A stretch of DNA of 64,000 nucleotides from the NCBI GenBank assembly GCA_947561395.2, contig OX387183.1, positions 32,352,853 through 32,416,852 on the forward strand. The letters run 5' to 3'. This DNA is from Buxus sempervirens. Its lineage: Eukaryota > Streptophyta > Magnoliopsida > Buxales > Buxaceae. Of this stretch, positions 1 through 64,000 are shown piece by piece. The number at the start of each line of letters is the position of its first letter. Position 1 is the stretch's first letter. The notes under the pieces are model-generated. The model was not told the origin of the DNA, ran no database searches, and was given only the letters and a program-made list of their open reading frames with translations. The position numbers and the translations under genes are program-made.

Positions 1-2659
1 GACTCGGTATCAGAATTTGTAGGGACTGGCTCAATCACAGGATCGGCAGCAGCAGGCACCTCCTGGTCACAGTGGGCTCCGTGGCAGGATTAGCAGGAAT
101 GGATGCCCCAGGCGCATCAGCATCAGGCATAGGCTCTACAGGCTCAGCAGCAGCCTCCTCTATCACCATAGCCACATCGGTAGGCTCCACCACAGCAGCC
201 TCCTCGGTAGGCTCCATATCTATCTTAGTAGGTGCATTAGGAGCGGTCTCTGGAGCTGGAGCAGACTCTAGTACGTCATCAGTAGTAGGGACAACAGTAG
301 GTGCAACCTCAGCCTCGATCTCGGGCTCTGCTACAGGAACTTCTATTGGTCTATGAGAGGTCACAAACTCCACCCGTGCCATAGAGAAAACCTCGCCACG
401 GAGATGCATAGGCAGTGATGAAGTAGGTGAAGAAGGGCAGGCTGTGTCATCCTGAAAATAAGAAAAGAAATTTTAGTCAGAACAGGATAAACAGATATAA
501 GAATAGGAATGGAAAGAGGTAAAGAATTAACCTGGGTATGAAATGGACCCGCCTGGTCCTGTGCACCAGAAGGACCCGCCTGGCCCTGTGCCCTGGCAAC
601 CTCTCCCCGGAGGTCTGAAATGGTAATAAAGAGAGCGTCCCGCTCGGCAATAGCAGCATCCCGCTGGCGCTCTATATCACTGTACCGAGACCGGATCTCT
701 GCCAACTGAGCCTCTTGAAATAGAAGATAAGGTGTCAGAAAATACCAAGTTCAAATAAAATATAAGAATGGAAGATCAAAAAGGAGAAGGCATACCGTCG
801 TATCGTAGGCTTGATCACTACCCTTCCTATCTCCGTGACTCTGCCACGAACAGGCATGGGTGGCATGAGGCACCCAACTGAAGCCTGCCTGAACCAGGCA
901 TCATAGTCACCCTCCTTTAACAATGTCTCTGCCTCAATCCAATCTAGGAACTGAGCAGGATCAACAGGCATAGGAGGAAAAGAAGGAGTAGAATCTGGTG
1001 GGATGGCAGGAATCCGAGGCACTCCAAGGTGCTGATAAAAGAAGCGCTCGCCATAATACCAGATGCTGCCCATCTGACCAATGAAAAACTAGTAGCGCTG
1101 ACGTCTCTGGTTAGGGGCAAAGGCATCATCTCTAGCCGCATGCAGGTCCAACACCTCATGAATGTCCTCCATCCGGGGGACGAACAGCTGAAAAACAGAA
1201 AGAAGAATATTAGACATGTGATTCAGGAAAGGGAAAAAGGAAGAATTAAAGAAGCTTACCTCAGACCGATACAGTCTGTCCAGATAAGCCCGGACAGACC
1301 TAGGACGACTCTTTTCAAAGTTGCGCTCCACATGGCACCATCTACGAGCCATGGGATATGTCTCCTCTGACATCGTAGAGGTAGGGCGAAAATAGGGGAT
1401 ATAAACCATAGCAAAAAACTGCAAAAAGAAGAAAAAGGATCAGAAGAATAAAGAAGAGAGAGGAAGAGAAAGAAAGAAAAGAAAAATAGGTGTTTCACCT
1501 GCAGGAAGGGCCAGAAGAATCTGCACCCAACTCCAGCTCCTTGAGAAGTAGAGAGGCCTCTAACTGATCGACGCAGGCCAGCCAGAATGGTGCCAAAAAT
1601 AAGCGGGCCCCAGGCATACCTCCTCGCTCGCTACAAATCTCCCAATAAACTCAAAAAATGAGGACTGACAAAAGTCGTGTCCTCTGGGAAGAAGCAGGAG
1701 CCCATCATGTACAGAAAAATGAAACGGAAGGCAAATGGAAAAGCTGAATGATTGGTGGTGAGCTGGCCAAGCTGCCTCCTCCGAAAAGTCTCTCTCAACC
1801 AAGTCAGAGACAATCTAGCTCTCCTCTATCCCATGCCTCCGGAGGCAACACTATATATCAAAGATAGGAAGCAATCTCCTCAGCATTTGGCATCACCATC
1901 TTGGGAATAATATCACTAGTCATCCTAATCCCGGTGATAAGCGTGAAGTCAGAAGGCCGGATCCCAATCTCAACATCTGGAAAATGGAAGCTCAAAGTCT
2001 CTGGGAAGAACCTCTCGAGCATCGCTGCAATAAGGGCTCGATCCAGGCGCACATCCGGAATGGTGATGAAGAGGCCAAAACCAAATAAGCCCAACTCCCG
2101 GCGAAAGGCTGAACTGCAGGCTCCGATAAATTTGATGAAGCTGGCCCAGCTCCCTCGATAATGAGACAAGGGATACTCTAAAGGGATATCCGCCCTGATA
2201 CAAGCTGAGGGATGAGTCCTCAAGCCATGTAGCAGGTCGGTATCCCTAATCTGTGATGCAACTTCCTCAGGGACCTCAACCCTGGTCCGAGCCTCATCTC
2301 TGCCACGGCCTCCTCTGTGGCCTCCTTTACGACCCTCATCATGGCCTCCGTCCCTGCCACCACCTCGGCGCCCTCTACGGCCTCTGCCTCTGTCTGGAGC
2401 CTCAACTACCGGCTAAGGAAATAATTGGAAGGAAAAAGGATCAGGGTCAAGGATTTTGAGAATGAAGTGAAAGTTCAGAAAGATTAGGGTATACCTCTGG
2501 GGTCACCTCACGCGAGTCCCCAGAAGGAAGATCTGGGATGTCCGAATCAGAATCCCTCTCGGCCCTCGAAGATGAGGCCACATCAGCATGATCCCGCCGA
2601 ACCCTTGAAGAAGAGGGCTCATCTGCAGGATCCCTGGAAGCTGAACGAATATGGGCCAT
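1..2659 (-). pseudogene. Antisense plant mobile domain (PMD) gene of Element 1, broken, runs off the window
   Basis: Minus-strand gene that aligns exon by exon with the PMD gene at 40672-43522. Exon 1 (2659-2495, 55 codons) starts at an ATG and is Ser/Asp/Arg-rich. Exon 2 starts near 2412 after a TTAG acceptor, opens with an Arg-Gly-rich tract, then gives the PMD-like core (LERFFPETLSFHFPDVEIGI at about 1980). A stop at about 1858 and a frameshift follow, and similarity resumes in another frame near 1800-1640 (SCFFPEDTT). Later exons are visible near 1424-1250 (YFRPTSTM), 1073-820 (YYGERFFYQHLGVPRIP), 700-540 (coiled-coil-like) and 409-35 (Pro/Ala/Glu-rich). The 3' end lies beyond base 1. PMD proteins occur as host nuclear proteins (MAIN/MAIL1 type) and inside plant transposons; this copy is antisense to Element 1, as expected for Tat elements. 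It is a pseudogene by its stops; its function is not known. Confidence 0.8.
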
Positions 2660-3626
2660 CTGCGGTTCAAATTAGGGAGATGTTTCAATTTTTATGGCTT
2701 GATTTTCATTTTAACCAAGTTTAATTGATTGGCAGGATAAAGAAAAAAAATGGAGAACGGAAGAAAAGGCTTAAGAAACTCCCGACCAAAATCAGAAGTC
2801 AACTAAGGAGTTTATTTTTGAGAAATTTTATTGTTCTATTTACTTGCCTTTGCTTTAATCAAGAAAATATATAAAATTTATATATAGGAAGTTTAGGCTT
2901 CCTGTATATTCTCTTTATATGAAAAAAGAAAAAAAATATGTGTATTAATGTGTTAAGGATTGATCTTAATTTTCTCTTTTGGATTTTCTAAAAAGACCTA
3001 ACCATTTAAGTTTATTTGGTTTCAGGATGGAAGGTCATGCCTACTTGTGTTGATACTGGGGTGGCAGGAGAAATTCAAAATTGGAAATCTATGATGGATT
3101 GTTCAACATCAGCAAGGGTTCTACTCGAACTAATGTGTTCAAAACAGAGAAAATAATAGCATCTCAAGTTCTAAGACCAAATAGGCAAAGCATGAAATCA
3201 ACAGGTCAACACTGTAAGGTCAGATGGCATAGTATGCAAAAGCAGAACAGAATCAAGGTTCACACAAGCAAATAGAAAATTTAAGAGCAAATCATGGAGC
3301 TGTCACAAATCAGATAATCATAAGTCATATGCTCGGTGCAATGCCGGCCAATGGTCAAATACAGAAATTCAGAGCCAGCATTTCGTTGGTCAAAACAGAA
3401 AATTGCATGGGAATAAACAGGTCTCGGCCAAATGAACAGACAGAATCAATTTTGGTCAAACATGAGAACCAATACAGGTAGGATAATCATGGAGTGTCAA
3501 AGGCAATAAATAGTTACAATCCTAGTCATATTCGGATGCTCAGAGAAATTGCAAGGCATAGTTGAGCAAAAATCATGTTTATAATCTGTAAAGGAATACA
3601 AGAAAAATGAAATGACTCTTCGGCAT
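2660..3626 (-). other. Leader intron of the Element 1 PMD gene
   Basis: No coding sequence is seen here. By analogy with the PMD gene of Element 2 (donor near 39758, acceptor TGTAG just before the ATG), this is the intron between the noncoding leader exon and exon 1. A candidate donor, AG|GTATGCC read on the minus strand, lies at about 3627, exactly where LTR-H inserted. Confidence 0.5.
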
Positions 3627-4225
3627 ACCTGTGTAAGCATCCAAATTTTGATCAAACCAAAAAGGAAAGAAGAAGAAGAAGAAGAAAACAAAAAAATGTG
3701 TGCTAAAGGATAGCAGAAAAGTCAAACCCTGAGGGGTCAAAAATTGACTTTTTCATCAATAGAAAATTGGTCACCTTGCCCTATCTCAATGGATAGAAAA
3801 TCTCGACATGGTTCCAACGCAACTGAGTTTGCTGGAATCGGAGTCCAGATAAAGGATCTATGGGCTGGTCAAACTTAAGTGGGAGCCGAAAGTTGACTTT
3901 CTGTTAAACCTCGAGTCAATTGCCTAACCCTATCCCAATGGATAGAGGGCTCCGATATGGTTCTAACGCAACTGAGTTTGCCCAAATCGGAGTCCAGATG
4001 AAGAAGATATGAGCTGTTGAAGTTTCCGAGCAGCAAAACCGGAAACTGCACACGTGGCAACAAACGCAGCAAAAAATCTCAGGGGGCAATCTTTAAATAT
4101 CCAAAACTTGCCAAATATCTCAGGGACTAAACCAAAATTCATAGGGGGCAATCTGCAGATATCCAAAAGTGTCAAATCGGTCGAATCAGTCAAGTCGAGG
4201 GGCAAATTTGTAATTTTTCTGATTT

Positions 4226-4474
4226 GTATCCGACCGAATATATCGGATACACATACTTTTGTGTGTTTCCGACACTATTCATCGGATACAAGGAGATCTG
4301 CCCGCGAGATTCGCGCGGATTCGACGACAGATTCGCTCAGAAAATTGTATTTTCGAAATGATTGTGTTTGTATCCGACATAAAAAATGTTGGATACAAAG
4401 GAAGCCTAGTGTATCCGACATAAAATGCCGGATACAAAGAAGGTGTAGTGTATCCAATATTAAAGGCCGGATAC
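4226..4474 (+). repeat. Palindrome array, type I, in LTR-H upstream of TATA
   Basis: Five modules of about 25 bp with arms of the form GTATCCGA and CCGGATAC. Module starts are 4226, 4265, 4370, 4411 and 4450, so steps are 39, 105, 41 and 39 bp. The TATA box lies only about 12 bp downstream of the last module. Confidence 0.85.
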
Positions 4475-4485
4475 ATTAAGTTTTC

Positions 4486-4493
4486 TATAAAAA
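4486..4493 (+). promoter_or_regulatory. TATA box of LTR-H
   Basis: TATAAAAA in the context CTATAAAAAGGC, directly after the palindrome array. It probably drives LTR transcription to the right. The C-rich leader that follows ends in a candidate splice donor near 4781. Confidence 0.6.
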
Positions 4494-5604
4494 GGCAACA
4501 GCAGCCCCATTTCGGGGGTTGGCTTTTCTTTGGCTGTTTCCACCTTGTCTTCCCCTTTGCACCTGCTCCGAAAACCCTTCACCTTGCCCCCCTTTGGCTC
4601 CCTAAACCCTCAAGCACAACCTTAAGCCCATTCCACCTCTTGTTTCTCTCTTCCTCTCCATTTTCACCCAAGCAAGGAGGAGGTTACCGGCTGTCGGTGG
4701 CTAAAGGAGGAGCTCCAGCCACTTCCCTTGCTTCAAAGGGAGCTCAAGCACACCACAAGAAGGGTTTGAAACCCCAAGGTATGGCTTCTTGTTAAGTTCC
4801 TTACATATATATAAAAATGGAGGTTTTCTAAGCATGTTAATGAGCATAGTTTTCTCCCTTGCTGTAAGTCGGTTCAAGTGCTTATATGGCATGTATCATG
4901 TTCTTATTACCACCACATGAGGATCTCCTAGGTAAGATGAGCATCACGTTTGGCTCCATGGGAGGATGAGAGGTGACTCCTCACATTTTCTTCTAGTCAT
5001 TTTAACTACTGTTTTGAGTCCCTTTTTTGGTGGCGGGGAGCATGTTCCCCCTAGCATGATCCATCCATTGTACCCCTTATTAATCTCCCCCTCTTTCCCT
5101 TCTCTAAAATAGTTGCGCTTCGATGATCCTGTGTTTCCTTTAGGCATGAAGTTGGTAGTATGACATGCTTGTCCAAGTTCGACCATGCATGTATATCCAT
5201 TTGAAATGCTGTAGGTACACTCACACACCCTCCACTTTTCGTGCACACAATATGTGGATGTTAATGCATGTTCACCATAGTCCGGAAGCATGTAGGATAG
5301 GTTTGATTGTTGTTTTCTCACCACTTTATTTGCTTACTGTTGTGGGACCGGGAAGAACTAAATAGGGACACCTAGGTCCCTGTTCATCTGCTGGAAGTAT
5401 CCCAAGAATGAGAGGAGGCAAGACCTCAAGCCTCCTCCCCCTTGCTTGAACCACTAAAGTCACAAAAGAAGGCAAGAATGAGGTTTCCCCCCTCTCTCTG
5501 TACCAATGTGGGCTCACACAGGAGCCCACGCAATCCCTGGAACATCCTAGGAAGCCTAGAAACCCCACCCCAATGCAAAATCCGAAAAAAGGGTTTTTGT
5601 ATGT

Positions 5605-5708
5605 TGATCCGGCAACTCAGGTCGGATCAACAGAGCCTCATTTGTAGCCGGCAAAAGATGCCGGATACACAGAGCCTTGTGTGTAACCGGCATCTTAGGC
5701 CGGTTACA
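5605..5708 (+). repeat. Second palindrome array inside LTR-H
   Basis: Three modules starting at 5605, 5644 and 5683, exactly 39 bp apart. Arms vary (TGATCCGGC, GTAGCCGGC, GTAACCGGC), and each right arm changes largely to match (GTCGGATCA, GCCGGATAC, GCCGGTTAC). Confidence 0.8.
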
Positions 5709-6570
5709 CTACCAGAATGTTATTTTTGTTGTTTTGTGATCTTGTGCTGTTTTGTTGGTTTGATTGATCAATCCGGATGAACCAGAAGGGTTTTCGGGTC
5801 ACCCGGAAACCCACGATGGGCCATGGACCGACCCGGTCCAAATTGATTCCTGGTGGGCCTTCCAACAGGGCCCACCAAGCCCGGCAAGCTTACTTTTGCT
5901 AAACAAAGATAACCAAATTGATTGAATGGGCCAAACCCATTGGAGGCCCATCAAGGCCTAACTTGGGGCATGCATGTTTAGTTAAGTTGTGGTTTGGCCG
6001 AGACCACAGGTAGGGCCTATCGGGCCCACTAAGCCCATTGAACCCAACAAAGATTAGGGCACCCAAGCCCTAACTTAGGAAGTCTTGGGCTTTCAAGCCC
6101 ATAGCCCAGGTAAAGGGCCCTAAGCCCAAAGCTTGGTCCATTTTGGCACAGTTAATCAAGATAACTCAAAATCACTTAGCAACCATCTGTGTGGCCCGCT
6201 CGTGGGCCCACAAAGTAATCCCGGCCCACTTGGCATGGAAATCATTTAACCTTAAACCTGAATTTCAAATAAATCAATTCATTTAACCAAAGCCCAAAGG
6301 GCCTCTCAAGTTTAGACTGAGGCCCACCAGGGGAACATGTGGGCCGCACTTGGACCATCAAGGGATCCGTGGGCCTTCCAACGGGGCCCACCTAATCAGA
6401 CTCACTTCACCGAATAATAAAAGATAAAAACAAGTAAAGGGACCCACAGCACTCAGGTAATCCCACCAGACTTAACCAAATGGCATGCTAGATTAGGAAT
6501 CGGGTGAGTGAGAGACCAAAAGTTGACTCAAACCAAGAGAACTGTGGGACCCGTCATTCGACGGGGTGGA

Positions 6571-6595
6571 CTGGGGTGTCTACGGACTTCCCCAG
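6571..6595 (+). other. Conserved LTR hairpin, LTR-H version
   Basis: CTGGGG pairs with CCCCAG around a 13-nt loop. It sits in the same relative position as the hairpins in LTR-A, LTR-B, LTR-C and the Element 2 LTRs, upstream of the GGTGGCGACTCC motif. Confidence 0.55.
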
Positions 6596-6747
6596 ACCGC
6601 AACCGAGAACCTACTTAGAATCCCAAGCTGCAGACTAAGCCTTAATAGACTAACTTAGGCACCCAGGTGTCCGCCTGTATCCCATCAGGTGGTGGCGACT
6701 CCAAATTCCCATTTTTACCCAGTGCAACCCTGAAACAGGTGCGCACA

Positions 6748-7262
6748 ACCTATTTATGTCGAAATGAGAAATCAGCAAAGTAAAAAATTGAACCTTCGAG
6801 CTCACCCACAGTGGATATCCGATGGATGCTTGGAACGGCAATGAGGAGGCTTGACCAAAGATGGTCAAAGCAATAGTCTCGACAGTAGCTCGAAATAAGG
6901 AGGAGAGGAAAGTCACCGGAGAAATTGGAACAGTCGCCCAAGAATCAGGGAGGCAAGTCGACGCCGGAGAAGCAAGGACTCGCCGGAGAATGAGAGAGTC
7001 GCCAGAGAACAAGAAAGTCGTCGGAGAAGATAGGAAGCACCGGAGGAGTCATGCGGAAGACCGGAGAAAAGTATGCGGACGCAGAGGAATTAGGTTGGAA
7101 ATGCGAGCAGAAATGGAGGAACTGTTCGTGGCCGCGGTTAAGAAGGACCCCAAAATCCGTAAAAGCAATATGGGCAATAGGCGCCCACAAAGGTAATGCG
7201 GTCAATTGCGCTCGTATTCAAATTACGGGCATGACTTGCTCGCAATATAAATACGGGCAAAG
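6748..7262 (-). promoter_or_regulatory. Promoter and noncoding leader exon of the Element 1 PMD gene
   Basis: Read on the minus strand, a type II palindrome array (7209-7259) is followed by a leader rich in TCTCCGG/CTCCGGCGA units, which matches the leader of the Element 2 PMD gene at about 39390-39700. The leader ends at the LTR-H insertion, where AG|GT marks a candidate splice donor. No clear TATA box was found. Open frames here on either strand are by-products of the GAGTCGCCGGAGAA-like repeats. Confidence 0.5.
7209..7259 (+). repeat. Palindrome array, type II, at the Element 1 PMD promoter
   Basis: Two 23-bp modules starting at 7209 and 7237, exactly 28 bp apart. Right arms are TACGGGCA; left arms are decayed CGCTCGTA and TGCTCGCA. 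Confidence 0.75.
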
Positions 7263-7587
7263 CAGAAAATTGTAGTTTTTCATCATTTTCTCCACACTGC
7301 TTAGGAGATTAATGTTTATATTAGTTGTAAGTTGCAAGGATTGCCACCTTACCCACTTTTGTTTTAAAATTTGTCTCAAATCTCACTTCATAGCCACGAG
7401 TGCTCAGTGAGACCAGAGAGGAGGATTTGCCCCTTAAGGTTAGGGACTTTTCAGCAAATCTTCCACACAAATTCTTTTTCCAAAATCATCCATTTAATCC
7501 TTGCAAAATGCAATTAGTTAGACAAAATCTCAAAAAGTGCAATTGGTGGGTCTTTTTGCTCTCTGCTCGAAATTGGTTCCAATTACC

Positions 7588-7604
7588 AGCAAAGATGGGG
7601 CAGT
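7588..7604 (+). promoter_or_regulatory. Polypurine tract of Element 1
   Basis: AGCAAAGATGGGGCAGT directly precedes the LTR start TGTAGACACC. Element 2 has GCAAAGAGGGGCAGT before the same LTR start on its own strand, so the tract is conserved. This fixes Element 1 as + sense and LTR-A as its 3' LTR. Confidence 0.8.
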
Positions 7605-7706
7605 TGTAGACACCCCAAATTGCACTACAAAATGAGAAAATAATTGAAAATATTAATTGGGATTTGAAACAGGTAAAAAATGCATGAAATTCAATAATTT
7701 AAGCAT

Positions 7707-7813
7707 TGCCCGTATTGTATTTACGGGCTAACCGCGCCCGAAATTTGTATACGGGCACGCAGCACCCATAATAAGAATGCGGACACCACTTGCCCGCAAT
7801 GTAAATACGGGCA
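7707..7813 (+). repeat. Palindrome array, type II, in LTR-A U3
   Basis: Four 23-bp modules starting at 7707, 7735, 7763 and 7791, exactly 28 bp apart, with arms TGCCCGTA and TACGGGCA around a 7-bp AT-rich loop. The third module is decayed. The TATA box is about 200 bp downstream. Confidence 0.85.
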
Positions 7814-8012
7814 CAGGAGGTTTGTGCGAATTTGATCCTTGCTCGATTTCTAAGCCTTATCTTCAGTCCAATATATCTTTAGATAAGCGAATTATCTCTT
7901 TTATTCGTTCGAAATATCTTTGTTGGCCATGGATGGCATTATCTCTGTTTTCAATCCAATCTAGAGGATTTTGGATATATCCCTCTGGACCAGCCATGCC
8001 CCTGGGTTTGCC

Positions 8013-8020
8013 TATAAATA
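8013..8020 (+). promoter_or_regulatory. TATA box of LTR-A
   Basis: TATAAATA in GCCTATAAATAG, the same context as in LTR-C (32349) and in both Element 2 LTRs. A splice donor CCAG|GTAAGT follows about 100 bp downstream at 8116/8117. Confidence 0.75.
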
Positions 8021-8292
8021 GATGGCAGATCCTCAAGCAAAAGGCCATGAAAATTTGAAGTCCAATGAGCTCCAAGAGAAGAAAGGAATCCCTGCTGCTG
8101 TGCTTGCTCAATCCAGGTAAGTCCCTTTTCCCTTGTATTTTCTGTCTTCAATTCTAGAGATAATAGGATCTTCTCCATTGCTGTTGTAGACACCCCAAAT
8201 TGCACTTCAATGTAAGAGAACAGTCAAAAAGAACTTTAAATGTTTTATTTAAGCCTTAACATAGGTCAAACACTCAAAAATAATCAAAGGTG

Positions 8293-8516
8293 GTGCTAAC
8301 CGCACTAAATATGCGGTTAGCACGGTTGATGTTCATGCTTCTCGCGTGAGCTGCCACGTGGCTTTCGGAAGCTTCTGCCGTTGAGCCACATTGACAGCAA
8401 TCATGACGAGCGTAACTGAATTGGAACCGCCCTATATTTGCGGTTGAGGTGAATTTGCATAGAAACCGCACATATAGTGACGGTTCTGTGGAAACCGCAC
8501 TGTGTATGCGGTTTTG
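8293..8516 (+). repeat. Palindrome array, type III, in LTR-B
   Basis: The first module (8293-8323) has perfect 12-bp arms GTGCTAACCGCA and TGCGGTTAGCAC around a 7-bp loop. Further modules with AACCGC and GCGGTT-like arms begin near 8425, 8464 and 8493, at steps of 39 and 29 bp. The second arm of the 8464 module is degenerate (GACGGTT). Confidence 0.8.
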
Positions 8517-9674
8517 GTTGTTTCGGGGATTTGCGAAATGACTCGATCTCTGAGTCTTATTTACGCATATTACCTCTCTCTCAGGGACTTGAACTCCCTA
8601 TTTCACCCCCGAATGAATTTTAGAACTTCATGAGATAGTTTCTCTTGATTTCCAAGTGTTTTGGTCGAATTCACTTGCACACATGCACCAGTTTGGCTTT
8701 CTTCTCCAAAATTTTCAAAACAGGGCAGCATTTGTGGCTTGTCTTAGAATGCTCATAACTTCATCCTCCGGATGAATTTTTGAGTGATTCCAAAGACATG
8801 TGATAGATGAGTTGGCCTACTTTATATCTGGAAAATTTCGTTTACTTTATGGAGCCAATTTTTGACACCATTTGTTCAAAGTCTGTAAGTTAGTTCAGCC
8901 CAGATTACTGAACTTGCCGCTTTGATGGTGCACCATTTGCTCAGTTTTAATCCGTTTCGAGTGATTTCAGTTTCTGGTTTTTCCTTGAAAAGTCGATTTT
9001 CATTTCCAACTGGTTTCAGCAGATTTTGATCTGATTTGTGGCCTGTGTGCTTGATGGACTCAGAGCTGCTCTCTGGTATAGTCCAGAGCTAATCTGTGGT
9101 CTTCTAAGCCTGTTCAAGCAAGCACACAAGCCACATCTGGATGGAGTTTGGTGTGAGGTTTATCTCTTTGGAAAGGTGGCACAACATACTCCATCCATGC
9201 AAATTTTCATGGATTTTTATGGAGCCAAACTCCACGAATAAAGTTTTGAAAATGCCTACTCACCACTTTTTCTAAGTTATAACATCAGATTTCCGTAGAG
9301 CATTTCTCTCTCGTTTTAAATAGGATTGAGCTGAATTTTTTACTGCAGACTCTACTATGTACCAGCTTTCTAATGGCTTTGGCTTCATGTGATTTGGATT
9401 TAAATTGAGCAATATGTGGTTAATCGAAGCTTTCAAGTTCTTATAATCTGATTTTTCCAGATTTGCCTTGAATTGGTTTTCTTCAAACTTTACTTAGATT
9501 TTCCTTCATTCATGAAGTTCTAAAGTGGTATATCCATGAGGAGAGTCCGAATTCATCGGATTGCTCATGTGGAATAATCACATACATTTTGCTTATTTTA
9601 AGCATCTCTTGTTTTTTTATTTATTAGCAAACAATCCTTAGCATAAGCAAACATGTGGCAACCGTCTTAGACGG

Positions 9675-9709
9675 ATGAGTGGGGGTGCCTAAAACCTTCC
9701 CCCGCTCAT
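9675..9709 (+). other. Conserved LTR hairpin, LTR-B version
   Basis: ATGAGTGGGGG pairs with CCCCCGCTCAT (one G-U wobble) around the loop TGCCTAAAACCTT. Position 5 is a G-C pair here and A-T in LTR-C, a compensatory change. Confidence 0.6.
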
Positions 9710-9898
9710 AAATAATTCCCCTTACCTGATCTCTGGATTTTTTTCCTTATAGCTACTTGGGCTCTATTTGGCTTTTATGAACCCTTTGGTGTCCATTCAC
9801 ACCTTAACTTTGATGGTGGCGACTCATGACATTTATTGATCCCCGCGTGACGATATCGTAAGTCATCCTAGATGACATTTTCCATGTCTCACAACTGT

Positions 9899-10206
9899 AG
9901 AATAAGGCCTGGTTTATATTTGTATTCCTAAACCTGCCTCCAAGTACCTCAAGAATCCTCTCTAGTCGTAAAACGTGAAGAAAGAGCTAGGGGAAAAGGG
10001 AACAGGTGGATCCCTAGAATAGAACCCCATAATTTGTTTTTCTCTTTTCTTTTAGAATAAGGCCTTTGATTGTGTTTGTATCACCAAACCTATCTCCAAG
10101 TACCTCAAGAATCCTCTCTAGCCGTAAAACGTGAAGAGAAAGCTAGGGGAAAAGAGAACAAGTGGATCCGTAGGGTAGACCCCCATGTGCTCTAATCTGT
10201 GAGATA
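9899..10206 (+). repeat. 154-bp tandem duplication in LTR-A
   Basis: Two copies start at 9899 and 10053 (TAGAATAAGGCCT), each with AAGTACCTCAAGAATCCTCT and CGTAAAACGTGAAGA. LTR-C has a single copy of this block at about 32518. Confidence 0.8.
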
Positions 10207-10901
10207 TGGTTGTTTTGAATATCTTGATCATGTTTTAATGGTTTTATTTTGAATCTGAATAAATCATATGAATCCATGATGTTTATAGCATGAGATCCTC
10301 ACTTTTTTTTCTAAAATTTGGATTTTCACCACTTTTGCATCTACAGCACTGTTTTCGTGATTTTTGTGATATTAGGCTAAGATCCTGGTTCTATCATGAT
10401 CAATATGATAGATCTGGATTCAGAAGCCTGAAAGTAACTTCTAGGGTTTCATGATGTGGTTTTTGAGTCCTTTTTCACTTTTGAGAGAAGACCCTACGGT
10501 CTAAGTTCTCCCCTTTTGATGTTATTCATCAACGTGGGTATTTTTGGTTTTAATTTCTTAATCTAATGTGAAATTTGGGCTATATCTATGTCCTAGACTG
10601 TTCAAGTTCAATTCTGCAATATTTCATAAAAATCATATTTTTCTAGATTTCTAGAATTTAACTTGAAGCGAGATTTTTGAAGTTTTCACTTTAGATTGGT
10701 TTTATTTGGTTTTATCTCAATTTTATTTTAATCATGAAACCCTAGGAATGGTATGATCATATTTGAAAGTTCTGGATCAATCAGGCTATTCGTATGAAAA
10801 AACCATACACTTTTGTCTTTTTTGTGATTTTTCATGATTTTTGTAGCAAGCCTTTTTTCCTTTGAAAAACATGAACAATACCTGGCAACCACCTTGTGTG
10901 G

Positions 10902-10936
10902 ATGGATAGGGGTGCCTAACACCTTCCCCTGTTCAT
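10902..10936 (+). other. Conserved LTR hairpin, LTR-A version
   Basis: ATGGATAGGGG pairs with CCCCTGTTCAT using two G-U wobbles. At the DNA level the arms look imperfect; at the RNA level the 11-bp stem is complete. Confidence 0.55.
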
Positions 10937-11123
10937 AACCTAATCCCCTTACCCATCTCTGGTTGTTTTTTTAGGGTTATTTTTACCCTAAATTTGCCTT
11001 TTTGTGCTTATTTGATATTTTGGTGTCCATTCACACCTAAACAGAATGGTGGTGACTCTGTGTTTTTAATCAATCCCGTGTGATGATCAGGAAGTCATTG
11101 AATTGATTTTTCCATGTCTCACA

Positions 11124-13215
11124 GCTATCAACACTAATTTCAAGTAAATCTTCACAACTATAATTGTATTCACCATCCCTAGCCCAGTGCGAAGTTTTTC
11201 GAATTGTAACTATGTGAAGCTTCCAACCAAATTCCTCAATCACACATACAAACTCAGCAAAAGTTCATTTCCTACAATAATATGAAATCAAATCAAAAGA
11301 AAGAAATGATACAAAAAATTTATACATAAACCTAACAAAAATAAGAAAACATATGTTACATGACTTCTTCTAACCAATATAAGACATGCAAAACCTTTAA
11401 CTTTCGTAATGAATTCATTATGAGACCGAGCAACTTCTCAACTCTTACATCAAACAACGTAACCCAAAGTGCCTAATGTTATTAGTGACTTTATTTCATA
11501 TTCTGCCACCGAAATGTAACAAGACAAGCAAAGGTCAACAAGGACACAAACCTATGCTTGTATCTTTCTTGGTAACATGCACGCTTGGCAAATCATGTAC
11601 CAATAATAAGCTGTAATTTTGCATGGCAATCTAAATATGCAACATACTAAGGATCTCACTGAGTGTTAATTGACACGATCCACGGCTTACACTCAAAAGC
11701 GTTGTTCTAGTAACACTAACAGTACTAAACGTCAATAACATGAAAAAGTAAGCATGAATTATTCAATCAAAGCAGCCCAAAAATTCACGGTTGGCTCCAA
11801 TTTCATAATCTCATCAATAGTTAGACGCTCATACTCCAGTTTAACAACCTTGAAAAGAACATCTTGTCTAACTTGAATTTCAACTTGGTTAGCTATTGCC
11901 CTAGTGAAAGAAATAAATATAAACAAATAATAACTGAGTTTAAAACCTTCATTTAATTTGCAAATATCTATTGCACAAAACCCAAAAATGAAACAATTAC
12001 TTAATTTGATTATTGTAAGAAATAAGTATTACCATGATCACAATTGGTCAACTTCGGCTAAAATAGGGTTAACCATAATAGAAGACAGGTACACAATAGA
12101 TGAGGATCCCATTATTTAAAAAAAATAAAACAGATAATAAACTTGTCCAAGATATTAAAAAATGACATATTAATAATAACCAAATAAAACAAATGAGCCA
12201 TCAATATTACCATATTCCTTAATGACTCGCAACTTAGACCCAACAACAATAACTTCTCCAAGTATAGCAACATCTTTCAAAAATAAATCCATTGAAGAAA
12301 ACTTTTCCAACAATATTACTTGTATTTATGCATCTTGTCTATATATGACAAAATAAAATAGTAAACAAGCAAAAAAAAATAATTGAAATTATAACCAAAA
12401 ACCACAAATGAATAAAAAATAGATATTCTGATAAGCAATGTGCTTACGACATGTCCATGATTGCAGTATCACACTTTACAACCATCAGCCTTGTTAAACA
12501 TATTTCTTCACCAACCTTTACAAAAATACCAACATTTATAAAAGAGAAGAAACCTTCAAAACAAAAAAAACATATAGTGAAAAAAACACAACTACAAATT
12601 TAAAAAAGCTTGCTAATGCTACATACTTACAAGAAATTCAAATTCCAATTCAAAAAGTTCACTTAATTTAACAAAGTTGCACTTCATGGTAAGGATCTCC
12701 ACGGCCTTAGGTTCAACACTTATAACATCACTATTCTTGGGTAATAATACCTATACATTGTATCACTAACATTGTATTTTGCATTTGCCTTTTGGATAGA
12801 ACCATTTATAATCTTACACCACTATTTGGCTGTAGCTAAGGTTCAAACAACTTTATGTCCCATTAAACATTGATAACTGCATTTTTGTACCCTAGAGAAT
12901 AAAATAAACACAAGATTAAATATATATTTATAATCATTAACATTTTATAAAATATCAGAACACAATAAAATAAGAAATAATACGACCTCAACCATAGTTC
13001 AAAATATTGTTTCGTATTGTGCTTATTGCATAATACTTATCATGAATTGTGATTGTCGGTACGATACACGGTTATGTTTCATTTGCCTGGCCTTATCGTG
13101 CGATAAGGGTATTGTACCCACTTTATCGATCGATACAATCGGTAAAAACCAAGAAAAGGAAAAAAAAAAAAAAAGTAAAGAAAGGGTGAAACAGACTGGA
13201 AGAGAGAGGAGAAAA
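11124..13215 (-). pseudogene. RPA1-like (replication protein A large subunit) remnant, left copy
   Basis: Reverse complement of 18413-20590, roughly 85-90% identical by eye. On the minus strand it holds decayed OB-fold segments like those described for the right copy, with stops and AT-rich spacers. Its 3' side stops exactly at the end of LTR-A, so Element 1 inserted into it. RPA1 paralogues are frequent in plants and are carried by some Helitrons. I see no Helitron ends, so whether this is a captured gene or a decayed paralogue is open. Confidence 0.5.
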
Positions 13216-13351
13216 AAGATAGAGGCGAGCAAAAGAGAGGAGATGAAAAGTAGGAGGGAGGGAGGAGAAAAGCATGGGGAAAGAGAGGGAAATGATGGAG
13301 GCAAGAGAAATAGAGAGGGATGAGCACTGGGTTAAGGCACTGGCCGCTAGA

Positions 13352-13354
<3 letters not shown>

Positions 13355-13406
<52 letters not shown>
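13355..13406 (+). repeat. (GA)n microsatellite
   Basis: About 26 GA units within a longer purine-rich stretch (13200-13410). Long Ser/Leu-only open frames here come from the repeat. Confidence 0.95.
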
Positions 13407-13408
<2 letters not shown>

Positions 13409-13522
13409 AAGATGGGGTGGGTGACGTACTTGGCACCATTGCTGTTGCCCTCACTGTTGCTCCCCAAAGCTTGTTGACGATGACGACTTGAAGTGGAGAG
13501 ACAAAAAGAAAGAGTCGCAACA

Positions 13523-13548
13523 CCCCCCCCCCCCCCCCCCCCCCCCCC
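13523..13548 (+). repeat. Poly-C run
   Basis: 26 consecutive C, followed by an ACAC-rich tract. The length may be unreliable in an assembly. Confidence 0.9.
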
Positions 13549-14713
13549 TCACATATATTTACACACACACACACAATATATAATATATATAAAGATATAA
13601 AATATTTACTAATTATACTTAATTAAATTGTAAAAAATTATGAAATATTTATAATGATCAATAATAATATATCATTACTATTACTCTAATGTATTATGTA
13701 CTAGTGGAAATGCACGCGCTATGTGCGTAGCAAAAGAATAAGATATGTGAAGGCAATTAATTGACCAATTTTATTAACAAATATTTTTTTTAATATAATG
13801 ATAGTTTGATAAGATATATGAGTATATTATTGTAAAATAGCAATATATATGATATTTACAAAGATAATTTTATTTTTCAATTTATCCAAAATAACAAGGA
13901 TAGGTCATTTGGGTATATCATATTAAGTATTAGATTTATAAACATTAACCACTTTATCATTGTTTCAATTTCCTTAAACTTAACTTACCAAAAAAGTTAT
14001 ATTTATCAATTTATCCAAATTAATAGGGGTTATTTAGTGAAGATTAAAAGATAAACATCCTCATCCTATAAATCAAGTTATCTATTTGATGATATTGTTA
14101 AAATTAAATTTTCAAGATAATTATATGTTTATCAATTTATTCAAATTAATAAGGTATATATATATAATTTCGATATGCTATTATTAAGTACTAAATTTTC
14201 TATTGATAGCCCACTTAAAGATCCACTTAAATCCTTTTTTTTTCGATAATGGTAAATTCGAAAGTGCAATTGTAATGCAATTATCTCATGGCTTAGGTAC
14301 TATTACGAAATTTATTTATAAAGATAATTAAGATTGAGATGGTTTTGTAGGGTTTTATGAGATAATGCCACCTTATTAGGCCATATAAGCCTTACATGAT
14401 GAGTAAATAATGCAAGTCTCTTTTTCAGCCAATGGCTTTAGTAAACATGTAGGTAGTTTTGAAGTTAAATTTAAACCTTCTTTTGTAGTTATTAAGGTGT
14501 ACGTGTATGTATCAAATTAAAGTTGTTAAAATTGTAAGTAAATAGATAAATTATTGGAGGGTATTTTGGGTATCAAATGTCAGGCCCAAATCTTGGCAAT
14601 TACCTTTATATATTAGTATAGATTATATATTATGTATTATGTATGTATATATAACATATTAGCTAATGATATTGACTTGCAAAAAATTAAAAACAGTTAT
14701 AATTATTATTATT

Positions 14714-14751
<38 letters not shown>

Positions 14752-14860
14752 TCTTTCAATCTCATGTAATTGTTTTAGTTTGATTCAAATAAAGATCAAG
14801 TTTCTTTCAAGATAACACTTTCAAGCACACACAAAAAGCACTAAGATCTAGTGGTCTAGA
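13549..14860. other. AT-rich region without a recognisable gene
   Basis: Very AT-rich. A stretch from about 13699 (CTAGTGGAAATGCACGCGC) to about 14625 (ATATTAGTATAGA) resembles a non-autonomous repeat, but I found no convincing terminal repeats or target duplication. An (AT)n run lies at 14717-14744. Confidence 0.4.
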
Positions 14861-16035
14861 CAGAGACCGCTTATATGGTTAGTGTAAGGAATATTTTGTA
14901 TTGGCTTTATTCCGTGTCAAAAAAAAGTTGTATTTATAATGGTCACAGTATTTGGGTTAGGATATAAGTGTTGCGGTTCAAACGGGGTTAAAGTCGGAGT
15001 CAAATTGATGAAGATACGACCAACGTTCGATGAGCGTTCTCCGAACGTTCGAACGATCAAGTTTTGCAGAGAAACCCGAGAGTAGCGTTCGCCTTACATT
15101 CGCTAGCTGTTCGAACGATCATGCTACACAGAGAAACCCGAGAGCAGCGTTCGCTTCACGTTCGCTGACCGTTCGACCGTTGGTGTTCTACAGAGAAACC
15201 AGAGACTAGCGTTCGACCAACATTCGCTGGCCGTTCGAACGATCAAGTTCTGCAGAGAAACCCGAGAGCAGAGTTCGCCTCACGTTCTCTGGCCATTCGA
15301 ACGAGAAGAGGAAAAGTGAGTTTCTGTATTGAACGTTCGAGCCGCGTTCGCTGAGCATTCGAACGATCATTAAGAATCTTCAGTTTTAGAATTCCGATCT
15401 TTTCTGATTTGTTTCCTTTTCTGTTTCTACCTTCTTCTAATCTATATAAGGAGTGTCTAGACTATTGTTAGGGTTACCCAAGACGTTTTAGAAACCCTAA
15501 AATCGTGTGTGAGAGCAAGAGTTCCTTCTTCTCTTCCTTCTTCTTTGAGCCATCAAAACCATCTTTCATCTTTCCTTTCTACCTTGGAGTTCCAGGTTGG
15601 AGAGTTTGCACGTGGGAGTTCCTGCGGTTGTTGAGCGAGTTCGTTTGGCGCTTCACTAAGAAGATATCCAGAGTTCTGGATCGTTGCAAGGGTGCAAATC
15701 TTAAGAGTTCTTCAGATACTTACATTGTGTATCAGAGTCAGTATTGGGTCGTCTGAACCACTATTGTAAGTCTTCTTCTTATAGTGATTTTCAGAGGTGG
15801 AACCTTATCGCCCGGAGGGTTTTTCTCTTTGAGAGTCCTCTTAGAGTTTTCCCTTCATCACCAAAATTGCTTGTGTTGTCTCTTCCTTATTTTGCAATTT
15901 TGTGTGATTGATTGTTAATTGCTCAGACTTGTGCATGTCTATTAATTAAGAACTTGTTTTTAATTAGTAGAAATTTTATTTCGCAATCGGTTTCACCTAT
16001 TCACCCCCCCTCTAGGTGTTATAGAGTCTAAACTG
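14861..16035 (+). mobile_element. Probable LTR remnant, copia-like
   Basis: Contains a 62-bp tandem array (15047-15302), a TATA-like CTATATAAGG at about 15443, a leader-like stretch, and ends near TTCACCCCCCCTCTAGG, which is typical of the end of many plant Ty1/copia LTRs. Termini and target duplication were not found, so the limits are approximate. Confidence 0.4.
15047..15302 (+). repeat. 62-bp tandem array with self-complementary GTTCGAAC
   Basis: Units start at 15047, 15109, 15171, 15233 and 15295, exactly 62 bp apart. Each carries GTTCGAAC (or a one-base variant), GCAGAGAAACCCGAGAG and GCGTTCG. The array is upstream of the TATA-like motif at 15443. Confidence 0.85.
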
Positions 16036-16108
16036 TGTTTTTCAGTTAGTGTTGGGACTTGCATATCTTGATTTACTTTTTACAGTTATTTTCAAGCCAA
16101 TCCAAGAA

Positions 16109-18237
16109 TGTAAAACCCGGAATTTTTAAGAAATTTTAATTAAGGGTAAATAGGGGATTAAAGGATTTAATGAGGTTAATTAAGTCAAAGTTTTAAAAGA
16201 AAAGGTGGTCTGGTTTGTTTTGGGTCTAGTGATTCTGGGTTGATTATGGTGGATCGGTTCAGTTCAAGTGAACTAGTTTAAGTGATCAAATTCAGTTTAG
16301 TTGGTTTGGGTGTAAATTGGTTTATTTATTGGGTGAAAATTTTAAAAAGGTTTAATGGGTTAATATTTGATTTAAAGGTTTAATGGGTTAATCAATTAAA
16401 TTGTTTGGGTTTGGTTGCTTGGGTGGTTCATTTCAAATTATGAAGTGGGGTTAGTTGGGTTAAGTGGGTTTAATTTAAGTGGTTTGGTTTATTGGATTAA
16501 GGTTTAACCGGTTTATTTGTTTAAAAGGGTTTAAGTAGATTATATATATACATATATATATAGTCTTTGGAAGAAAGAACCGGAGGGTTCTATTTGTTCG
16601 TCTCTTGGTGGAGAAGCCGCAGGGAGAAAGGGTTAAGGAGAGCAAGAGCGCTGAGGAGAGATGAAGGAGAGAGGAAGAAGAGAAGAGGCCGACCAAGGTA
16701 AGTAGTTCTTTGTTTTTCTCTCTCTCCCTATGGATGTTTTGACGAATTGGATTTGGTGTGAAATCGTAAGTGATGATTCTAAATTGATAAAATTGTTAGA
16801 TTTGATTTAGGTAAGTATGCTTAAACTATTGTGAGTAATTTCAAGTCATTTGGTAAGTTATTTGGAGCATGGAAAATCCGCAAAGAAAAGGGTTTTACGG
16901 ACTGGTTCGTGTTCGTGGTGGAAAAGAAGATGAGTTTTGATAAATATTTAAATTTTGATGCAAAACTTATTTTAGAAAGTAATTACGTTTTAGTGTAAAA
17001 CTTTTACTGTATTGATAAATTAGTACACAGAACCTAAATAATTACTTTTTAGTTTAGATTTTAGTTAGATTCAACAAATAAGTTCAACCCCTAAATAAAT
17101 AATTACATTTTAGTTATATTTTGAAAGAAAAATCAAAATTCAACGAAAAAGCGTTTAAAAATGAGTTTTAGGATTTGTAACTTAATTTAAAAATAAGATA
17201 ATGGCAATTTAATAATAGTAAAGAGAAAAGAAATAGTTAAGATACAATCAGGCACATTACATGAACAAAATTTTAGGAAAATAATAGTTGAAATAAAAAG
17301 AGTTGGGATTTTGGTTTTGATTTATTTTTCTCCATGTACTTGGACAGTCAAGTTTAGATGCCCATGTACTTGGGTAGATGCTTTGTTTCTGTGTACTCAG
17401 GGGGGCCCCGTGTACTCGGGATGTTTTAGTTGAGATTAGAACGAGTTGTGTTAACTATATTTTTATGGTTGGTTTTGATTTTAGAACCTAGTAGGCATAG
17501 CGCTATATGGATCCATGTAGGAGCTAGGTAGTGGAAGGGATTGTTCTTTACTAGTTGTAATTCCCTGTCCACGCACGCGTGTTCCACTGTGTACTCAGTG
17601 AGGCCTAATCGTGTACTCGGCTGGCTGCAGCTATTCACTCATTTTATTGTGTACTCGGACCATGTTTGGGTAGTTCTTGCCAACCCCATCACTGTACTGG
17701 GTGGGTTCTCCTGCAATAAGACGATGATCGTATACTCGGCTTCGCACCTAAGCCGGGAGGTGGTATAGTGGACATTGTGATTACCCTGGTTAAAGACAGT
17801 CTTACTTCATTGTCCTGCTATGAGTTGTTGATATATTCTGGTTAATTACTTTGGGTTTATTGATATATTATCGTGGGATTATTCTGTTTATTCGCTTGTC
17901 GATTGATGCATATTAGAATCCGAATCATGTTTTAGAAATGTTAAAATGTCTATGAGCATGCATGGGCTACTTACTGGGATATTCGTATCTCAAACAGTTT
18001 GTTTTGTTTTGTTTTCAAAACTTGGAAAAGCCGATATCGGAGGGTGAAAGCTGTGATCAGGTGAGATTAGATTAGAGATTAATATTTTAGTTTGAGTTGG
18101 TTTTAGTGGACTCTATATATATATTTAATTGTTTAGTCATGTTTCCTTTACTCTGGCTTTGTGATTCTGGGTAGAAATATAACCTTTCGGTGATGAGTTA
18201 CAGGTTAGTTTCCGTAACCCGGATCCGGGGCGTTACA
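16109..18237 (+). mobile_element. LTR-D, solo LTR (second LTR superfamily)
   Basis: Starts TGTAAAACCCGGAATT and ends CCGGATCCGGGGCGTTACA. A perfect 5-bp target duplication AAGAA lies at 16104-16108 and 18238-18242. No coding sequence. The middle (about 17330-17735) has dispersed copies of GTGTACTCGG and the block TAGTAGGCATAGC, also found in LTR-E. Open frames inside are incidental. Confidence 0.9.
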
Positions 18238-18412
18238 AAGAACCCATGATCTTATCATTATCTGCTTACATGATCAGTGATTAATTGGTATTATGGTTTT
18301 TGTTGATTGAAGTTCATTTTAATTTATTCCCTTATTTACTTGCTTCCATTTATTTCAACTTCAATTTAAAACTTTCTAAGGACATCTTGCTCTCTCTGGT
18401 AACCAATCCGGA

Positions 18413-20590
18413 TAAGGTGCCTCTATCTTTTTCCTCCTCTCTCTTCTATAACTCTGTTTCACCCTTTCTTTACGTTTATTTTTTTTATTTTTTTGGATCT
18501 TACCGACTATATTGATCAATACAGTGGGTACAATATCCTTATCGCATGATAAGGCCAAACAAATGAAACATAATGGTGTATCGTGCCGACAAGCACAATA
18601 CACAATAAGTATGATGCAATACGCATGATACAAAATGATATTTTGAACCATGGTTGAGGTTGTATTATTTCTTATTTTAGTATCCTGATATTTTATACAA
18701 TGTTAATGATTATAAATATATATTTAACCTTGTGTTTATTTTATTCCCTAGGGTACAAAAATACAGTTAACAATGTTTAATGGGACAAAGTTGTTTGAAC
18801 CTTTACTATATCCAAAAAGTGGTGTAAGATTACAAATGGTTCTATCCAAAAAGCAAATGCAAAATACAATGTATGAGGTATTATTACCCAAGAAAAGTGA
18901 TGTTATAAGTGTTGAACCTAAGGCCGTGGATATCCTTGCCATGTAGTGTAACTTTATTAAGTTAAGTGAATTTTTTGCTTTAGAATCTGACTTTCTTGTA
19001 GTTATGTAGTATTAGCAAGCTTTGTCAAATTTGTAGCTGTGTTTGTTTCACTATATGTTTTTTTTTTTTTTTGCTGTAAAGGGTTTTTCTCTTTTGTAGA
19101 TGTTGTTGGTATTTTTGTAAAAGTTGGTGAAGAAATATGGTTAACAAGGCCAATGGTTGTGAAGTGTGGTACTAAAATCATGGACATGTGGCAAGCACAT
19201 TGCTTATCAGAATATCTATTTTTTATTCGTTTGTGGTTTTTGGTTATAAATTCAATTTGTCTTTTGCTTGTTTACTATTTTATTTTATCATATACAGACA
19301 AGATGCATCAATACAAGTGACATTGTGGGAGAAGTTTTAATCAATGGATTTATTTTTGAAATATGTTGCTATACTTGGAGAAGTTATTCTTGTTGGGTTT
19401 AAGTCGCTAGTCATTAAGGAATATGGCAATATTGATAGCTCATTTGTTTGATTTGGTTATTATTAATATGTTTGGTTTTTTAATATCTTGGACAAGTCTC
19501 TTACCTGTTTTTTTTTAAATAATGGGATCCTCATCTACTATATACCTGTCTTCTATTATAGTTAACCCTATTTTAGCCGAAGTTGAACAATTACGATCAT
19601 GGTAATGCTTTTTCTTACAATAATAAAGTTACGTAATTGTATCTTTCTTTGGGTTTTGTGCAATAGCTATTTGAAAATTAAATAAAGGTTTTAAACTCAA
19701 TTATTATTTGTTTATTTTTATTTCTTTCACTAGGGCAATAGCTAACGAATTTGAAATTCAAGTTAGACAAGATGTTATTTTCAAGGTTTTTAAACTTAAG
19801 TATGAACGTCTAACTATCAATGAGATTATGAAATTGGAACCACCTGTCAAAGGTAAATTTTTGGGCTGCTTTAATTGGATAATTCATACTTATGTTTTCA
19901 TACTATTGACGTTTAGTGCTGTTAGTGATGCTACAACACTTTTGAGTGTAAGCCATAGAACGTGTCAATCAACACTTGGCAAGATCCTTATTATGTTGCA
20001 TATTTAGATTGCGATGCAAAATTACAGCTTATTAATGATACATGATTTGCCAAGCGTGCATGTTACCAAGAGAAATACAAGCATAGGTTTGTCCGGGTTG
20101 ACCTTTGCTTGTCTTCTTGCATTTAATGTATAAATAATATGTTCTTTTATTGAAATAATGTCTTTGAATTCTTTCAATAGCAGAATACGAATTAAAGTTG
20201 CTGATAACACTAGGTCACTTTGGGTTACATTGTTTGATGCAAGAGTTGAGAAGTTGCTTGGTCTTACAATGAATTCATTACAAAAGTTAAAAATGTTTTG
20301 CATGTTTTATATTGTTTAGAAGAAGTCATGTAACATATGTTGTTGGATTTTTGTTAGGTTTATGTATAATTTTTTTGTATCATTTCTTTCTTTTGATTTT
20401 ATTTCATATTGTTGTAGGAAAGAACTTTTGCAGAATTTTTACACGTGATTAAGAAATGTGGTTGGAAGTTTTACATAGTTACAATTCGAAAAACTTCACA
20501 CTTGGCCAAGGATGGTGAACACAATTATAGCTGTGGAGATTTACTTGAAAATGGTGTTGATAACGTAAATTATATTCCATCTCTAACCAT
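18413..20590 (+). pseudogene. RPA1-like (replication protein A large subunit) remnant, right copy
   Basis: Exon-like islands match RPA1 OB folds. They include VDVVGIFVKVGEEIWLTRP (near 19095), IQVTLWEKF followed by VAILGEVILVGFKSLVIKEY (near 19310-19420), a segment IANEFEIQVRQDVIFKVFKL (near 19740), and IRIKVADNTRSLWVTLFDAR with EKLLG (near 20190-20255), which matches the C-terminal RPA1 OB fold. RPA1 binds single-stranded DNA in replication and repair. Stops and frameshifts, and the lack of a full zinc ribbon, argue for decay; some gaps may be introns. It is an inverted copy of 11124-13215. Confidence 0.55.
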
Positions 20591-21626
20591 TAAAAAGAAA
20601 TATCAAAATGGTTTAAATAATCTCTTTTACAGGAATCTATATTCTTTCTTTTTCATAATTGTTATCTTAATAAAAGCATCAATAAGATGTAAGCGAACAT
20701 GGTTTTCTGGATTTGACTGATCAGATAAAGTCCTGATATCTTATTCTTTTATGTTGACTTTGTAGGTTGTGAAATTTGTATCATTTCTTTCTTTTGATTT
20801 GTATTGTTTTATGTTGACTTTGTGGTTGGCGCTTTGAGTGCTAGAACCCTGGTAACCCAACGTTCGAGCGCTGAACATTGTCTTTAGATTTTAAGTAACG
20901 CCCGATAGAACATTTGATCGTTAGAGTGAGCATTGAGTAAGATATTTAGTTTTTAGTGAACGCCCGATAGAACGCTCGAGCGAGGGTTGAACGCCCTTGC
21001 CCAGAATTTTAGGTTTTGACCATTTTGTACACTTTTCAACCATAAAATGATTTTGTGCAAATCCAACTTATGTACAAATAAGATTTGGGTATTTATGAGA
21101 TGTTTTTACTGGCCAAATATTAAAATAAAATTTAACAAGGATTTTGGGCACATTTTACTAAAAAAAGTCTTGTTTCAATTCTAAAGAGTGTTTTAGTTCT
21201 TGAAATGGTTTTATTGCAAAGTGGTTGATTTCTACACCTGTAAAAGATGCTTTCAAATGTGTTTTAAGTACTAGAATTGGCCAGGAAGGTTTTATATCAG
21301 TTTTGGGTATGTTGAGCAAATGCTTTGGAATTGAATAAGATTTGAAAACCCTATATGCTATTAGGCACTTATACTAATATTCATTGATATTGAGCAAGTT
21401 ACACTTGTGTATGTCTAGTAGGCATAGCTATGTATGGATCCATAGGGTTAAGCTAGATAGTGAAGAGGTATTTCCATTGATTGGATACTCTCAATTTACA
21501 ATTGCGCTTCATTTACAAATTAGTTTGTATCGAGAAGTCCTCATGTACAATAGGGATTCATTTCAGATTTATCTTGCTGGTGAGGCTCATTTCAAATTTA
21601 TCTTGCTAGTGGGGTTACCCCTGTAC

Positions 21627-23983
21627 TGTAGAATGCCGAAATTTTAAATAATAATTTTAAATTGGACTTTATAGTTAATAATTGATCAAGTGTTGTGTCA
21701 TTGTAGGAAATGAGGAATAGGAGTGATTTGAGAATTTTCAGAAAATTTAAATGAAGGATAACTTATCAAATAAGGTGAGAAATTGAGTTGTATGTAAATT
21801 GATGAACTGGCAACCCATAGAATCATGTTATTTTAACAGGATTGGTTGTGCATTTATGTTTTGGTGGAGTGGCATGGCGGCAAAGTATAAGAAATTCAAG
21901 TATGGTTTGTGCAGCAAAGCAAACCTATAAAAGGAGAAGGTAATTAAGTTGGTTCTTTTAGTTGGATATGGAATTCTCTGGAAAGAAGCTTGAGATCAGA
22001 TCTAGAAGAATTTGGGAAGAAGAGGGGAGAAGAAATCCTTTAGTTAGCCGATTGAAATTTGTGGAGATTTGAAGAAGAATTTAGTATAGAAGTTGCAATT
22101 GTTGTGTTCAATGAAAGAAGAGATTTGAGAATTCGTTTAGATCAAGAGATTCATATAAGGATAATTTCAATTACAGATATGGAAATAATTCTGGATGTAG
22201 AGGCTTTATAGAGTTTTCGGTTAGATCTGGAAATAATTCCTCGGGTTTTGAAATTCAGAGCTAATTTAAGTATAATACTATGATTTGGTTGTGAAAAAGG
22301 AAATCTGGAAGCTCACAACTAGCAGGAGCTAAATTGAGCTAATTTGAGGTAAATAGCACCTCTCCAAACAAATCAATGCCCAAATTTCAGATTAATCGTG
22401 GAATTTGATGTTAGAACTGATATGAATGAAATTTCGTGAATTTTGAGTAGGAAATTGTAAATCGTTGGAAAATCTATGTGATTGTTGTTTGAAATGGTAG
22501 ATTATGTTTCTTAAATAATTCTAGATGTTATTGAAGTGTTTTAGAATTGTAAAATCATGATTTGAAGATTTGATTTGGAAAATTCAGAGAATTTCAGAAA
22601 TCAATTCGCGAACAAAGAAAATGGCCTAGCACCTTGGATTGGGCTCGAGCACCCAATCGAGCGCTGTAAAGTTCCACTGAACGCTTGGTCGCACGAGCGG
22701 TAACTCAAGTATTCTGCCTGTGTTTTTTAAAAATTTTTCCAGAACCCGAGAGTTGGAATTTTTTGTTAAATCGAGCGCCTGACTTGAGACTCGAGCGATA
22801 TCTTGAAAGCGCAACCTAGTTTTTCCAATTTTTAGAAAATGACCTAGTTTTCAATTTTAAATTAATTTTTGGGCAAATCTAACACATACAAATAAGATCT
22901 GGGTATTTAGAAGTAGTTTTCAGTGGCCAAATAATTTTATAAAAATTATAGAAGATTTTGGGTACGTTCTACTGAAATTGGTCTTGAACTTGATTTTTTG
23001 AGATTTGATTCTTCTTATTGGTTTTATTTGAATTGGATGGTTTCTACACCTGTAATAGTTGCCTTGGAACATGTTTTGAGCTTTGGAATTGTATAAAAAT
23101 GATTTGCTATTGATTTGGATAGATTGACCCTGTTTCTTGGATTTTGACAGATTTGAGTAACTTGAATATACTTCATGAAAGAGATGATTCCTTCTTTATC
23201 TTTGTTATTTCAATACTGCCTTGCCGAATTGAATTTGTTATCCTCCATGATGGAGTGAGATTGGTCATGATGACCCATGATTATATGATTTAGTACATTG
23301 GTTTATATGGGCCGATTGATATACATGGAGGCATGAATTTGGCTATGGCATGGTTGTTACTCAACTAAAGTAAATCACATATCACTAGCTTATGTTGACA
23401 CATGATTTGGCTTGAGTTGTATTTTGAATTGTTTTGGACAGTTGGTTTTATTTGGCACATGCTTCATGAATGTATTTGGATTTACTATTTATACATGATT
23501 TGGTATTGATTACGAATACATTGTTCGTAATACATTGTTTATCATAACATGTTTTAGAACTAAAATTAATTTGTTTAGCATGCATGTGCTACTTGTTGGG
23601 ATATACATATCTCTACTGGTTTTGTTTTGTTTTTAGTTACTCTTGGAGAGGATACGGCTACCAGGATAGAGTCAGAGGATCTATATAGAGTGGAGGAATA
23701 TTTTGTTCAGCAGGTTTAGTTCGTAATTGAAATACATTGATGGTTGATATTGTAAACAATTGGGATTGAAGGTATAAACAATTGTTTAGAATTGTTTCAT
23801 ATACTTGGTTTGTGAGAGATTGTTTAGATTTTACCCATGCTTAATAGAATGTTTTGAATTCCACACTCTAATATGATTACTCATGGCTTAATATTGTGAG
23901 TTGGTATAAGCATTTGGGCCCATATTAATACTCCAGAGACGAATTTATATCTTTAATGAACAAACCAGATCCGGGGTGTTACA
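21627..23983 (+). mobile_element. LTR-F, solo LTR nested in LTR-E
   Basis: Starts TGTAGAATGCCGAAATTTT and ends AGATCCGGGGTGTTACA. A perfect target duplication TGTAC lies at 21622-21626 and 23984-23988, and LTR-E sequence is continuous across it. No coding sequence. A CG-rich cluster with CTCGAGC/ATCGAGCGC motifs lies at about 22645-22800. Confidence 0.9.
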
Positions 23984-24756
23984 TGTACATGGTGATAAGC
24001 GGCCACCCCCATCAGATTTATAGTTGTTGCATGCTTGGGTGGTACATTCCAACTCCATATTTTGAGATATATTTTTGTTGGTATGTGAGTTCTTGTGCAA
24101 TAAGTCGATGTACAAGCTCTATACCTTAGATTCCAGTTGTTGGTATGAAAGTTGTGTTACTTGCTTCGCTCATAAGCCGTGAGGTGGCATAGTGAATGTA
24201 AAGTTTCTTCTCAAAGACTTATTTTTCTTCATGAGTCCTATAATATTTGTTATGGTTTGATTTATGAGTTTACATTTGAAATAGAGATTGTTCATACACA
24301 CATTGAGAAACATCTATATTGTTGACAGTTCATATACAGTAATTTATCTTGTCTGTATGTTGAGTATTATTATTGGGATAGTTGCTGTGATATTGATGGC
24401 TGACAATATCTCCAATGCAGAGGTGAACTTTATATTGAGTTGTTACTTGAGCTTAACTTTATTGATGAGATTGTATCGTGATTATCCATTTCTTTTGCTG
24501 ATCATGAAATTATGTCATTTTTATATATGAGACTTTTTATACATGCATGTGTTGCTTACTGAGATATTCGTATCTCATTCCATGTTTTGTTTTGTTTTCA
24601 GTTGAGCATTGTGAGGACGCAGTTGGGGTTGACCCATAGGGAGAGATTCCAGATTTTGTAGCTGAGGACTATTACTATTCAGATTAGCATATTTTATTAT
24701 TTGAGGCTGCCATGGATGTTTTGATTTTGATGGATATTTTATTTTGAATTGGTTAT

Positions 24757-24760
<4 letters not shown>

Positions 24761-24826
<66 letters not shown>
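24761..24826 (+). repeat. (GA)n microsatellite in LTR-E
   Basis: About 33 uninterrupted GA units. Confidence 0.95.
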
Positions 24827-24829
<3 letters not shown>

Positions 24830-25057
24830 TTTATTTCCTTGTACCAGACATGGATTACTTTTATTTTTGATGGTTTGATATTATTGATAGTCATGCTTAT
24901 GATATGTTGATTAATTGAAATTTTATTTCCGCACTTTGATAACTGAATGGAATTAATATGATAATATTGTCTGGTATTTAGTTTCTTTGGGCCCATAGTA
25001 GTACTTCGGGTACGGGTTTGGTGCATGATGGCATAGACCCGGATTTGGGGCGCTACA

Positions 25058-26604
25058 AAGTCACCCTAATTTGCAGAGATAAAAAATGGAGATCCATAAA
25101 AACAATTGGATAACATAAAAAAGGAAGAAGGAAAATCTGATCTAGATATTTGCAGAGAAATTCAGATAACAAAGCTCAAAGGGTCTACTTCAACAGGAAA
25201 TTGCAAAAGAATTACAACATTGAACAACAATCTCATCAGAAAGGTCATGGCAAAGTAGCAAACCGCTTAGCAAAGGCAAGAAACTTATCCCTCGAAAGCC
25301 TGCAAATTATAGAGTATTGTCCTTAATATGACCTTGGGTGGCTGTCCAAAGGCAACTGACATGACAAGTCATTAGGAATCTGGCAATTGGGTCAACATTA
25401 GTGTGCTGTAGCAGAGGCCAGGTTATGGTGATCTCCCAAGAAGAGGTAGTGATAACAGTGAGTAGGATGATGGCAGAAGACATTCGATGCCCAAATCACT
25501 GGAAAACATGTGGCTGAGTCTTTCTACACATTAACAACGTAAATTCAATCAACCAAACTTCGATACATGGAGAGGAGACAAAGTCCCATAGAATGAATGG
25601 TGACAGGGGACCAGCTAAATCCAAAAAATTGGGAGAGCAATAGTCTAGATTGAGAGAAACTAACAGCACAAATAGTGCTAGATGCTAAGGTAGGACAAAT
25701 GAACAAATGGCAAGGTATGTGTATCAAGTAGGCTCTGTTATGCAGAGCTTAGATGAAGAAGAAAGGGAGAGAATTGTAAGCAGCTATACAAATTCTGGTG
25801 GAGCTGAGACCCCCGAATTTCTGATCAAAAGGAATGAAGCCATTCCATTCGAATACCGTAGGTACTTAAAGAAGCATTCTGGGAGCAAATTAATGTTGTT
25901 GGACCCCACTTATCAACTCGACAGGTAACTTTGGGAAAGCTAGGTTTGTGGTCAACAAGCTGAAATTCTGAGACAGAAAGCTCAAATCAGGTGCAGCATA
26001 CCCATTATCCGGTTATTATGGCATTAAATTTTAGGAATTTCGGTTCATTGCATGAATCATAGAAGTATAGATCTTATAATCCATGAGAATCCAAGTGAGC
26101 AAGAGTAGATCAGCTTTATGTACATGGAAATCCTAACCCTTAATTTTCATGAGACATATGATGAGCTAGATCAACTTGGTTTGGTTAGCAGATCGACAGC
26201 CCACATGTCATGATTAGAGTTTTCAATAATGTATTAGCTATTGAGAATACTAGGGACAACGAAGTCACCATCTCTGGAATTGATCCTTTAAAAATGTTTA
26301 AGTAGAAATAGCTTATAGACATAAAATATTTAGGACATTCAGTTAGTTGGAATTGTAAGAGACGTCAAGCTAACATTATTTGTGAAAGATTTGATAGGGC
26401 AGCGCCAAATTGTATTTAGATAACAACCCTCTATGAATGGATCAAAACCTGTAGGGTTAGCACCAAAATGGCTACCTGAAGCTGATTTTGTACAAAAAAA
26501 GAGCAAGAGATGGTACACAGGGAACTGTTAGAAAACTATTTATGATGGTTCTAGAGCATTTCAGAATGTTAACAAGATTAAAGAAATAAAAAAATATTAA
26601 ATCC
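25058..26604. other. Intergenic, nothing recognised
   Basis: No coding sequence or repeat boundary that I recognise. A 73-codon open frame at 25707-25928 on the + strand has mixed composition but no motif I know, no splice context and no neighbour of related function. Confidence 0.4.
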
Positions 26605-26620
26605 TGAAACAATGAGTTTT

Positions 26621-28804
26621 ATTTTTTTATGAATAATGAAGAATATATTATAAATAGAGCAAAGAGAGAATACAATCTAAGGTAGTGGACCCATGAGAAA
26701 TGGGAGCATTAAAGATCCTACACTCAAGGTTTACCGTTTCGATGCCGATGGCACACCCATCACCCGAAACGAAATTTCGCCGGCTGAAACGCTGGAAAAA
26801 TAAAGAGACAAAAATTGCGATTTTTTTATTTTGGGGAAATTTCGCTGGCACGCCACCCTGTTTCGCCAATGAAGATTTCAAGAAATTTCCATTTCCCTCC
26901 CTATTTCGCGTCGTTTCGCTCAGCATGCTGGCACGCCGCCAAAAATACAAATCGGCGATTTTACACCTAGGAAACTCATCACTAACTATTAAAAAAAAAA
27001 CCCGAAATGTTAGCCGAAACTGTAAACATTGCCTACACTACTGAAGAGATGAGAAACAACAACTATGTCAATCCCTAACAATCTTTGAAATGCCCAAACC
27101 ACTAAACTTAAACCTAACTGACACCCATGCGGCTATCATCGCCAAAATACCCTCCACTACATGCTCAACACTCCTCTTCCGATCCTATAAAATCTTGCAA
27201 TTCCTCTCTAACCATATGTGCCACACCACAGAGTGGAAAGCTATTGTACATGATTTGCCCTTTCCTTTCAAGGCCTCTAAAATGCCACTGGTCAAGCAAC
27301 TGTATGATAAATCTCAGCATAACCCATGATGTCCCAATGATGCTAAGAAGGCTCGACCATATGGACCATGCAAATCGGCACTCCAAGAAAATGTGGTCAA
27401 TGCTTTCCCCATCCTCCATGCATAAAACACAGACACGAGGGGATAAGGCCATCTTCCTCCACCTCCTCTGAATCCGGTCGGCGTGTTAATCCCGTAAAGA
27501 AATACGGTCCATAGAAACGCCTTAATCCTAGGAGGAACTTTAGGGTTCCATAATTGAGATATAGAGAAGGGAGGAGAAGGATCCAACCCCCCAAGACGAA
27601 GAATGTTAAAGAAAGACTTAGAAGAGAAAGACCCCAACGAGGAAGCCGACCACACAACTTTATCAGGACTAGAGTGATCAATGAAAACATCCTTAAGGGT
27701 ATCAAGAAGAGGGGCAAGTTCTTCAGCCTCAACCGGTCTAAGATCCCTATGGAGATGAAGATTCCAAGAAAACCCAGATGAAGACCAAAAGAGGACATCA
27801 GACACACAGGCTTAAGGGTGACGAACAAGGGAAAAATACGAGGGAAAGCAAGAGACAAGGCCTTGCTTCCCTGCCAGGGGTCGATCCAAATGGATGGAAG
27901 AGCCAGAGCCCACTACCAAGCGAATATGTGGATAAAAAGAAGGTGCCAAAGCAACAATAGCTTTCCAAGGACTACAATTTGATGGGTGAACCCTCATATT
28001 AATGGACCATCCATTATCTCCCAACTCATACTGGTTAACAATTACTTGGTGCCAAAGACTAGCTTGGTCATTGCTGAATCGCCAAAGCCACTTTGCTAGA
28101 AGTGATGAGTTACGCAAAGCTAAATTGCCAATGTCGATATCCCATTTCTCCTTGGCCTTACAAACTTGTTTCCACCCAACAAGATGCAATTTCTTTATCC
28201 CTCGCCCCTCCCACAAAAAGTCCCGCTATGCCTTTTCGATAATATCAACAACTCTCATAGGCATGTGAAAAAAAGACATGAAGAAACTGGAAGGTTGGCA
28301 AGAACCGACTTTATTAAAGTAATCCTTCCCCCAAAAGACAAGTAGTTTCTCTTCCACAAAGACAACCTTTTTTCCACTCTTTCAATCACGGGATCCCAAA
28401 AGGTGACAGACCTAGGCAATGCACCCAAAGGAAGACCTAGGTAGGATAAAGGGTATTTACCAAATTGACACCCTAGTAGGCAACTAAGAGCCTGGACTCC
28501 TCCTCCCTAACATTATGCCCACTAAAGTGCTCTTGCTCCAGTTAACTTTTAGTCTTGATACCATATGGAATGTGTAAAGGATGCTCTTCAACCAGAGGAT
28601 TTGGTCTCTTTCTACTTTCACGAACACCAAAGTGTCATCAGCAAACTAAAGGTGTGATACCCTAATGGACCCTTGCCCCACAACAATCCCCTACATCAAA
28701 CCCATCTCCACCGCACACTCTATGAAATCATGCAATGCCTCAGCCGAACAAAAAGTGGGAAAGAGGGTCTCCCTGACAAAGACCTCTGGAGGAAGAAAAA
28801 AAAG
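26621..28804 (-). mobile_element. L1-type LINE, 5'-truncated, dead
   Basis: Flanked by a perfect 16-bp target duplication TGAAACAATGAGTTTT (26605-26620 and 28805-28820), with a short A-rich tail on the minus strand at 26621. Read on the minus strand from 28804, it begins in the reverse transcriptase. FADDTLVFVK (near 28650) is the catalytic motif, with a stop just before it. The typical L1 tail follows (LALRNSSLLAKWLWRF near 28120; SLGSFSSKSFFNIL; KVPPRIKAFLW) and a zinc-knuckle-like CVLC...DHIFLECRFAW near 27420. Frameshifts separate the parts. The 3' UTR covers about 26625-27070. The 5' truncation is typical of target-primed insertion. Confidence 0.9.
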
Positions 28805-28820
28805 TGAAACAATGAGTTTT

Positions 28821-29274
28821 TAGTAATACTAAAAAAAGTTTATCCTAATGGAATATTTACAAATGAAGTTTGAGTTAGGCACTTAAATTAATGATATATT
28901 TAATTAAAATTATAAGTAGAGGAGCATAACACTAAACAACTTTCAAGGAAATTAATATCGCAAGAGGAATTATTTTCGAAGCAAAAGAATAGAATTAGTT
29001 GGTTAAAATAAGGGGACAAAAAAATGTAAACATCTTTCATTTACACTAGTATATTCCTCAACATGTTATAGACAATGGTAATATTAACCCCTAACAAATT
29101 TATTGAACAACTAAATTATTAGGACCTGTCATTCTATGTAAGATATTAGTAAAAAACTATGACAAAATGATTAGGGAATCAAATTATATATCCTATAGAA
29201 ACTGTCTTCATCCTTTATATATCTATATTAGTTGGTATATTCTTGTTAAGTAATCAATGTATTGATAAGATCGA
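28821..29274. other. Intergenic, AT-rich, nothing recognised
   Basis: No open frame, repeat boundary or motif that I can support. Confidence 0.4.
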
Positions 29275-29650
29275 AGCATCATCATCATTGAAAACCAGTT
29301 CCCACCAAAGTGGGATTGGCAACACAAATCTTGTTCCTCCTTCTCGCTCTATCAAAAATCATATCTTTAGTTAATTTACTTTTTTGTAAGATAAAACTCC
29401 ATCCAAATCTTTTTAGGCCTTCCTCTTGATCTCTTAGATCCTTCAATATGCATCCTCTAACACCTACTTATGGGTGCATCTTTAAGTCTCCACTTTACAT
29501 GTCCAAACTACCTTAACCTACTCTCCTCCATTTTATCCTTTATGCATGCTATGCCTAACCACTTTCAAATGTCTTCATTACTTATTTTTTCTTTTTGAGT
29601 TTCACCATAAGTCCATCCTAGCATCTTCATCTTGGATGTGCGTACGTGAG
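29275..29650 (-). mobile_element. RTE-type LINE fragment, C-terminal end
   Basis: On the minus strand it reads MLRWTYGETQKEKI, then FGHVKWRLKDAPI, then GSKRSRGRPKKIWMEF and ending FDRARRRNKICVANPT, the typical C-terminus of plant RTE LINEs (FGHV, RGRPKKTW, WRxxIHVADPT). The 3' end has an ATG microsatellite tail (near 29280), as RTE elements often do. Several stops are present. The 5' part runs into the assembly gap. Confidence 0.75.
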
Positions 29651-29667
29651 AACGCACATGACGAGGC

Positions 29668-29867
29668 NNNNNNNNNNNNNNNNNNNNNNNNNNNNNNNNN
29701 NNNNNNNNNNNNNNNNNNNNNNNNNNNNNNNNNNNNNNNNNNNNNNNNNNNNNNNNNNNNNNNNNNNNNNNNNNNNNNNNNNNNNNNNNNNNNNNNNNNN
29801 NNNNNNNNNNNNNNNNNNNNNNNNNNNNNNNNNNNNNNNNNNNNNNNNNNNNNNNNNNNNNNNNNNN
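29668..29867. other. Assembly gap (200 N)
   Basis: Exactly 200 N, probably a placeholder size. It falls inside or beside the RTE LINE, so part of the reverse transcriptase may be missing here. Confidence 0.98.
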
Positions 29868-30349
29868 TTACGTGGTTCAATAAATTGCCTACATCCACGG
29901 GCAGAGACAATCAGAAGTATTCATTATGAACAATGTAGTTTACACAAGAATAGGAAACTCTTAAACCCCAAACCCAATATACCCAATGCTCTCACACAAA
30001 CACACTAAGTGTTTCTTCACTCTGAGATGATGTTGGAATGCCTAGATGCTCTCCTATTTAGAGGTGAGATTCATGGGTATTAAATGAGGTTGCTGGTAGC
30101 TGCCATAAATGGCATTAACTATGGATGGTGGTGGCTGGTGGTTGGCAGTTGGTGGTTGTCAATACCAGCCACCATTTTGAACTTTCTTCAAGCCATCATG
30201 TTTGACTTTCTCAAGCCATATTCTTACAGCTTTTCTCCCACTTTTTAAAACAAATATCCATCACTATTAACTTATGCTGTGAAGCTAAACCTTCACTTGG
30301 AATAACCATGCAATTTCTATCAGTGGCTATTTTACTCCTAAGAAGAAAA
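29868..30349. other. Spacer between RTE pieces, nothing recognised
   Basis: No LINE coding sequence seen; short GGTGGTTGGCAGTTGGTGG-like simple repeats near 30125. Confidence 0.35.
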
Positions 30350-30700
30350 AAATCAATTTGCTCTTAAAAGTCACCAAATGCTCAAGTCTCTTTTGGAAAA
30401 AGGTGTTTACTAACACGAGGTCATAAGCCACTGTAAACTCAAGGATTGATCTTCCCATATCATATTGCTTTGACCAAAGCTTCTTCCTCCATAAATTCTA
30501 CTATAACCATCACCCTCATCTCCTACATGACCATTTAAGTACCCTCCCATAAATATCCTTTCACTTTCGGATATACCTTGTATCAACCCATCTATTTTTT
30601 CCGAAAAAGGTCTTTTAATGCTTTCATCTAAACCTCCTCAAGTAAAGACAAAAAATGTATATCCCTTTTAAATGAACTAGTAATGCCCATTGGAACTTAC
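30350..30700 (-). mobile_element. RTE-type LINE fragment, endonuclease region
   Basis: On the minus strand it reads KIDGLIQGISESERIFMGGY, then LNGHVGDEGDGYSRIYGGRS, the conserved part of the RTE apurinic endonuclease (GGDLNGHVG...Y..VHGG.G). In the expected GDLNGHVG the first Asp is replaced (GYLNGHVG) and stops follow, so it is inactive. It is probably the same copy as 29275-29650, with the reverse transcriptase lost or in the gap. Confidence 0.7.
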
Positions 30701-31446
30701 CAATTACACACCCAAACTATGAAATTGCAAGAACCCATCAGTGAATGAGTCATTGAAACAAAGAAAAGCACTACCTTCTTCTCTTAGGTGGAGCAAATGC
30801 TTCAGCTAAACGTTAAGCAAAAGATTTTGTCAACTCAAAACTCCATCTAATATTAGATGACGAACAACTCCCCCTTTAAGTTAATAGATTGAAATTGAAA
30901 CCAATAGCTCGTAGTATATAAATTATAAATTAAAGTACTACCATAACCCATATCAACAGGATCCAAATCCATGTTCTTGATCTCCTTTTTATGCTCCATC
31001 AAGAGCTTTTGTTCAACGTTATTCTATTCAAATCTTAGAACAAACCCAATAAGTCAATGCAGCACATTCTCTCCAATGCCTTGGAAAAAGATGGTCAATA
31101 TATATGATGAGCACCATCTTCCCTTCATCTTATCATCGTACTAGCAATACTACATGCCAGCGTTCACCAACCCCAATCAGTTCCAAAATGAAACCCAAAG
31201 ATTTCTGTTGGGGTGGAAAACCACTCCTAAAATAAGTGGTGCTCGTGAAAAATCTATTAAGGTTTTGCGGAGCTTGATAATATTGGACACTCAACCATAG
31301 TCTCACTGGTCGAACTTAGCGGTGAGCTTGTTGGGGGTTGCAGGGGGGCAATGCCCCTTTGCTTGTAAGGTGGGGGTTCAGGGGCGGAGTCCCCAAGGCG
31401 AAAATTCGCAAGAGGGTATTTTGGGTATTTCGCTTTGTATTAGGGT
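30701..31446. other. Intergenic, no gene recognised
   Basis: The last 130 bp contain a G-rich/C-rich stretch (GGGGGTTGCAGGGGGGCAAT near 31333) of the kind common in plant repeats. LTR-C inserted just after it. Confidence 0.35.
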
Positions 31447-32040
31447 ATATCTGTAGACACCCCAAAATTGCACGATTTTTTATAAATCTTGAATGAGAGA
31501 AATATTTTATTGGAATTTTCAATTATTAGCATTGGGTTTGAGATCCTTAATCCATTTGAATCCAAAACCACAAAGGAAAGGGCCCAAATTCAATCTTCTG
31601 CGCAAAGTCAAACTTTTTCCAGTTGAATTTTGTTGACTTTTGACCCCAAAAAATGAAATATTTTTTAAGGCAAGATTTCAAGATAATTTTTCCCGGTAAT
31701 CAGGTTTTTAGCCATGTTATTGCATAAATGAATTTTTTGAGATTTTAAATCTTGACGAATACCTTGGTTTTAACATGTTGAATCTTTTTACCGGACCTGA
31801 AAACCGGAATTTAGCCTGGAAATGGAAAGTTGATTTTTTATTCACTTGGAATTTGGGTCTGTAACTATTTTTAATGGATTCAAATGGGGGGTGTTTTCTG
31901 ATTTACGTATAATATCTTAAGTTAATGGAAATTAAAAAATACGAGGACATTTACTTAAATGATATTACATGTAAATAAGTATTACTATGCAGGTAAGGGT
32001 CAGTGCCATGTAGAAGCTGTGCAGAGAAGCATTTTTCTTT

Positions 32041-32182
32041 GTATCCGATATTATATGTCGGATACAAGCCTTTTTCTTTATATCCGATGGATAATGTCGG
32101 ATACAAGCCTTTTTCTTTGTATCCGATGTATAATGTCGAATGCAAACATTATTGTTTATATCCAACCTGAGTTGTCGGATAC
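32041..32182 (+). repeat. Palindrome array, type I, in LTR-C
   Basis: Four 25-bp modules starting at 32041, 32080, 32119 and 32158, exactly 39 bp apart, with arms GTATCCGA and TCGGATAC. Spacers share CTTTTTCTTT but loops differ. Confidence 0.9.
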
Positions 32183-32348
32183 AAGGGTTTTGCTCAAAAT
32201 TAGAAAATTCTGAAAGTTTTCACTTTTTACTGTCTTATCCCTGTCTAAGAGGTGAGAATTCTTGAAAATATCCTTAGGGTTAAGTGGGGGGATTCTAGAC
32301 ACATCCTTGTGTCTACCATTAGGGCTCCCCTTTGCCCTAGCCTTTGCC

Positions 32349-32356
32349 TATAAATA
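32349..32356 (+). promoter_or_regulatory. TATA box of LTR-C
   Basis: TATAAATA in GCCTATAAATAGG, about 165 bp downstream of the palindrome array and about 95 bp upstream of the splice donor at 32450/32451. Confidence 0.75.
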
Positions 32357-32920
32357 GGAGGTCTCTCTTTAAGCAAATGGCCAAAAAGTGGAGATTGAAG
32401 AACTCCAAGTGAAGAAGAGAACCCCTGCCTCATTACTTTCAGCACTCCAGGTAAGCCTTGAACCCTTTTTTTTCTAGTTTTAATTTCTAGAATTATTCTG
32501 TCTTCTACCTCTTCTGTAGAATAAGGCCCTTGTGTGTGGTTGTTACCCAAACCTACTTCTAAGTACCTCAAGACTACTTTCTAGCTGTAAAACGTGAAGA
32601 GAGAGCTAGGGGAAAGGGAGACAGGTGGATCCGTAAGGCAAAGCCCCGTATGTGATAATCGTAGAAATGTATAGTTTTAATGTTTTGTTTAGGTTGTGTG
32701 ATGATTTATTGATGAAATATGGAGGAATACTATAGATCTATGCTGTTCATAGCATTAGATCTCATTTTCCTCATATATTTCAATTTTTCACCTTGTTTTC
32801 TCCTTTTTTATGCTTTTTGATGTTTTTAATCGTTTGGGGCTAAGATCTTGGATCCGCCATTGTCCATATGGTAGATATGGGATCAGAAGCCTTCCAGTAA
32901 TATCTAGGGTTTCATGTAAT

Positions 32921-33260
32921 GGTTTTTGAGTCATTTTTGGTTTTTGAGAGAGGACCCTACGGTCTAAGCTCTCCCCTTTCGATGTTTTTTCATCAACGTG
33001 GGTATATATTGTTTAGATTTTTTATTTAATGAGAAATTTGAGTTAGATCTATGCCCTGGATTGTTCAGATTCAGTTCTGCATCATGAGGTGGTTTTTGAG
33101 TCATTTTTGGTTTTTAAGAGAGGACCCTACGGTCTAAGCTCTCCCCTTTTGATGTTTTTTCATCAACGTGGGTATATTTTGTTTAGATTTTTTTATTTAA
33201 TGAGAGATATGGGCTAGATCTATGTCCTAGATTGCTCAGATTCAGTTCTGCCATTTTTTG
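32921..33260 (+). repeat. 170-bp tandem duplication in LTR-C
   Basis: Copies start at 32921 and 33091 (GGTTTTTGAGTCATTTTTGG), each with GAGGACCCTACGGTCTAAGC and CATCAACGTGGGTATAT. LTR-A has one copy at about 10460. Confidence 0.8.
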
Positions 33261-33535
33261 CAAAAATAATATTTTTTTTATTTATGCCCAGATTTCAAGG
33301 ATTTAATTTAAAGCCTGATTTTTTTGAAGTTTTTATTTTATATTGTTTTCTTTTGATTTCAGTCAATCATGAAGCCCCAGAAATGGCTTTTGTTTTCATA
33401 AAGAAAGATCCAAAATTAATTGGATCATTTACATGGAAATAAGCCATACAATTTTTTTCCTTTTTACTTTTGTTTTGATTTTTATTAGCAAGCATTTTTA
33501 TAGCATGAACCACACTTGGCAACCACTTTACGTGG

Positions 33536-33570
33536 ATGAATGGGGGTGCCTAACACCTTCCCCCATTCAT
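33536..33570 (+). other. Conserved LTR hairpin, LTR-C version
   Basis: Perfect 11-bp stem ATGAATGGGGG and CCCCCATTCAT around the loop TGCCTAACACCTT. Confidence 0.65.
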
Positions 33571-33770
33571 AACCTAAACCCCTTACCCATCTCTGGTTTA
33601 TTTTAAAATAGGGTTATTTTTACTCTAATTTTGCTTTTTTATTTGATTTGATCTTTTTGGTGTCCATTCACACCTTAAATTGAATGGTGGCGACTCCTCC
33701 TTTTTTTAACGGATCCCATATGATGATTATGAAAGTCACTAGATTGATTTTTTCCATGTCTCACAATATC

Positions 33771-36502
33771 CCTGTTCTTGTAGTCATTCATTGTATTTTT
33801 CTATTTTGTGACAGTGAAAAACAGCAGCCGTGGACGTAGCCCTATTCTGGGGTGATCCACGTAAAATCTGTGTGTTTCTTTGTTCGTTTTTCTTCATTAT
33901 TGCTCTTAGCGATCTATAGGAATCAGGTCAGATTCCTTTCAAAATCAACCAAATTCGATGGAATCATATTAATTTGTCAGTTTCTAAACAGCACCATTGG
34001 AATTCCTAATCATGCCATCTGTAATCAACTAAGATAGTGAGAGAGATAGAGACAGACGAGGACGAAAGTGAGGAGAGAAGAGAGAGAGAGAGAGAGAAGA
34101 GAGAAAAAGACGAAGCATACCTAGGTCTCACCGTCGCCGTCACGATCCTATAGTCATTGTCACCGTCCCGCAACCATTGTTGTCACCTTCCTATTCTATC
34201 GAGACAGAGAAGAAGCTTCTTTTGTTCTATCGACAAAAGACGCCTTCCTTTTTTAAAAGGAAAGCTGACACCTTAATATATATATATATATAATACAAAA
34301 TTTAGTGTATATACACAAACACACATATGCACTCACACACTCATATATAGATATGTAAATCTTTTTCAATTGGAAATAATTATATATATATATATATATC
34401 CATGTAATATATATTTTTTAAGTGTCAAGAATTAGGTGATTGCATATTGAATCTGAAGAATATATTTAGACCTACCTATTGAATCCAATAAGCAATATGA
34501 GAAACAAGTAGACAAAACACACTTGAGCAAAACAAAACCAGATAAACGACATGAAAAGTCTCCCTCCTATTCAAGATGGATGGTAATGAATCAGGCCCAT
34601 AGATACACTTTATACAGTTTACAGGTACCCGTCCATGCCTCAAGACTTTACTCAGTGATGGATCGATGGTGGTCTTTGTAGGACGCTCTAAAGTAATTGC
34701 CTCTTTAAACACTTCAAAGCAAATAGCAAAAATGTGAATATTTAGGGTTACTTCCATCCTTTAAAAAAATGGAAAAAAAAAATTATTTTTGAAATTAACA
34801 TATTCTGAAACCAGAGTCCTTGATTCATATTTCTTCAATTGACTATGATACAAGGAATTGGGGTGTTAAAAAGAGAAAAATAAGGGTGGACCAGGAAAGA
34901 AAAAATGAGTGGGACATTACAAGGACGGATAGTAACCAGTTAAGTAGCTAGGGGTGCAACTTGGGCTAAGCTCGTGAATAATCGTTTTTAACTGGTGTAA
35001 CGCAGGTCAAAGAGAAGAACATTGCTTCAAGGAGGAGTGATGTGAAGACTCTCATATTTCCTCCAACTAACAGACAGGATTTTGGAGCCTTCAGCCTATG
35101 TTAAAGATATGAGTCAAATAATGTATTTAGGTGATGATCAGGATATAGAAAAATATGTTTTTCCCCCCTCCTATTGGTGACCAATTCGATGTAAAATGAC
35201 TGTTTTTGGTCAAATCCCAAACACTTGTGGAAATGGGTTGTTGTGAATTGATTACTAATAAAAGGCACCTAGAGCTCAAGGGCCACTTGATTGGATTATA
35301 TTGAATCAGTCTTCAATTGAAGCTACATTAATTTTATACTGCAAAATAGGAGTGGATTGAAAAAAAAAATAGCTATGGTAAAAGCATCCAAATGAAGTAA
35401 GATTTATACATTTTTGCATTTAACTAAACTTCGTATATTTAACATTAAATTTCCATGAAGTATCAGAAGGACATGGTTAAGCTATGCAATAGAGCAATGA
35501 ACTCTGTCTACAAAATTTAAATCCAAGTATTGTGATATGACAAGTTGGTGGCAAATGAAAGGGAGGCATACCACTGATTGACCTCCCTTCCATTGACCAG
35601 ATTTTCTCACCACGTGGCATCATATTTGAGCATGGAATTTCACAAGTAACTTCTGAGTTCTAATTGACATCACTTGAAGATTCGTTGTAGACTATTTTTA
35701 AGAAAAATAGCAAAGATCGATGGAAAGATTTGAAAATAGCACGACGAGCATATGATTGATTGACCTCCCTTTCTTTTTCTTGGCATGGTTATAGGGGTTC
35801 ATGGGATGCACACAGCTATAAGATGTGATGCTGATTTTAAATATGGACAGAGTTTGAACCCAAGAACAAAATAAACCATGTGTCACCAACAATACATAAC
35901 CATGTAATGGAATATCAAGTTAAATAGTTTGAAAAGTTCAATTTAAAGTGCTTTACTTGGGTTAAAACTTCTGCTCATTTAACATTCATCCTGGATCAGA
36001 AACTCGATGCAGGAATCAGCCCTATTCGTATGCAACCCACCATGTATGGCCATGCAAAACCTGCTACTTCAACAAAATTAAACAACAAGAAAAAGTGTGA
36101 GCTGCCACTGGTTGACCAACAATTTGTTGAAAGACAAATATAGCAATGAATTGAAGAAATTGGTAGTTGTTGCTTGCCTCTTTCAAGTAGTCTAGTACAA
36201 AGTACTATAGGGCAGCTAATTGTGCATTCAATTTGAATCTATGTATGCATGGGCAATGCTGCCTGGTATATTGAATGCACTGGAGGAGTAGGTAATGAGA
36301 AGTCTGCAATAGGAAATTATTTTATCACAAAATAATAAAATAAAAATAATAGAACAACCAAACTCACATTTTATTGTATATCTCATTCACTTTGTCGAGG
36401 TCATCCAAGTCTACCAACCTAAAGGAACATTCAAGAGAAAATTATTCTTCCCATACAAGTTTATTTAAATAACAAAGGGCACAAGAGGAATAAAATTTCA
36501 TA
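33771..36502. other. Intergenic flank of Element 2
   Basis: No gene recognised. Simple repeats: GA-rich at 34078-34100 and TA runs near 34278-34292 and 34382-34399. A short stretch on the minus strand (36370-36420) could be a host exon and is listed separately. Confidence 0.4.
36370..36420 (-). other. Possible small host exon
   Basis: On the minus strand CTTTAG|G begins and AAAAT|GTGAGT ends a 51-bp stretch with an open frame reading LVDLDDLDKVNEIYNK. Splice-like borders on both sides are suggestive only. If real, Element 2 sits in an intron of this gene, because the next exon upstream would lie beyond 62630. Confidence 0.2.
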
Positions 36503-36507
36503 CCTAA

Positions 36508-38799
36508 TGTGAGACATGGGAAAAATCACCGGGATGATTTCCCCTCCGTGAGCACACGGGGCTCAACGTAAAAAATGGGAGAGTCGCCACCATTCAGAAT
36601 TTGGAGGTGAGAATGGACACCAAAAGATTCAAAGATATGCAAAAGGGCTAAAAAGCGAATTCTAGGGTAAATAATAACCCTACTTGAAAATCAAATCCAG
36701 AGATGGGTAAGGGGATTAGATTATGAACGGGGGAAGGTGTTAGGCACCCCCATTCACCCACACAAGGTGGTTGCCAAGTGTTGTTCATGCCAAAAATAAG
36801 AAAGTTTGCTAAAAGTCATTAAAAACCTTGAAAAAGGACAAATGTATGATATCTTCACATGAAAATCCAAATGGATTTTAGATCCTCTTTTATGTCAATA
36901 TCACTTCTGGAATATCAACAAAAATGGAAATCCAAAGCAAAAGTTGCACAAAACCAAGTTGAGTTAAATCCGGAAAATTCGATGAAAAGTAATGCCATTT
37001 GTCTTGAAATTATTCAAAATCAATTTTAAATTGAATCAAACCAAATCCATTTGAAAGATCATGGTAAATAAGAGATTCATGCAAAATTTCAAGTTGATCC
37101 GGTTGAAAACCTAGGAGTTATGCTCCTTTAAAGTTGCTGCTGAGGATGATTAAAAGTGACAAGTGGGAAACTTTGGAAAATCACCTAGAAAACTCCACTT
37201 CATAAAAATCCACGAAATTTGGTGTGATTGAAGTCTGTATGGCCAAATTTCAGATGAAACTAGCCTCATACAAAAATTCATTCGGATGTGCCTTGGGTGG
37301 TCTCCCGAACAGGCCCCAAAGATCACAGATTTACCCAGAAAAGAACTGATGAGCAGTTTTGAGTAAATCTGTTACCAATAATACGAATGGAGTCAAAAAA
37401 TTATGAAACCAACTGGAGTTAAAAGTAGACTCATAAAGGGGTTCCCAGAAACAAAAATCACCCAAATCGGATTTAAAACGAACACATGGCGCTTAGTCGA
37501 AGTGACAAGTTCCGTATTCAGATCAGAACTGACCTCTCAACTTCGACAGAAAGGTGTAAAAATTCCACTTGATAGAAATTAATGAAATTTGGTAGGCATA
37601 AACTAGACAGCCTCACCTTTCCCATGGTTCTAGAATCACTCCAAAATTCATCCGGACGATGAAGTTATGAGTGTCCGAAGTCTGGGTACAGTTGCTGTCA
37701 AGTTAGGCCTTCTTTGGAGAAAAACAATTCAAAACTGTGACAAAGTGTGTGCAGTTCGTGCAAGATGAATACAAATCCTTTAAAAAACATTCAAAGACAT
37801 TCCAGAATTGATTGAGGCCATTTATTTCAGATTTGTCACAACGAATGTAATAAATCCCCAAATGTGAGCCTATCCCGCCAAAATCGTGCTATGTATGTGC
37901 AAGTGTGAAAAATCATACAAGAACAATATAGCAACATAGCATGCATTCATATTCATCAAAATAAGGTTCTAAAACAACCTAGGGTTCCGTTCCATTATCG
38001 TTTCCCTTAGTTCTCTCTCCCCGTTAAACACGGTTCTTCAAGATAATCTTGGGGTACTTTGAATATGAAACGGTTTTCAATCATTCAAAAGGCTTATGCA
38101 AGATAGGTTCTAGCACTAGGGTCAATCCCCAGTCTCATTTCTCCTAGATCCCGCCTTCACGTTTTACGGCTAGGGCGAGTCTTGAGATACTTTGAGCCTG
38201 GGAAGGGTTTTCATACACATAGAAGGCCTTATTCTACAGAAAGGTAGAAGAAGAGATCTAGATCTAGAATATAAAATGAAGAAAATAAAGAAGAGGTTTG
38301 AGGCTTTCCTGGGGTTCTGGAAGCAATCCGGCAGCGGTTCCCTTCTTCACTCGGAGCTCTTGGATCTCCAACTTCTTGGCCATTTGCTTGAGGAGGAGCC
38401 TCCTATTTATAGGCAAAGGCCAGGGTTGATGATAGACACAACCTAATGTCTAGAGCCCACCAACCTTAACCCTAAGGCTTTTTCCGAGATTTCCCCTCAT
38501 TTAATGAGGGACATGATGGTAAAAAGTGAAATTTCTCGGAAAACCCTAATTTTGAGCAAAACTTATGTATCCGGCCTGACACAAGGGCCTTAAGGTATCC
38601 GGTATATAATACCGGATACACTAAAGCTTTCTTGTATCCGGTATTGTCCATCGGATACAAAGAGAGGTACTTGTATCCGACCTGAGTTGCCGGATACAAG
38701 TAAAAAACACTTTTTCTCAAATTTTGTGCTGGCTTTCAAGGAGATAATGATTTTTGATGATTATTGATCATTTTTGCTGTGCAATTTGGGGTGTCTACA
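36508..38799 (-). repeat. 3' LTR of Element 2
   Basis: Reads TGTAGACACC...CATGTCTCACA on the minus strand. It contains a palindrome array (38567-38697), a TATA box (about 38403-38410), a splice donor CAG|GTAAG-type site disturbed near 38310, and the conserved hairpin (36724-36756, one G-U wobble). It is the partner of 60360-62625. Confidence 0.93.
38567..38697 (-). repeat. Palindrome array, type I, in the 3' LTR
   Basis: Modules start at 38567, 38595, 38634 and 38673. The last three are 39 bp apart. The first has lost part of its palindrome, so only 28 bp separate it from the next. The partner LTR lacks one whole 39-bp unit. Confidence 0.9.
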
Positions 38800-38816
38800 A
38801 CTGCCCCTCTTTGCGG
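38800..38816 (-). promoter_or_regulatory. Polypurine tract of Element 2
   Basis: On the minus strand CCGCAAAGAGGGGCAGT directly precedes the 3' LTR start TGTAGAC. It matches the tract of Element 1 at 7588-7604. Confidence 0.8.
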
Positions 38817-39310
38817 GAGCTGCGAAGCAGTGAGCTGCAAAGATTAGACAAGCCCAAATTGCACTCCCTTAACCTTGATTTGCTTGGTTCAATTCAATTT
38901 TGTAAAAATAATTTTTAGGTGAAGATTTGCCAAAAAGCCCTAACTTTAAGGGGGGCATTTCTCCAAGAATTCTTAAATTCCACTGAGCTCTCGTGGCTAT
39001 GAAGTGGATTTTAAGCCCAAAAATAGGATTTTTTGAAAACTGATTTTTTATCAAACCGAGTTGAAAAAAATTGAGTGGATATCTTCCTTTTTGACGAACA
39101 CATTTTCCAAAATTGTCCCAAATTCCACCGAGCTCTCGTGGCTGTGAGGTGGATTTTAAGGCAAAAATAGGATTCTGTGAGAAAATAGCTAACTTTGCAG
39201 CGCATTTTTGTTCTCTTTTTTTTAATTTTTTTTCTTTCTTTTTTCCTTTTTTCATTTCTTTTTTCTCTTTTCTCTTTTTTCTCTCTTTTTTTTTTGTTCT
39301 TTTTTCTTTT

Positions 39311-39389
39311 GTATCAGGTGTAGCATACCGGATACAAATGGCCTTGTTTGTATCCGGCCTGATTCACCGGATACACAAGGTTTTATAAA
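39311..39389 (+). promoter_or_regulatory. Promoter of the antisense PMD gene: palindrome array and TATA box
   Basis: Two type I modules start at 39311 and 39350 (39 bp apart; CCGGATAC right arms, GTATCCGGC left arm in the second). TATAAA follows at 39384-39389, about 10 bp after the array. A TCTCCGG/TCCGACG-rich leader continues to a splice donor CAG|GTAGCT at about 39758, and the intron runs to TGTAG just before the ATG at 40672. The arrangement is the same as at the DUF7745-like gene. Confidence 0.65.
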
Positions 39390-40671
39390 GTCGCGCGCGA
39401 CCGCGACTTTCCCTATTCTTTCTTCCTTCTCCGATTACTCAGACCGGCTACATCTCCTCTCTTCTTTGTCTCCGACGACTCTTCCTCCTTCTCCGGCTAC
39501 TTCCGACGCTTCCTTGAGCTCCGGCAACGCCTATTGCTGCCGGCGATTGCTACTAACTCCGGCGACTTACTCCACGCTGTGATCGAGCCCTAGCTCCCTT
39601 GATTTCACGCGATTTCCTCACTGTTCGTTGGCGATTCTCGGATTCAGGCCATCTCACAGCCACTATCATCGGTGGCCATTCATATTTGCTGTTTTTGCCG
39701 CCACCTTCCTTGGGTAATTCGTTTGGCTCTTGACAGTAACCATCATTCCCCATTTCAGGTAGCTCTCACCTTTGCATTTCTGCAAAACTTGAATTCGGCT
39801 TGGGCATGATGATGATTTTTTTTCTTTCTTGTTTGTGCAACTGCTGGTATAATCACATGTCTTCAATCTTGCATAATTTTAAGCCTTGTATATGATGCTT
39901 TAGGTGCCATGGATACAGCATTTGGTATGTTTTCAGAAACTTCCCAGTCTGTTCTCTTATTGCTGTATTTTGTTGTTTGTTGAAGCATATTTACATCCTG
40001 GTGCAGTACCCCCAAATGCATCTATGCAATTGTTGCTTTGATTGTTGTGAACTCTTGCTTTTGTGATTGCATGTTTGTTGAATTGCTGATTTCCTGCTGG
40101 GAATCTGTTTTGGCTTACCGATTCTTGATCCAAATTCGACAGTTCTATATGTTAGACTTTTTTGCTAGCACAAGCTTTGATCTCCAATTTGCTGCAATTC
40201 TTTGGCTTGTTGGCAATATTTTTACCCTGAAATCACTGATTACATGCTTCTGATGACGAAGGCCTTTTGAGGAATTATTAATGGTGGACTGCCCATCTGT
40301 TGTGAAAATTTTTCCCAATTCCTCCTGACTTTATGACATGCCATGTCAATTCGAATTTCTGCCACTTTGCCTGCAACTCCTGTTTTTGATCCTTTGGCCT
40401 TCACTTTTCCCATATCCTGCAATCACAAAATATTAGGAAAGGTTAAGTACTATAGGAATCTTTTAGGGTTAGAAAAAAAATGTTTCAGGATTAGAAACAG
40501 AAACATTCCTCACTTCAAAAACTTTGTAGATAACACAAATGAGGTAAAATTCCTTTAAGACATAATTCATGACAATTTTGAAAAATAATCATGTAAGATT
40601 GGATGTGAACTGTAAGCAAAGCCAAATTTCATAAATTTTGACTGAAATTCATAAAACACTTCCCTGTGTAG

Positions 40672-43522
40672 ATGGCTAGGAGTCGTTCCCGAGTTAGAGA
40701 GGAGGCTGACCCTGTTGATCAGCCCTCCACTTCGCGGGCTTGGACAGAGGTGAGTTCCAGCGCCACCCTATCGGAGCCGCTAGATGTCTCCAGGGAGAGC
40801 TTTGCTGAGGGCTCTGCTGAGGTAGGCTTTTAAATTCTTCTTCTTTCCCCTTCTATTCTCTTCCTATACCAATCTTCACACTTTTCCTTTGAACTTTAGC
40901 CCGTTGTTGCTTCGGCTCGAGGTCGGGGCAGAGGCCGAGGCAGGGTTCAAGATCAGGCCCTTGAGGGCGAGGGAGGCCGTGGCAAAGGCCGAGGCCGAGG
41001 CAGAGCCAGAGGTGCGGCTCAGGACGGTGTTGCTGTAGCTTTGTCAGGGGTCTCTGCAAAGCTGAGAGCATCTGTTCATGATACAGAGCTCCTCAGTGGC
41101 TTGGATAGCCACCCCTCTATGTGCATCAGGGTCGATGTGCCGCTTCCATATCATTCTTCCCATCTGCGGGGTAGTTGGGGGAGATTTAGTGAGTTAGCTC
41201 AGTCGCTTTCCCCGGCACTCAGGCGGGAGTTTGGGAGGTGCCACTTGGATCATTTTCTCAGCATCCCCTCGTTCATAGCCGACCGTCCACTCATCTTCGC
41301 CATGATGGAGAGATATTTTCCGGAGACTCAGTCATTCCATCTGCCGGACGTGGAGCTGGGGATCCGCCCCTCCGATTTTGTGATGATTACTGGTATTCCT
41401 TTGACGGGGCGGACTATCGTTCTGGACCGGCCTTCAGTGGAGGACATCGGCCTTCTCCTGGAATATCCGGCCCTGCCTTCCGCTGCTTGGGATGGGCGGA
41501 GTGGTCGTCTCTCCATTAGTTGGTTGCGGGAGAGCCTGGCTCGTCATTACGGGGGGAGACACGCGACTGTCGCTGTGGAGGACACAGCCTTTGTACCTAT
41601 CTTCCGGCATGTTTTCTTGCTGATGCTCAGGAGCTGTTTCTTCCCGGAGGATACGACCAGTGTTAGCCCGCTTTTCTTGGATGCTCTGCGAGATTTCCAT
41701 CAGACTCGCCAGCTAGCATGGGGTCGACTCATCTATGGGACCATCCTGACCGGGTTGTGCCGAGCGGTTCGAGGCCTGGCATCCCCAAGAGGTGATGGAG
41801 TCAGCTACCGGTTTTTCTGGCAAATCCTGCAAGTATTAAGTTGTCTTGTCTCATTCCTTGGGCTTTATCTTCCTTTATTTCTGACTGATTTTTCTTTTGC
41901 CAGGTATTTATGTACACCTATATGACCTTCTTCCGCCCATCCCCGGTACCTGAGGTCGCGGATTTCCCTGTTGCTTTACGCTGGTCGGCCCAAGTCCGAG
42001 ATGCTGATAGGAGTCAGCCTCGCACTACTCGGGTGCACTTGGACCGTGCCTGCCGATCTGATGTAAACCCCCTCTCCTTTTTCCTTTTATTTCTTTTCCT
42101 GCATCTTGACTGTATTTGACCATTTCTCCTCTTTGCAGCTTATCCTGGCCCGCTTTGATGACGTAGATGTCGGAGTGGCCCGTGAGATGGCAGTACAGGA
42201 TGCCTTTGATAGAGATCGGCGACGTCAGCCCTACCAGTGCTTCCTTGGGAGTCTTGGTAGGGTGATGTACTTGGGAGAGCGCCTGTACTATCAGCACACC
42301 GACGCACTTCGTATCCCCGTTCCCCCTCCTCCTGTGGGTCTCGACACGCTCCTGCCGGGTTTTGATGCTGATCAGTTTGATCATTTCCAGGATGCGAAGG
42401 GACTCACAGTAGCTGGGGATTACGACGAGTGGATCCAGAGAGTATCTATTGGGTGCTTGATGGATCAACCCACTCGTGCCGGGGTAACCGAGATTGGCAG
42501 GATCTATATCCGGATCCATGAGGACACAGTGAGTCTCGTAATCTTCATATTTTCATCCACTTTTCTTCCCTTCTGTATTTCTGACCCCAATTCTGTTCTT
42601 GTTGGCAGGTACACGAGTTAAATACTATCCGGGACCGGTTCGAGAGCCAGCGGGCCGTGATCGATGATATGATCGCTGAGCATGACGCGGTCGTGGCCCA
42701 GAGAGATGCCCGGATCAGGGAGCTGGAGGCCCTAGTTGCTGAGCTCTAGGCTAGACAGGTATATGGTTTTCTTGTAATTTCATCTCTTTCATGTTTCTGC
42801 TATTTTGCTATTCTAATATGCCTGTTTGACTTTTGCAGGGCCTGATCCCAGACCCGGATGCTGCTTTCGAGCCTGATTTCCTTGTATCTGATCCATCTCC
42901 AGCTCGGGTTGCTGATCCTGAGGATGCCCCAGCTGCTGACCCGGTGGTGGCTGCTCCTGCGGATCCTGTGGGTGGATCTTCTTCAGCGGTGGTCCCTGAG
43001 CCAGAGGAGATCCCCGTTGTTGACCTTGATCCAGTCGCATCTCCTATACTTGGCACTGCTGTGGCTCCTGCGGGCCCAGCCGGCACCTCATATCCTGTAG
43101 GGGTTTCTGATTCTGCTCCTGAGGTCCCTGGTAAGTTTTCTTTAGTTTCTTCTCTTTGGTTTATCTGGACACTTTTGCTTCTAACCCTTTCTGTTGACCC
43201 AGATACTTCTGCTCCTGGTCCCTCCTCTACTGCTGCTGGGCCTTTTGGAGCGGCGGGAGTAGAGCCCGCTATGGCTGAGGGTCCAGTTGATCCGGTTGCT
43301 GCTGAGCCAGAGGCCTCTTCTGATTCTGCTCCTGCTCCGCCCCTAGACCTCGATGAGTATTGCTTGGAGTATCAGATCCAGCAAGTGGTGGGTCGGCTTC
43401 CTCGTCATACTGCTGCACGTATTATTTCCCACGTCTTCAGTCGTCGGCCATCCCGAGGTAGAGGGAGAGGTCACAGAGGAGGACGTGGCAGAGGACGCGA
43501 GGATGATCCTGCACAAGAGTAG
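40672..43522 (+). pseudogene. Antisense plant mobile domain (PMD) gene of Element 2, seven coding exons, one internal TAG
   Basis: Exons inferred from GT-AG borders and frame: 40672-40821, 40900-41832, 41904-42062, 42139-42528, 42609-42758, 42839-43130 and 43203-43522 (about 797 codons). Exon 1 is Ser/Arg/Glu-rich; exon 2 opens Arg-Gly-rich (residues about 57-90), then gives the PMD core (FAMMERYFPETQSFHLPDVE and IRPSDFVMITGIPLTG, residues about 180-220) and SWLRESLARHYGG. Exon 5 looks coiled-coil; exons 6-7 are Pro/Ala/Asp-rich and end in an Arg-Gly tail. An in-frame TAG at 42747-42749 cuts off the last two exons, so I call it a pseudogene, although a truncated 640-residue product is possible. 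It is antisense to the retrotransposon, with its own promoter at 39311-39389. Its role is unknown; PMD relatives in hosts (MAIN/MAIL1) act in silencing and expression control. Confidence 0.8.
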
Positions 43523-43726
43523 AGGATTTAGGACTTTCCTTTATTTTTCATTACCCTTTGTACAAAAAAACTTGCATACATATATGAAAAAAACTTTTTA
43601 TTCATTCTCTCTTGTTTGATTCTCTTTTATTTTCAATTTCATGCAAATATAACATGTAAGCAGGTAAAACAGGTAAAAAATTCGGATTTTCCTTCCTTTG
43701 CTCTTTTTTTTTTGCATTTTTCCTTT
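43523..43726. other. Short spacer between antisense genes
   Basis: Likely 3' end of the PMD gene (AT-rich, AATAAA-like signal not clear) running into the promoter of the next gene. Confidence 0.4.
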
Positions 43727-43887
43727 GTATCCGGCATATCAGACCCGATACATTGAGTTTTCTTTGTATCCGGTATGATATGCCGGATACGCTTAACACT
43801 CTTTGTATCCGGTATTCTTCACCGGATATGAATAAAATTCTTTGTATCCGATCTGATGTGCCGAATACATTAAAACATGTTATAAAT
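43727..43887 (+). promoter_or_regulatory. Promoter of the antisense DUF7745-like gene: palindrome array and TATA box
   Basis: Four type I modules start at 43727, 43766, 43805 and 43844, exactly 39 bp apart, with left arm GTATCCGG and right arms CCCGATAC, GCCGGATAC, ACCGGATAT and GCCGAATAC. TATAAAT follows at 43881-43887, and the ATG is about 110 bp further on. No intron is needed before the start codon. Confidence 0.75.
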
Positions 43888-43997
43888 GCAACCAGCCTCG
43901 GGATTTGAGCATTTTTTACGAGTTTTTGAGTTTAGAAACCCCCTTTTCCGCCTTTTTCTTCCTCCCCTTGAGTTCTAGCTTGCTCCCATCAACTCCA

Positions 43998-45676
43998 ATG
44001 GAATCCGGATCATCTTCTGCCTTGCCATTGTCTATCCACACAGCCTCCCCTGCAAAACAGCTTTTTAGATCAAAACCACTTAATCTCACTAGGTACAACC
44101 CTGTGGACTCCTTTTACGCTAGATGGGTTAACTCTATGACCCTGGATGAGGAGAGGAGATGGGATTCCAACCATCTAGGCCACCTTTTGCTTATCCCGAA
44201 GGTTCCCTTCAAATGGGAGATTATTGAAGCCATGATTGGCCATTGGGTACCCGACCTTAACCTTTTTCGTTTTGGGGACCATGAGATGACCCCAACCATT
44301 GAGGAGGTTGAAACTATCTTGGGCCTGAGGTTTGATGAGAAGGTAGTGAATCCACCCCTTAGGCCCAGCTACAAGAAGGAGGCTTCTACTTTCTTGGGCA
44401 TAGGGAAGAAGGACTTAGGGGACTCTGACACCCTTTTGACATTGTGTAAGTCTTTTTTGACTGAGAAGCTCTTGAGAGGGGAAAATAAGGAAGTTAGGTT
44501 TAATGCCTTGACTCTGATAGTGGTCAACCAGCTACTTTTCCCACGAGATGATGATGAGGTAGACTTGGCTCTGATCTCAGTGGTATGCCAGGCTAGGGAG
44601 CGGGAGAGGTTGGCCCCTATGATCTTGGCTAAGATGTTTCAGGCCCTGACTGACTGTTACAATAGGAGGTCAAAACGCTTCTTAGCATGTGCTCCGCTCC
44701 TGCAGGTAAATTTTTTTCCCCTTTTTTTTTTTTTTGCTTTTTTTTTCTTTTACAATGTTGATATATCTCTCTTTCTTTGCAGCTTTGGCTACTTGATCAC
44801 TTGAGTCAGATTGAGGAGATCAATCGACACTTCTTCCCCAGCTTGAAGGTTCATATCTTGATGAGCAACCGGGGGTGTCCCGACATTCCAGGGGGTAAAC
44901 AGGGCTGGTTTACTTTCTTGGGTTCACTCCAGGATGATCAAGTGAGGTGGCCTGGTACCTACCAGCCCAATGCAGAGACCGTGATCAGCTTCCGAGACCG
45001 TAATTTCCTGATTCTAGCTGGCCTAAGACATGCAGTGCTTTATCTTCCTTTGCGGGTCCTTCGTCAGTTCAGAGCGACCCAGGGGATTATAATCCCAAGT
45101 GGGTATGAGGATCATCTAGGGCCCCTTTCTCCAGCTACCATGAAGCTGAATGCCTGGTTGATGAGGGAGTGGTCCTATGTTCGCTTCATGCGTAGCCCCG
45201 TCTTCTCAGAAGCCCATGTGAAGGATTATCTTTTCTGGATCAAGGAGCAGATACAGAGTCAGGCCCCCGTACCCGAAGATCCTCCTGCAGTCTTTACTCC
45301 TACTTATGAGGATATTTTAGAGTCTAAGAGAGCTTTCCACAAGCGACTTCAGTAGATATGGGTACGGGAGGCCCAGGAGCTCAGGATACAAGGCCTTTAT
45401 CTGGAGAGGCAGCTTGAGGAGTAGATATCACGCCGTACTGCCATGGAGGAGAAGTTGGAGGAGCAGAGGTAGGCCCGTCGCTTTGAGGTCCGGATGATAC
45501 GGCAGAAGTACCAGGATACTTTAGCCAGCCTCAGGAGTATGCGGATCAGACATGCCCTTTCAGATGAGGTCATCTTCTTCCTGAGTGATCCCGCTGCAGA
45601 GGGGGCTTCTGGAGTTATTGCAGCTCAGGCAGCTTGGATTCGAGAGCTTGAGGAGCGGCTAGGAGACAGAGATTAG
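43998..45676 (+). pseudogene. Antisense DUF7745-like gene of Element 2, two exons, three internal TAG codons
   Basis: Start MESGSSSALPLS at 43998. Exon 1 runs to 44705 (236 codons), intron 44706-44782 (GT-AG), exon 2 runs to 45676. The protein has the DUF7745/plant-mobile-domain-like pattern: MIGHWVPDLNLFRFGDHEMT, then PTIEEVETILGLRFDE, then LLFPRDDDEVDLALI and LACAPLLQ|LWLLDHL at the exon junction. The reading frame stays open across exon 2 except for TAG at 45353, 45422 and 45470. Each replaces a likely Gln in a coiled-coil-like tail (EAQELR..., LEEQ), after which the frame continues 68 codons to the final TAG. A product ending at 45355 would have 426 residues. Function is unknown; such genes are found with gypsy elements in many plants. 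Its 3' end converges on pol. Confidence 0.75.
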
Positions 45677-46598
45677 CCTTATTTCCTGCACACATTTTTT
45701 CTACCTTTGTACAAAAGCAAACTCCAATAGTGGAAAGACAAAAGATTTAATTCAAAATAAAATTTTTATATTATTGGCCTCAGAATGCTCAGATGCTTGT
45801 AAAAACAAAGGTTTTATGAAAAGTATTTGATTTATCATCACTGGCCAAAGTATAGTTTTTCCTTTTTATATTTTTTTGAAATTTGGTCCATGCAATTAAT
45901 CACCTATAATTAAAGGAATTAGAACCAGGTTAAATAATGAAAAGGGTAGTCCAAAAAAATAATGAGGGATCAAAACCGTCCATCTTAGGACCTTTAGAGT
46001 CATCCCCAAATGCCAAAACTGACCCCATTCTGCTCATGCCAATTTTGCTTCAAGCTTAGATCTCTATGATCAACTCAACCTCTGATTTTTCTTCATTTTT
46101 TTCTTTTTTTCTTTTTTTTGCCTTTTTGCCAATATTGCCCCTAGTGCCAGTTACGGTTTTCACTAGGGCCGGCTTCTGCATTCCGTCATCACCAATCTTA
46201 CTCTAACATTTGAATGAATAAACTAAGATCACCGAGGGCTTAAAAATAGGACAAAATAAAGGCTAGGCTCGGTTTATGAAAGAAAGGTTATTAAAGGCCC
46301 AAAAATTTTCAAGTGTGGAAATAGGTCAACCGGACTTACAGTCATGATGAATTTAACCCTTTTTCCCCAAATTGCCTTCTTTGCATCTTTTTTCACACTT
46401 GGCTTTCATTTGCCATTTTTCATTGCTTTTCCCTTTTTTTTTCTCAACTTTGCCCCAATTGATTTTGCCCCAATTTGACTGTAAATCCGGTTTGGGTTTA
46501 TCGAAGAAACGAACCGGCTCAATTTGGCTAGACTAGGGATTCAAATTTTGAAGGAAATAAAGAAAAATGGCCTCGAATCATTTCCTAGAAATATTCAC
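45677..46598. other. Spacer between convergent DUF7745-like gene and pol
   Basis: No coding sequence. T-rich tracts near 46090-46125 and 46430-46440. It must hold the 3' end of the antisense transcript and the sense region just downstream of integrase. Confidence 0.5.
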
Positions 46599-48623
46599 TC
46601 AAGGAAAATACCTTTTTACTGCATCGGAGTTAATTGGCTCAGGAAAATCTGACCCATCCATTTCTGCTAAGATGAGTGCACCCCCTGACAGGATCTTCTT
46701 GACGACATAAGGCCCTTCCCAATTGGGCTCGAACTTACCACGAGGGTCTTCCAAAAATGGTAGAATTTTCTTTAGAACTAGGTTTCCTTCTTGGAAAGTT
46801 CTGGGCCTCACTTTCTTATTGTAGGCCCGGGCCATTCTCTTCTGGTACAACTGGCCATGACAAAGCGCTTTCAACCGCTTTTCTTCTCTCAGGTTGAGTT
46901 GATCATGTCTTGACTGTATCCATTCGGCTTCTTCCAGTTCTGCTTCCATGAGCACTCTGAGTGATGGGATCTCTACTTCCACGGGCAAGAATGCTTCCAT
47001 CCCATAGACTAGGGAGTACGGGGTTGCCCCTGTTGAAGTCCGGATCGAGGTTCTGTAGGCATGTAGAGCAAGCGGTAGCATTTCATGCCAATCCTTGTAA
47101 CTCACTATCATCTTCTGAATGATTTTCTTTATATTTTTATTTGCTGCTTCTACTGCCCCATTCATCTTTGGCCTGTACGGAGCTGACTTGTAGTGGGTGA
47201 TCTGAAACTGCTCACACATCTTCTTCACGTCCTTGTTCTTAATATTTGAAGCGTTGTCTGATACTATGGCACTTGGCAGTCCATAGCGACAAATGATATT
47301 TTGCTTCAAAAACTTAATAACATGGTTGCTTGTGATATTTGCATATGATGCTGCTTCTACCCATTTAGTGAAGTAATCAATCGCCACCAGGATGAATCTG
47401 TGCCCGTTCGATGCCTTAGGGGAGATCATGCCAATAACATCTATGCCCCACATAGAGAAGGGCCATGGTGATGTCATGTTGTGCAACTCACCTAGGGGTG
47501 CATGCTTGTTATCCGCATATATCTGACATTGGTGGCACCTCCTGACATGTACACAGCAATCATGTTCCATGGTCGACCAGTAATAGCCCAACCTCAAGAT
47601 CTTCTTTGCCAGCATGTGCCCGCTCATATGGGGTCCACAAACTCCTCCATGTACAGTCTCAATCAGCCTTTCCGATTCAGTCTTGGCTACGCATCTAAGC
47701 AGAATATCGTTATGTGACCTCTTGTACAAATGTCCACCACTTAGCAGAAATTGACCCGCCAATCTCTGTATTGTTCTCTTCTCAGTAGACGTGGCATTTT
47801 CTAGTAAACTCCGATTGTTCAAGAAATTTTTGATATCTTGAAACCATGGTGTTTCTTCTTCTGGTGCTCCCTCTAGAACAAGACAGTAAGCTGGCTCATC
47901 TCGGACCTCAATTTCCAATGGTCTGATGTCTACCCCTTCTGGTATGCTAACCATTGAAGCCAATGTTGCTAGAGCATCCGCAAACTGATTCTTGGCCCTT
48001 GGCATATAGTTGAAGGAAATTCGAGTGAAATTTGTGCTTATTTCTTCCAAATACTGGTGATAGGGGATCAATTTGTGATCCTTGGTTTTCCACTCACCAG
48101 TTGTTTGGAAGATGATAAGACTCGAATCCCCGTAGATGTCAAGTTCCTCCACTTCATAATCCATGGCGGCTTGCAACCCAATTATGCATGCTTCATATTC
48201 TGCGATATTATTGGTGCACTGGAATCTCAGCTTCACTGCGATCGGGATGTGTGAACCATCTGGTTTGACCAAGACTGCCCCTATTCCGTTCCCATTCATG
48301 TTGGCGGCCCCATCGAAGAACATATGCCAAGAACTCTCCCTTTCCTCCTCTTCAGTGTACAGAATTGCCTCATCTGGAAAGTTGGTCTTTAGGGGTTGGT
48401 ATTCTGGCAAAGGATGTGCAGACAGGTGATCAGCTATGGCTTGACCCTTGATCGCCTTCTGGGTGATGTACGTGAGATCAAATTCGGACAGTAGTAGTTG
48501 CCACTTTACCGTCCTGCCAGTCAGTGCCGGTTTCTCAAATAGATACTTCAGCGGGTCCATTCGAGATATCAATAGTGTGGAGTGACTAAGGAAGTAATGC
48601 CTTGGCCTCTGAGTTGCCCACAC
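46599..48623 (-). CDS. Element 2 pol, C-terminal part: RNase H tail, archaeal-type RNase H and integrase
   Basis: 674 codons without a stop. Order: end of the RT-linked RNase H (SRMDPLKYLFEKPALTGR, residues 20-40), a second RNase H (FFDGAANMNGNGIGAVL near 103, NIAEYEACI near 141, YGDSSLI near 164, FADALATLAS near 215), then the integrase zinc finger (CHQCQIYA near 370), core (WGIDVIG, SDNASN, NGAVEAANKNIKK) and a C-terminal segment like the GPY/F module (NWEGPYVVKKIL). These enzymes would cut the RNA strand and insert the cDNA in the nucleus. The start shown is simply where the frame opens after a frameshift at about 48630; in a working element it belongs to one polyprotein with RT. The second RNase H is the diagnostic Tat feature. 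Confidence 0.88.
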   Translation of the reverse strand: MWATQRPRHYFLSHSTLLISRMDPLKYLFEKPALTGRTVKWQLLLSEFDLTYITQKAIKGQAIADHLSAHPLPEYQPLKTNFPDEAILYTEEEERESSWHMFFDGAANMNGNGIGAVLVKPDGSHIPIAVKLRFQCTNNIAEYEACIIGLQAAMDYEVEELDIYGDSSLIIFQTTGEWKTKDHKLIPYHQYLEEISTNFTRISFNYMPRAKNQFADALATLASMVSIPEGVDIRPLEIEVRDEPAYCLVLEGAPEEETPWFQDIKNFLNNRSLLENATSTEKRTIQRLAGQFLLSGGHLYKRSHNDILLRCVAKTESERLIETVHGGVCGPHMSGHMLAKKILRLGYYWSTMEHDCCVHVRRCHQCQIYADNKHAPLGELHNMTSPWPFSMWGIDVIGMISPKASNGHRFILVAIDYFTKWVEAASYANITSNHVIKFLKQNIICRYGLPSAIVSDNASNIKNKDVKKMCEQFQITHYKSAPYRPKMNGAVEAANKNIKKIIQKMIVSYKDWHEMLPLALHAYRTSIRTSTGATPYSLVYGMEAFLPVEVEIPSLRVLMEAELEEAEWIQSRHDQLNLREEKRLKALCHGQLYQKRMARAYNKKVRPRTFQEGNLVLKKILPFLEDPRGKFEPNWEGPYVVKKILSGGALILAEMDGSDFPEPINSDAVKRYFP

Positions 48624-50267
48624 TAGAGCACAACAAGTCTTTCCAATGGTGAGTACTTGGCTTCATATTCTGTGAATTTCTTACTCAGATAGTAAATTGC
48701 CCTTTCTTTTCTACCAGTCTCATCATGCTACCCCAAGACGCATCCCATCGATGTTTCCAACACTGACAAGTACAGGATCAGTGGTCTTCCTGGAGTTGGT
48801 GGCACTAGCACAGGTGGGTTCAGTAAATATTCCTTGATCGTATCGAAGGCCTGCTGGCAATCCTCATTCCAGACCGTCGGGTTATCTTTCCTCAGAAGCT
48901 TGAAAATTAGTTCACAGATAGCAGTGAGCTGTGCTATGAACCGGCTTATGTATTGAATCCTCCCGAGAAAACCACGAACCTCCTTCTCGGTTCTGGGTGC
49001 TGGCATTTCAATTATGGCCTTAGCTTTAGCTGGGTCAATTTCAATTCCTCTTCGGCTCACTATAAACCCCAGCAACTTCCCTGATGTAGCCCTAAAGACG
49101 CATTTTGCCGGGTTAAGCCGTAGACTGTATTTTCTGAGCCGATCAAACACTTTCTTCAGATTGATCAAGTGGTCCTCCTCTTTGCATGATTTGGCAATCA
49201 TATCGTCCACATAGACCTCCATCTCCTTGTGGATCATGTCATGGAATAGTGCTGTCATGGCCCGCTGATATGTTGCCTCGGCATTTTTGAGCCCAAACGG
49301 CATGACTTTGTAGTGGAATGTGGCCCAAGGTGTGATAAATGCTGTTTTCTCTTAATCTTCCTTAGCCATCTTGATCTGATTATATCCAGAGAACCCATCC
49401 ATGAACGAGAACAGGCTATGGACCGCAGTATTATCGACCAGAATGTCGATGTGTGGAAGCGGAAAATCGTCCTTTGGGCTTGCCTTGTTCAGGTCTCTGT
49501 AGTCCACGCACATTTGGACTTTCCCATCCTTCTTTGGTACCGGCACTATGTTTGCGAGCCACTCAGGGTACGTAGAGACTGCCAAAAATCCGGCTTGAAA
49601 TTGCTTGACCACTTCGTCCTTGACCTTTAAGGTCCATTCTGGCTTCAATCTTCTCAGCTTCTGCTTAATCGGCTTAACCCCTGGCAAAATTGGCAACTTA
49701 TGCACCACCATGTCCGTGTCCAACCCCGGCATGTCCCGATACGACCAAACGAACACATCCTTGTAATCTGCCAGAAATCATGTCATTTCATTTTGCTACA
49801 CATCAGACAAGCATGCCCCGATTTTCACAATTTTTGGGTCCTCTTCGGTCCCAAGATTTATGGATATGGTCTCCTCAATATTAGGTTGGACCCCCTTTTC
49901 ATGACGTTCCAATTGGTATTCAATTTCTTTTGGAATGTCTTCTTCTTAAACTTTGGTCTCTTCTTCGATCCCCATGAGGTCAAAGTCGAGCTCAAGGTCG
50001 AAGTCATATTCAACCTGGTCCAATTCGGTTTGATTATATGGTTCATAAGTGGTTTGGACCCTTTTGAAAAAATTAAATTTCCTAGAAAAAATAGAAAAAT
50101 CTTTTTGGGTTTTTTGTGGGCCCTCTAAACATAATTCCCTTGAAGACGAAGGCCCATTAAAACCTTCAGGGAAATGGCAATCCACTATTGGAGTTTTTTT
50201 TTGGAAGCCGCGTTAGTTTCCCGAACAAACGCTACTTCAAATGTAAGGGGAGTTTCCTCCCAATTAT
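48624..50267 (-). pseudogene. Element 2 pol, reverse transcriptase and RT-linked RNase H, broken
   Basis: Linker, degenerate with several stops (50267-49770), then RT from about 49756: VPVPKKDGKVQMCVDYRDLN, DDFPLPHIDILVD, FSFMDGFSGYNQI, then MPFGLKNAEATYQ and YVDDM (49213-49199), the polymerase active site. The frame is closed by TAA at 49354-49352 and TAG at 48730-48728, the latter at the conserved GCVLG(Q)HDETGRKERAI site where Gln is expected. A frameshift near 48640 joins the next open frame. The catalytic YVDD is intact, so decay is by nonsense and frameshift rather than active-site loss. Confidence 0.85.
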
Positions 50268-51106
50268 TTAAAAAAAGTTTTTCAGGAGCGGGGGAAATTG
50301 TGCAAACCCAGAATCCGATGCCATCATCACCGGGTGGGTACTGCCCTTTTCTGCTATAGGGCCCAGTCCAAATACAACCTCATCCGGAATCTTCATTGCT
50401 GTCCAGTCAATGAACGGCAGGTCCATGTCTGCTCCTGTCTTTTCACCTTCAGTCATGGTGAAGAAAGCCCCAACCTCTTCAGAGTAGTCTGTCTGCTGCT
50501 CTGGCTGTGGCCCAGGCCCATTTGCTGCTTCCAGTATTGAAGATGGGTTGTATGGTTGCAAGGCCGAAACAAAAGGCTTTTGAAATGGGTTGATTTTGCT
50601 GTAGGGAGGCTTGGACTGGTCCATAGGAGGAGATATTTGGATTGTATAGGAGGGTTTAGGGAAATTTTCCCTTAAGTGAGGGAGTTTTCCTTTACTTCTT
50701 TTCTCTCCTTCTTCATGCTTCATCCTTCTCCAACCTCTGGCCTTGAAGCCCAACCCTACTTTAGGGATCAGTTTCTTGGCCGTGATTGGCTCCACCATTC
50801 CCTGCAAATTGATTCCCAGGCCTTTTCCCGGGTGAAAGTGGTATTTTTCCATCACTTTCTTCACCATTTTCTCAGCAGTAGTCCCCTTATTTTCTTTTTT
50901 CTCACACCCCCCAGGTATGAAATTAACCGTTTCGAATTGAAACGAGTGTAATGCAATCTTGTCAACAGTCAAGTCTACATTTATTAAGGGTACATCATGT
51001 GACACGATGGGAGGCACCAAGTTCTCAGCTAGGACTGTTATCACCCTTAGCCCTCTTATGTATTTCACCCTTTGGTAGAGCGTGGATGGTATTGCCCTAG
51101 CCGAGT
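50268..51106 (-). pseudogene. Element 2 pol, protease-RT linker with G-patch-like motif
   Basis: Open frame of 266 codons from 51068. It follows the protease C-terminus (the frame resumes after LTR-G) and contains YHFHPGKGLGINLQGMVEPI and KVGLGFKARG, a G-patch-like glycine pattern known in Tat/Ogre-type polyproteins. It is followed by a Pro/Ser-rich stretch and an acidic region, and the frame ends at 50268 by a stop just after FAQFPPLLKNFF. G-patch motifs bind nucleic acid or helicase partners; the role here is inferred from family knowledge. Confidence 0.65.
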
Positions 51107-51111
51107 GTATC

Positions 51112-54100
51112 TGTAATGCCCTGAATCCGGGTCATTTTTTTTTCTCATTTTGACTCGGATCAAGGCATTATTAACTTGTGGTACATTACAATCAGTTCAA
51201 ATATAAGGAAATAAAGAACTAAGATTTATCAGAGTACTAGGAAGCTTAAATCATTTATTAGAAGCTGAGTCATCCGATTACATTAACTACTCAAATGAAA
51301 GGCAACTACAAATTTAACTAACTCTTAATATCCTACAAAATCATCTATTACGATTCCAATAAAATAAATACAGCTATATAAAATCACCCTACTCTTTTCA
51401 TATGGAATTTCTAGACTTCAACCCACTATCTGTCTAACTCGTGGCGTCCTCTCCAAGATAACCTGAAAAGTAGAATATGAAGTAGGGGTGAGATACAACT
51501 ATCTCAGTAGGTAACACTATGCATGTAGAAAACAATTTATATAGTTAGGGAAATTAACAGTGGTTTCATGATCGGTAAAATAATCAAGTAATCAAAGTCA
51601 GTGAGATAAACGAATAATCACGATAAAACAAACATTTAATCAGTGCCCGAATTTAAAAGAAGTTAATCATATGTGTTTCATTTCAATTTAAAGGACAATG
51701 TATTATATTTCACATTCCCATGGTTTCTGGTTTATTTTCTGTAGTGTCTTCTTAAGAGCAGTTCCACATTTATTCATGATTCCATAATATTCCATTTTAA
51801 CAGTTCACATAAATCATAACAGTTCTGTTCAATTATGACATTTCAATATTTCCTTTTTAATAACAATCCATCAACCTGAGAATCAATCATCATATCAGTA
51901 ATAAAAGCCAACCTTCAAGTAGTAGCCTATCTCTACCACAGGATGTAAACACCTAGTATCCACACAAACTCCGCAGGAGAATGCACATCTCTAAGACTAC
52001 AGGTACCCCCTGCAGGAGACAGCATAACTCTACCGCAGGATGTGAACACCTAGCATCTACCTCTACCGTAGGAGATAGCTTCCTCACCTTCCAGTGGTAA
52101 CTCACACACCCATCCTCCATGTGGGATGCAATCGCGCATAATCACATCTCCCCCACATGAGGTATCTCCCCTGTAGGATGCAATCCATCGGAAATACATC
52201 TGCCCCACAGGAGGTAATGAATCTCTCCCGCAGGAGGTAATGTCTCCGCCACCAAGCGGGTTATCTCTGCCACCAAGCAGGTTGGGTCTCCGCTACCAAG
52301 CGGGTTATCTCTGCCACCAAGCAGGTTAGGTCTCCGTCACCAAACGGGTATCTCTGCCACCAAGCAGGTTAGGGTCTCCGCCACCAAGCGGGTTATAATC
52401 TCTGCCACCAAGCAGGTAATAATCTCTGCCACCAAGCAGGTAATATACAATACATCTCTGCCACCAAACAGGTTATTTATAAAACTGGCCACCAAGCCAT
52501 TGTTCAATCATTCACATTCCAATATTGTTTATAATCATAGTTCTTCCATGTTCAATCGGTAATCCAAAGTCTTGTTCCATAACCAGTTCATTAGTGTGTA
52601 CTCATATTGATTATGGGATTATCTTAATAATAGAAGACTCAAGTGGTTAAATATCTAAGATGAACCTTTTAGTATAATTGGCCTTCAAAGACACCTTAAG
52701 AATAATCTTAGAGAAGTGTTACAAGTGGTGGAAATCCAAATAACTTTTTTTTTATAATGATTTGGGACTAAGAATGTCGTAAAGTTCTCAAAATACATTT
52801 TGGATGAGTGGAATAGTCTTAGGATTCCCAATAAGGTCACCATACCAAAAATCAATCGATTCCGAAACAAAAAGTTTCGGACCCCAAAAGTATTTTAAGT
52901 CTAGTTAAAAACGTTGACTTTTTGGTATATAATTTCTCTAGACAAATCTACAAGGAGTTTCGGGCTCAAATTTTGGTTGTAGTCTATTGAAGGGTAAACA
53001 CATCTCCTAGAATTTTATGGGCTCCTGAATCACTCATCTGGGTATTAAACCCAAACCGGGCTTTTTGATAAAAAAAACCGGGATTTAGGCATGAACTGGA
53101 AAGTTGACTTTTTATTGGTTGGGAATTAGACCTCGGAAGTATTTTTATTGGTTCCAAATGGGGGGTAAAACCTTATTTACATGTAAAGACTTAAGTAAAT
53201 GGAGCAATAAATACACAGGACATTTACTTAAATGTCTTTCATGTAATAAGGGTGCTATGCGAGAGGCTTGGGTTGTCTGGGAAAGGGTTGGAGAAGAAAA
53301 GGGAATGAAAAACTGTCAAAATTGCATTTTTTGCTAGAGCGCCTAGGATCGCTCAGGATCGCCTAGGCCGTCCCTGGTCAGCGGTAGTTCAAATTCGAGC
53401 GCCTGCGGTCCATCTTCAAGCGATATTCGGCGGTCTTAAATTTTACACTAGCGCCGAGGATCGCCAAGCGCAGGCGAGCTCGGCACTCTAACCAAAATGA
53501 CGAACCGAGTTTCTACACATCAAATTTTTGTGTTCTAATCGCTTCTAAAATTCATATAAATTAATATCAACCAATATACACATATTTACAACATAGAAGA
53601 TCATGCAATCGAATCGAATAATCTCATAAACACAAAATAATCGTTAAAACGGAGTGCCACCTACCTCCGTCCGCTCAAATCCTTTCTTCTTCCAACCAGA
53701 GACTTCCTCTCCTCTTCGCAGGCAAGAGACGTTCCAGGAACGATGAGAAACCAGAGATATGCCCTCTTCCTCCTTCTTCTCGGTCTCCCTTTCTCTCTCT
53801 CGTTCTTCTTCTCTTCCGCCGAAACCTCCAAACTTCAACGCCCAAGACGCCCTACGAATGCAACTAAAATATTAAACCCTATTTTATTCTTCCCTGATCC
53901 CACGCATCTCCCTAGGGTCAAGTTCCATACTTACCCATCCATTAGACTTAATAAGGACTGTTAATCCACTCTTTCCTTGATATCTCACGATCCAACGGTC
54001 AAATCTGCGTCAAACTCCGGATCTCCTCTATCAGTGTGATCATCTATAATTATAATTAATATCCTTCAACAAAATTCTCCTCTCCTCGACTTCAGGTTTC

Positions 54101-54412
54101 AAATCAAGTATAACTACCAATACGCCATTATTCCAATTACTAAATTTTAAATATCATGGTTAATAGACAATCTAAACCCCAATTTAAATCTATTATTATT
54201 TCTCAAGTCTAATAACAAATTTTAATTAATGTATTTAATTATTTACCGATAATTAATGTGAATTGACCGAAATACCCTTCTCTTAATATTTTCACATCTA
54301 CCCATTCAATTTCTTCCGAAATTTCCAAGTTTATTCTCTAATTTATTTTGACATTCAAGATATTCATAAGTAATTATTATTTACTTATTTACTGAAAATT
54401 CGGGGTTTTACA
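51112..54412 (-). mobile_element. LTR-G, solo LTR inserted in the Element 2 protease
   Basis: On the minus strand it starts TGTAAAACCCCGAATTTTC and ends CGGATTCAGGGCATTACA, the same superfamily as LTR-D/E/F. Perfect 5-bp target duplication GTATC at 51107-51111 and 54413-54417. It is 3.3 kb, so longer than LTR-D or LTR-F. It contains a tandem array (about 52240-52490) and a CG-rich cluster at 53335-53490. At 53080-53245 it has a 200-bp block shared with LTR-C. The insertion separates the protease Asp motif region from the rest of pol. Confidence 0.93.
51940..52495 (-). repeat. Short tandem repeats in LTR-G
   Basis: About a dozen copies of a 22-27 bp unit containing CCACCAAGC(G/A)GGTTA between 52245 and 52490, preceded by looser CCGCAGGAG-type repeats. 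The unit lengths are not exact. Confidence 0.75.
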
Positions 54413-54417
54413 GTATC

Positions 54418-54767
54418 CACGGCCTTCCTAGGAGCAGATTAAAGGCTGCGGGTATATCCATCACCTCAAATGTGATGTTGAAAATATTCGGCCCAATTGT
54501 GACCGGCAGTTCAATCTCCCCTAAGGAGTGGGTCTTGGAGCTATCAAAAGCCCTCACTATTCTCCCATTCTGTTTAATCTTTGACTGGTCCAGACCCAGC
54601 TTGACAAAAGTGATTAACGGGCAGACGTTTAACGCTGACCCGTTGTCAATCAAGACCCGTGCCACCATGCTGCCCTTACAAAGCACTGTGATGTGCAAAG
54701 GGTCAACATGATAACACCCACCTGGGCTTATCTCTCCTTCAGAGAAACTTATCACATTATGTGACAA
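54418..54767 (-). pseudogene. Element 2 aspartic protease, cut by LTR-G
   Basis: Reads VLIDNGSALNVCPL (about 54645-54600), the retroviral-type protease active site with DNGS in place of the more common DTGS/DSGS, then IGPNIFNITFEVMD and a LLGRPW motif typical of the C-terminal end. The frame stops at the LTR-G junction. Upstream, TAA at about 54768 and a shift from the gag frame mark further damage. Protease would cut the Gag-Pol polyprotein. Confidence 0.8.
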
Positions 54768-55057
54768 GATTTAACCAACCATTTTGCCAAGTTGGTCCAG
54801 ATCGATTGTCTGGGATACGTGTGCACTCTGTAGGACCCTTAACAATGCATCCCTATGCTTTTCAGAATTCAGCAAAAGGCCCAGTATTGAAATCTGGGCC
54901 GGGACTTTGTTTAACTGATTCACAAGATTGAATTCACTTTTCTTGATTATTTTTATGAGGTCGGCTGCCTCATTTTCTGCACCCTGGGGGTGTCTTCTCC
55001 TATTTTTGTCTTTCCTTTTTGTTTTCTTTTTTCTTCATTTTCTTTTTTTCTCTTTTT

Positions 55058-57199
55058 CTACTTCTGTCTCCTTCTCTTTCTCTTCACCCCTGCACATCTC
55101 CCTGACCTCGTCATGAGGTTTACCTCCTCCTGGTTCTGGTTCCTAACCATTGGAACCTTAGCCGTGATTCCCTCGCTGTAATTCCATGGTACAGCGGCCT
55201 CAGAATAGGCTAATTTAGGGATATTAACCATTAATGGCTGGAGTTTGGACCGAGATGTATGGGCCGGTTTGGGGATAGTGTGGGCTGGCTGAACATTTAC
55301 AACCAAGGGCTGGAGCTTGGATTTTACGGGGACAGAAGAAGTGATGGAAGCAGTGGTGGGGTCAATGTTGATGATCAGTGGAGCCTTTGATGGCTTGGAT
55401 GGTGAATAAGTAGGTAGACTGCAATTAAAGACCAATGGAGGCCTTGCAGTGTTTATTTGGGCCATCAGAGAGGAGACTCGGTTTAAAGAGGAGCTAATGT
55501 CCTCAGCAGCAGGATTGTTTTTCTGGGAGACCATGTTGATCTCCTCTTCTTCCTTCTCTTGGAAAAATCGGACCTGGACCGTGGTCCCTACAGGAGCTAT
55601 GAGCTGGGATGGGTCAAAGGCCCTTCTTGTGGTGGATATGGCAGTGATAGAGTTGGATGGGCCTGCCCCATTATGGTATGGTAGAGGGTTCTGCCCAATA
55701 TCATTTCCCGACAGGGCGGGTGCAGCAGTATTGAAAACCAAGGCCTTCTGGTCCAATAGGTCTTGGACCGCATGCTTCAGCATCCAGCAAGTTTCAGTAG
55801 AGTGCCCCGGTGCACCCATGTGATAGTCGCATGTGATGGCTGGATCAAAATTCCTCCCCTTTGGGGCATTCGGGTTGGGCTCTTTCAGAGTCAAATATTC
55901 CCCTTTCAGCAGGGTTGACAGCAGTTGGGAAAGAGATACAGGAAGGGGAGTAAAGACTCGGTTCCTTCTTGCTGCCATCCAGGCCTCCCTCTCCTCCTTA
56001 GTAAAGGTCCTCCTCTGATTTGCGGGCACGGAAGGAGAGAAATTGACATTGTGCGGGGTCTGATACAACTGCTGGGCTGGCTGGGCCTGCTGGGTTTGCT
56101 GGGCTTGTTGAGGTACGGATATGTTGACATTGAGTGGCTTCTTGGCAGGAGGAGCTTGTACCAGGTTCACTTCCCCCTCTTTTCTAGCTCCGTTCTTTTT
56201 GAATCCAGCCCCCTTCTTCTGTGCCAAGGAAGCGGAGGAATCAGACTGCCCAGTCAGAGTAGAGTAGTCAATAAGTCTTCCTGACCTAATCCCTTCCTTG
56301 ATCCGGTCTGCCACCTAGACCAGGGCTGCAAAATTGGTGGTGATCTGCCCCACCAAGTGATTGTAGAAAGGCTGCCCCAGTGTGCCCATAAACGTTGATA
56401 TCATTTCTGGTTCCAGCATGGGCGGCCTAACCTGAGAGGCGGCCTCTCTCCACCTCTTGGCATACTGCCGTACAGGCTCATCTTTCCCTTTACTCATTCT
56501 CATCATGTCGTACCGGTCTGGCACGAACTCCGAGTTAAACTTGTACTGGTCCAGAAACGCATTAGCCAGGTCCTTCCATCTCCTGATCTTGCCATGGTCC
56601 ACCGTGGCAAACCACCTCAGGGCCGACCCTGTCAGACTCCTCTGAAAGAGTTGGATTAGTATGCCGTCATCCCGGCCAAATTGGCATAGGGCCCCGCAGT
56701 ATAGTTTCAAGTGGCTCATAGGGCAGCCTGTGCCGTCAAATTTTTCAAAGTCCGGGCACTTGAATTTGGCCGGTAGACATACATCAGGATACATGTAGAG
56801 CTCATCAAAAGTGGTACCTCCATAGCTGTTTCCCCCTTTTACCTCTTTCTGTTCCTCCTGGATTCTCTCTATCTTGAGTAACATTTTCCTTTGAATTTCT
56901 TCCCTGGCTTTTTCCTTCTCCAGTTCTTTCTCGGATTCTGCTGTATTTTCCCTGATCAGAATGGGTTTAGGGACCGGTTCAGAAATGGGCTCAGGCATGG
57001 GTTGAGCCGGAGGCGGAATGTAGGCCTGAGGTGGTGGTACCTGATGGGAAGTCGATGCTTGATTTTGGGCTTGGACCTGTTGGGCCTGAACCGCCAGTAA
57101 ATCCCCAAGCATCTTGGCCAGACCAGCCACTTGCTCCTGCAGCTGAGCAAAGTCTTGCGCGGGGACAGTAGCTTGTGCTTGGTTCTCTTCAGTGTTCAT
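55058..57199 (-). pseudogene. Element 2 gag, one in-frame TAG and a late frameshift
   Basis: Likely start ATG at 57199 (MNTEENQAQATVPAQDF) just after a splice-acceptor-like TTCTTAGCCAG at 57251; the open frame extends upstream to 57268 but that part is probably intron. N-terminal Gln/Pro-rich region, then the capsid Retrotrans_gag pattern (CPDFEKFDGTGCPMSHL, LTGSALRWFATVD, FLDQYKFNSEF, RYDMMRMSKGKDEPVRQYAKR). TAG at 56317-56315 breaks the frame in the conserved FAALV...ADRIKEGIRSG stretch, and the same frame continues to 55058. A zinc-knuckle-like CDYHMGAPGHSTETCW (about 55840) follows. Gag would form the virus-like particle. The frame shifts between 55058 and 54768. Confidence 0.85.
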
Positions 57200-57387
57200 G
57201 GCTCTGGCTTTGGATCTGGTCACGGGAGCAATGATTGCAAATAAGTGTACCTGGCTAAGAAAAAGCAAAGAAACTTGTCAGCTTCCATTTAATTTGAGAC
57301 ACACCCCTATAAATGTAGACAAGTGGGTTAGGTGAACACAAGTCCGATTTTTTTATTTTTATTTTTATTTTTATTTTTATTTTTTTG

Positions 57388-58212
57388 CTTGGAATATTTT
57401 GGGGCTTCCAAGTGTCCCCCAAATTTTTGGTTTTGATTGGTTCTCGTGATCAAACAAAGGTTTTTGGAATATTCTGAGGCTTTCAAATGTCCTAAAAAAT
57501 TTTGACTTTGAGTGGTTCTCGTGACCAAACAATGGTTTTTGGAATATTCTGAGGCTTCCAAATGTCCTAAAATTTTTTGACTTTGAGTGGTTCTCGTGAC
57601 CAAACAAAGGTTTTTGGAATATTCTGAGGCTTCCAAATGTCCTAAAAATTTTGACTTTGAGTGGTTCTTGTGACCAAACAAAGGTTTTTGGAATATTCTG
57701 AGGCTTCCAAATGTCCTAAAAATTTTTGACTTTGAGTGGTTCTCGTGACCAAACAAATGTTTTTGGAATATTCTGAGGCTTCCAAATGTCCTAAAAATTT
57801 TTGACTTTGAGTGGTTCTCGTGACCAAACAAAGGTTTTTGGAATATTCTGAGGCTTCCAAATGTCCTAAAAATTGTTGACTTTGAGTGGTTCTCATGACC
57901 AAACAAATGTTTTTGGAATATTCTGAGGCTTCCAAATGTCCTAAAAATTTTTGACTTTGAGTGGTTCTCGTGACCAAACAAAGGTTTTTGGAATATTCTG
58001 AGGGTTGCAAATGTCCTAAAATTTTTTGACTTTGAGTGGTTCTCGCGACCAACAAAGGTTTTTGGAATATTCTGAGGCTTCCAAATGTCCTAAAAATTTT
58101 TGACTTTGAGTGGTTCTCGTGACCAAACAAAGGTTTTTGGAATATTCTGAGGCTTCCAAATGTCCTAAAAATTTTTGACTTTGAGTGGTTCTCGTGACCA
58201 AACAAAGGTTTC
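57388..58212 (-). repeat. 75-bp minisatellite in the Element 2 leader
   Basis: About 11 tandem copies of a 75-bp unit (GGAATATTCTGAGGCTTCC, TTTGACTTTGAGTGGTTCTC). Most copies are over 95% alike; the copy nearest 57400 is diverged. Because 75 is a multiple of 3, two frames stay open for more than 200 codons, giving 25-residue repeats. This is not evidence of a protein. Confidence 0.92.
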
Positions 58213-58492
58213 TTTCTTCTGAATTTTCTCAGTTTCCAAATGCAAAAGCTTGATTGAAATATGTTTGAATTGAAAAAAAATGACACCTTGGTTCCTTCTT
58301 TGAGTTTCAAAATTAGGTTAAATCTTGAAAGAATATTTTATTTTATTCTTTTTATTTCTTTTTATTTTTTTTATTCTGTATTTTTGGAACATTTTTATGT
58401 TCTTTTCGGGGTGCCTAGAGATTATCCACAGTATTTTATGCATTTTATTCTGAAAATTTGGGCTGAAAAACCAATTTGTGCATTTTTTGAAT

Positions 58493-58634
58493 GTATCCAG
58501 CATAATATACCGGATAAGGCTATGGCTTACTGTATCCGGCACAGTTAGCCGGTTACACGCATAGGTCTTTGTAACCGGCAATATATGCCGGATATGAATA
58601 AAAGTCTTCTTAACCAACCTGAGTTGCCGGTTAT
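58493..58634 (-). repeat. Palindrome array, type I, in the gag leader
   Basis: Four modules start at 58493, 58532, 58571 and 58610, exactly 39 bp apart. Arms alternate GTATCCGGC/GCCGGTTAC and GTAACCGGC/GCCGGATAT. The array is between the minisatellite and the PBS, so it would be transcribed in full-length RNA. Confidence 0.88.
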
Positions 58635-60338
58635 TGCCGAAATGGCCCTTTTTGACTCATTTTTTCACCATATTGTGTTATTTTCATTCCCACTTGATGT
58701 TCACCTTGACTTGGCCTTTAAAACTTGCCCCCAATTGGGCTTTGACATCATTCTAGCTAAAAATTCCCAAATTCATCAGGGTACTTGTACCCTCCAAAGT
58801 TATACACCAACTCTTGGATTTTGTACACTTGGTTGCCTTTTGCTTAGACTTTGGGTAGGATGACCATTAAATTGAGTTGGAAACTCATCCGATGGGTTAC
58901 ACCAACCTTAGGTTATAAACATTTTTAGGAAAAATTTCATCCCAAGCATATGGACACCATGGCTTTTAATTCACATGAAGATGATAAAATAAATACATGG
59001 CTTTACCTTGCCACCTTGTGTTACCTTCAATATGGTATTATACCTTGGCCTGTGAAACATGCAAACGGCCTTCCCACATTTACACCCAATTCCCTAAACG
59101 CAATTGTGTACTTTTAGCTGAAAACATGTTTCTCCACCTTCAAGCGTATGGTTTTTGGGTTTTGGCTTAATTGGCAACTTAGAGCTCAAGTCTAGTGATG
59201 CCCGGAATCGAATCACAGATCCCATTGTCATCACATCATTGACTCAAATTCTAAGGTGAATGTTTTCACTTTCGCTTTCCGAAGTCACGACCTCGGTGCG
59301 CCAAGCTACCCACATTCATGGTTCAACTTCCTATAGGTAATGGGTAGGCTGTGCAAAGTGTTTAAAGTGCTCAAGTGCATTTAAAATTGAGGTACATTCA
59401 CAACGTCCCAGCCCCTTGCCACTCTTTTCCGTAGCCATGGATACAATTTCAAGCCAAGGCATATACAATCATATTGAAAGCAACATACAAGCCGATCAAG
59501 ATGGTAAGCACCCAAACATGCTCATCACCAAAAATAACACCCAAAACATGTTATTGTACAAACCAATTAAAACATGGAAGGCATGCTTGAAACCCCCAAA
59601 AGTATTACCCCAAATTTCCAGATTTTCATGCTTTTTCTCATGCTCAAAGTGTACCATTTCTACCCAAATTGAAGCCTAAAAATTCGGCACTGCTTGGCAT
59701 GATATAAGAAAGGGTTTGATAGTTGAAACATGCTTGAAAACCCCCCAACATATACACTGAAATTTCCAGATTTTTTTCTTCATTTTTGGTGCTCAACATG
59801 CATTGTTCCTACTCAAATTGAAGCCTAAAATTTAGCAACCAACAATATGATACAATAGGTGTTTTAATCAGGGAGAACATGCTTGAAAAGTTCCAAAATA
59901 GCTACTGAATTTCCAGATTTTTGCTCATTGCTTTCATGCTCAAATAAAGTCCCCCTATACCCCAAATCAAAGGCATGGCATAAAAAAACATTAAGCACAA
60001 GAAGGCATTGTTTATGGGAATCATATTTGAATGCCCCAAAAATTCTGAACTCCTAGATTTCATGCTCCAAATTTTTATGTTCAAACCATGGCATTAAAAA
60101 TTCAAATTAAAGCATGTTATCACCAAATGCATCAAAATCATGCTTCAAGATAGGCTTCTCTTAAACACATTTCTAGCCAACATCAAGCAACACATACATG
60201 CTTTTATCTATGTAAATTTCAAAGCATCCCAATTAGATTTAAAATACAACAATATGCACAAATAAAGTAAGCAAAATAGCAAGCATTCAAAAGTAGAGAA
60301 AAGCATGAACAAATACACAAAACGGCTTAAATCCACAA
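58635..60338 (-). other. Leader between PBS and palindrome array
   Basis: No coding sequence. Repeated phrases such as ATGCTTGAAAA/CCCCAAA and AAATTTCCAGATTTT at about 59580-60060 suggest old internal duplications. Confidence 0.5.
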
Positions 60339-60357
60339 GTCCCCAGCAGAGTCGCCA
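60339..60357 (-). promoter_or_regulatory. Primer binding site of Element 2
   Basis: Two bases after the 5' LTR end, the minus strand reads TGGCGACTCTGCTGGGGAC, the form expected for pairing with a tRNA 3' end. Tat/Ogre elements often use tRNA-Arg, but I have not assigned the tRNA. The first nine bases also occur inside the LTRs, as in GGTGGCGACTC. Confidence 0.8.
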
Positions 60358-62259
60358 GTTGTGAGACATGGGAAAAATCACCGGGATGATTTCCCCTCCG
60401 TTAGCAAACGGGGCTCAACGTAAAAAATGGGAGAGTCGCCACCATTCAGAATTTGGAGGTGAGAATGGACACCAAAAGATTCAAAGATACGCAAAAGGGG
60501 CTAAAAAGCGAATTCTAGGGTAAAAAATAACCCTACTTGAAAATCAAATCCAGAGATGGGTAAGGGGATTAGATTATGAATGGGGGAAGGTGTTAGGTAC
60601 CCCCATTCACCCACACAAGGTGGTTGCCAAGTGTTGTTCATGCCAAAAAATAAGAAAGCTTGCTAAAAGTCATTAAAAACCTTGAAAAAGGACAAATGTA
60701 TGATATCTTCACATGAAAATCCAAATGGATTTTAGATCCTCTTTTATGTCAATATCACTTCTGGAATATCAACAAAAATGGAAATCCAAAGCAAAAGTTG
60801 CACAAAACCAAGTTGAGTTAAATCCGGAAAATTCGGTGAAAAGTAATGCCATTTGTCTTGAAATTATTCAAAATCAATTTTAAATTAAATCAAACCAAAT
60901 CCATTTGAAAGATCATGGTAAATAAGCGATTCATGCAAAATTTCAAGTTGATCCGGTTGAAAACCTAGGAGTTATGCTCCTTTAAAGTTGTTGCTGGGGA
61001 TGATTAAAAGTGACAAGTGGGCAACTTTGGAAAATCACCTAAAAACATCCACTTCATAAAAATCCACGAAATTTGGTGTGATTGAAGTCTGTATGGCCAA
61101 CTTTCAGATGAAACTAGCCTCATACAAAAATTCATTCGGATGTGCCTTGGGTGGTCTCCCGAACAGGCCCCGAAGATCACAGATTTACCCAGAAAAGTAC
61201 TGATGAGCAGTTTTGAGTAAATCTGTTACCAATAATACAAATGGAGTCAAAAAATTATGAAACCAACTGGAGTTAAAATTAGACTCATAAAGGGGTTCCC
61301 AGAAACAAAAATCACCCAAATCGGATTTAAAACGAACACATGGCGCTCAGTCGAAGTGACAAGTTCCGTATTCAGATCAGAACTGACCTCTCAACTTCGA
61401 CAGAAAGGTGTAAAAAATCCACTTGATAGAAATTAATGAAATTTGGTAGGCATAAACTAGACAGCCTCACCTTTCCCATGGTTCTGGAATCACTCCAAAA
61501 TTCATCCGGACGATGAAGTTATGAGTGTCCGAAGTCGGGGTACAGTTGCTGTCAAGTTAGGCCTTCTTTGGAGAAAAACAATTCAAAACTGTGACAAAGT
61601 GTGTGCAATTCGTGCAAGATAAATACAAATCCTTTAAAAAACATTCAAAGACATTCCAGAATTGATTGAGGCCATTTATTTCAGATTTGTCACAACGAAT
61701 GTAATAAATCCCCAAATGTGAGCCTATCCCGCCAAAATCGTCCTATGTATGTGCAAGTGTGAAAAATCATACAAGAACAATGTAGCAACATAGCATGCAT
61801 TCATATTCATCAAAATAAGGTTTTAAAACAACCTAAGGTTCCGTTCCATTATTGTTTCCCTTAGTTCTCTCTCCCCGTTAAACACGGTTCTTCAAGATAA
61901 TCTTGGTGTACTTTGAATATGAAATGGTTTTCAATCATCCAAAAGGCTTATGCAAGATAGGTTCTAGCACTAGGGTCAATCCCCAGTCTCGTTTCTCCTA
62001 GATCCCGCCTTCACGTTTTACGGCTAGGGGGAGTCTTGAGATACTTTGAGCTAGGGAAGGGTTTTCATACACATAGAAGGCCTTATTCTACAGAAAGGTA
62101 GAAGAAGAGATCTAGATCTAGAATATAAAATGAAGAAAATAAAGAAGAGGTTTGAGGCTTACCTGGGGTTCTGGAAGCAATCCGGCAGCAGTTCCCTTCT
62201 TCACTCGGAGCTCTTGGATCTCCAACTTCTTGGCCATTTGCTTGAGGAGGAGCCACCTA

Positions 62260-62267
62260 TTTATAGG
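62260..62267 (-). promoter_or_regulatory. TATA box of the Element 2 5' LTR
   Basis: TATAAATA on the minus strand, about 155 bp downstream of the palindrome array and about 100 bp upstream of the splice donor. Confidence 0.75.
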
Positions 62268-62420
62268 CAAAGGCTAGGGTTGATGGTAGACAGAACCTAA
62301 TGTCTAGAGCCCACCAACCTTAACCCTAAGGCTGTTTCCGAGATTTCCCCTCATTTAATGAGGGACATGATGGTAAAAAGTGAAATCTCTCGGAAAACCC
62401 TAATTTTGAGCAAAACTTAT

Positions 62421-62523
62421 GTATCCGGCATATCAGGCCGGATACACAAGGGCCTTAAGGTATCCGGTATTGTCCATCGGATACAAAGAGAGGTACTTGT
62501 ATCCGGCCTGAGTTGCCGAATAC
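62421..62523 (-). repeat. Palindrome array, type I, in the 5' LTR
   Basis: Three modules start at 62421, 62460 and 62499, exactly 39 bp apart. The first has arms GTATCCGGC and GCCGGATAC. Confidence 0.9.
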
Positions 62524-62630
62524 AAGTAAAAAACACTTTTTCTCAAATTTTGTGCTGGCTTTCAAGGAGATAATGATTTTTGATGATTATTGATCATTTT
62601 TTCTGTGCAATTTGGGGTGTCTACACCTAA

Positions 62631-63473
62631 TTGCTATTTGAACAACAGCAAAATAAATGACTCCACTAGCATTCAATACTTTTGCTCATATTCTTTAAGG
62701 CCTACAATTAAGTGAGTTGTATGCCATCAAAGCAATGGAATAAGATACAACAAATTTTCAGGCATTACTTATTTGTTCTGTTTGATCCTCTATACTAGCT
62801 AAAACAAAATTCCTCGGCTGCATCTGTGTCCCAAAAAAAAATGCAATCGAGCAAGTATACAACTAAAGACAATTCATATGTGCACAAATTTGAGTCTTTT
62901 ATTTTTCTACGTAGGAGACAACTCCGATGATAAAAAACATCTCTTGATAGTTTTTTTAAGAAAAAAGGGAAGCTATCTGCTCAAAATTCTTAGCTACATG
63001 CATTGTATTTATATATACAGGCTCACAAAAGTGCATGCAAAATTTATACTAAATCAAGAATTAGAAACATGCATAGAGTCTAGTGTTAGAAAGTTTCGAT
63101 AATGGAATATTTCAAGAAGTGCTAGTGCATGATCAGATATTTCTCATGTACACTATAATATCAGGAAAGGCTGTTAATCAACGTTTTAAGTTTCAATGCC
63201 CGAAGATTCACTAGAAAAGCCAATTTCCAATGAATCAAGTGCCGCCAGGTTATGTGTTTTTGGTTTTTTTTTTTTTTTTAGCTTTAAAACATTGAAATGC
63301 ATGTATAAGTGTATATACATAATATTATATGTAAAATTACATTAAATTCACTGGAATTTGACACTAATTATCACTTGTACACTTCAAAAAGTCATACAAT
63401 TGCAATATAGAAACTAAAACATGCCATATCATATGTAAATGTAATGATGATGTAAAAGCAAAATAGCAAATAG
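62631..63473. other. Right flank of Element 2, nothing recognised
   Basis: AT-rich. This DNA was contiguous with 36502 and leftward before Element 2 inserted. No gene recognised. Confidence 0.4.
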
Positions 63474-63760
63474 CTTTCAAATTCAAATTCAAATTAAACA
63501 ATAATAATATAAAAGGTTAAAAAAATACAATAATAGTGAAGTGAGTCTGCTGGAAGTGGAACTGATGAATTAGAAAGAATGATCATAAGGGTTCATTGGC
63601 CAAATGATGATGAATTAGTGAAGTGGGTTCAAGCCTTGCCACTCATTTTAATACTGATTTGGCATCATCATTCATCAGTTCCACTTCCAGTAGATTCACT
63701 TCACTATCATTGTATGTTTTTTACCTTTTATATTATTATTGTTTAATTTGAATTTGAAAT
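63474..63760. repeat. Inverted repeat with about 90-bp arms
   Basis: The left arm (63474-63570) runs from TTTCAAATTC to GGAAGTGGAACTGATGAAT; the right arm (63671-63760) is its near-complete reverse complement with a few mismatches. The roughly 100-bp loop contains CAAATGATGATGAATTAGTG, which recurs just outside at 63766. It is a foldback element or MITE-like repeat, and a possible small-RNA hairpin. No target duplication was defined. Confidence 0.8.
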
Positions 63761-63800
63761 GGGTCAAATGATGATGAATTAGTGAAGCGGGTCTAACCTC

Positions 63801-64000
63801 CATACGGCCAGGCCCACCCCTATTCTGGGCCTCCAAAATTCAAATTAGACCCATCCCCATTCTGGGGGTGTTTGGGCACTCCAAAATTCAAACTCCCTCC
63901 TCCTTCCCCAACTACTGCCTCTCTGAAAGATCTCCTGACTACTTCGCAGCTCTTGGAACTAGGTACCCCTTCCGTCACCACCGGCCAAGGAAGTGGCTGA
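63801..64000. other. Window end, C-rich stretch
   Basis: CT-rich, with two similar phrases (CCCACCCCTATTCTGGG and CCCATCCCCATTCTGGG). It could be the leader of a gene beyond the window, but I cannot support a call. Confidence 0.25.

Follow-up and report, generated by a model that had tools for sequence, protein, structure and literature searches.

Repeated dyad modules with a common CCG-N11-CGG core in Tat/Ogre-type retrotransposons and related LTRs of Buxus sempervirens

Described systems and the Buxus modules

The U3 region of Tnt1 and other plant LTR retrotransposons has enhancers, upstream of the TATA box, in which activator boxes with partial symmetry are repeated; these are under stress control. 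The Tnt1 boxes differ in sequence from the modules described here, and we know of no case in which they occur at antisense gene promoters. The symmetry of Tnt1 box I is mentioned in the report on Sireviruses (Ty1/copia) by Bousios et al. 2010, according to which 12 of 13 RM boxes are palindromes with a CGG-CCG core (PMC2829016). The earlier note on this DNA knew of no named plant element motif that matched its modules, a view that misses a close precedent, these repeated palindromic Sirevirus boxes (PMC2829016); together with the target arrays of VANC proteins, they are the closest that we found. Like the modules here, the RM boxes are multicopy, have family-specific flanks and form clusters in the LTR ahead of the TATA box, and the Citrus RM box AATCCGGCTWRCCGGATT resembles our type-1 arms (PMC2829016). 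They also recur upstream of the extra gene ENV, the extra genes here being antisense open reading frames (ORFs) with a plant mobile domain (PMD). The Sirevirus core is CGG...CCG with a short gap; type-1 modules contain CGG-N9-CCG inside CCG-N11-CGG, whereas types 2 and 3 have only the CCG...CGG order. The cited passages on the RM boxes describe no fixed repeat period, and regulatory function is putative there as here (PMC2829016).

The VANC targets of VANDAL elements are likewise short tandem motifs in non-coding parts of a transposable element, are family-specific and are accompanied by an extra element protein (PMC5735166, PMC10398659). The element termed E1 below similarly combines motif arrays in its non-coding parts with an extra protein of its own, the evidence for a second element, E0, being weaker. 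However, the VANC motif YAGTATTAY is found in one orientation, with no dyad described in the cited part of that work (PMC5735166), whereas our modules are dyads; moreover, VANDAL is a DNA transposon with demonstrated VANC binding, in contrast to a retrotransposon with a postulated binder. Retand and Ogre elements resemble E1 in belonging to the Tat clade and in having tandem repeats and a long region between pol and the 3' LTR (PMC11963269, PMC6317226). Antisense genes are widespread in Tat/Ogre and Retand elements, Retand ORFs encoding the predicted DNA-binding TRP28 (PMC11963269) and Ogre ORFs a PMD (PMC6317226). Unlike the situation in E1, no motif common to the LTR and the antisense promoters is described in the cited parts of these two reports (PMC11963269, PMC6317226); outside its reference list, the first of them mentions neither palindromes nor promoters (PMC11963269).

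Elements and module arrays in the window

The data are limited to a single 64-kb window of Buxus sempervirens, the whole stretch of DNA analysed. The modules belong to Ty3/gypsy elements of the Tat/Ogre type and to related LTRs, and occupy three kinds of place: U3, ahead of the TATA box; putative antisense promoters; and a 5' leader. A type-1 module is a 25-bp unit with a GTATCCGG-like left arm and a CCGGATAC-like right arm, and the window holds three half-site types, GTATCCGG (type 1), GCCCGTA (type 2) and AACCGCA (type 3). The features are as follows, those given without a strand being unstranded.

36508..62625, minus strand: E1, a 26.1-kb Tat/Ogre-type Ty3/gypsy element
36508-38799 (3') and 60360-62625 (5'), minus strand: E1 LTRs, ends and flanks read
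60340..60357, minus strand: E1 primer-binding site, 2 bases inside the 5' LTR
38567..38697: E1 3' LTR U3 array, full modules at 38595, 38634 and 38673 besides a 14-bp remnant at 38567
62421..62523: E1 5' LTR U3 array, modules at 62421, 62460 and 62499
58493..58634: E1 leader array between 5' LTR and gag, modules at 58493, 58532, 58571 and 58610
40900..43522, plus strand: antisense ORF A of E1, open frames in pieces with presumed introns
39311..39374, plus strand: array at the putative ORF A promoter, modules at 39311 and 39350
43998..45355, plus strand: antisense ORF B of E1 (DUF7745/PMD), open frames in pieces
43727..43868, plus strand: array at the putative ORF B promoter, modules at 43727, 43766, 43805 and 43844
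7706..7814: type-2 array in U3 of LTR-a, modules at 7706, 7734, 7762 and 7790, period 28
7148..7260, minus strand: type-2-like E0 antisense modules, period 28, at the E0 counterpart of the putative E1 ORF A promoter
8296..8515: type-3 modules in U3 of the solo LTR-b (8185-9893), at 8296, 8423 and 8491, and one with gap 12
32041..32182: LTR-c U3 array, modules at 32041, 32080, 32119 and 32158
4226..4474: first array (U3) of LTR-d, modules at 4226, 4265, 4370 (27 bp), 4411 and 4450
5605..5707: second array of LTR-d, modules at 5605, 5644 and 5683

The LTRs of E1, called Element 2 in the earlier note, are 96% identical (60 substitutions in 2264 aligned bases), and the element is flanked on both sides by CCTAA (36503-36507 and 62626-62630), a short target duplication. 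Its primer-binding site exactly matches what we take to be a tRNA-Arg-type sequence. The claim that the modules recur across independent LTRs was right only in part, as those at 38595 and 62421 belong to the two LTRs of this one 26.1-kb element. A Pfam profile scan identified gag, RT, RNase H, RVT_3 and integrase in E1, one ORF carrying RT_RNaseH (5-61), RVT_3 (116-234), the integrase zinc finger (327-382) and the integrase core (401-498). We read RVT_3 as the probable additional RNase H (aRH) of the Tat clade (non-chromovirus OTA), which is part of the polyprotein and, in angiosperms, is placed between RH and INT (PMC6317226). On this reading, E1 shows the Tat-clade order of RNase H, RVT_3 and integrase, besides the LTR pair and target duplication. 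Assignment of E1 to the Ty1/copia Sireviruses was rejected, since one ORF carries RNase H ahead of integrase, with RT upstream of it, which is the gypsy order. A PMD ORF is typical of Ogre elements but not required, being found in 57% of them (PMC6317226), and E1 has PF10536 above the cut-off in two ORFs, both antisense. A Pfam scan of 17 distinct ORFs of the window (18 queries) gave no match to the Retand marker Transposase_28 (PF04195).

In ORF A, whose ends are rich in arginine and glycine, PF10536 was found in 40900-41925 (E 5.6e-13, above the curated cut-off); ORF B, with an ATG at 43998, matched DUF7745 (E 7.1e-20) and PMD (9.5e-12), both over the cut-off. The antisense pieces of E0, the element of which LTR-a is probably the 3' LTR, reached PMD scores of 24.7 and 18.8 bits, short of the 34.9-bit cut-off. 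The half-sites in LTR-a are GCCCGTA-like and TACGGGC, with 7762 degenerate and lacking CCG. The E0 antisense modules are clear at 7260 and 7232, where the right core is CGA, not CGG, and degenerate at 7204 and 7176; their correspondence with the putative E1 promoter is weakly anchored (65% over 75 columns, E 0.009). At these corresponding putative antisense promoters, motif type and period are those of the element's own LTR, in a sample of two elements. The type-3 half-sites of LTR-b are AACCGCA and TGCGGTT, irregularly spaced, the gap-12 module having ACCG at 8465. LTR-c lies on the plus strand with its 3' end at 33765, no 5' end having been found. LTR-d, probably a solo LTR at about 3635-6743 with loosely set ends, has a lone dyad at 4022, and the arms of its second array are altered (TGATCCGG, GTAGCCGG, GTAACCGG).

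Four LTR arrays are followed by a TATA box 156-199 bp beyond (156 bp in both E1 LTRs, on the minus strand; 167 bp in LTR-c; 199 bp in LTR-a). A TATA-like box lies 9, 12 and 12 bp beyond three arrays (TTATAAA at 9 bp for ORF A; 12 bp for ORF B and, on the plus strand, for the first LTR-d array), the chance of one within 60 bp on one strand being 0.052. The closest outward TATA-like box to the leader array is 279 bp off, on the plus strand, and 3 of 11 arrays (second LTR-d array, E0 antisense promoter, LTR-b) have none within 400 bp.

Spacing, common core and conservation of the modules

All 23 module positions listed in the earlier note were correct, and the printed sequence confirmed the 39-bp spacing within each run; 58610 is the most degenerate of them (TTAACCAA...CCGGTTAT), and two further 39-bp pairs were found at 4226/4265 and 4411/4450. 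As a universal rule, however, the spacing failed, since the LTR-a modules repeat every 28 bp. Constant loop length was likewise found for the listed modules but not for the extra one at 4370, whose loop is 2 bp longer. A scan for GTATCCGG-N9-CCGGATAC gave 21, 24, 28 and 34 matches at up to 2, 3, 4 and 5 mismatches per 16 arm bases, as compared with 0, 0, 0-2 and 4-9 in five first-order Markov simulations, so that several of the 34 matches at up to 5 mismatches are due to chance. When single half-sites were scanned (up to 1 mismatch; 36 left and 40 right), the 37 left-to-right pairs with a distance of 8-60 bp included 20 at 17 bp and 15 at 56 bp (17+39), and 12 of 13 right-to-left pairs were at 22 bp; 15 left and 13 right half-sites lacked a partner at 17 bp.

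The dyad CCG-N11-CGG is what the three half-site types have in common. With 23 copies, as compared with 0-1 in five second-order Markov simulations, CCG at gap 11 was the top interrupted palindrome of the 1,792 scanned (64 cores x 28 gaps), although AT-rich cores reached 21 and simulated maxima 12-16, so that the top rank by itself proves little. CCG at the remaining 27 gaps gave 0-3 copies, and after masking of the 34 type-1-like sites gap 11 still gave 4 and the other gaps 0-1. All 23 sites lie within E0, E1, LTR-a, LTR-b, LTR-c and the putative LTR-d, with none elsewhere in the 64-kb window. Of 27 type-1 modules, 18 have this core without any change, as do 3 of 4 modules in LTR-a and 3 of 4 in LTR-b; both of the clear E0 antisense modules deviate from it.

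When arrays were matched in order, 60 of 64 arm, 26 of 36 loop and 22 of 56 spacer positions were identical, and identity over all between-array module pairs (n=269) was 0.81 for arms, 0.43 for loops and 0.37 for spacers. Arms differed from loops plus spacers with Fisher p 2.7e-4 to 6.8e-9 in five overlapping order-matched comparisons. The core CpGs are intact at 48 of 54 positions, against an observed/expected CpG ratio of 0.27-0.64 in the LTR bodies; this figure and the arm conservation are flattered because modules were found by arm similarity and decayed ones may be missed. The earlier note's description of the loops as free needs qualifying: they drift more than the arms, but four modules (32158, 38673, 58610 and 62499) have the identical loop CCTGAGTTG, and 5605 has it inverted, which indicates that the arrays are related by descent.

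Arm changes are also symmetrical. Arm pairs were complementary at 174 of 200 positions, as compared with 162 +/- 2.9 when right halves were re-dealt (a fraction of 0.0004 reached it), whereas loop pairs showed no excess (36 of 100 vs 44.7 expected). The outer pairs of 34 modules were complementary at 137 of 170 positions, against 123.6 +/- 3.5 when re-dealt within types (3 of 10000 reached the observed value, a result driven mainly by the 25 type-1 modules) and 93.9 when re-dealt across types (0 of 10000); the symmetry of types 2 and 3 is flattered, as these were partly found by arm complementarity. The higher conservation of arms than of loops and spacers, the symmetrical arm changes and the core spacing common to differing half-sites support the proposed selection on paired half-sites. 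The accompanying proposal of selection on the 39-bp spacing fared less well, as a related lineage uses 28 bp and the E1 5' LTR array is one exact 39-bp unit shorter than that of the 3' LTR, so that unit duplication alone can keep the period.

Candidate functions of the arrays

From these sequence features, we consider it probable that a dimeric, sequence-specific nuclear factor binds the modules, each array being a series of dyad sites of which copies have come to stand at several promoters within one element. The arrays would act as upstream regulatory elements, either as enhancers or as recruitment sites against silencing, and may have been duplicated to the sense LTR promoter, to the 5' leader and to the putative promoters of both antisense PMD genes. 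Each half-site would touch the factor through its CCG core and 4-5 flanking bases, two half-sites facing each other as CCG-N11-CGG with loop and spacer serving as mere rulers. The 39- or 28-bp repeat could have arisen from head-to-tail unit duplication, with selection holding the arms afterwards, and flank specificity may have moved between lineages (GTATCCGG, GCCCGTA, AACCGCA) while the dyad geometry was retained.

Two narrower forms of this dyad-site explanation differ in the binder. Stress or tissue enhancers are known in LTRs, as in Tnt1 and ONSEN, and where the binder of a plant U3 enhancer is known, it is a host factor; the arrays could quite conceivably be ordinary enhancers of this kind, a version that we hold tentatively. 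TATCC and CCG cores, both of which the type-1 arms contain, are bound by host factors, and an AP2/ERF, 1R-MYB, GARP or LBD protein would presumably be the candidate. The Sirevirus boxes, moreover, matched mainly stress-related PLACE sites (PMC2829016). Against this, the flanks vary by lineage within one genome at constant dyad geometry, and the change is common to the LTR and the putative antisense promoter of an element. A single fixed host factor is disfavoured, because it would hold the flanks constant, but a family of host factors could still account for the shifts.

In the other form, which we regard as rather unlikely, the binder would be the element's own antisense PMD/DUF7745 protein, acting in a VANC-like, self-specific circuit. 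Both putative antisense promoters of E1 have an array, as does the equivalent site in E0, and the motif type agrees within both elements. In E1 the two antisense ORFs pass the curated PMD cut-off; the E0 pieces fall below it. VANC motifs, too, form tandem arrays that diverge along with the protein (PMC5735166), and genes lowered in mutants of the host PMD proteins MAIN/MAIL1 share a promoter motif, for which the authors propose an unidentified factor (PMC7156037), direct DNA binding by the PMD being putative. Sequence search found no solved relative, the predicted model was unusable (pLDDT 40) and no DNA-binding fold could be recognised; for LTR-b, LTR-c and LTR-d, no coding partner was found in the window. 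The most specific version, still less likely in our judgement, is that an antisense PMD dimer reads CCG-N11-CGG at the sense LTR and at its own antisense promoters, through a lineage-private motif (type 1, 2 or 3) that changes with the protein. If true, such a private-motif PMD circuit would free each Ogre-type lineage from control by the host or by competitors.

Palindromes can be kept by quasi-palindrome correction, and the arrays might be functionless minisatellites in which a palindromic 39-bp unit was spread and homogenised by slippage, unequal exchange and template switching. The exact one-unit difference between the E1 LTRs and the end-module loops common by descent are in line with this, as is the presence of tandem repeats in about half of recent Retand elements (PMC11963269). 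We nevertheless find it improbable: homogenisation predicts loops and spacers as alike as arms, and they were far less alike; CCG-N11-CGG is common to LTRs of differing flanks and periods; and core CpGs survive in CpG-poor LTRs, subject to the ascertainment effect noted above. Selection of the units as RNA hairpins or cruciform DNA is very improbable. In its favour, the arms are complementary and covary, the arrays would be within full-length E1 sense RNA, and on the E1 sense strand alone arm mispairs lean to G-U (6 G-U/U-G vs 3 A-C). Against it, loop pairing does not exceed composition, the three elements pooled show no G-U preference (10 A-C/C-A vs 8 G-U/U-G), with LTR-c and LTR-d leaning to A-C (7 vs 2), Rfam gave no family at the gathering score (weak evidence on new structures), and a hairpin demands complementarity, not conserved arm sequence.

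If the modules are dyad binding-site arrays, palindromic CGG/CCG boxes may have arisen or persisted in both plant LTR retrotransposon superfamilies, and a motif that links the sense LTR with likely antisense promoters, varying by lineage with its geometry held, offers a concrete probe of antisense gene function. Array orientation is not fixed, because the end module with the loop CCTGAGTTG is on the TATA-box side of the array in LTR-c and on the far side in E1.

Palindromic modules and their places in the elements

The earlier note had described 25-bp imperfect palindromes (two arms and a 9-bp loop) at 23 positions of the window, and this observation was confirmed: the sequence printed at each of the 23 positions held a unit of the described form. 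Further module pairs were found at 4226/4265 and 4411/4450, together with a 27-bp variant at 4370. Scanning the window with the module consensus gave 21, 24, 28 and 34 units at up to 2, 3, 4 and 5 arm mismatches, as compared with 0, 0, 0–2 and 4–9 units in five Markov simulations scanned in the same way. When half-sites were scanned singly (≤1 mismatch), left-to-right pairs lay 17 bp apart in 20 of 37 cases and 56 bp (17 + 39) apart in 15 more, and right-to-left pairs lay 22 bp apart in 12 of 13. A search of viral_contigs with the pattern of these modules (type 1, 39-bp period) returned eight stretches with one site in each. The data comprise one window and five LTR families.

Element E1 and the arrays of type-1 modules
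36508-62625, minus strand: E1, a 26.1-kb Tat/Ogre-type Ty3/gypsy element; LTRs 96% identical, CCTAA at both flanks
U3 of both E1 LTRs: arrays, TATA box 156 bp away (38411 and 62265, minus strand)
Predicted promoter of antisense ORF A (E1): array, TATA-like box 9 bp past the last module (39383, plus strand)
Predicted promoter of antisense ORF B (E1): array, TATA-like box 12 bp past the last module (43880, plus strand)
E1 leader: array
32041: array of LTR-c, a separate LTR; type 1
4226-4474 and 5605-5707: arrays of LTR-d, a further, inferred LTR; type 1

The domain order of E1 is Tat-type, the second RNase H preceding integrase, and the element carries two antisense ORF groups with the plant mobile domain (PMD, PF10536) and DUF7745. 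The promoters of ORF A and ORF B are predictions from TATA-like boxes and ORF starts alone. Transcription would be expected to begin some 30 bp beyond these two boxes and those of the E1 LTRs. An outward TATA-like box was found at 9–12 or 156–199 bp for 7 of 11 arrays; for one of the 11 the nearest lay at 279 bp, and for three there was none within 400 bp. Relatives of the pol protein, among the best 120 of 1896 matches, were mostly from eudicots (Theobroma, Cicer, Vicia) at ~60% identity, and two of these 120 stood under bacterial names, which probably reflects contamination. Searches of viral_contigs and genome_contigs with the pol protein and a pol alignment gave zero confirmed relatives, and ARAGORN detected no tRNA genes. 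E1 also holds a 75-bp unit in eleven head-to-tail copies (57389-58211, 94% matching) in its leader, between gag and the dyad array, and, between gag and the RT frames, an ORF with a G-patch domain (PF01585; 50268-51131) and a 44/24-bp tandem repeat (CTCCGCCACCAAGCGGGTTAT-like; 52242-52441).

Conservation of the arms and the CCG-N11-CGG core

Between arrays, identity was 0.81 for arms, 0.43 for loops and 0.37 for spacers (269 pairs, without the 27-bp module at 4370 and without 62460 and 62499, the two LTR-pair duplicates among the 27 type-1 modules), figures in which the arms are favoured, as type-1 modules were found via arm similarity. The modules of the E1 LTR and ORF-B arrays correspond in order, the loops running CATATCAGG, TATATAATA, TATTGTCCA, CCTGAGTTG in the former (modules of both LTRs combined) and CATATCAGA, TATGATATG, TATTCTTCA, TCTGATGTG in the latter. 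In these ordered pairs, 60/64 arm, 26/36 loop and 22/56 spacer positions matched, the spacer figures, here and in the preceding comparison, taking in the 14 bases past each array's last module. Four more array comparisons, among which arrays overlap, pointed in the same direction (p 2.7e-4 to 1e-6). We judged that a search by arm similarity is insufficient by itself to produce 94% arm against 39% spacer identity in contiguous arrays. Core CpGs were intact in 48 of 54 arms, a count that the same search favours, and the LTR bodies are CpG-poor.

Arm changes were also symmetric, as in GTAACCGG...CCGGTTAC at 5683 and TGATCCGG...TCGGATCA at 5605. Complementary arm pairs numbered 174/200, as compared with 162 ± 2.9 expected (the same modules as for the identities, that at 4370 excluded). 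Two further motif types were recognized: type 2, with GCCCGTA-like arms and a 28-bp period, in LTR-a, the inferred 3' LTR of a second element, E0; and type 3, with AACCGCA arms at irregular spacing, in the solo LTR-b. Over all three types, 137/170 outer pairs were complementary against 123.6 when dealt within types, a count without the module at 4370, a gap-12 module (ACCG at 8465) and the degenerate E0 modules 7204 and 7176. Types 2 and 3 alone gave 30/45 against 19.4, a figure biased upward because these modules were partly found by complementarity.

The three types have the dyad CCG-N11-CGG in common, the exact core being present in 18/27 type-1, 3/4 LTR-a and 3/4 LTR-b modules. In an interrupted-palindrome scan of 64 three-base cores at gaps 3–30 (1,792 combinations; at least 3 of 4 outer bases complementary), this dyad ranked first (n = 23; simulations 0–1). 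The rank alone is not our evidence, since AT-rich cores at other gaps reached up to 21 and simulated maxima over any core were 12–16; we rely instead on the comparison of 23 sites for CCG at gap 11 with 0–3 at its other 27 gaps. Masking of the 34 sites that match type 1 with at most five mismatches left four CCG sites at gap 11, versus 0–1 at the other gaps; a comparison of scans identified the four as 7706 and 7790 in LTR-a and 8296 and 8491 in LTR-b.

Spacing and motif type within elements

In E1, the 3' LTR has one unit more than the 5' LTR, exactly 39 bp long (loop TATATAATA), and of a module that is complete in the 5' LTR it retains a decayed remnant of 14 bp; the pair differs by 3 indels versus 60 substitutions. 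The LTRs of one element are identical at insertion, and a 39-bp unit has therefore been gained or lost since. Because the difference is an exact unit, the fixed period may be a trace of unit duplication. Of the selection on paired half-sites and their spacing that the earlier note suggested, the first part is supported by arms kept over loops and spacers and by symmetric arm changes, whereas selection on the 39-bp spacing has little support, since unit duplication can leave the same trace; constant spacer length is likewise not used as an argument, because duplication also keeps length. Universal 39-bp phasing is ruled out by the 28-bp arrays, and the dyad geometry is the more robust constant.

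At the place in E0 matching the E1 ORF-A promoter, we found two clear and two degenerate LTR-a-type modules with a period of 28 bp, the two clear ones having CGA in place of CGG as right core. The correspondence is based on two stretches of similarity in the flanks, one of 66% over 235 columns and a weak one of 65% over 75 columns. Both elements (2/2, n = 2 only) thus carry their own motif type and period at LTR and antisense promoter. Stretches resembling CTCCGGCGAC at 6869-6943 (E0) and 39469-39538 (E1), which presumably belong to the 5' UTR of the antisense ORF A in each element, show weak similarity (65%, E 0.009).

Over the 3' 600 bp, no two families are as similar as LTR-a and LTR-c (78%; other pairs 60–66%), and yet these two are unlike in motif type. 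Since type 1 is common to E1, LTR-c and LTR-d, the simplest reading is that the motif type altered on the LTR-a branch; possibly, arrays were exchanged instead.

Candidate factors and related systems

We read the arrays as probable dyad sites that a dimeric factor would bind next to several of the element's promoters, where they would have an enhancer or anti-silencing role regardless of their orientation. This factor could well be encoded by the host, a reading that we hold tentatively. That it is the element's own antisense PMD protein seems less likely. In favour of this are the motif types, which are concordant within two elements, and a promoter motif that genes lowered in MAIN/MAIL1 (PMD) mutants have in common according to the passages of PMC7156037 consulted. 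There, however, the authors propose an unidentified factor for that motif, and DNA binding by PMD is supported neither by PDB sequence searches (0 matches for ORF A and ORF B) nor by an AlphaFold2 prediction for the ORF B frame, which drew on four aligned sequences and, at pLDDT 40, was set aside. The PMD ORFs were used twice as queries for homologues, and none was returned at E 0.001; arginine/glycine-rich words probably swamped the candidates of the second search. Maintenance of the modules as hairpin or RNA structure is not favoured; E1 alone leans to G-U mispairs, as a hairpin would suggest, but the mispair types overall and the loop pairs, which showed no enrichment of complementarity, speak against it. 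Pure minisatellite drift of the arrays is not favoured either, since loops and spacers should then have stayed as alike as the arms.

The closest known system, as far as the excerpts of PMC2829016 describe it, is the RM boxes of Sireviruses, repeated palindromes with a CGG-CCG core in 12/13 that precede the TATA box and also an additional gene. Sireviruses belong to the Ty1/copia superfamily, and their core order is CGG...CCG, whereas type 1 holds both orders and types 2 and 3 only CCG...CGG. VANC arrays, as outlined in part of PMC5735166, are closest in logic. Excerpts of earlier papers describe PMD ORFs in Ogre elements (PMC6317226), antisense ORFs in Retand (PMC11963269) and the insertion of LTR elements into palindromes (PMC6911290). 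None of the matches listed from the open-access literature (titles, abstracts and passages) reported dyads of this kind in Tat/Ogre elements.

Other repeats were seen in the window. An inverted repeat with ~2.1-kb arms (11126-13226 and 18419-20562, 85% identical, 5.2 kb between) is possibly a separate transposon directly adjoining the end of LTR-a, and between its arms lies a CGTTCG-rich 62-bp tandem repeat in four copies (15046-15304). Outside E1, a 277-bp self-complementary stretch at 63482-63758 (74% over 305 columns) is perhaps a small inverted-repeat transposon.
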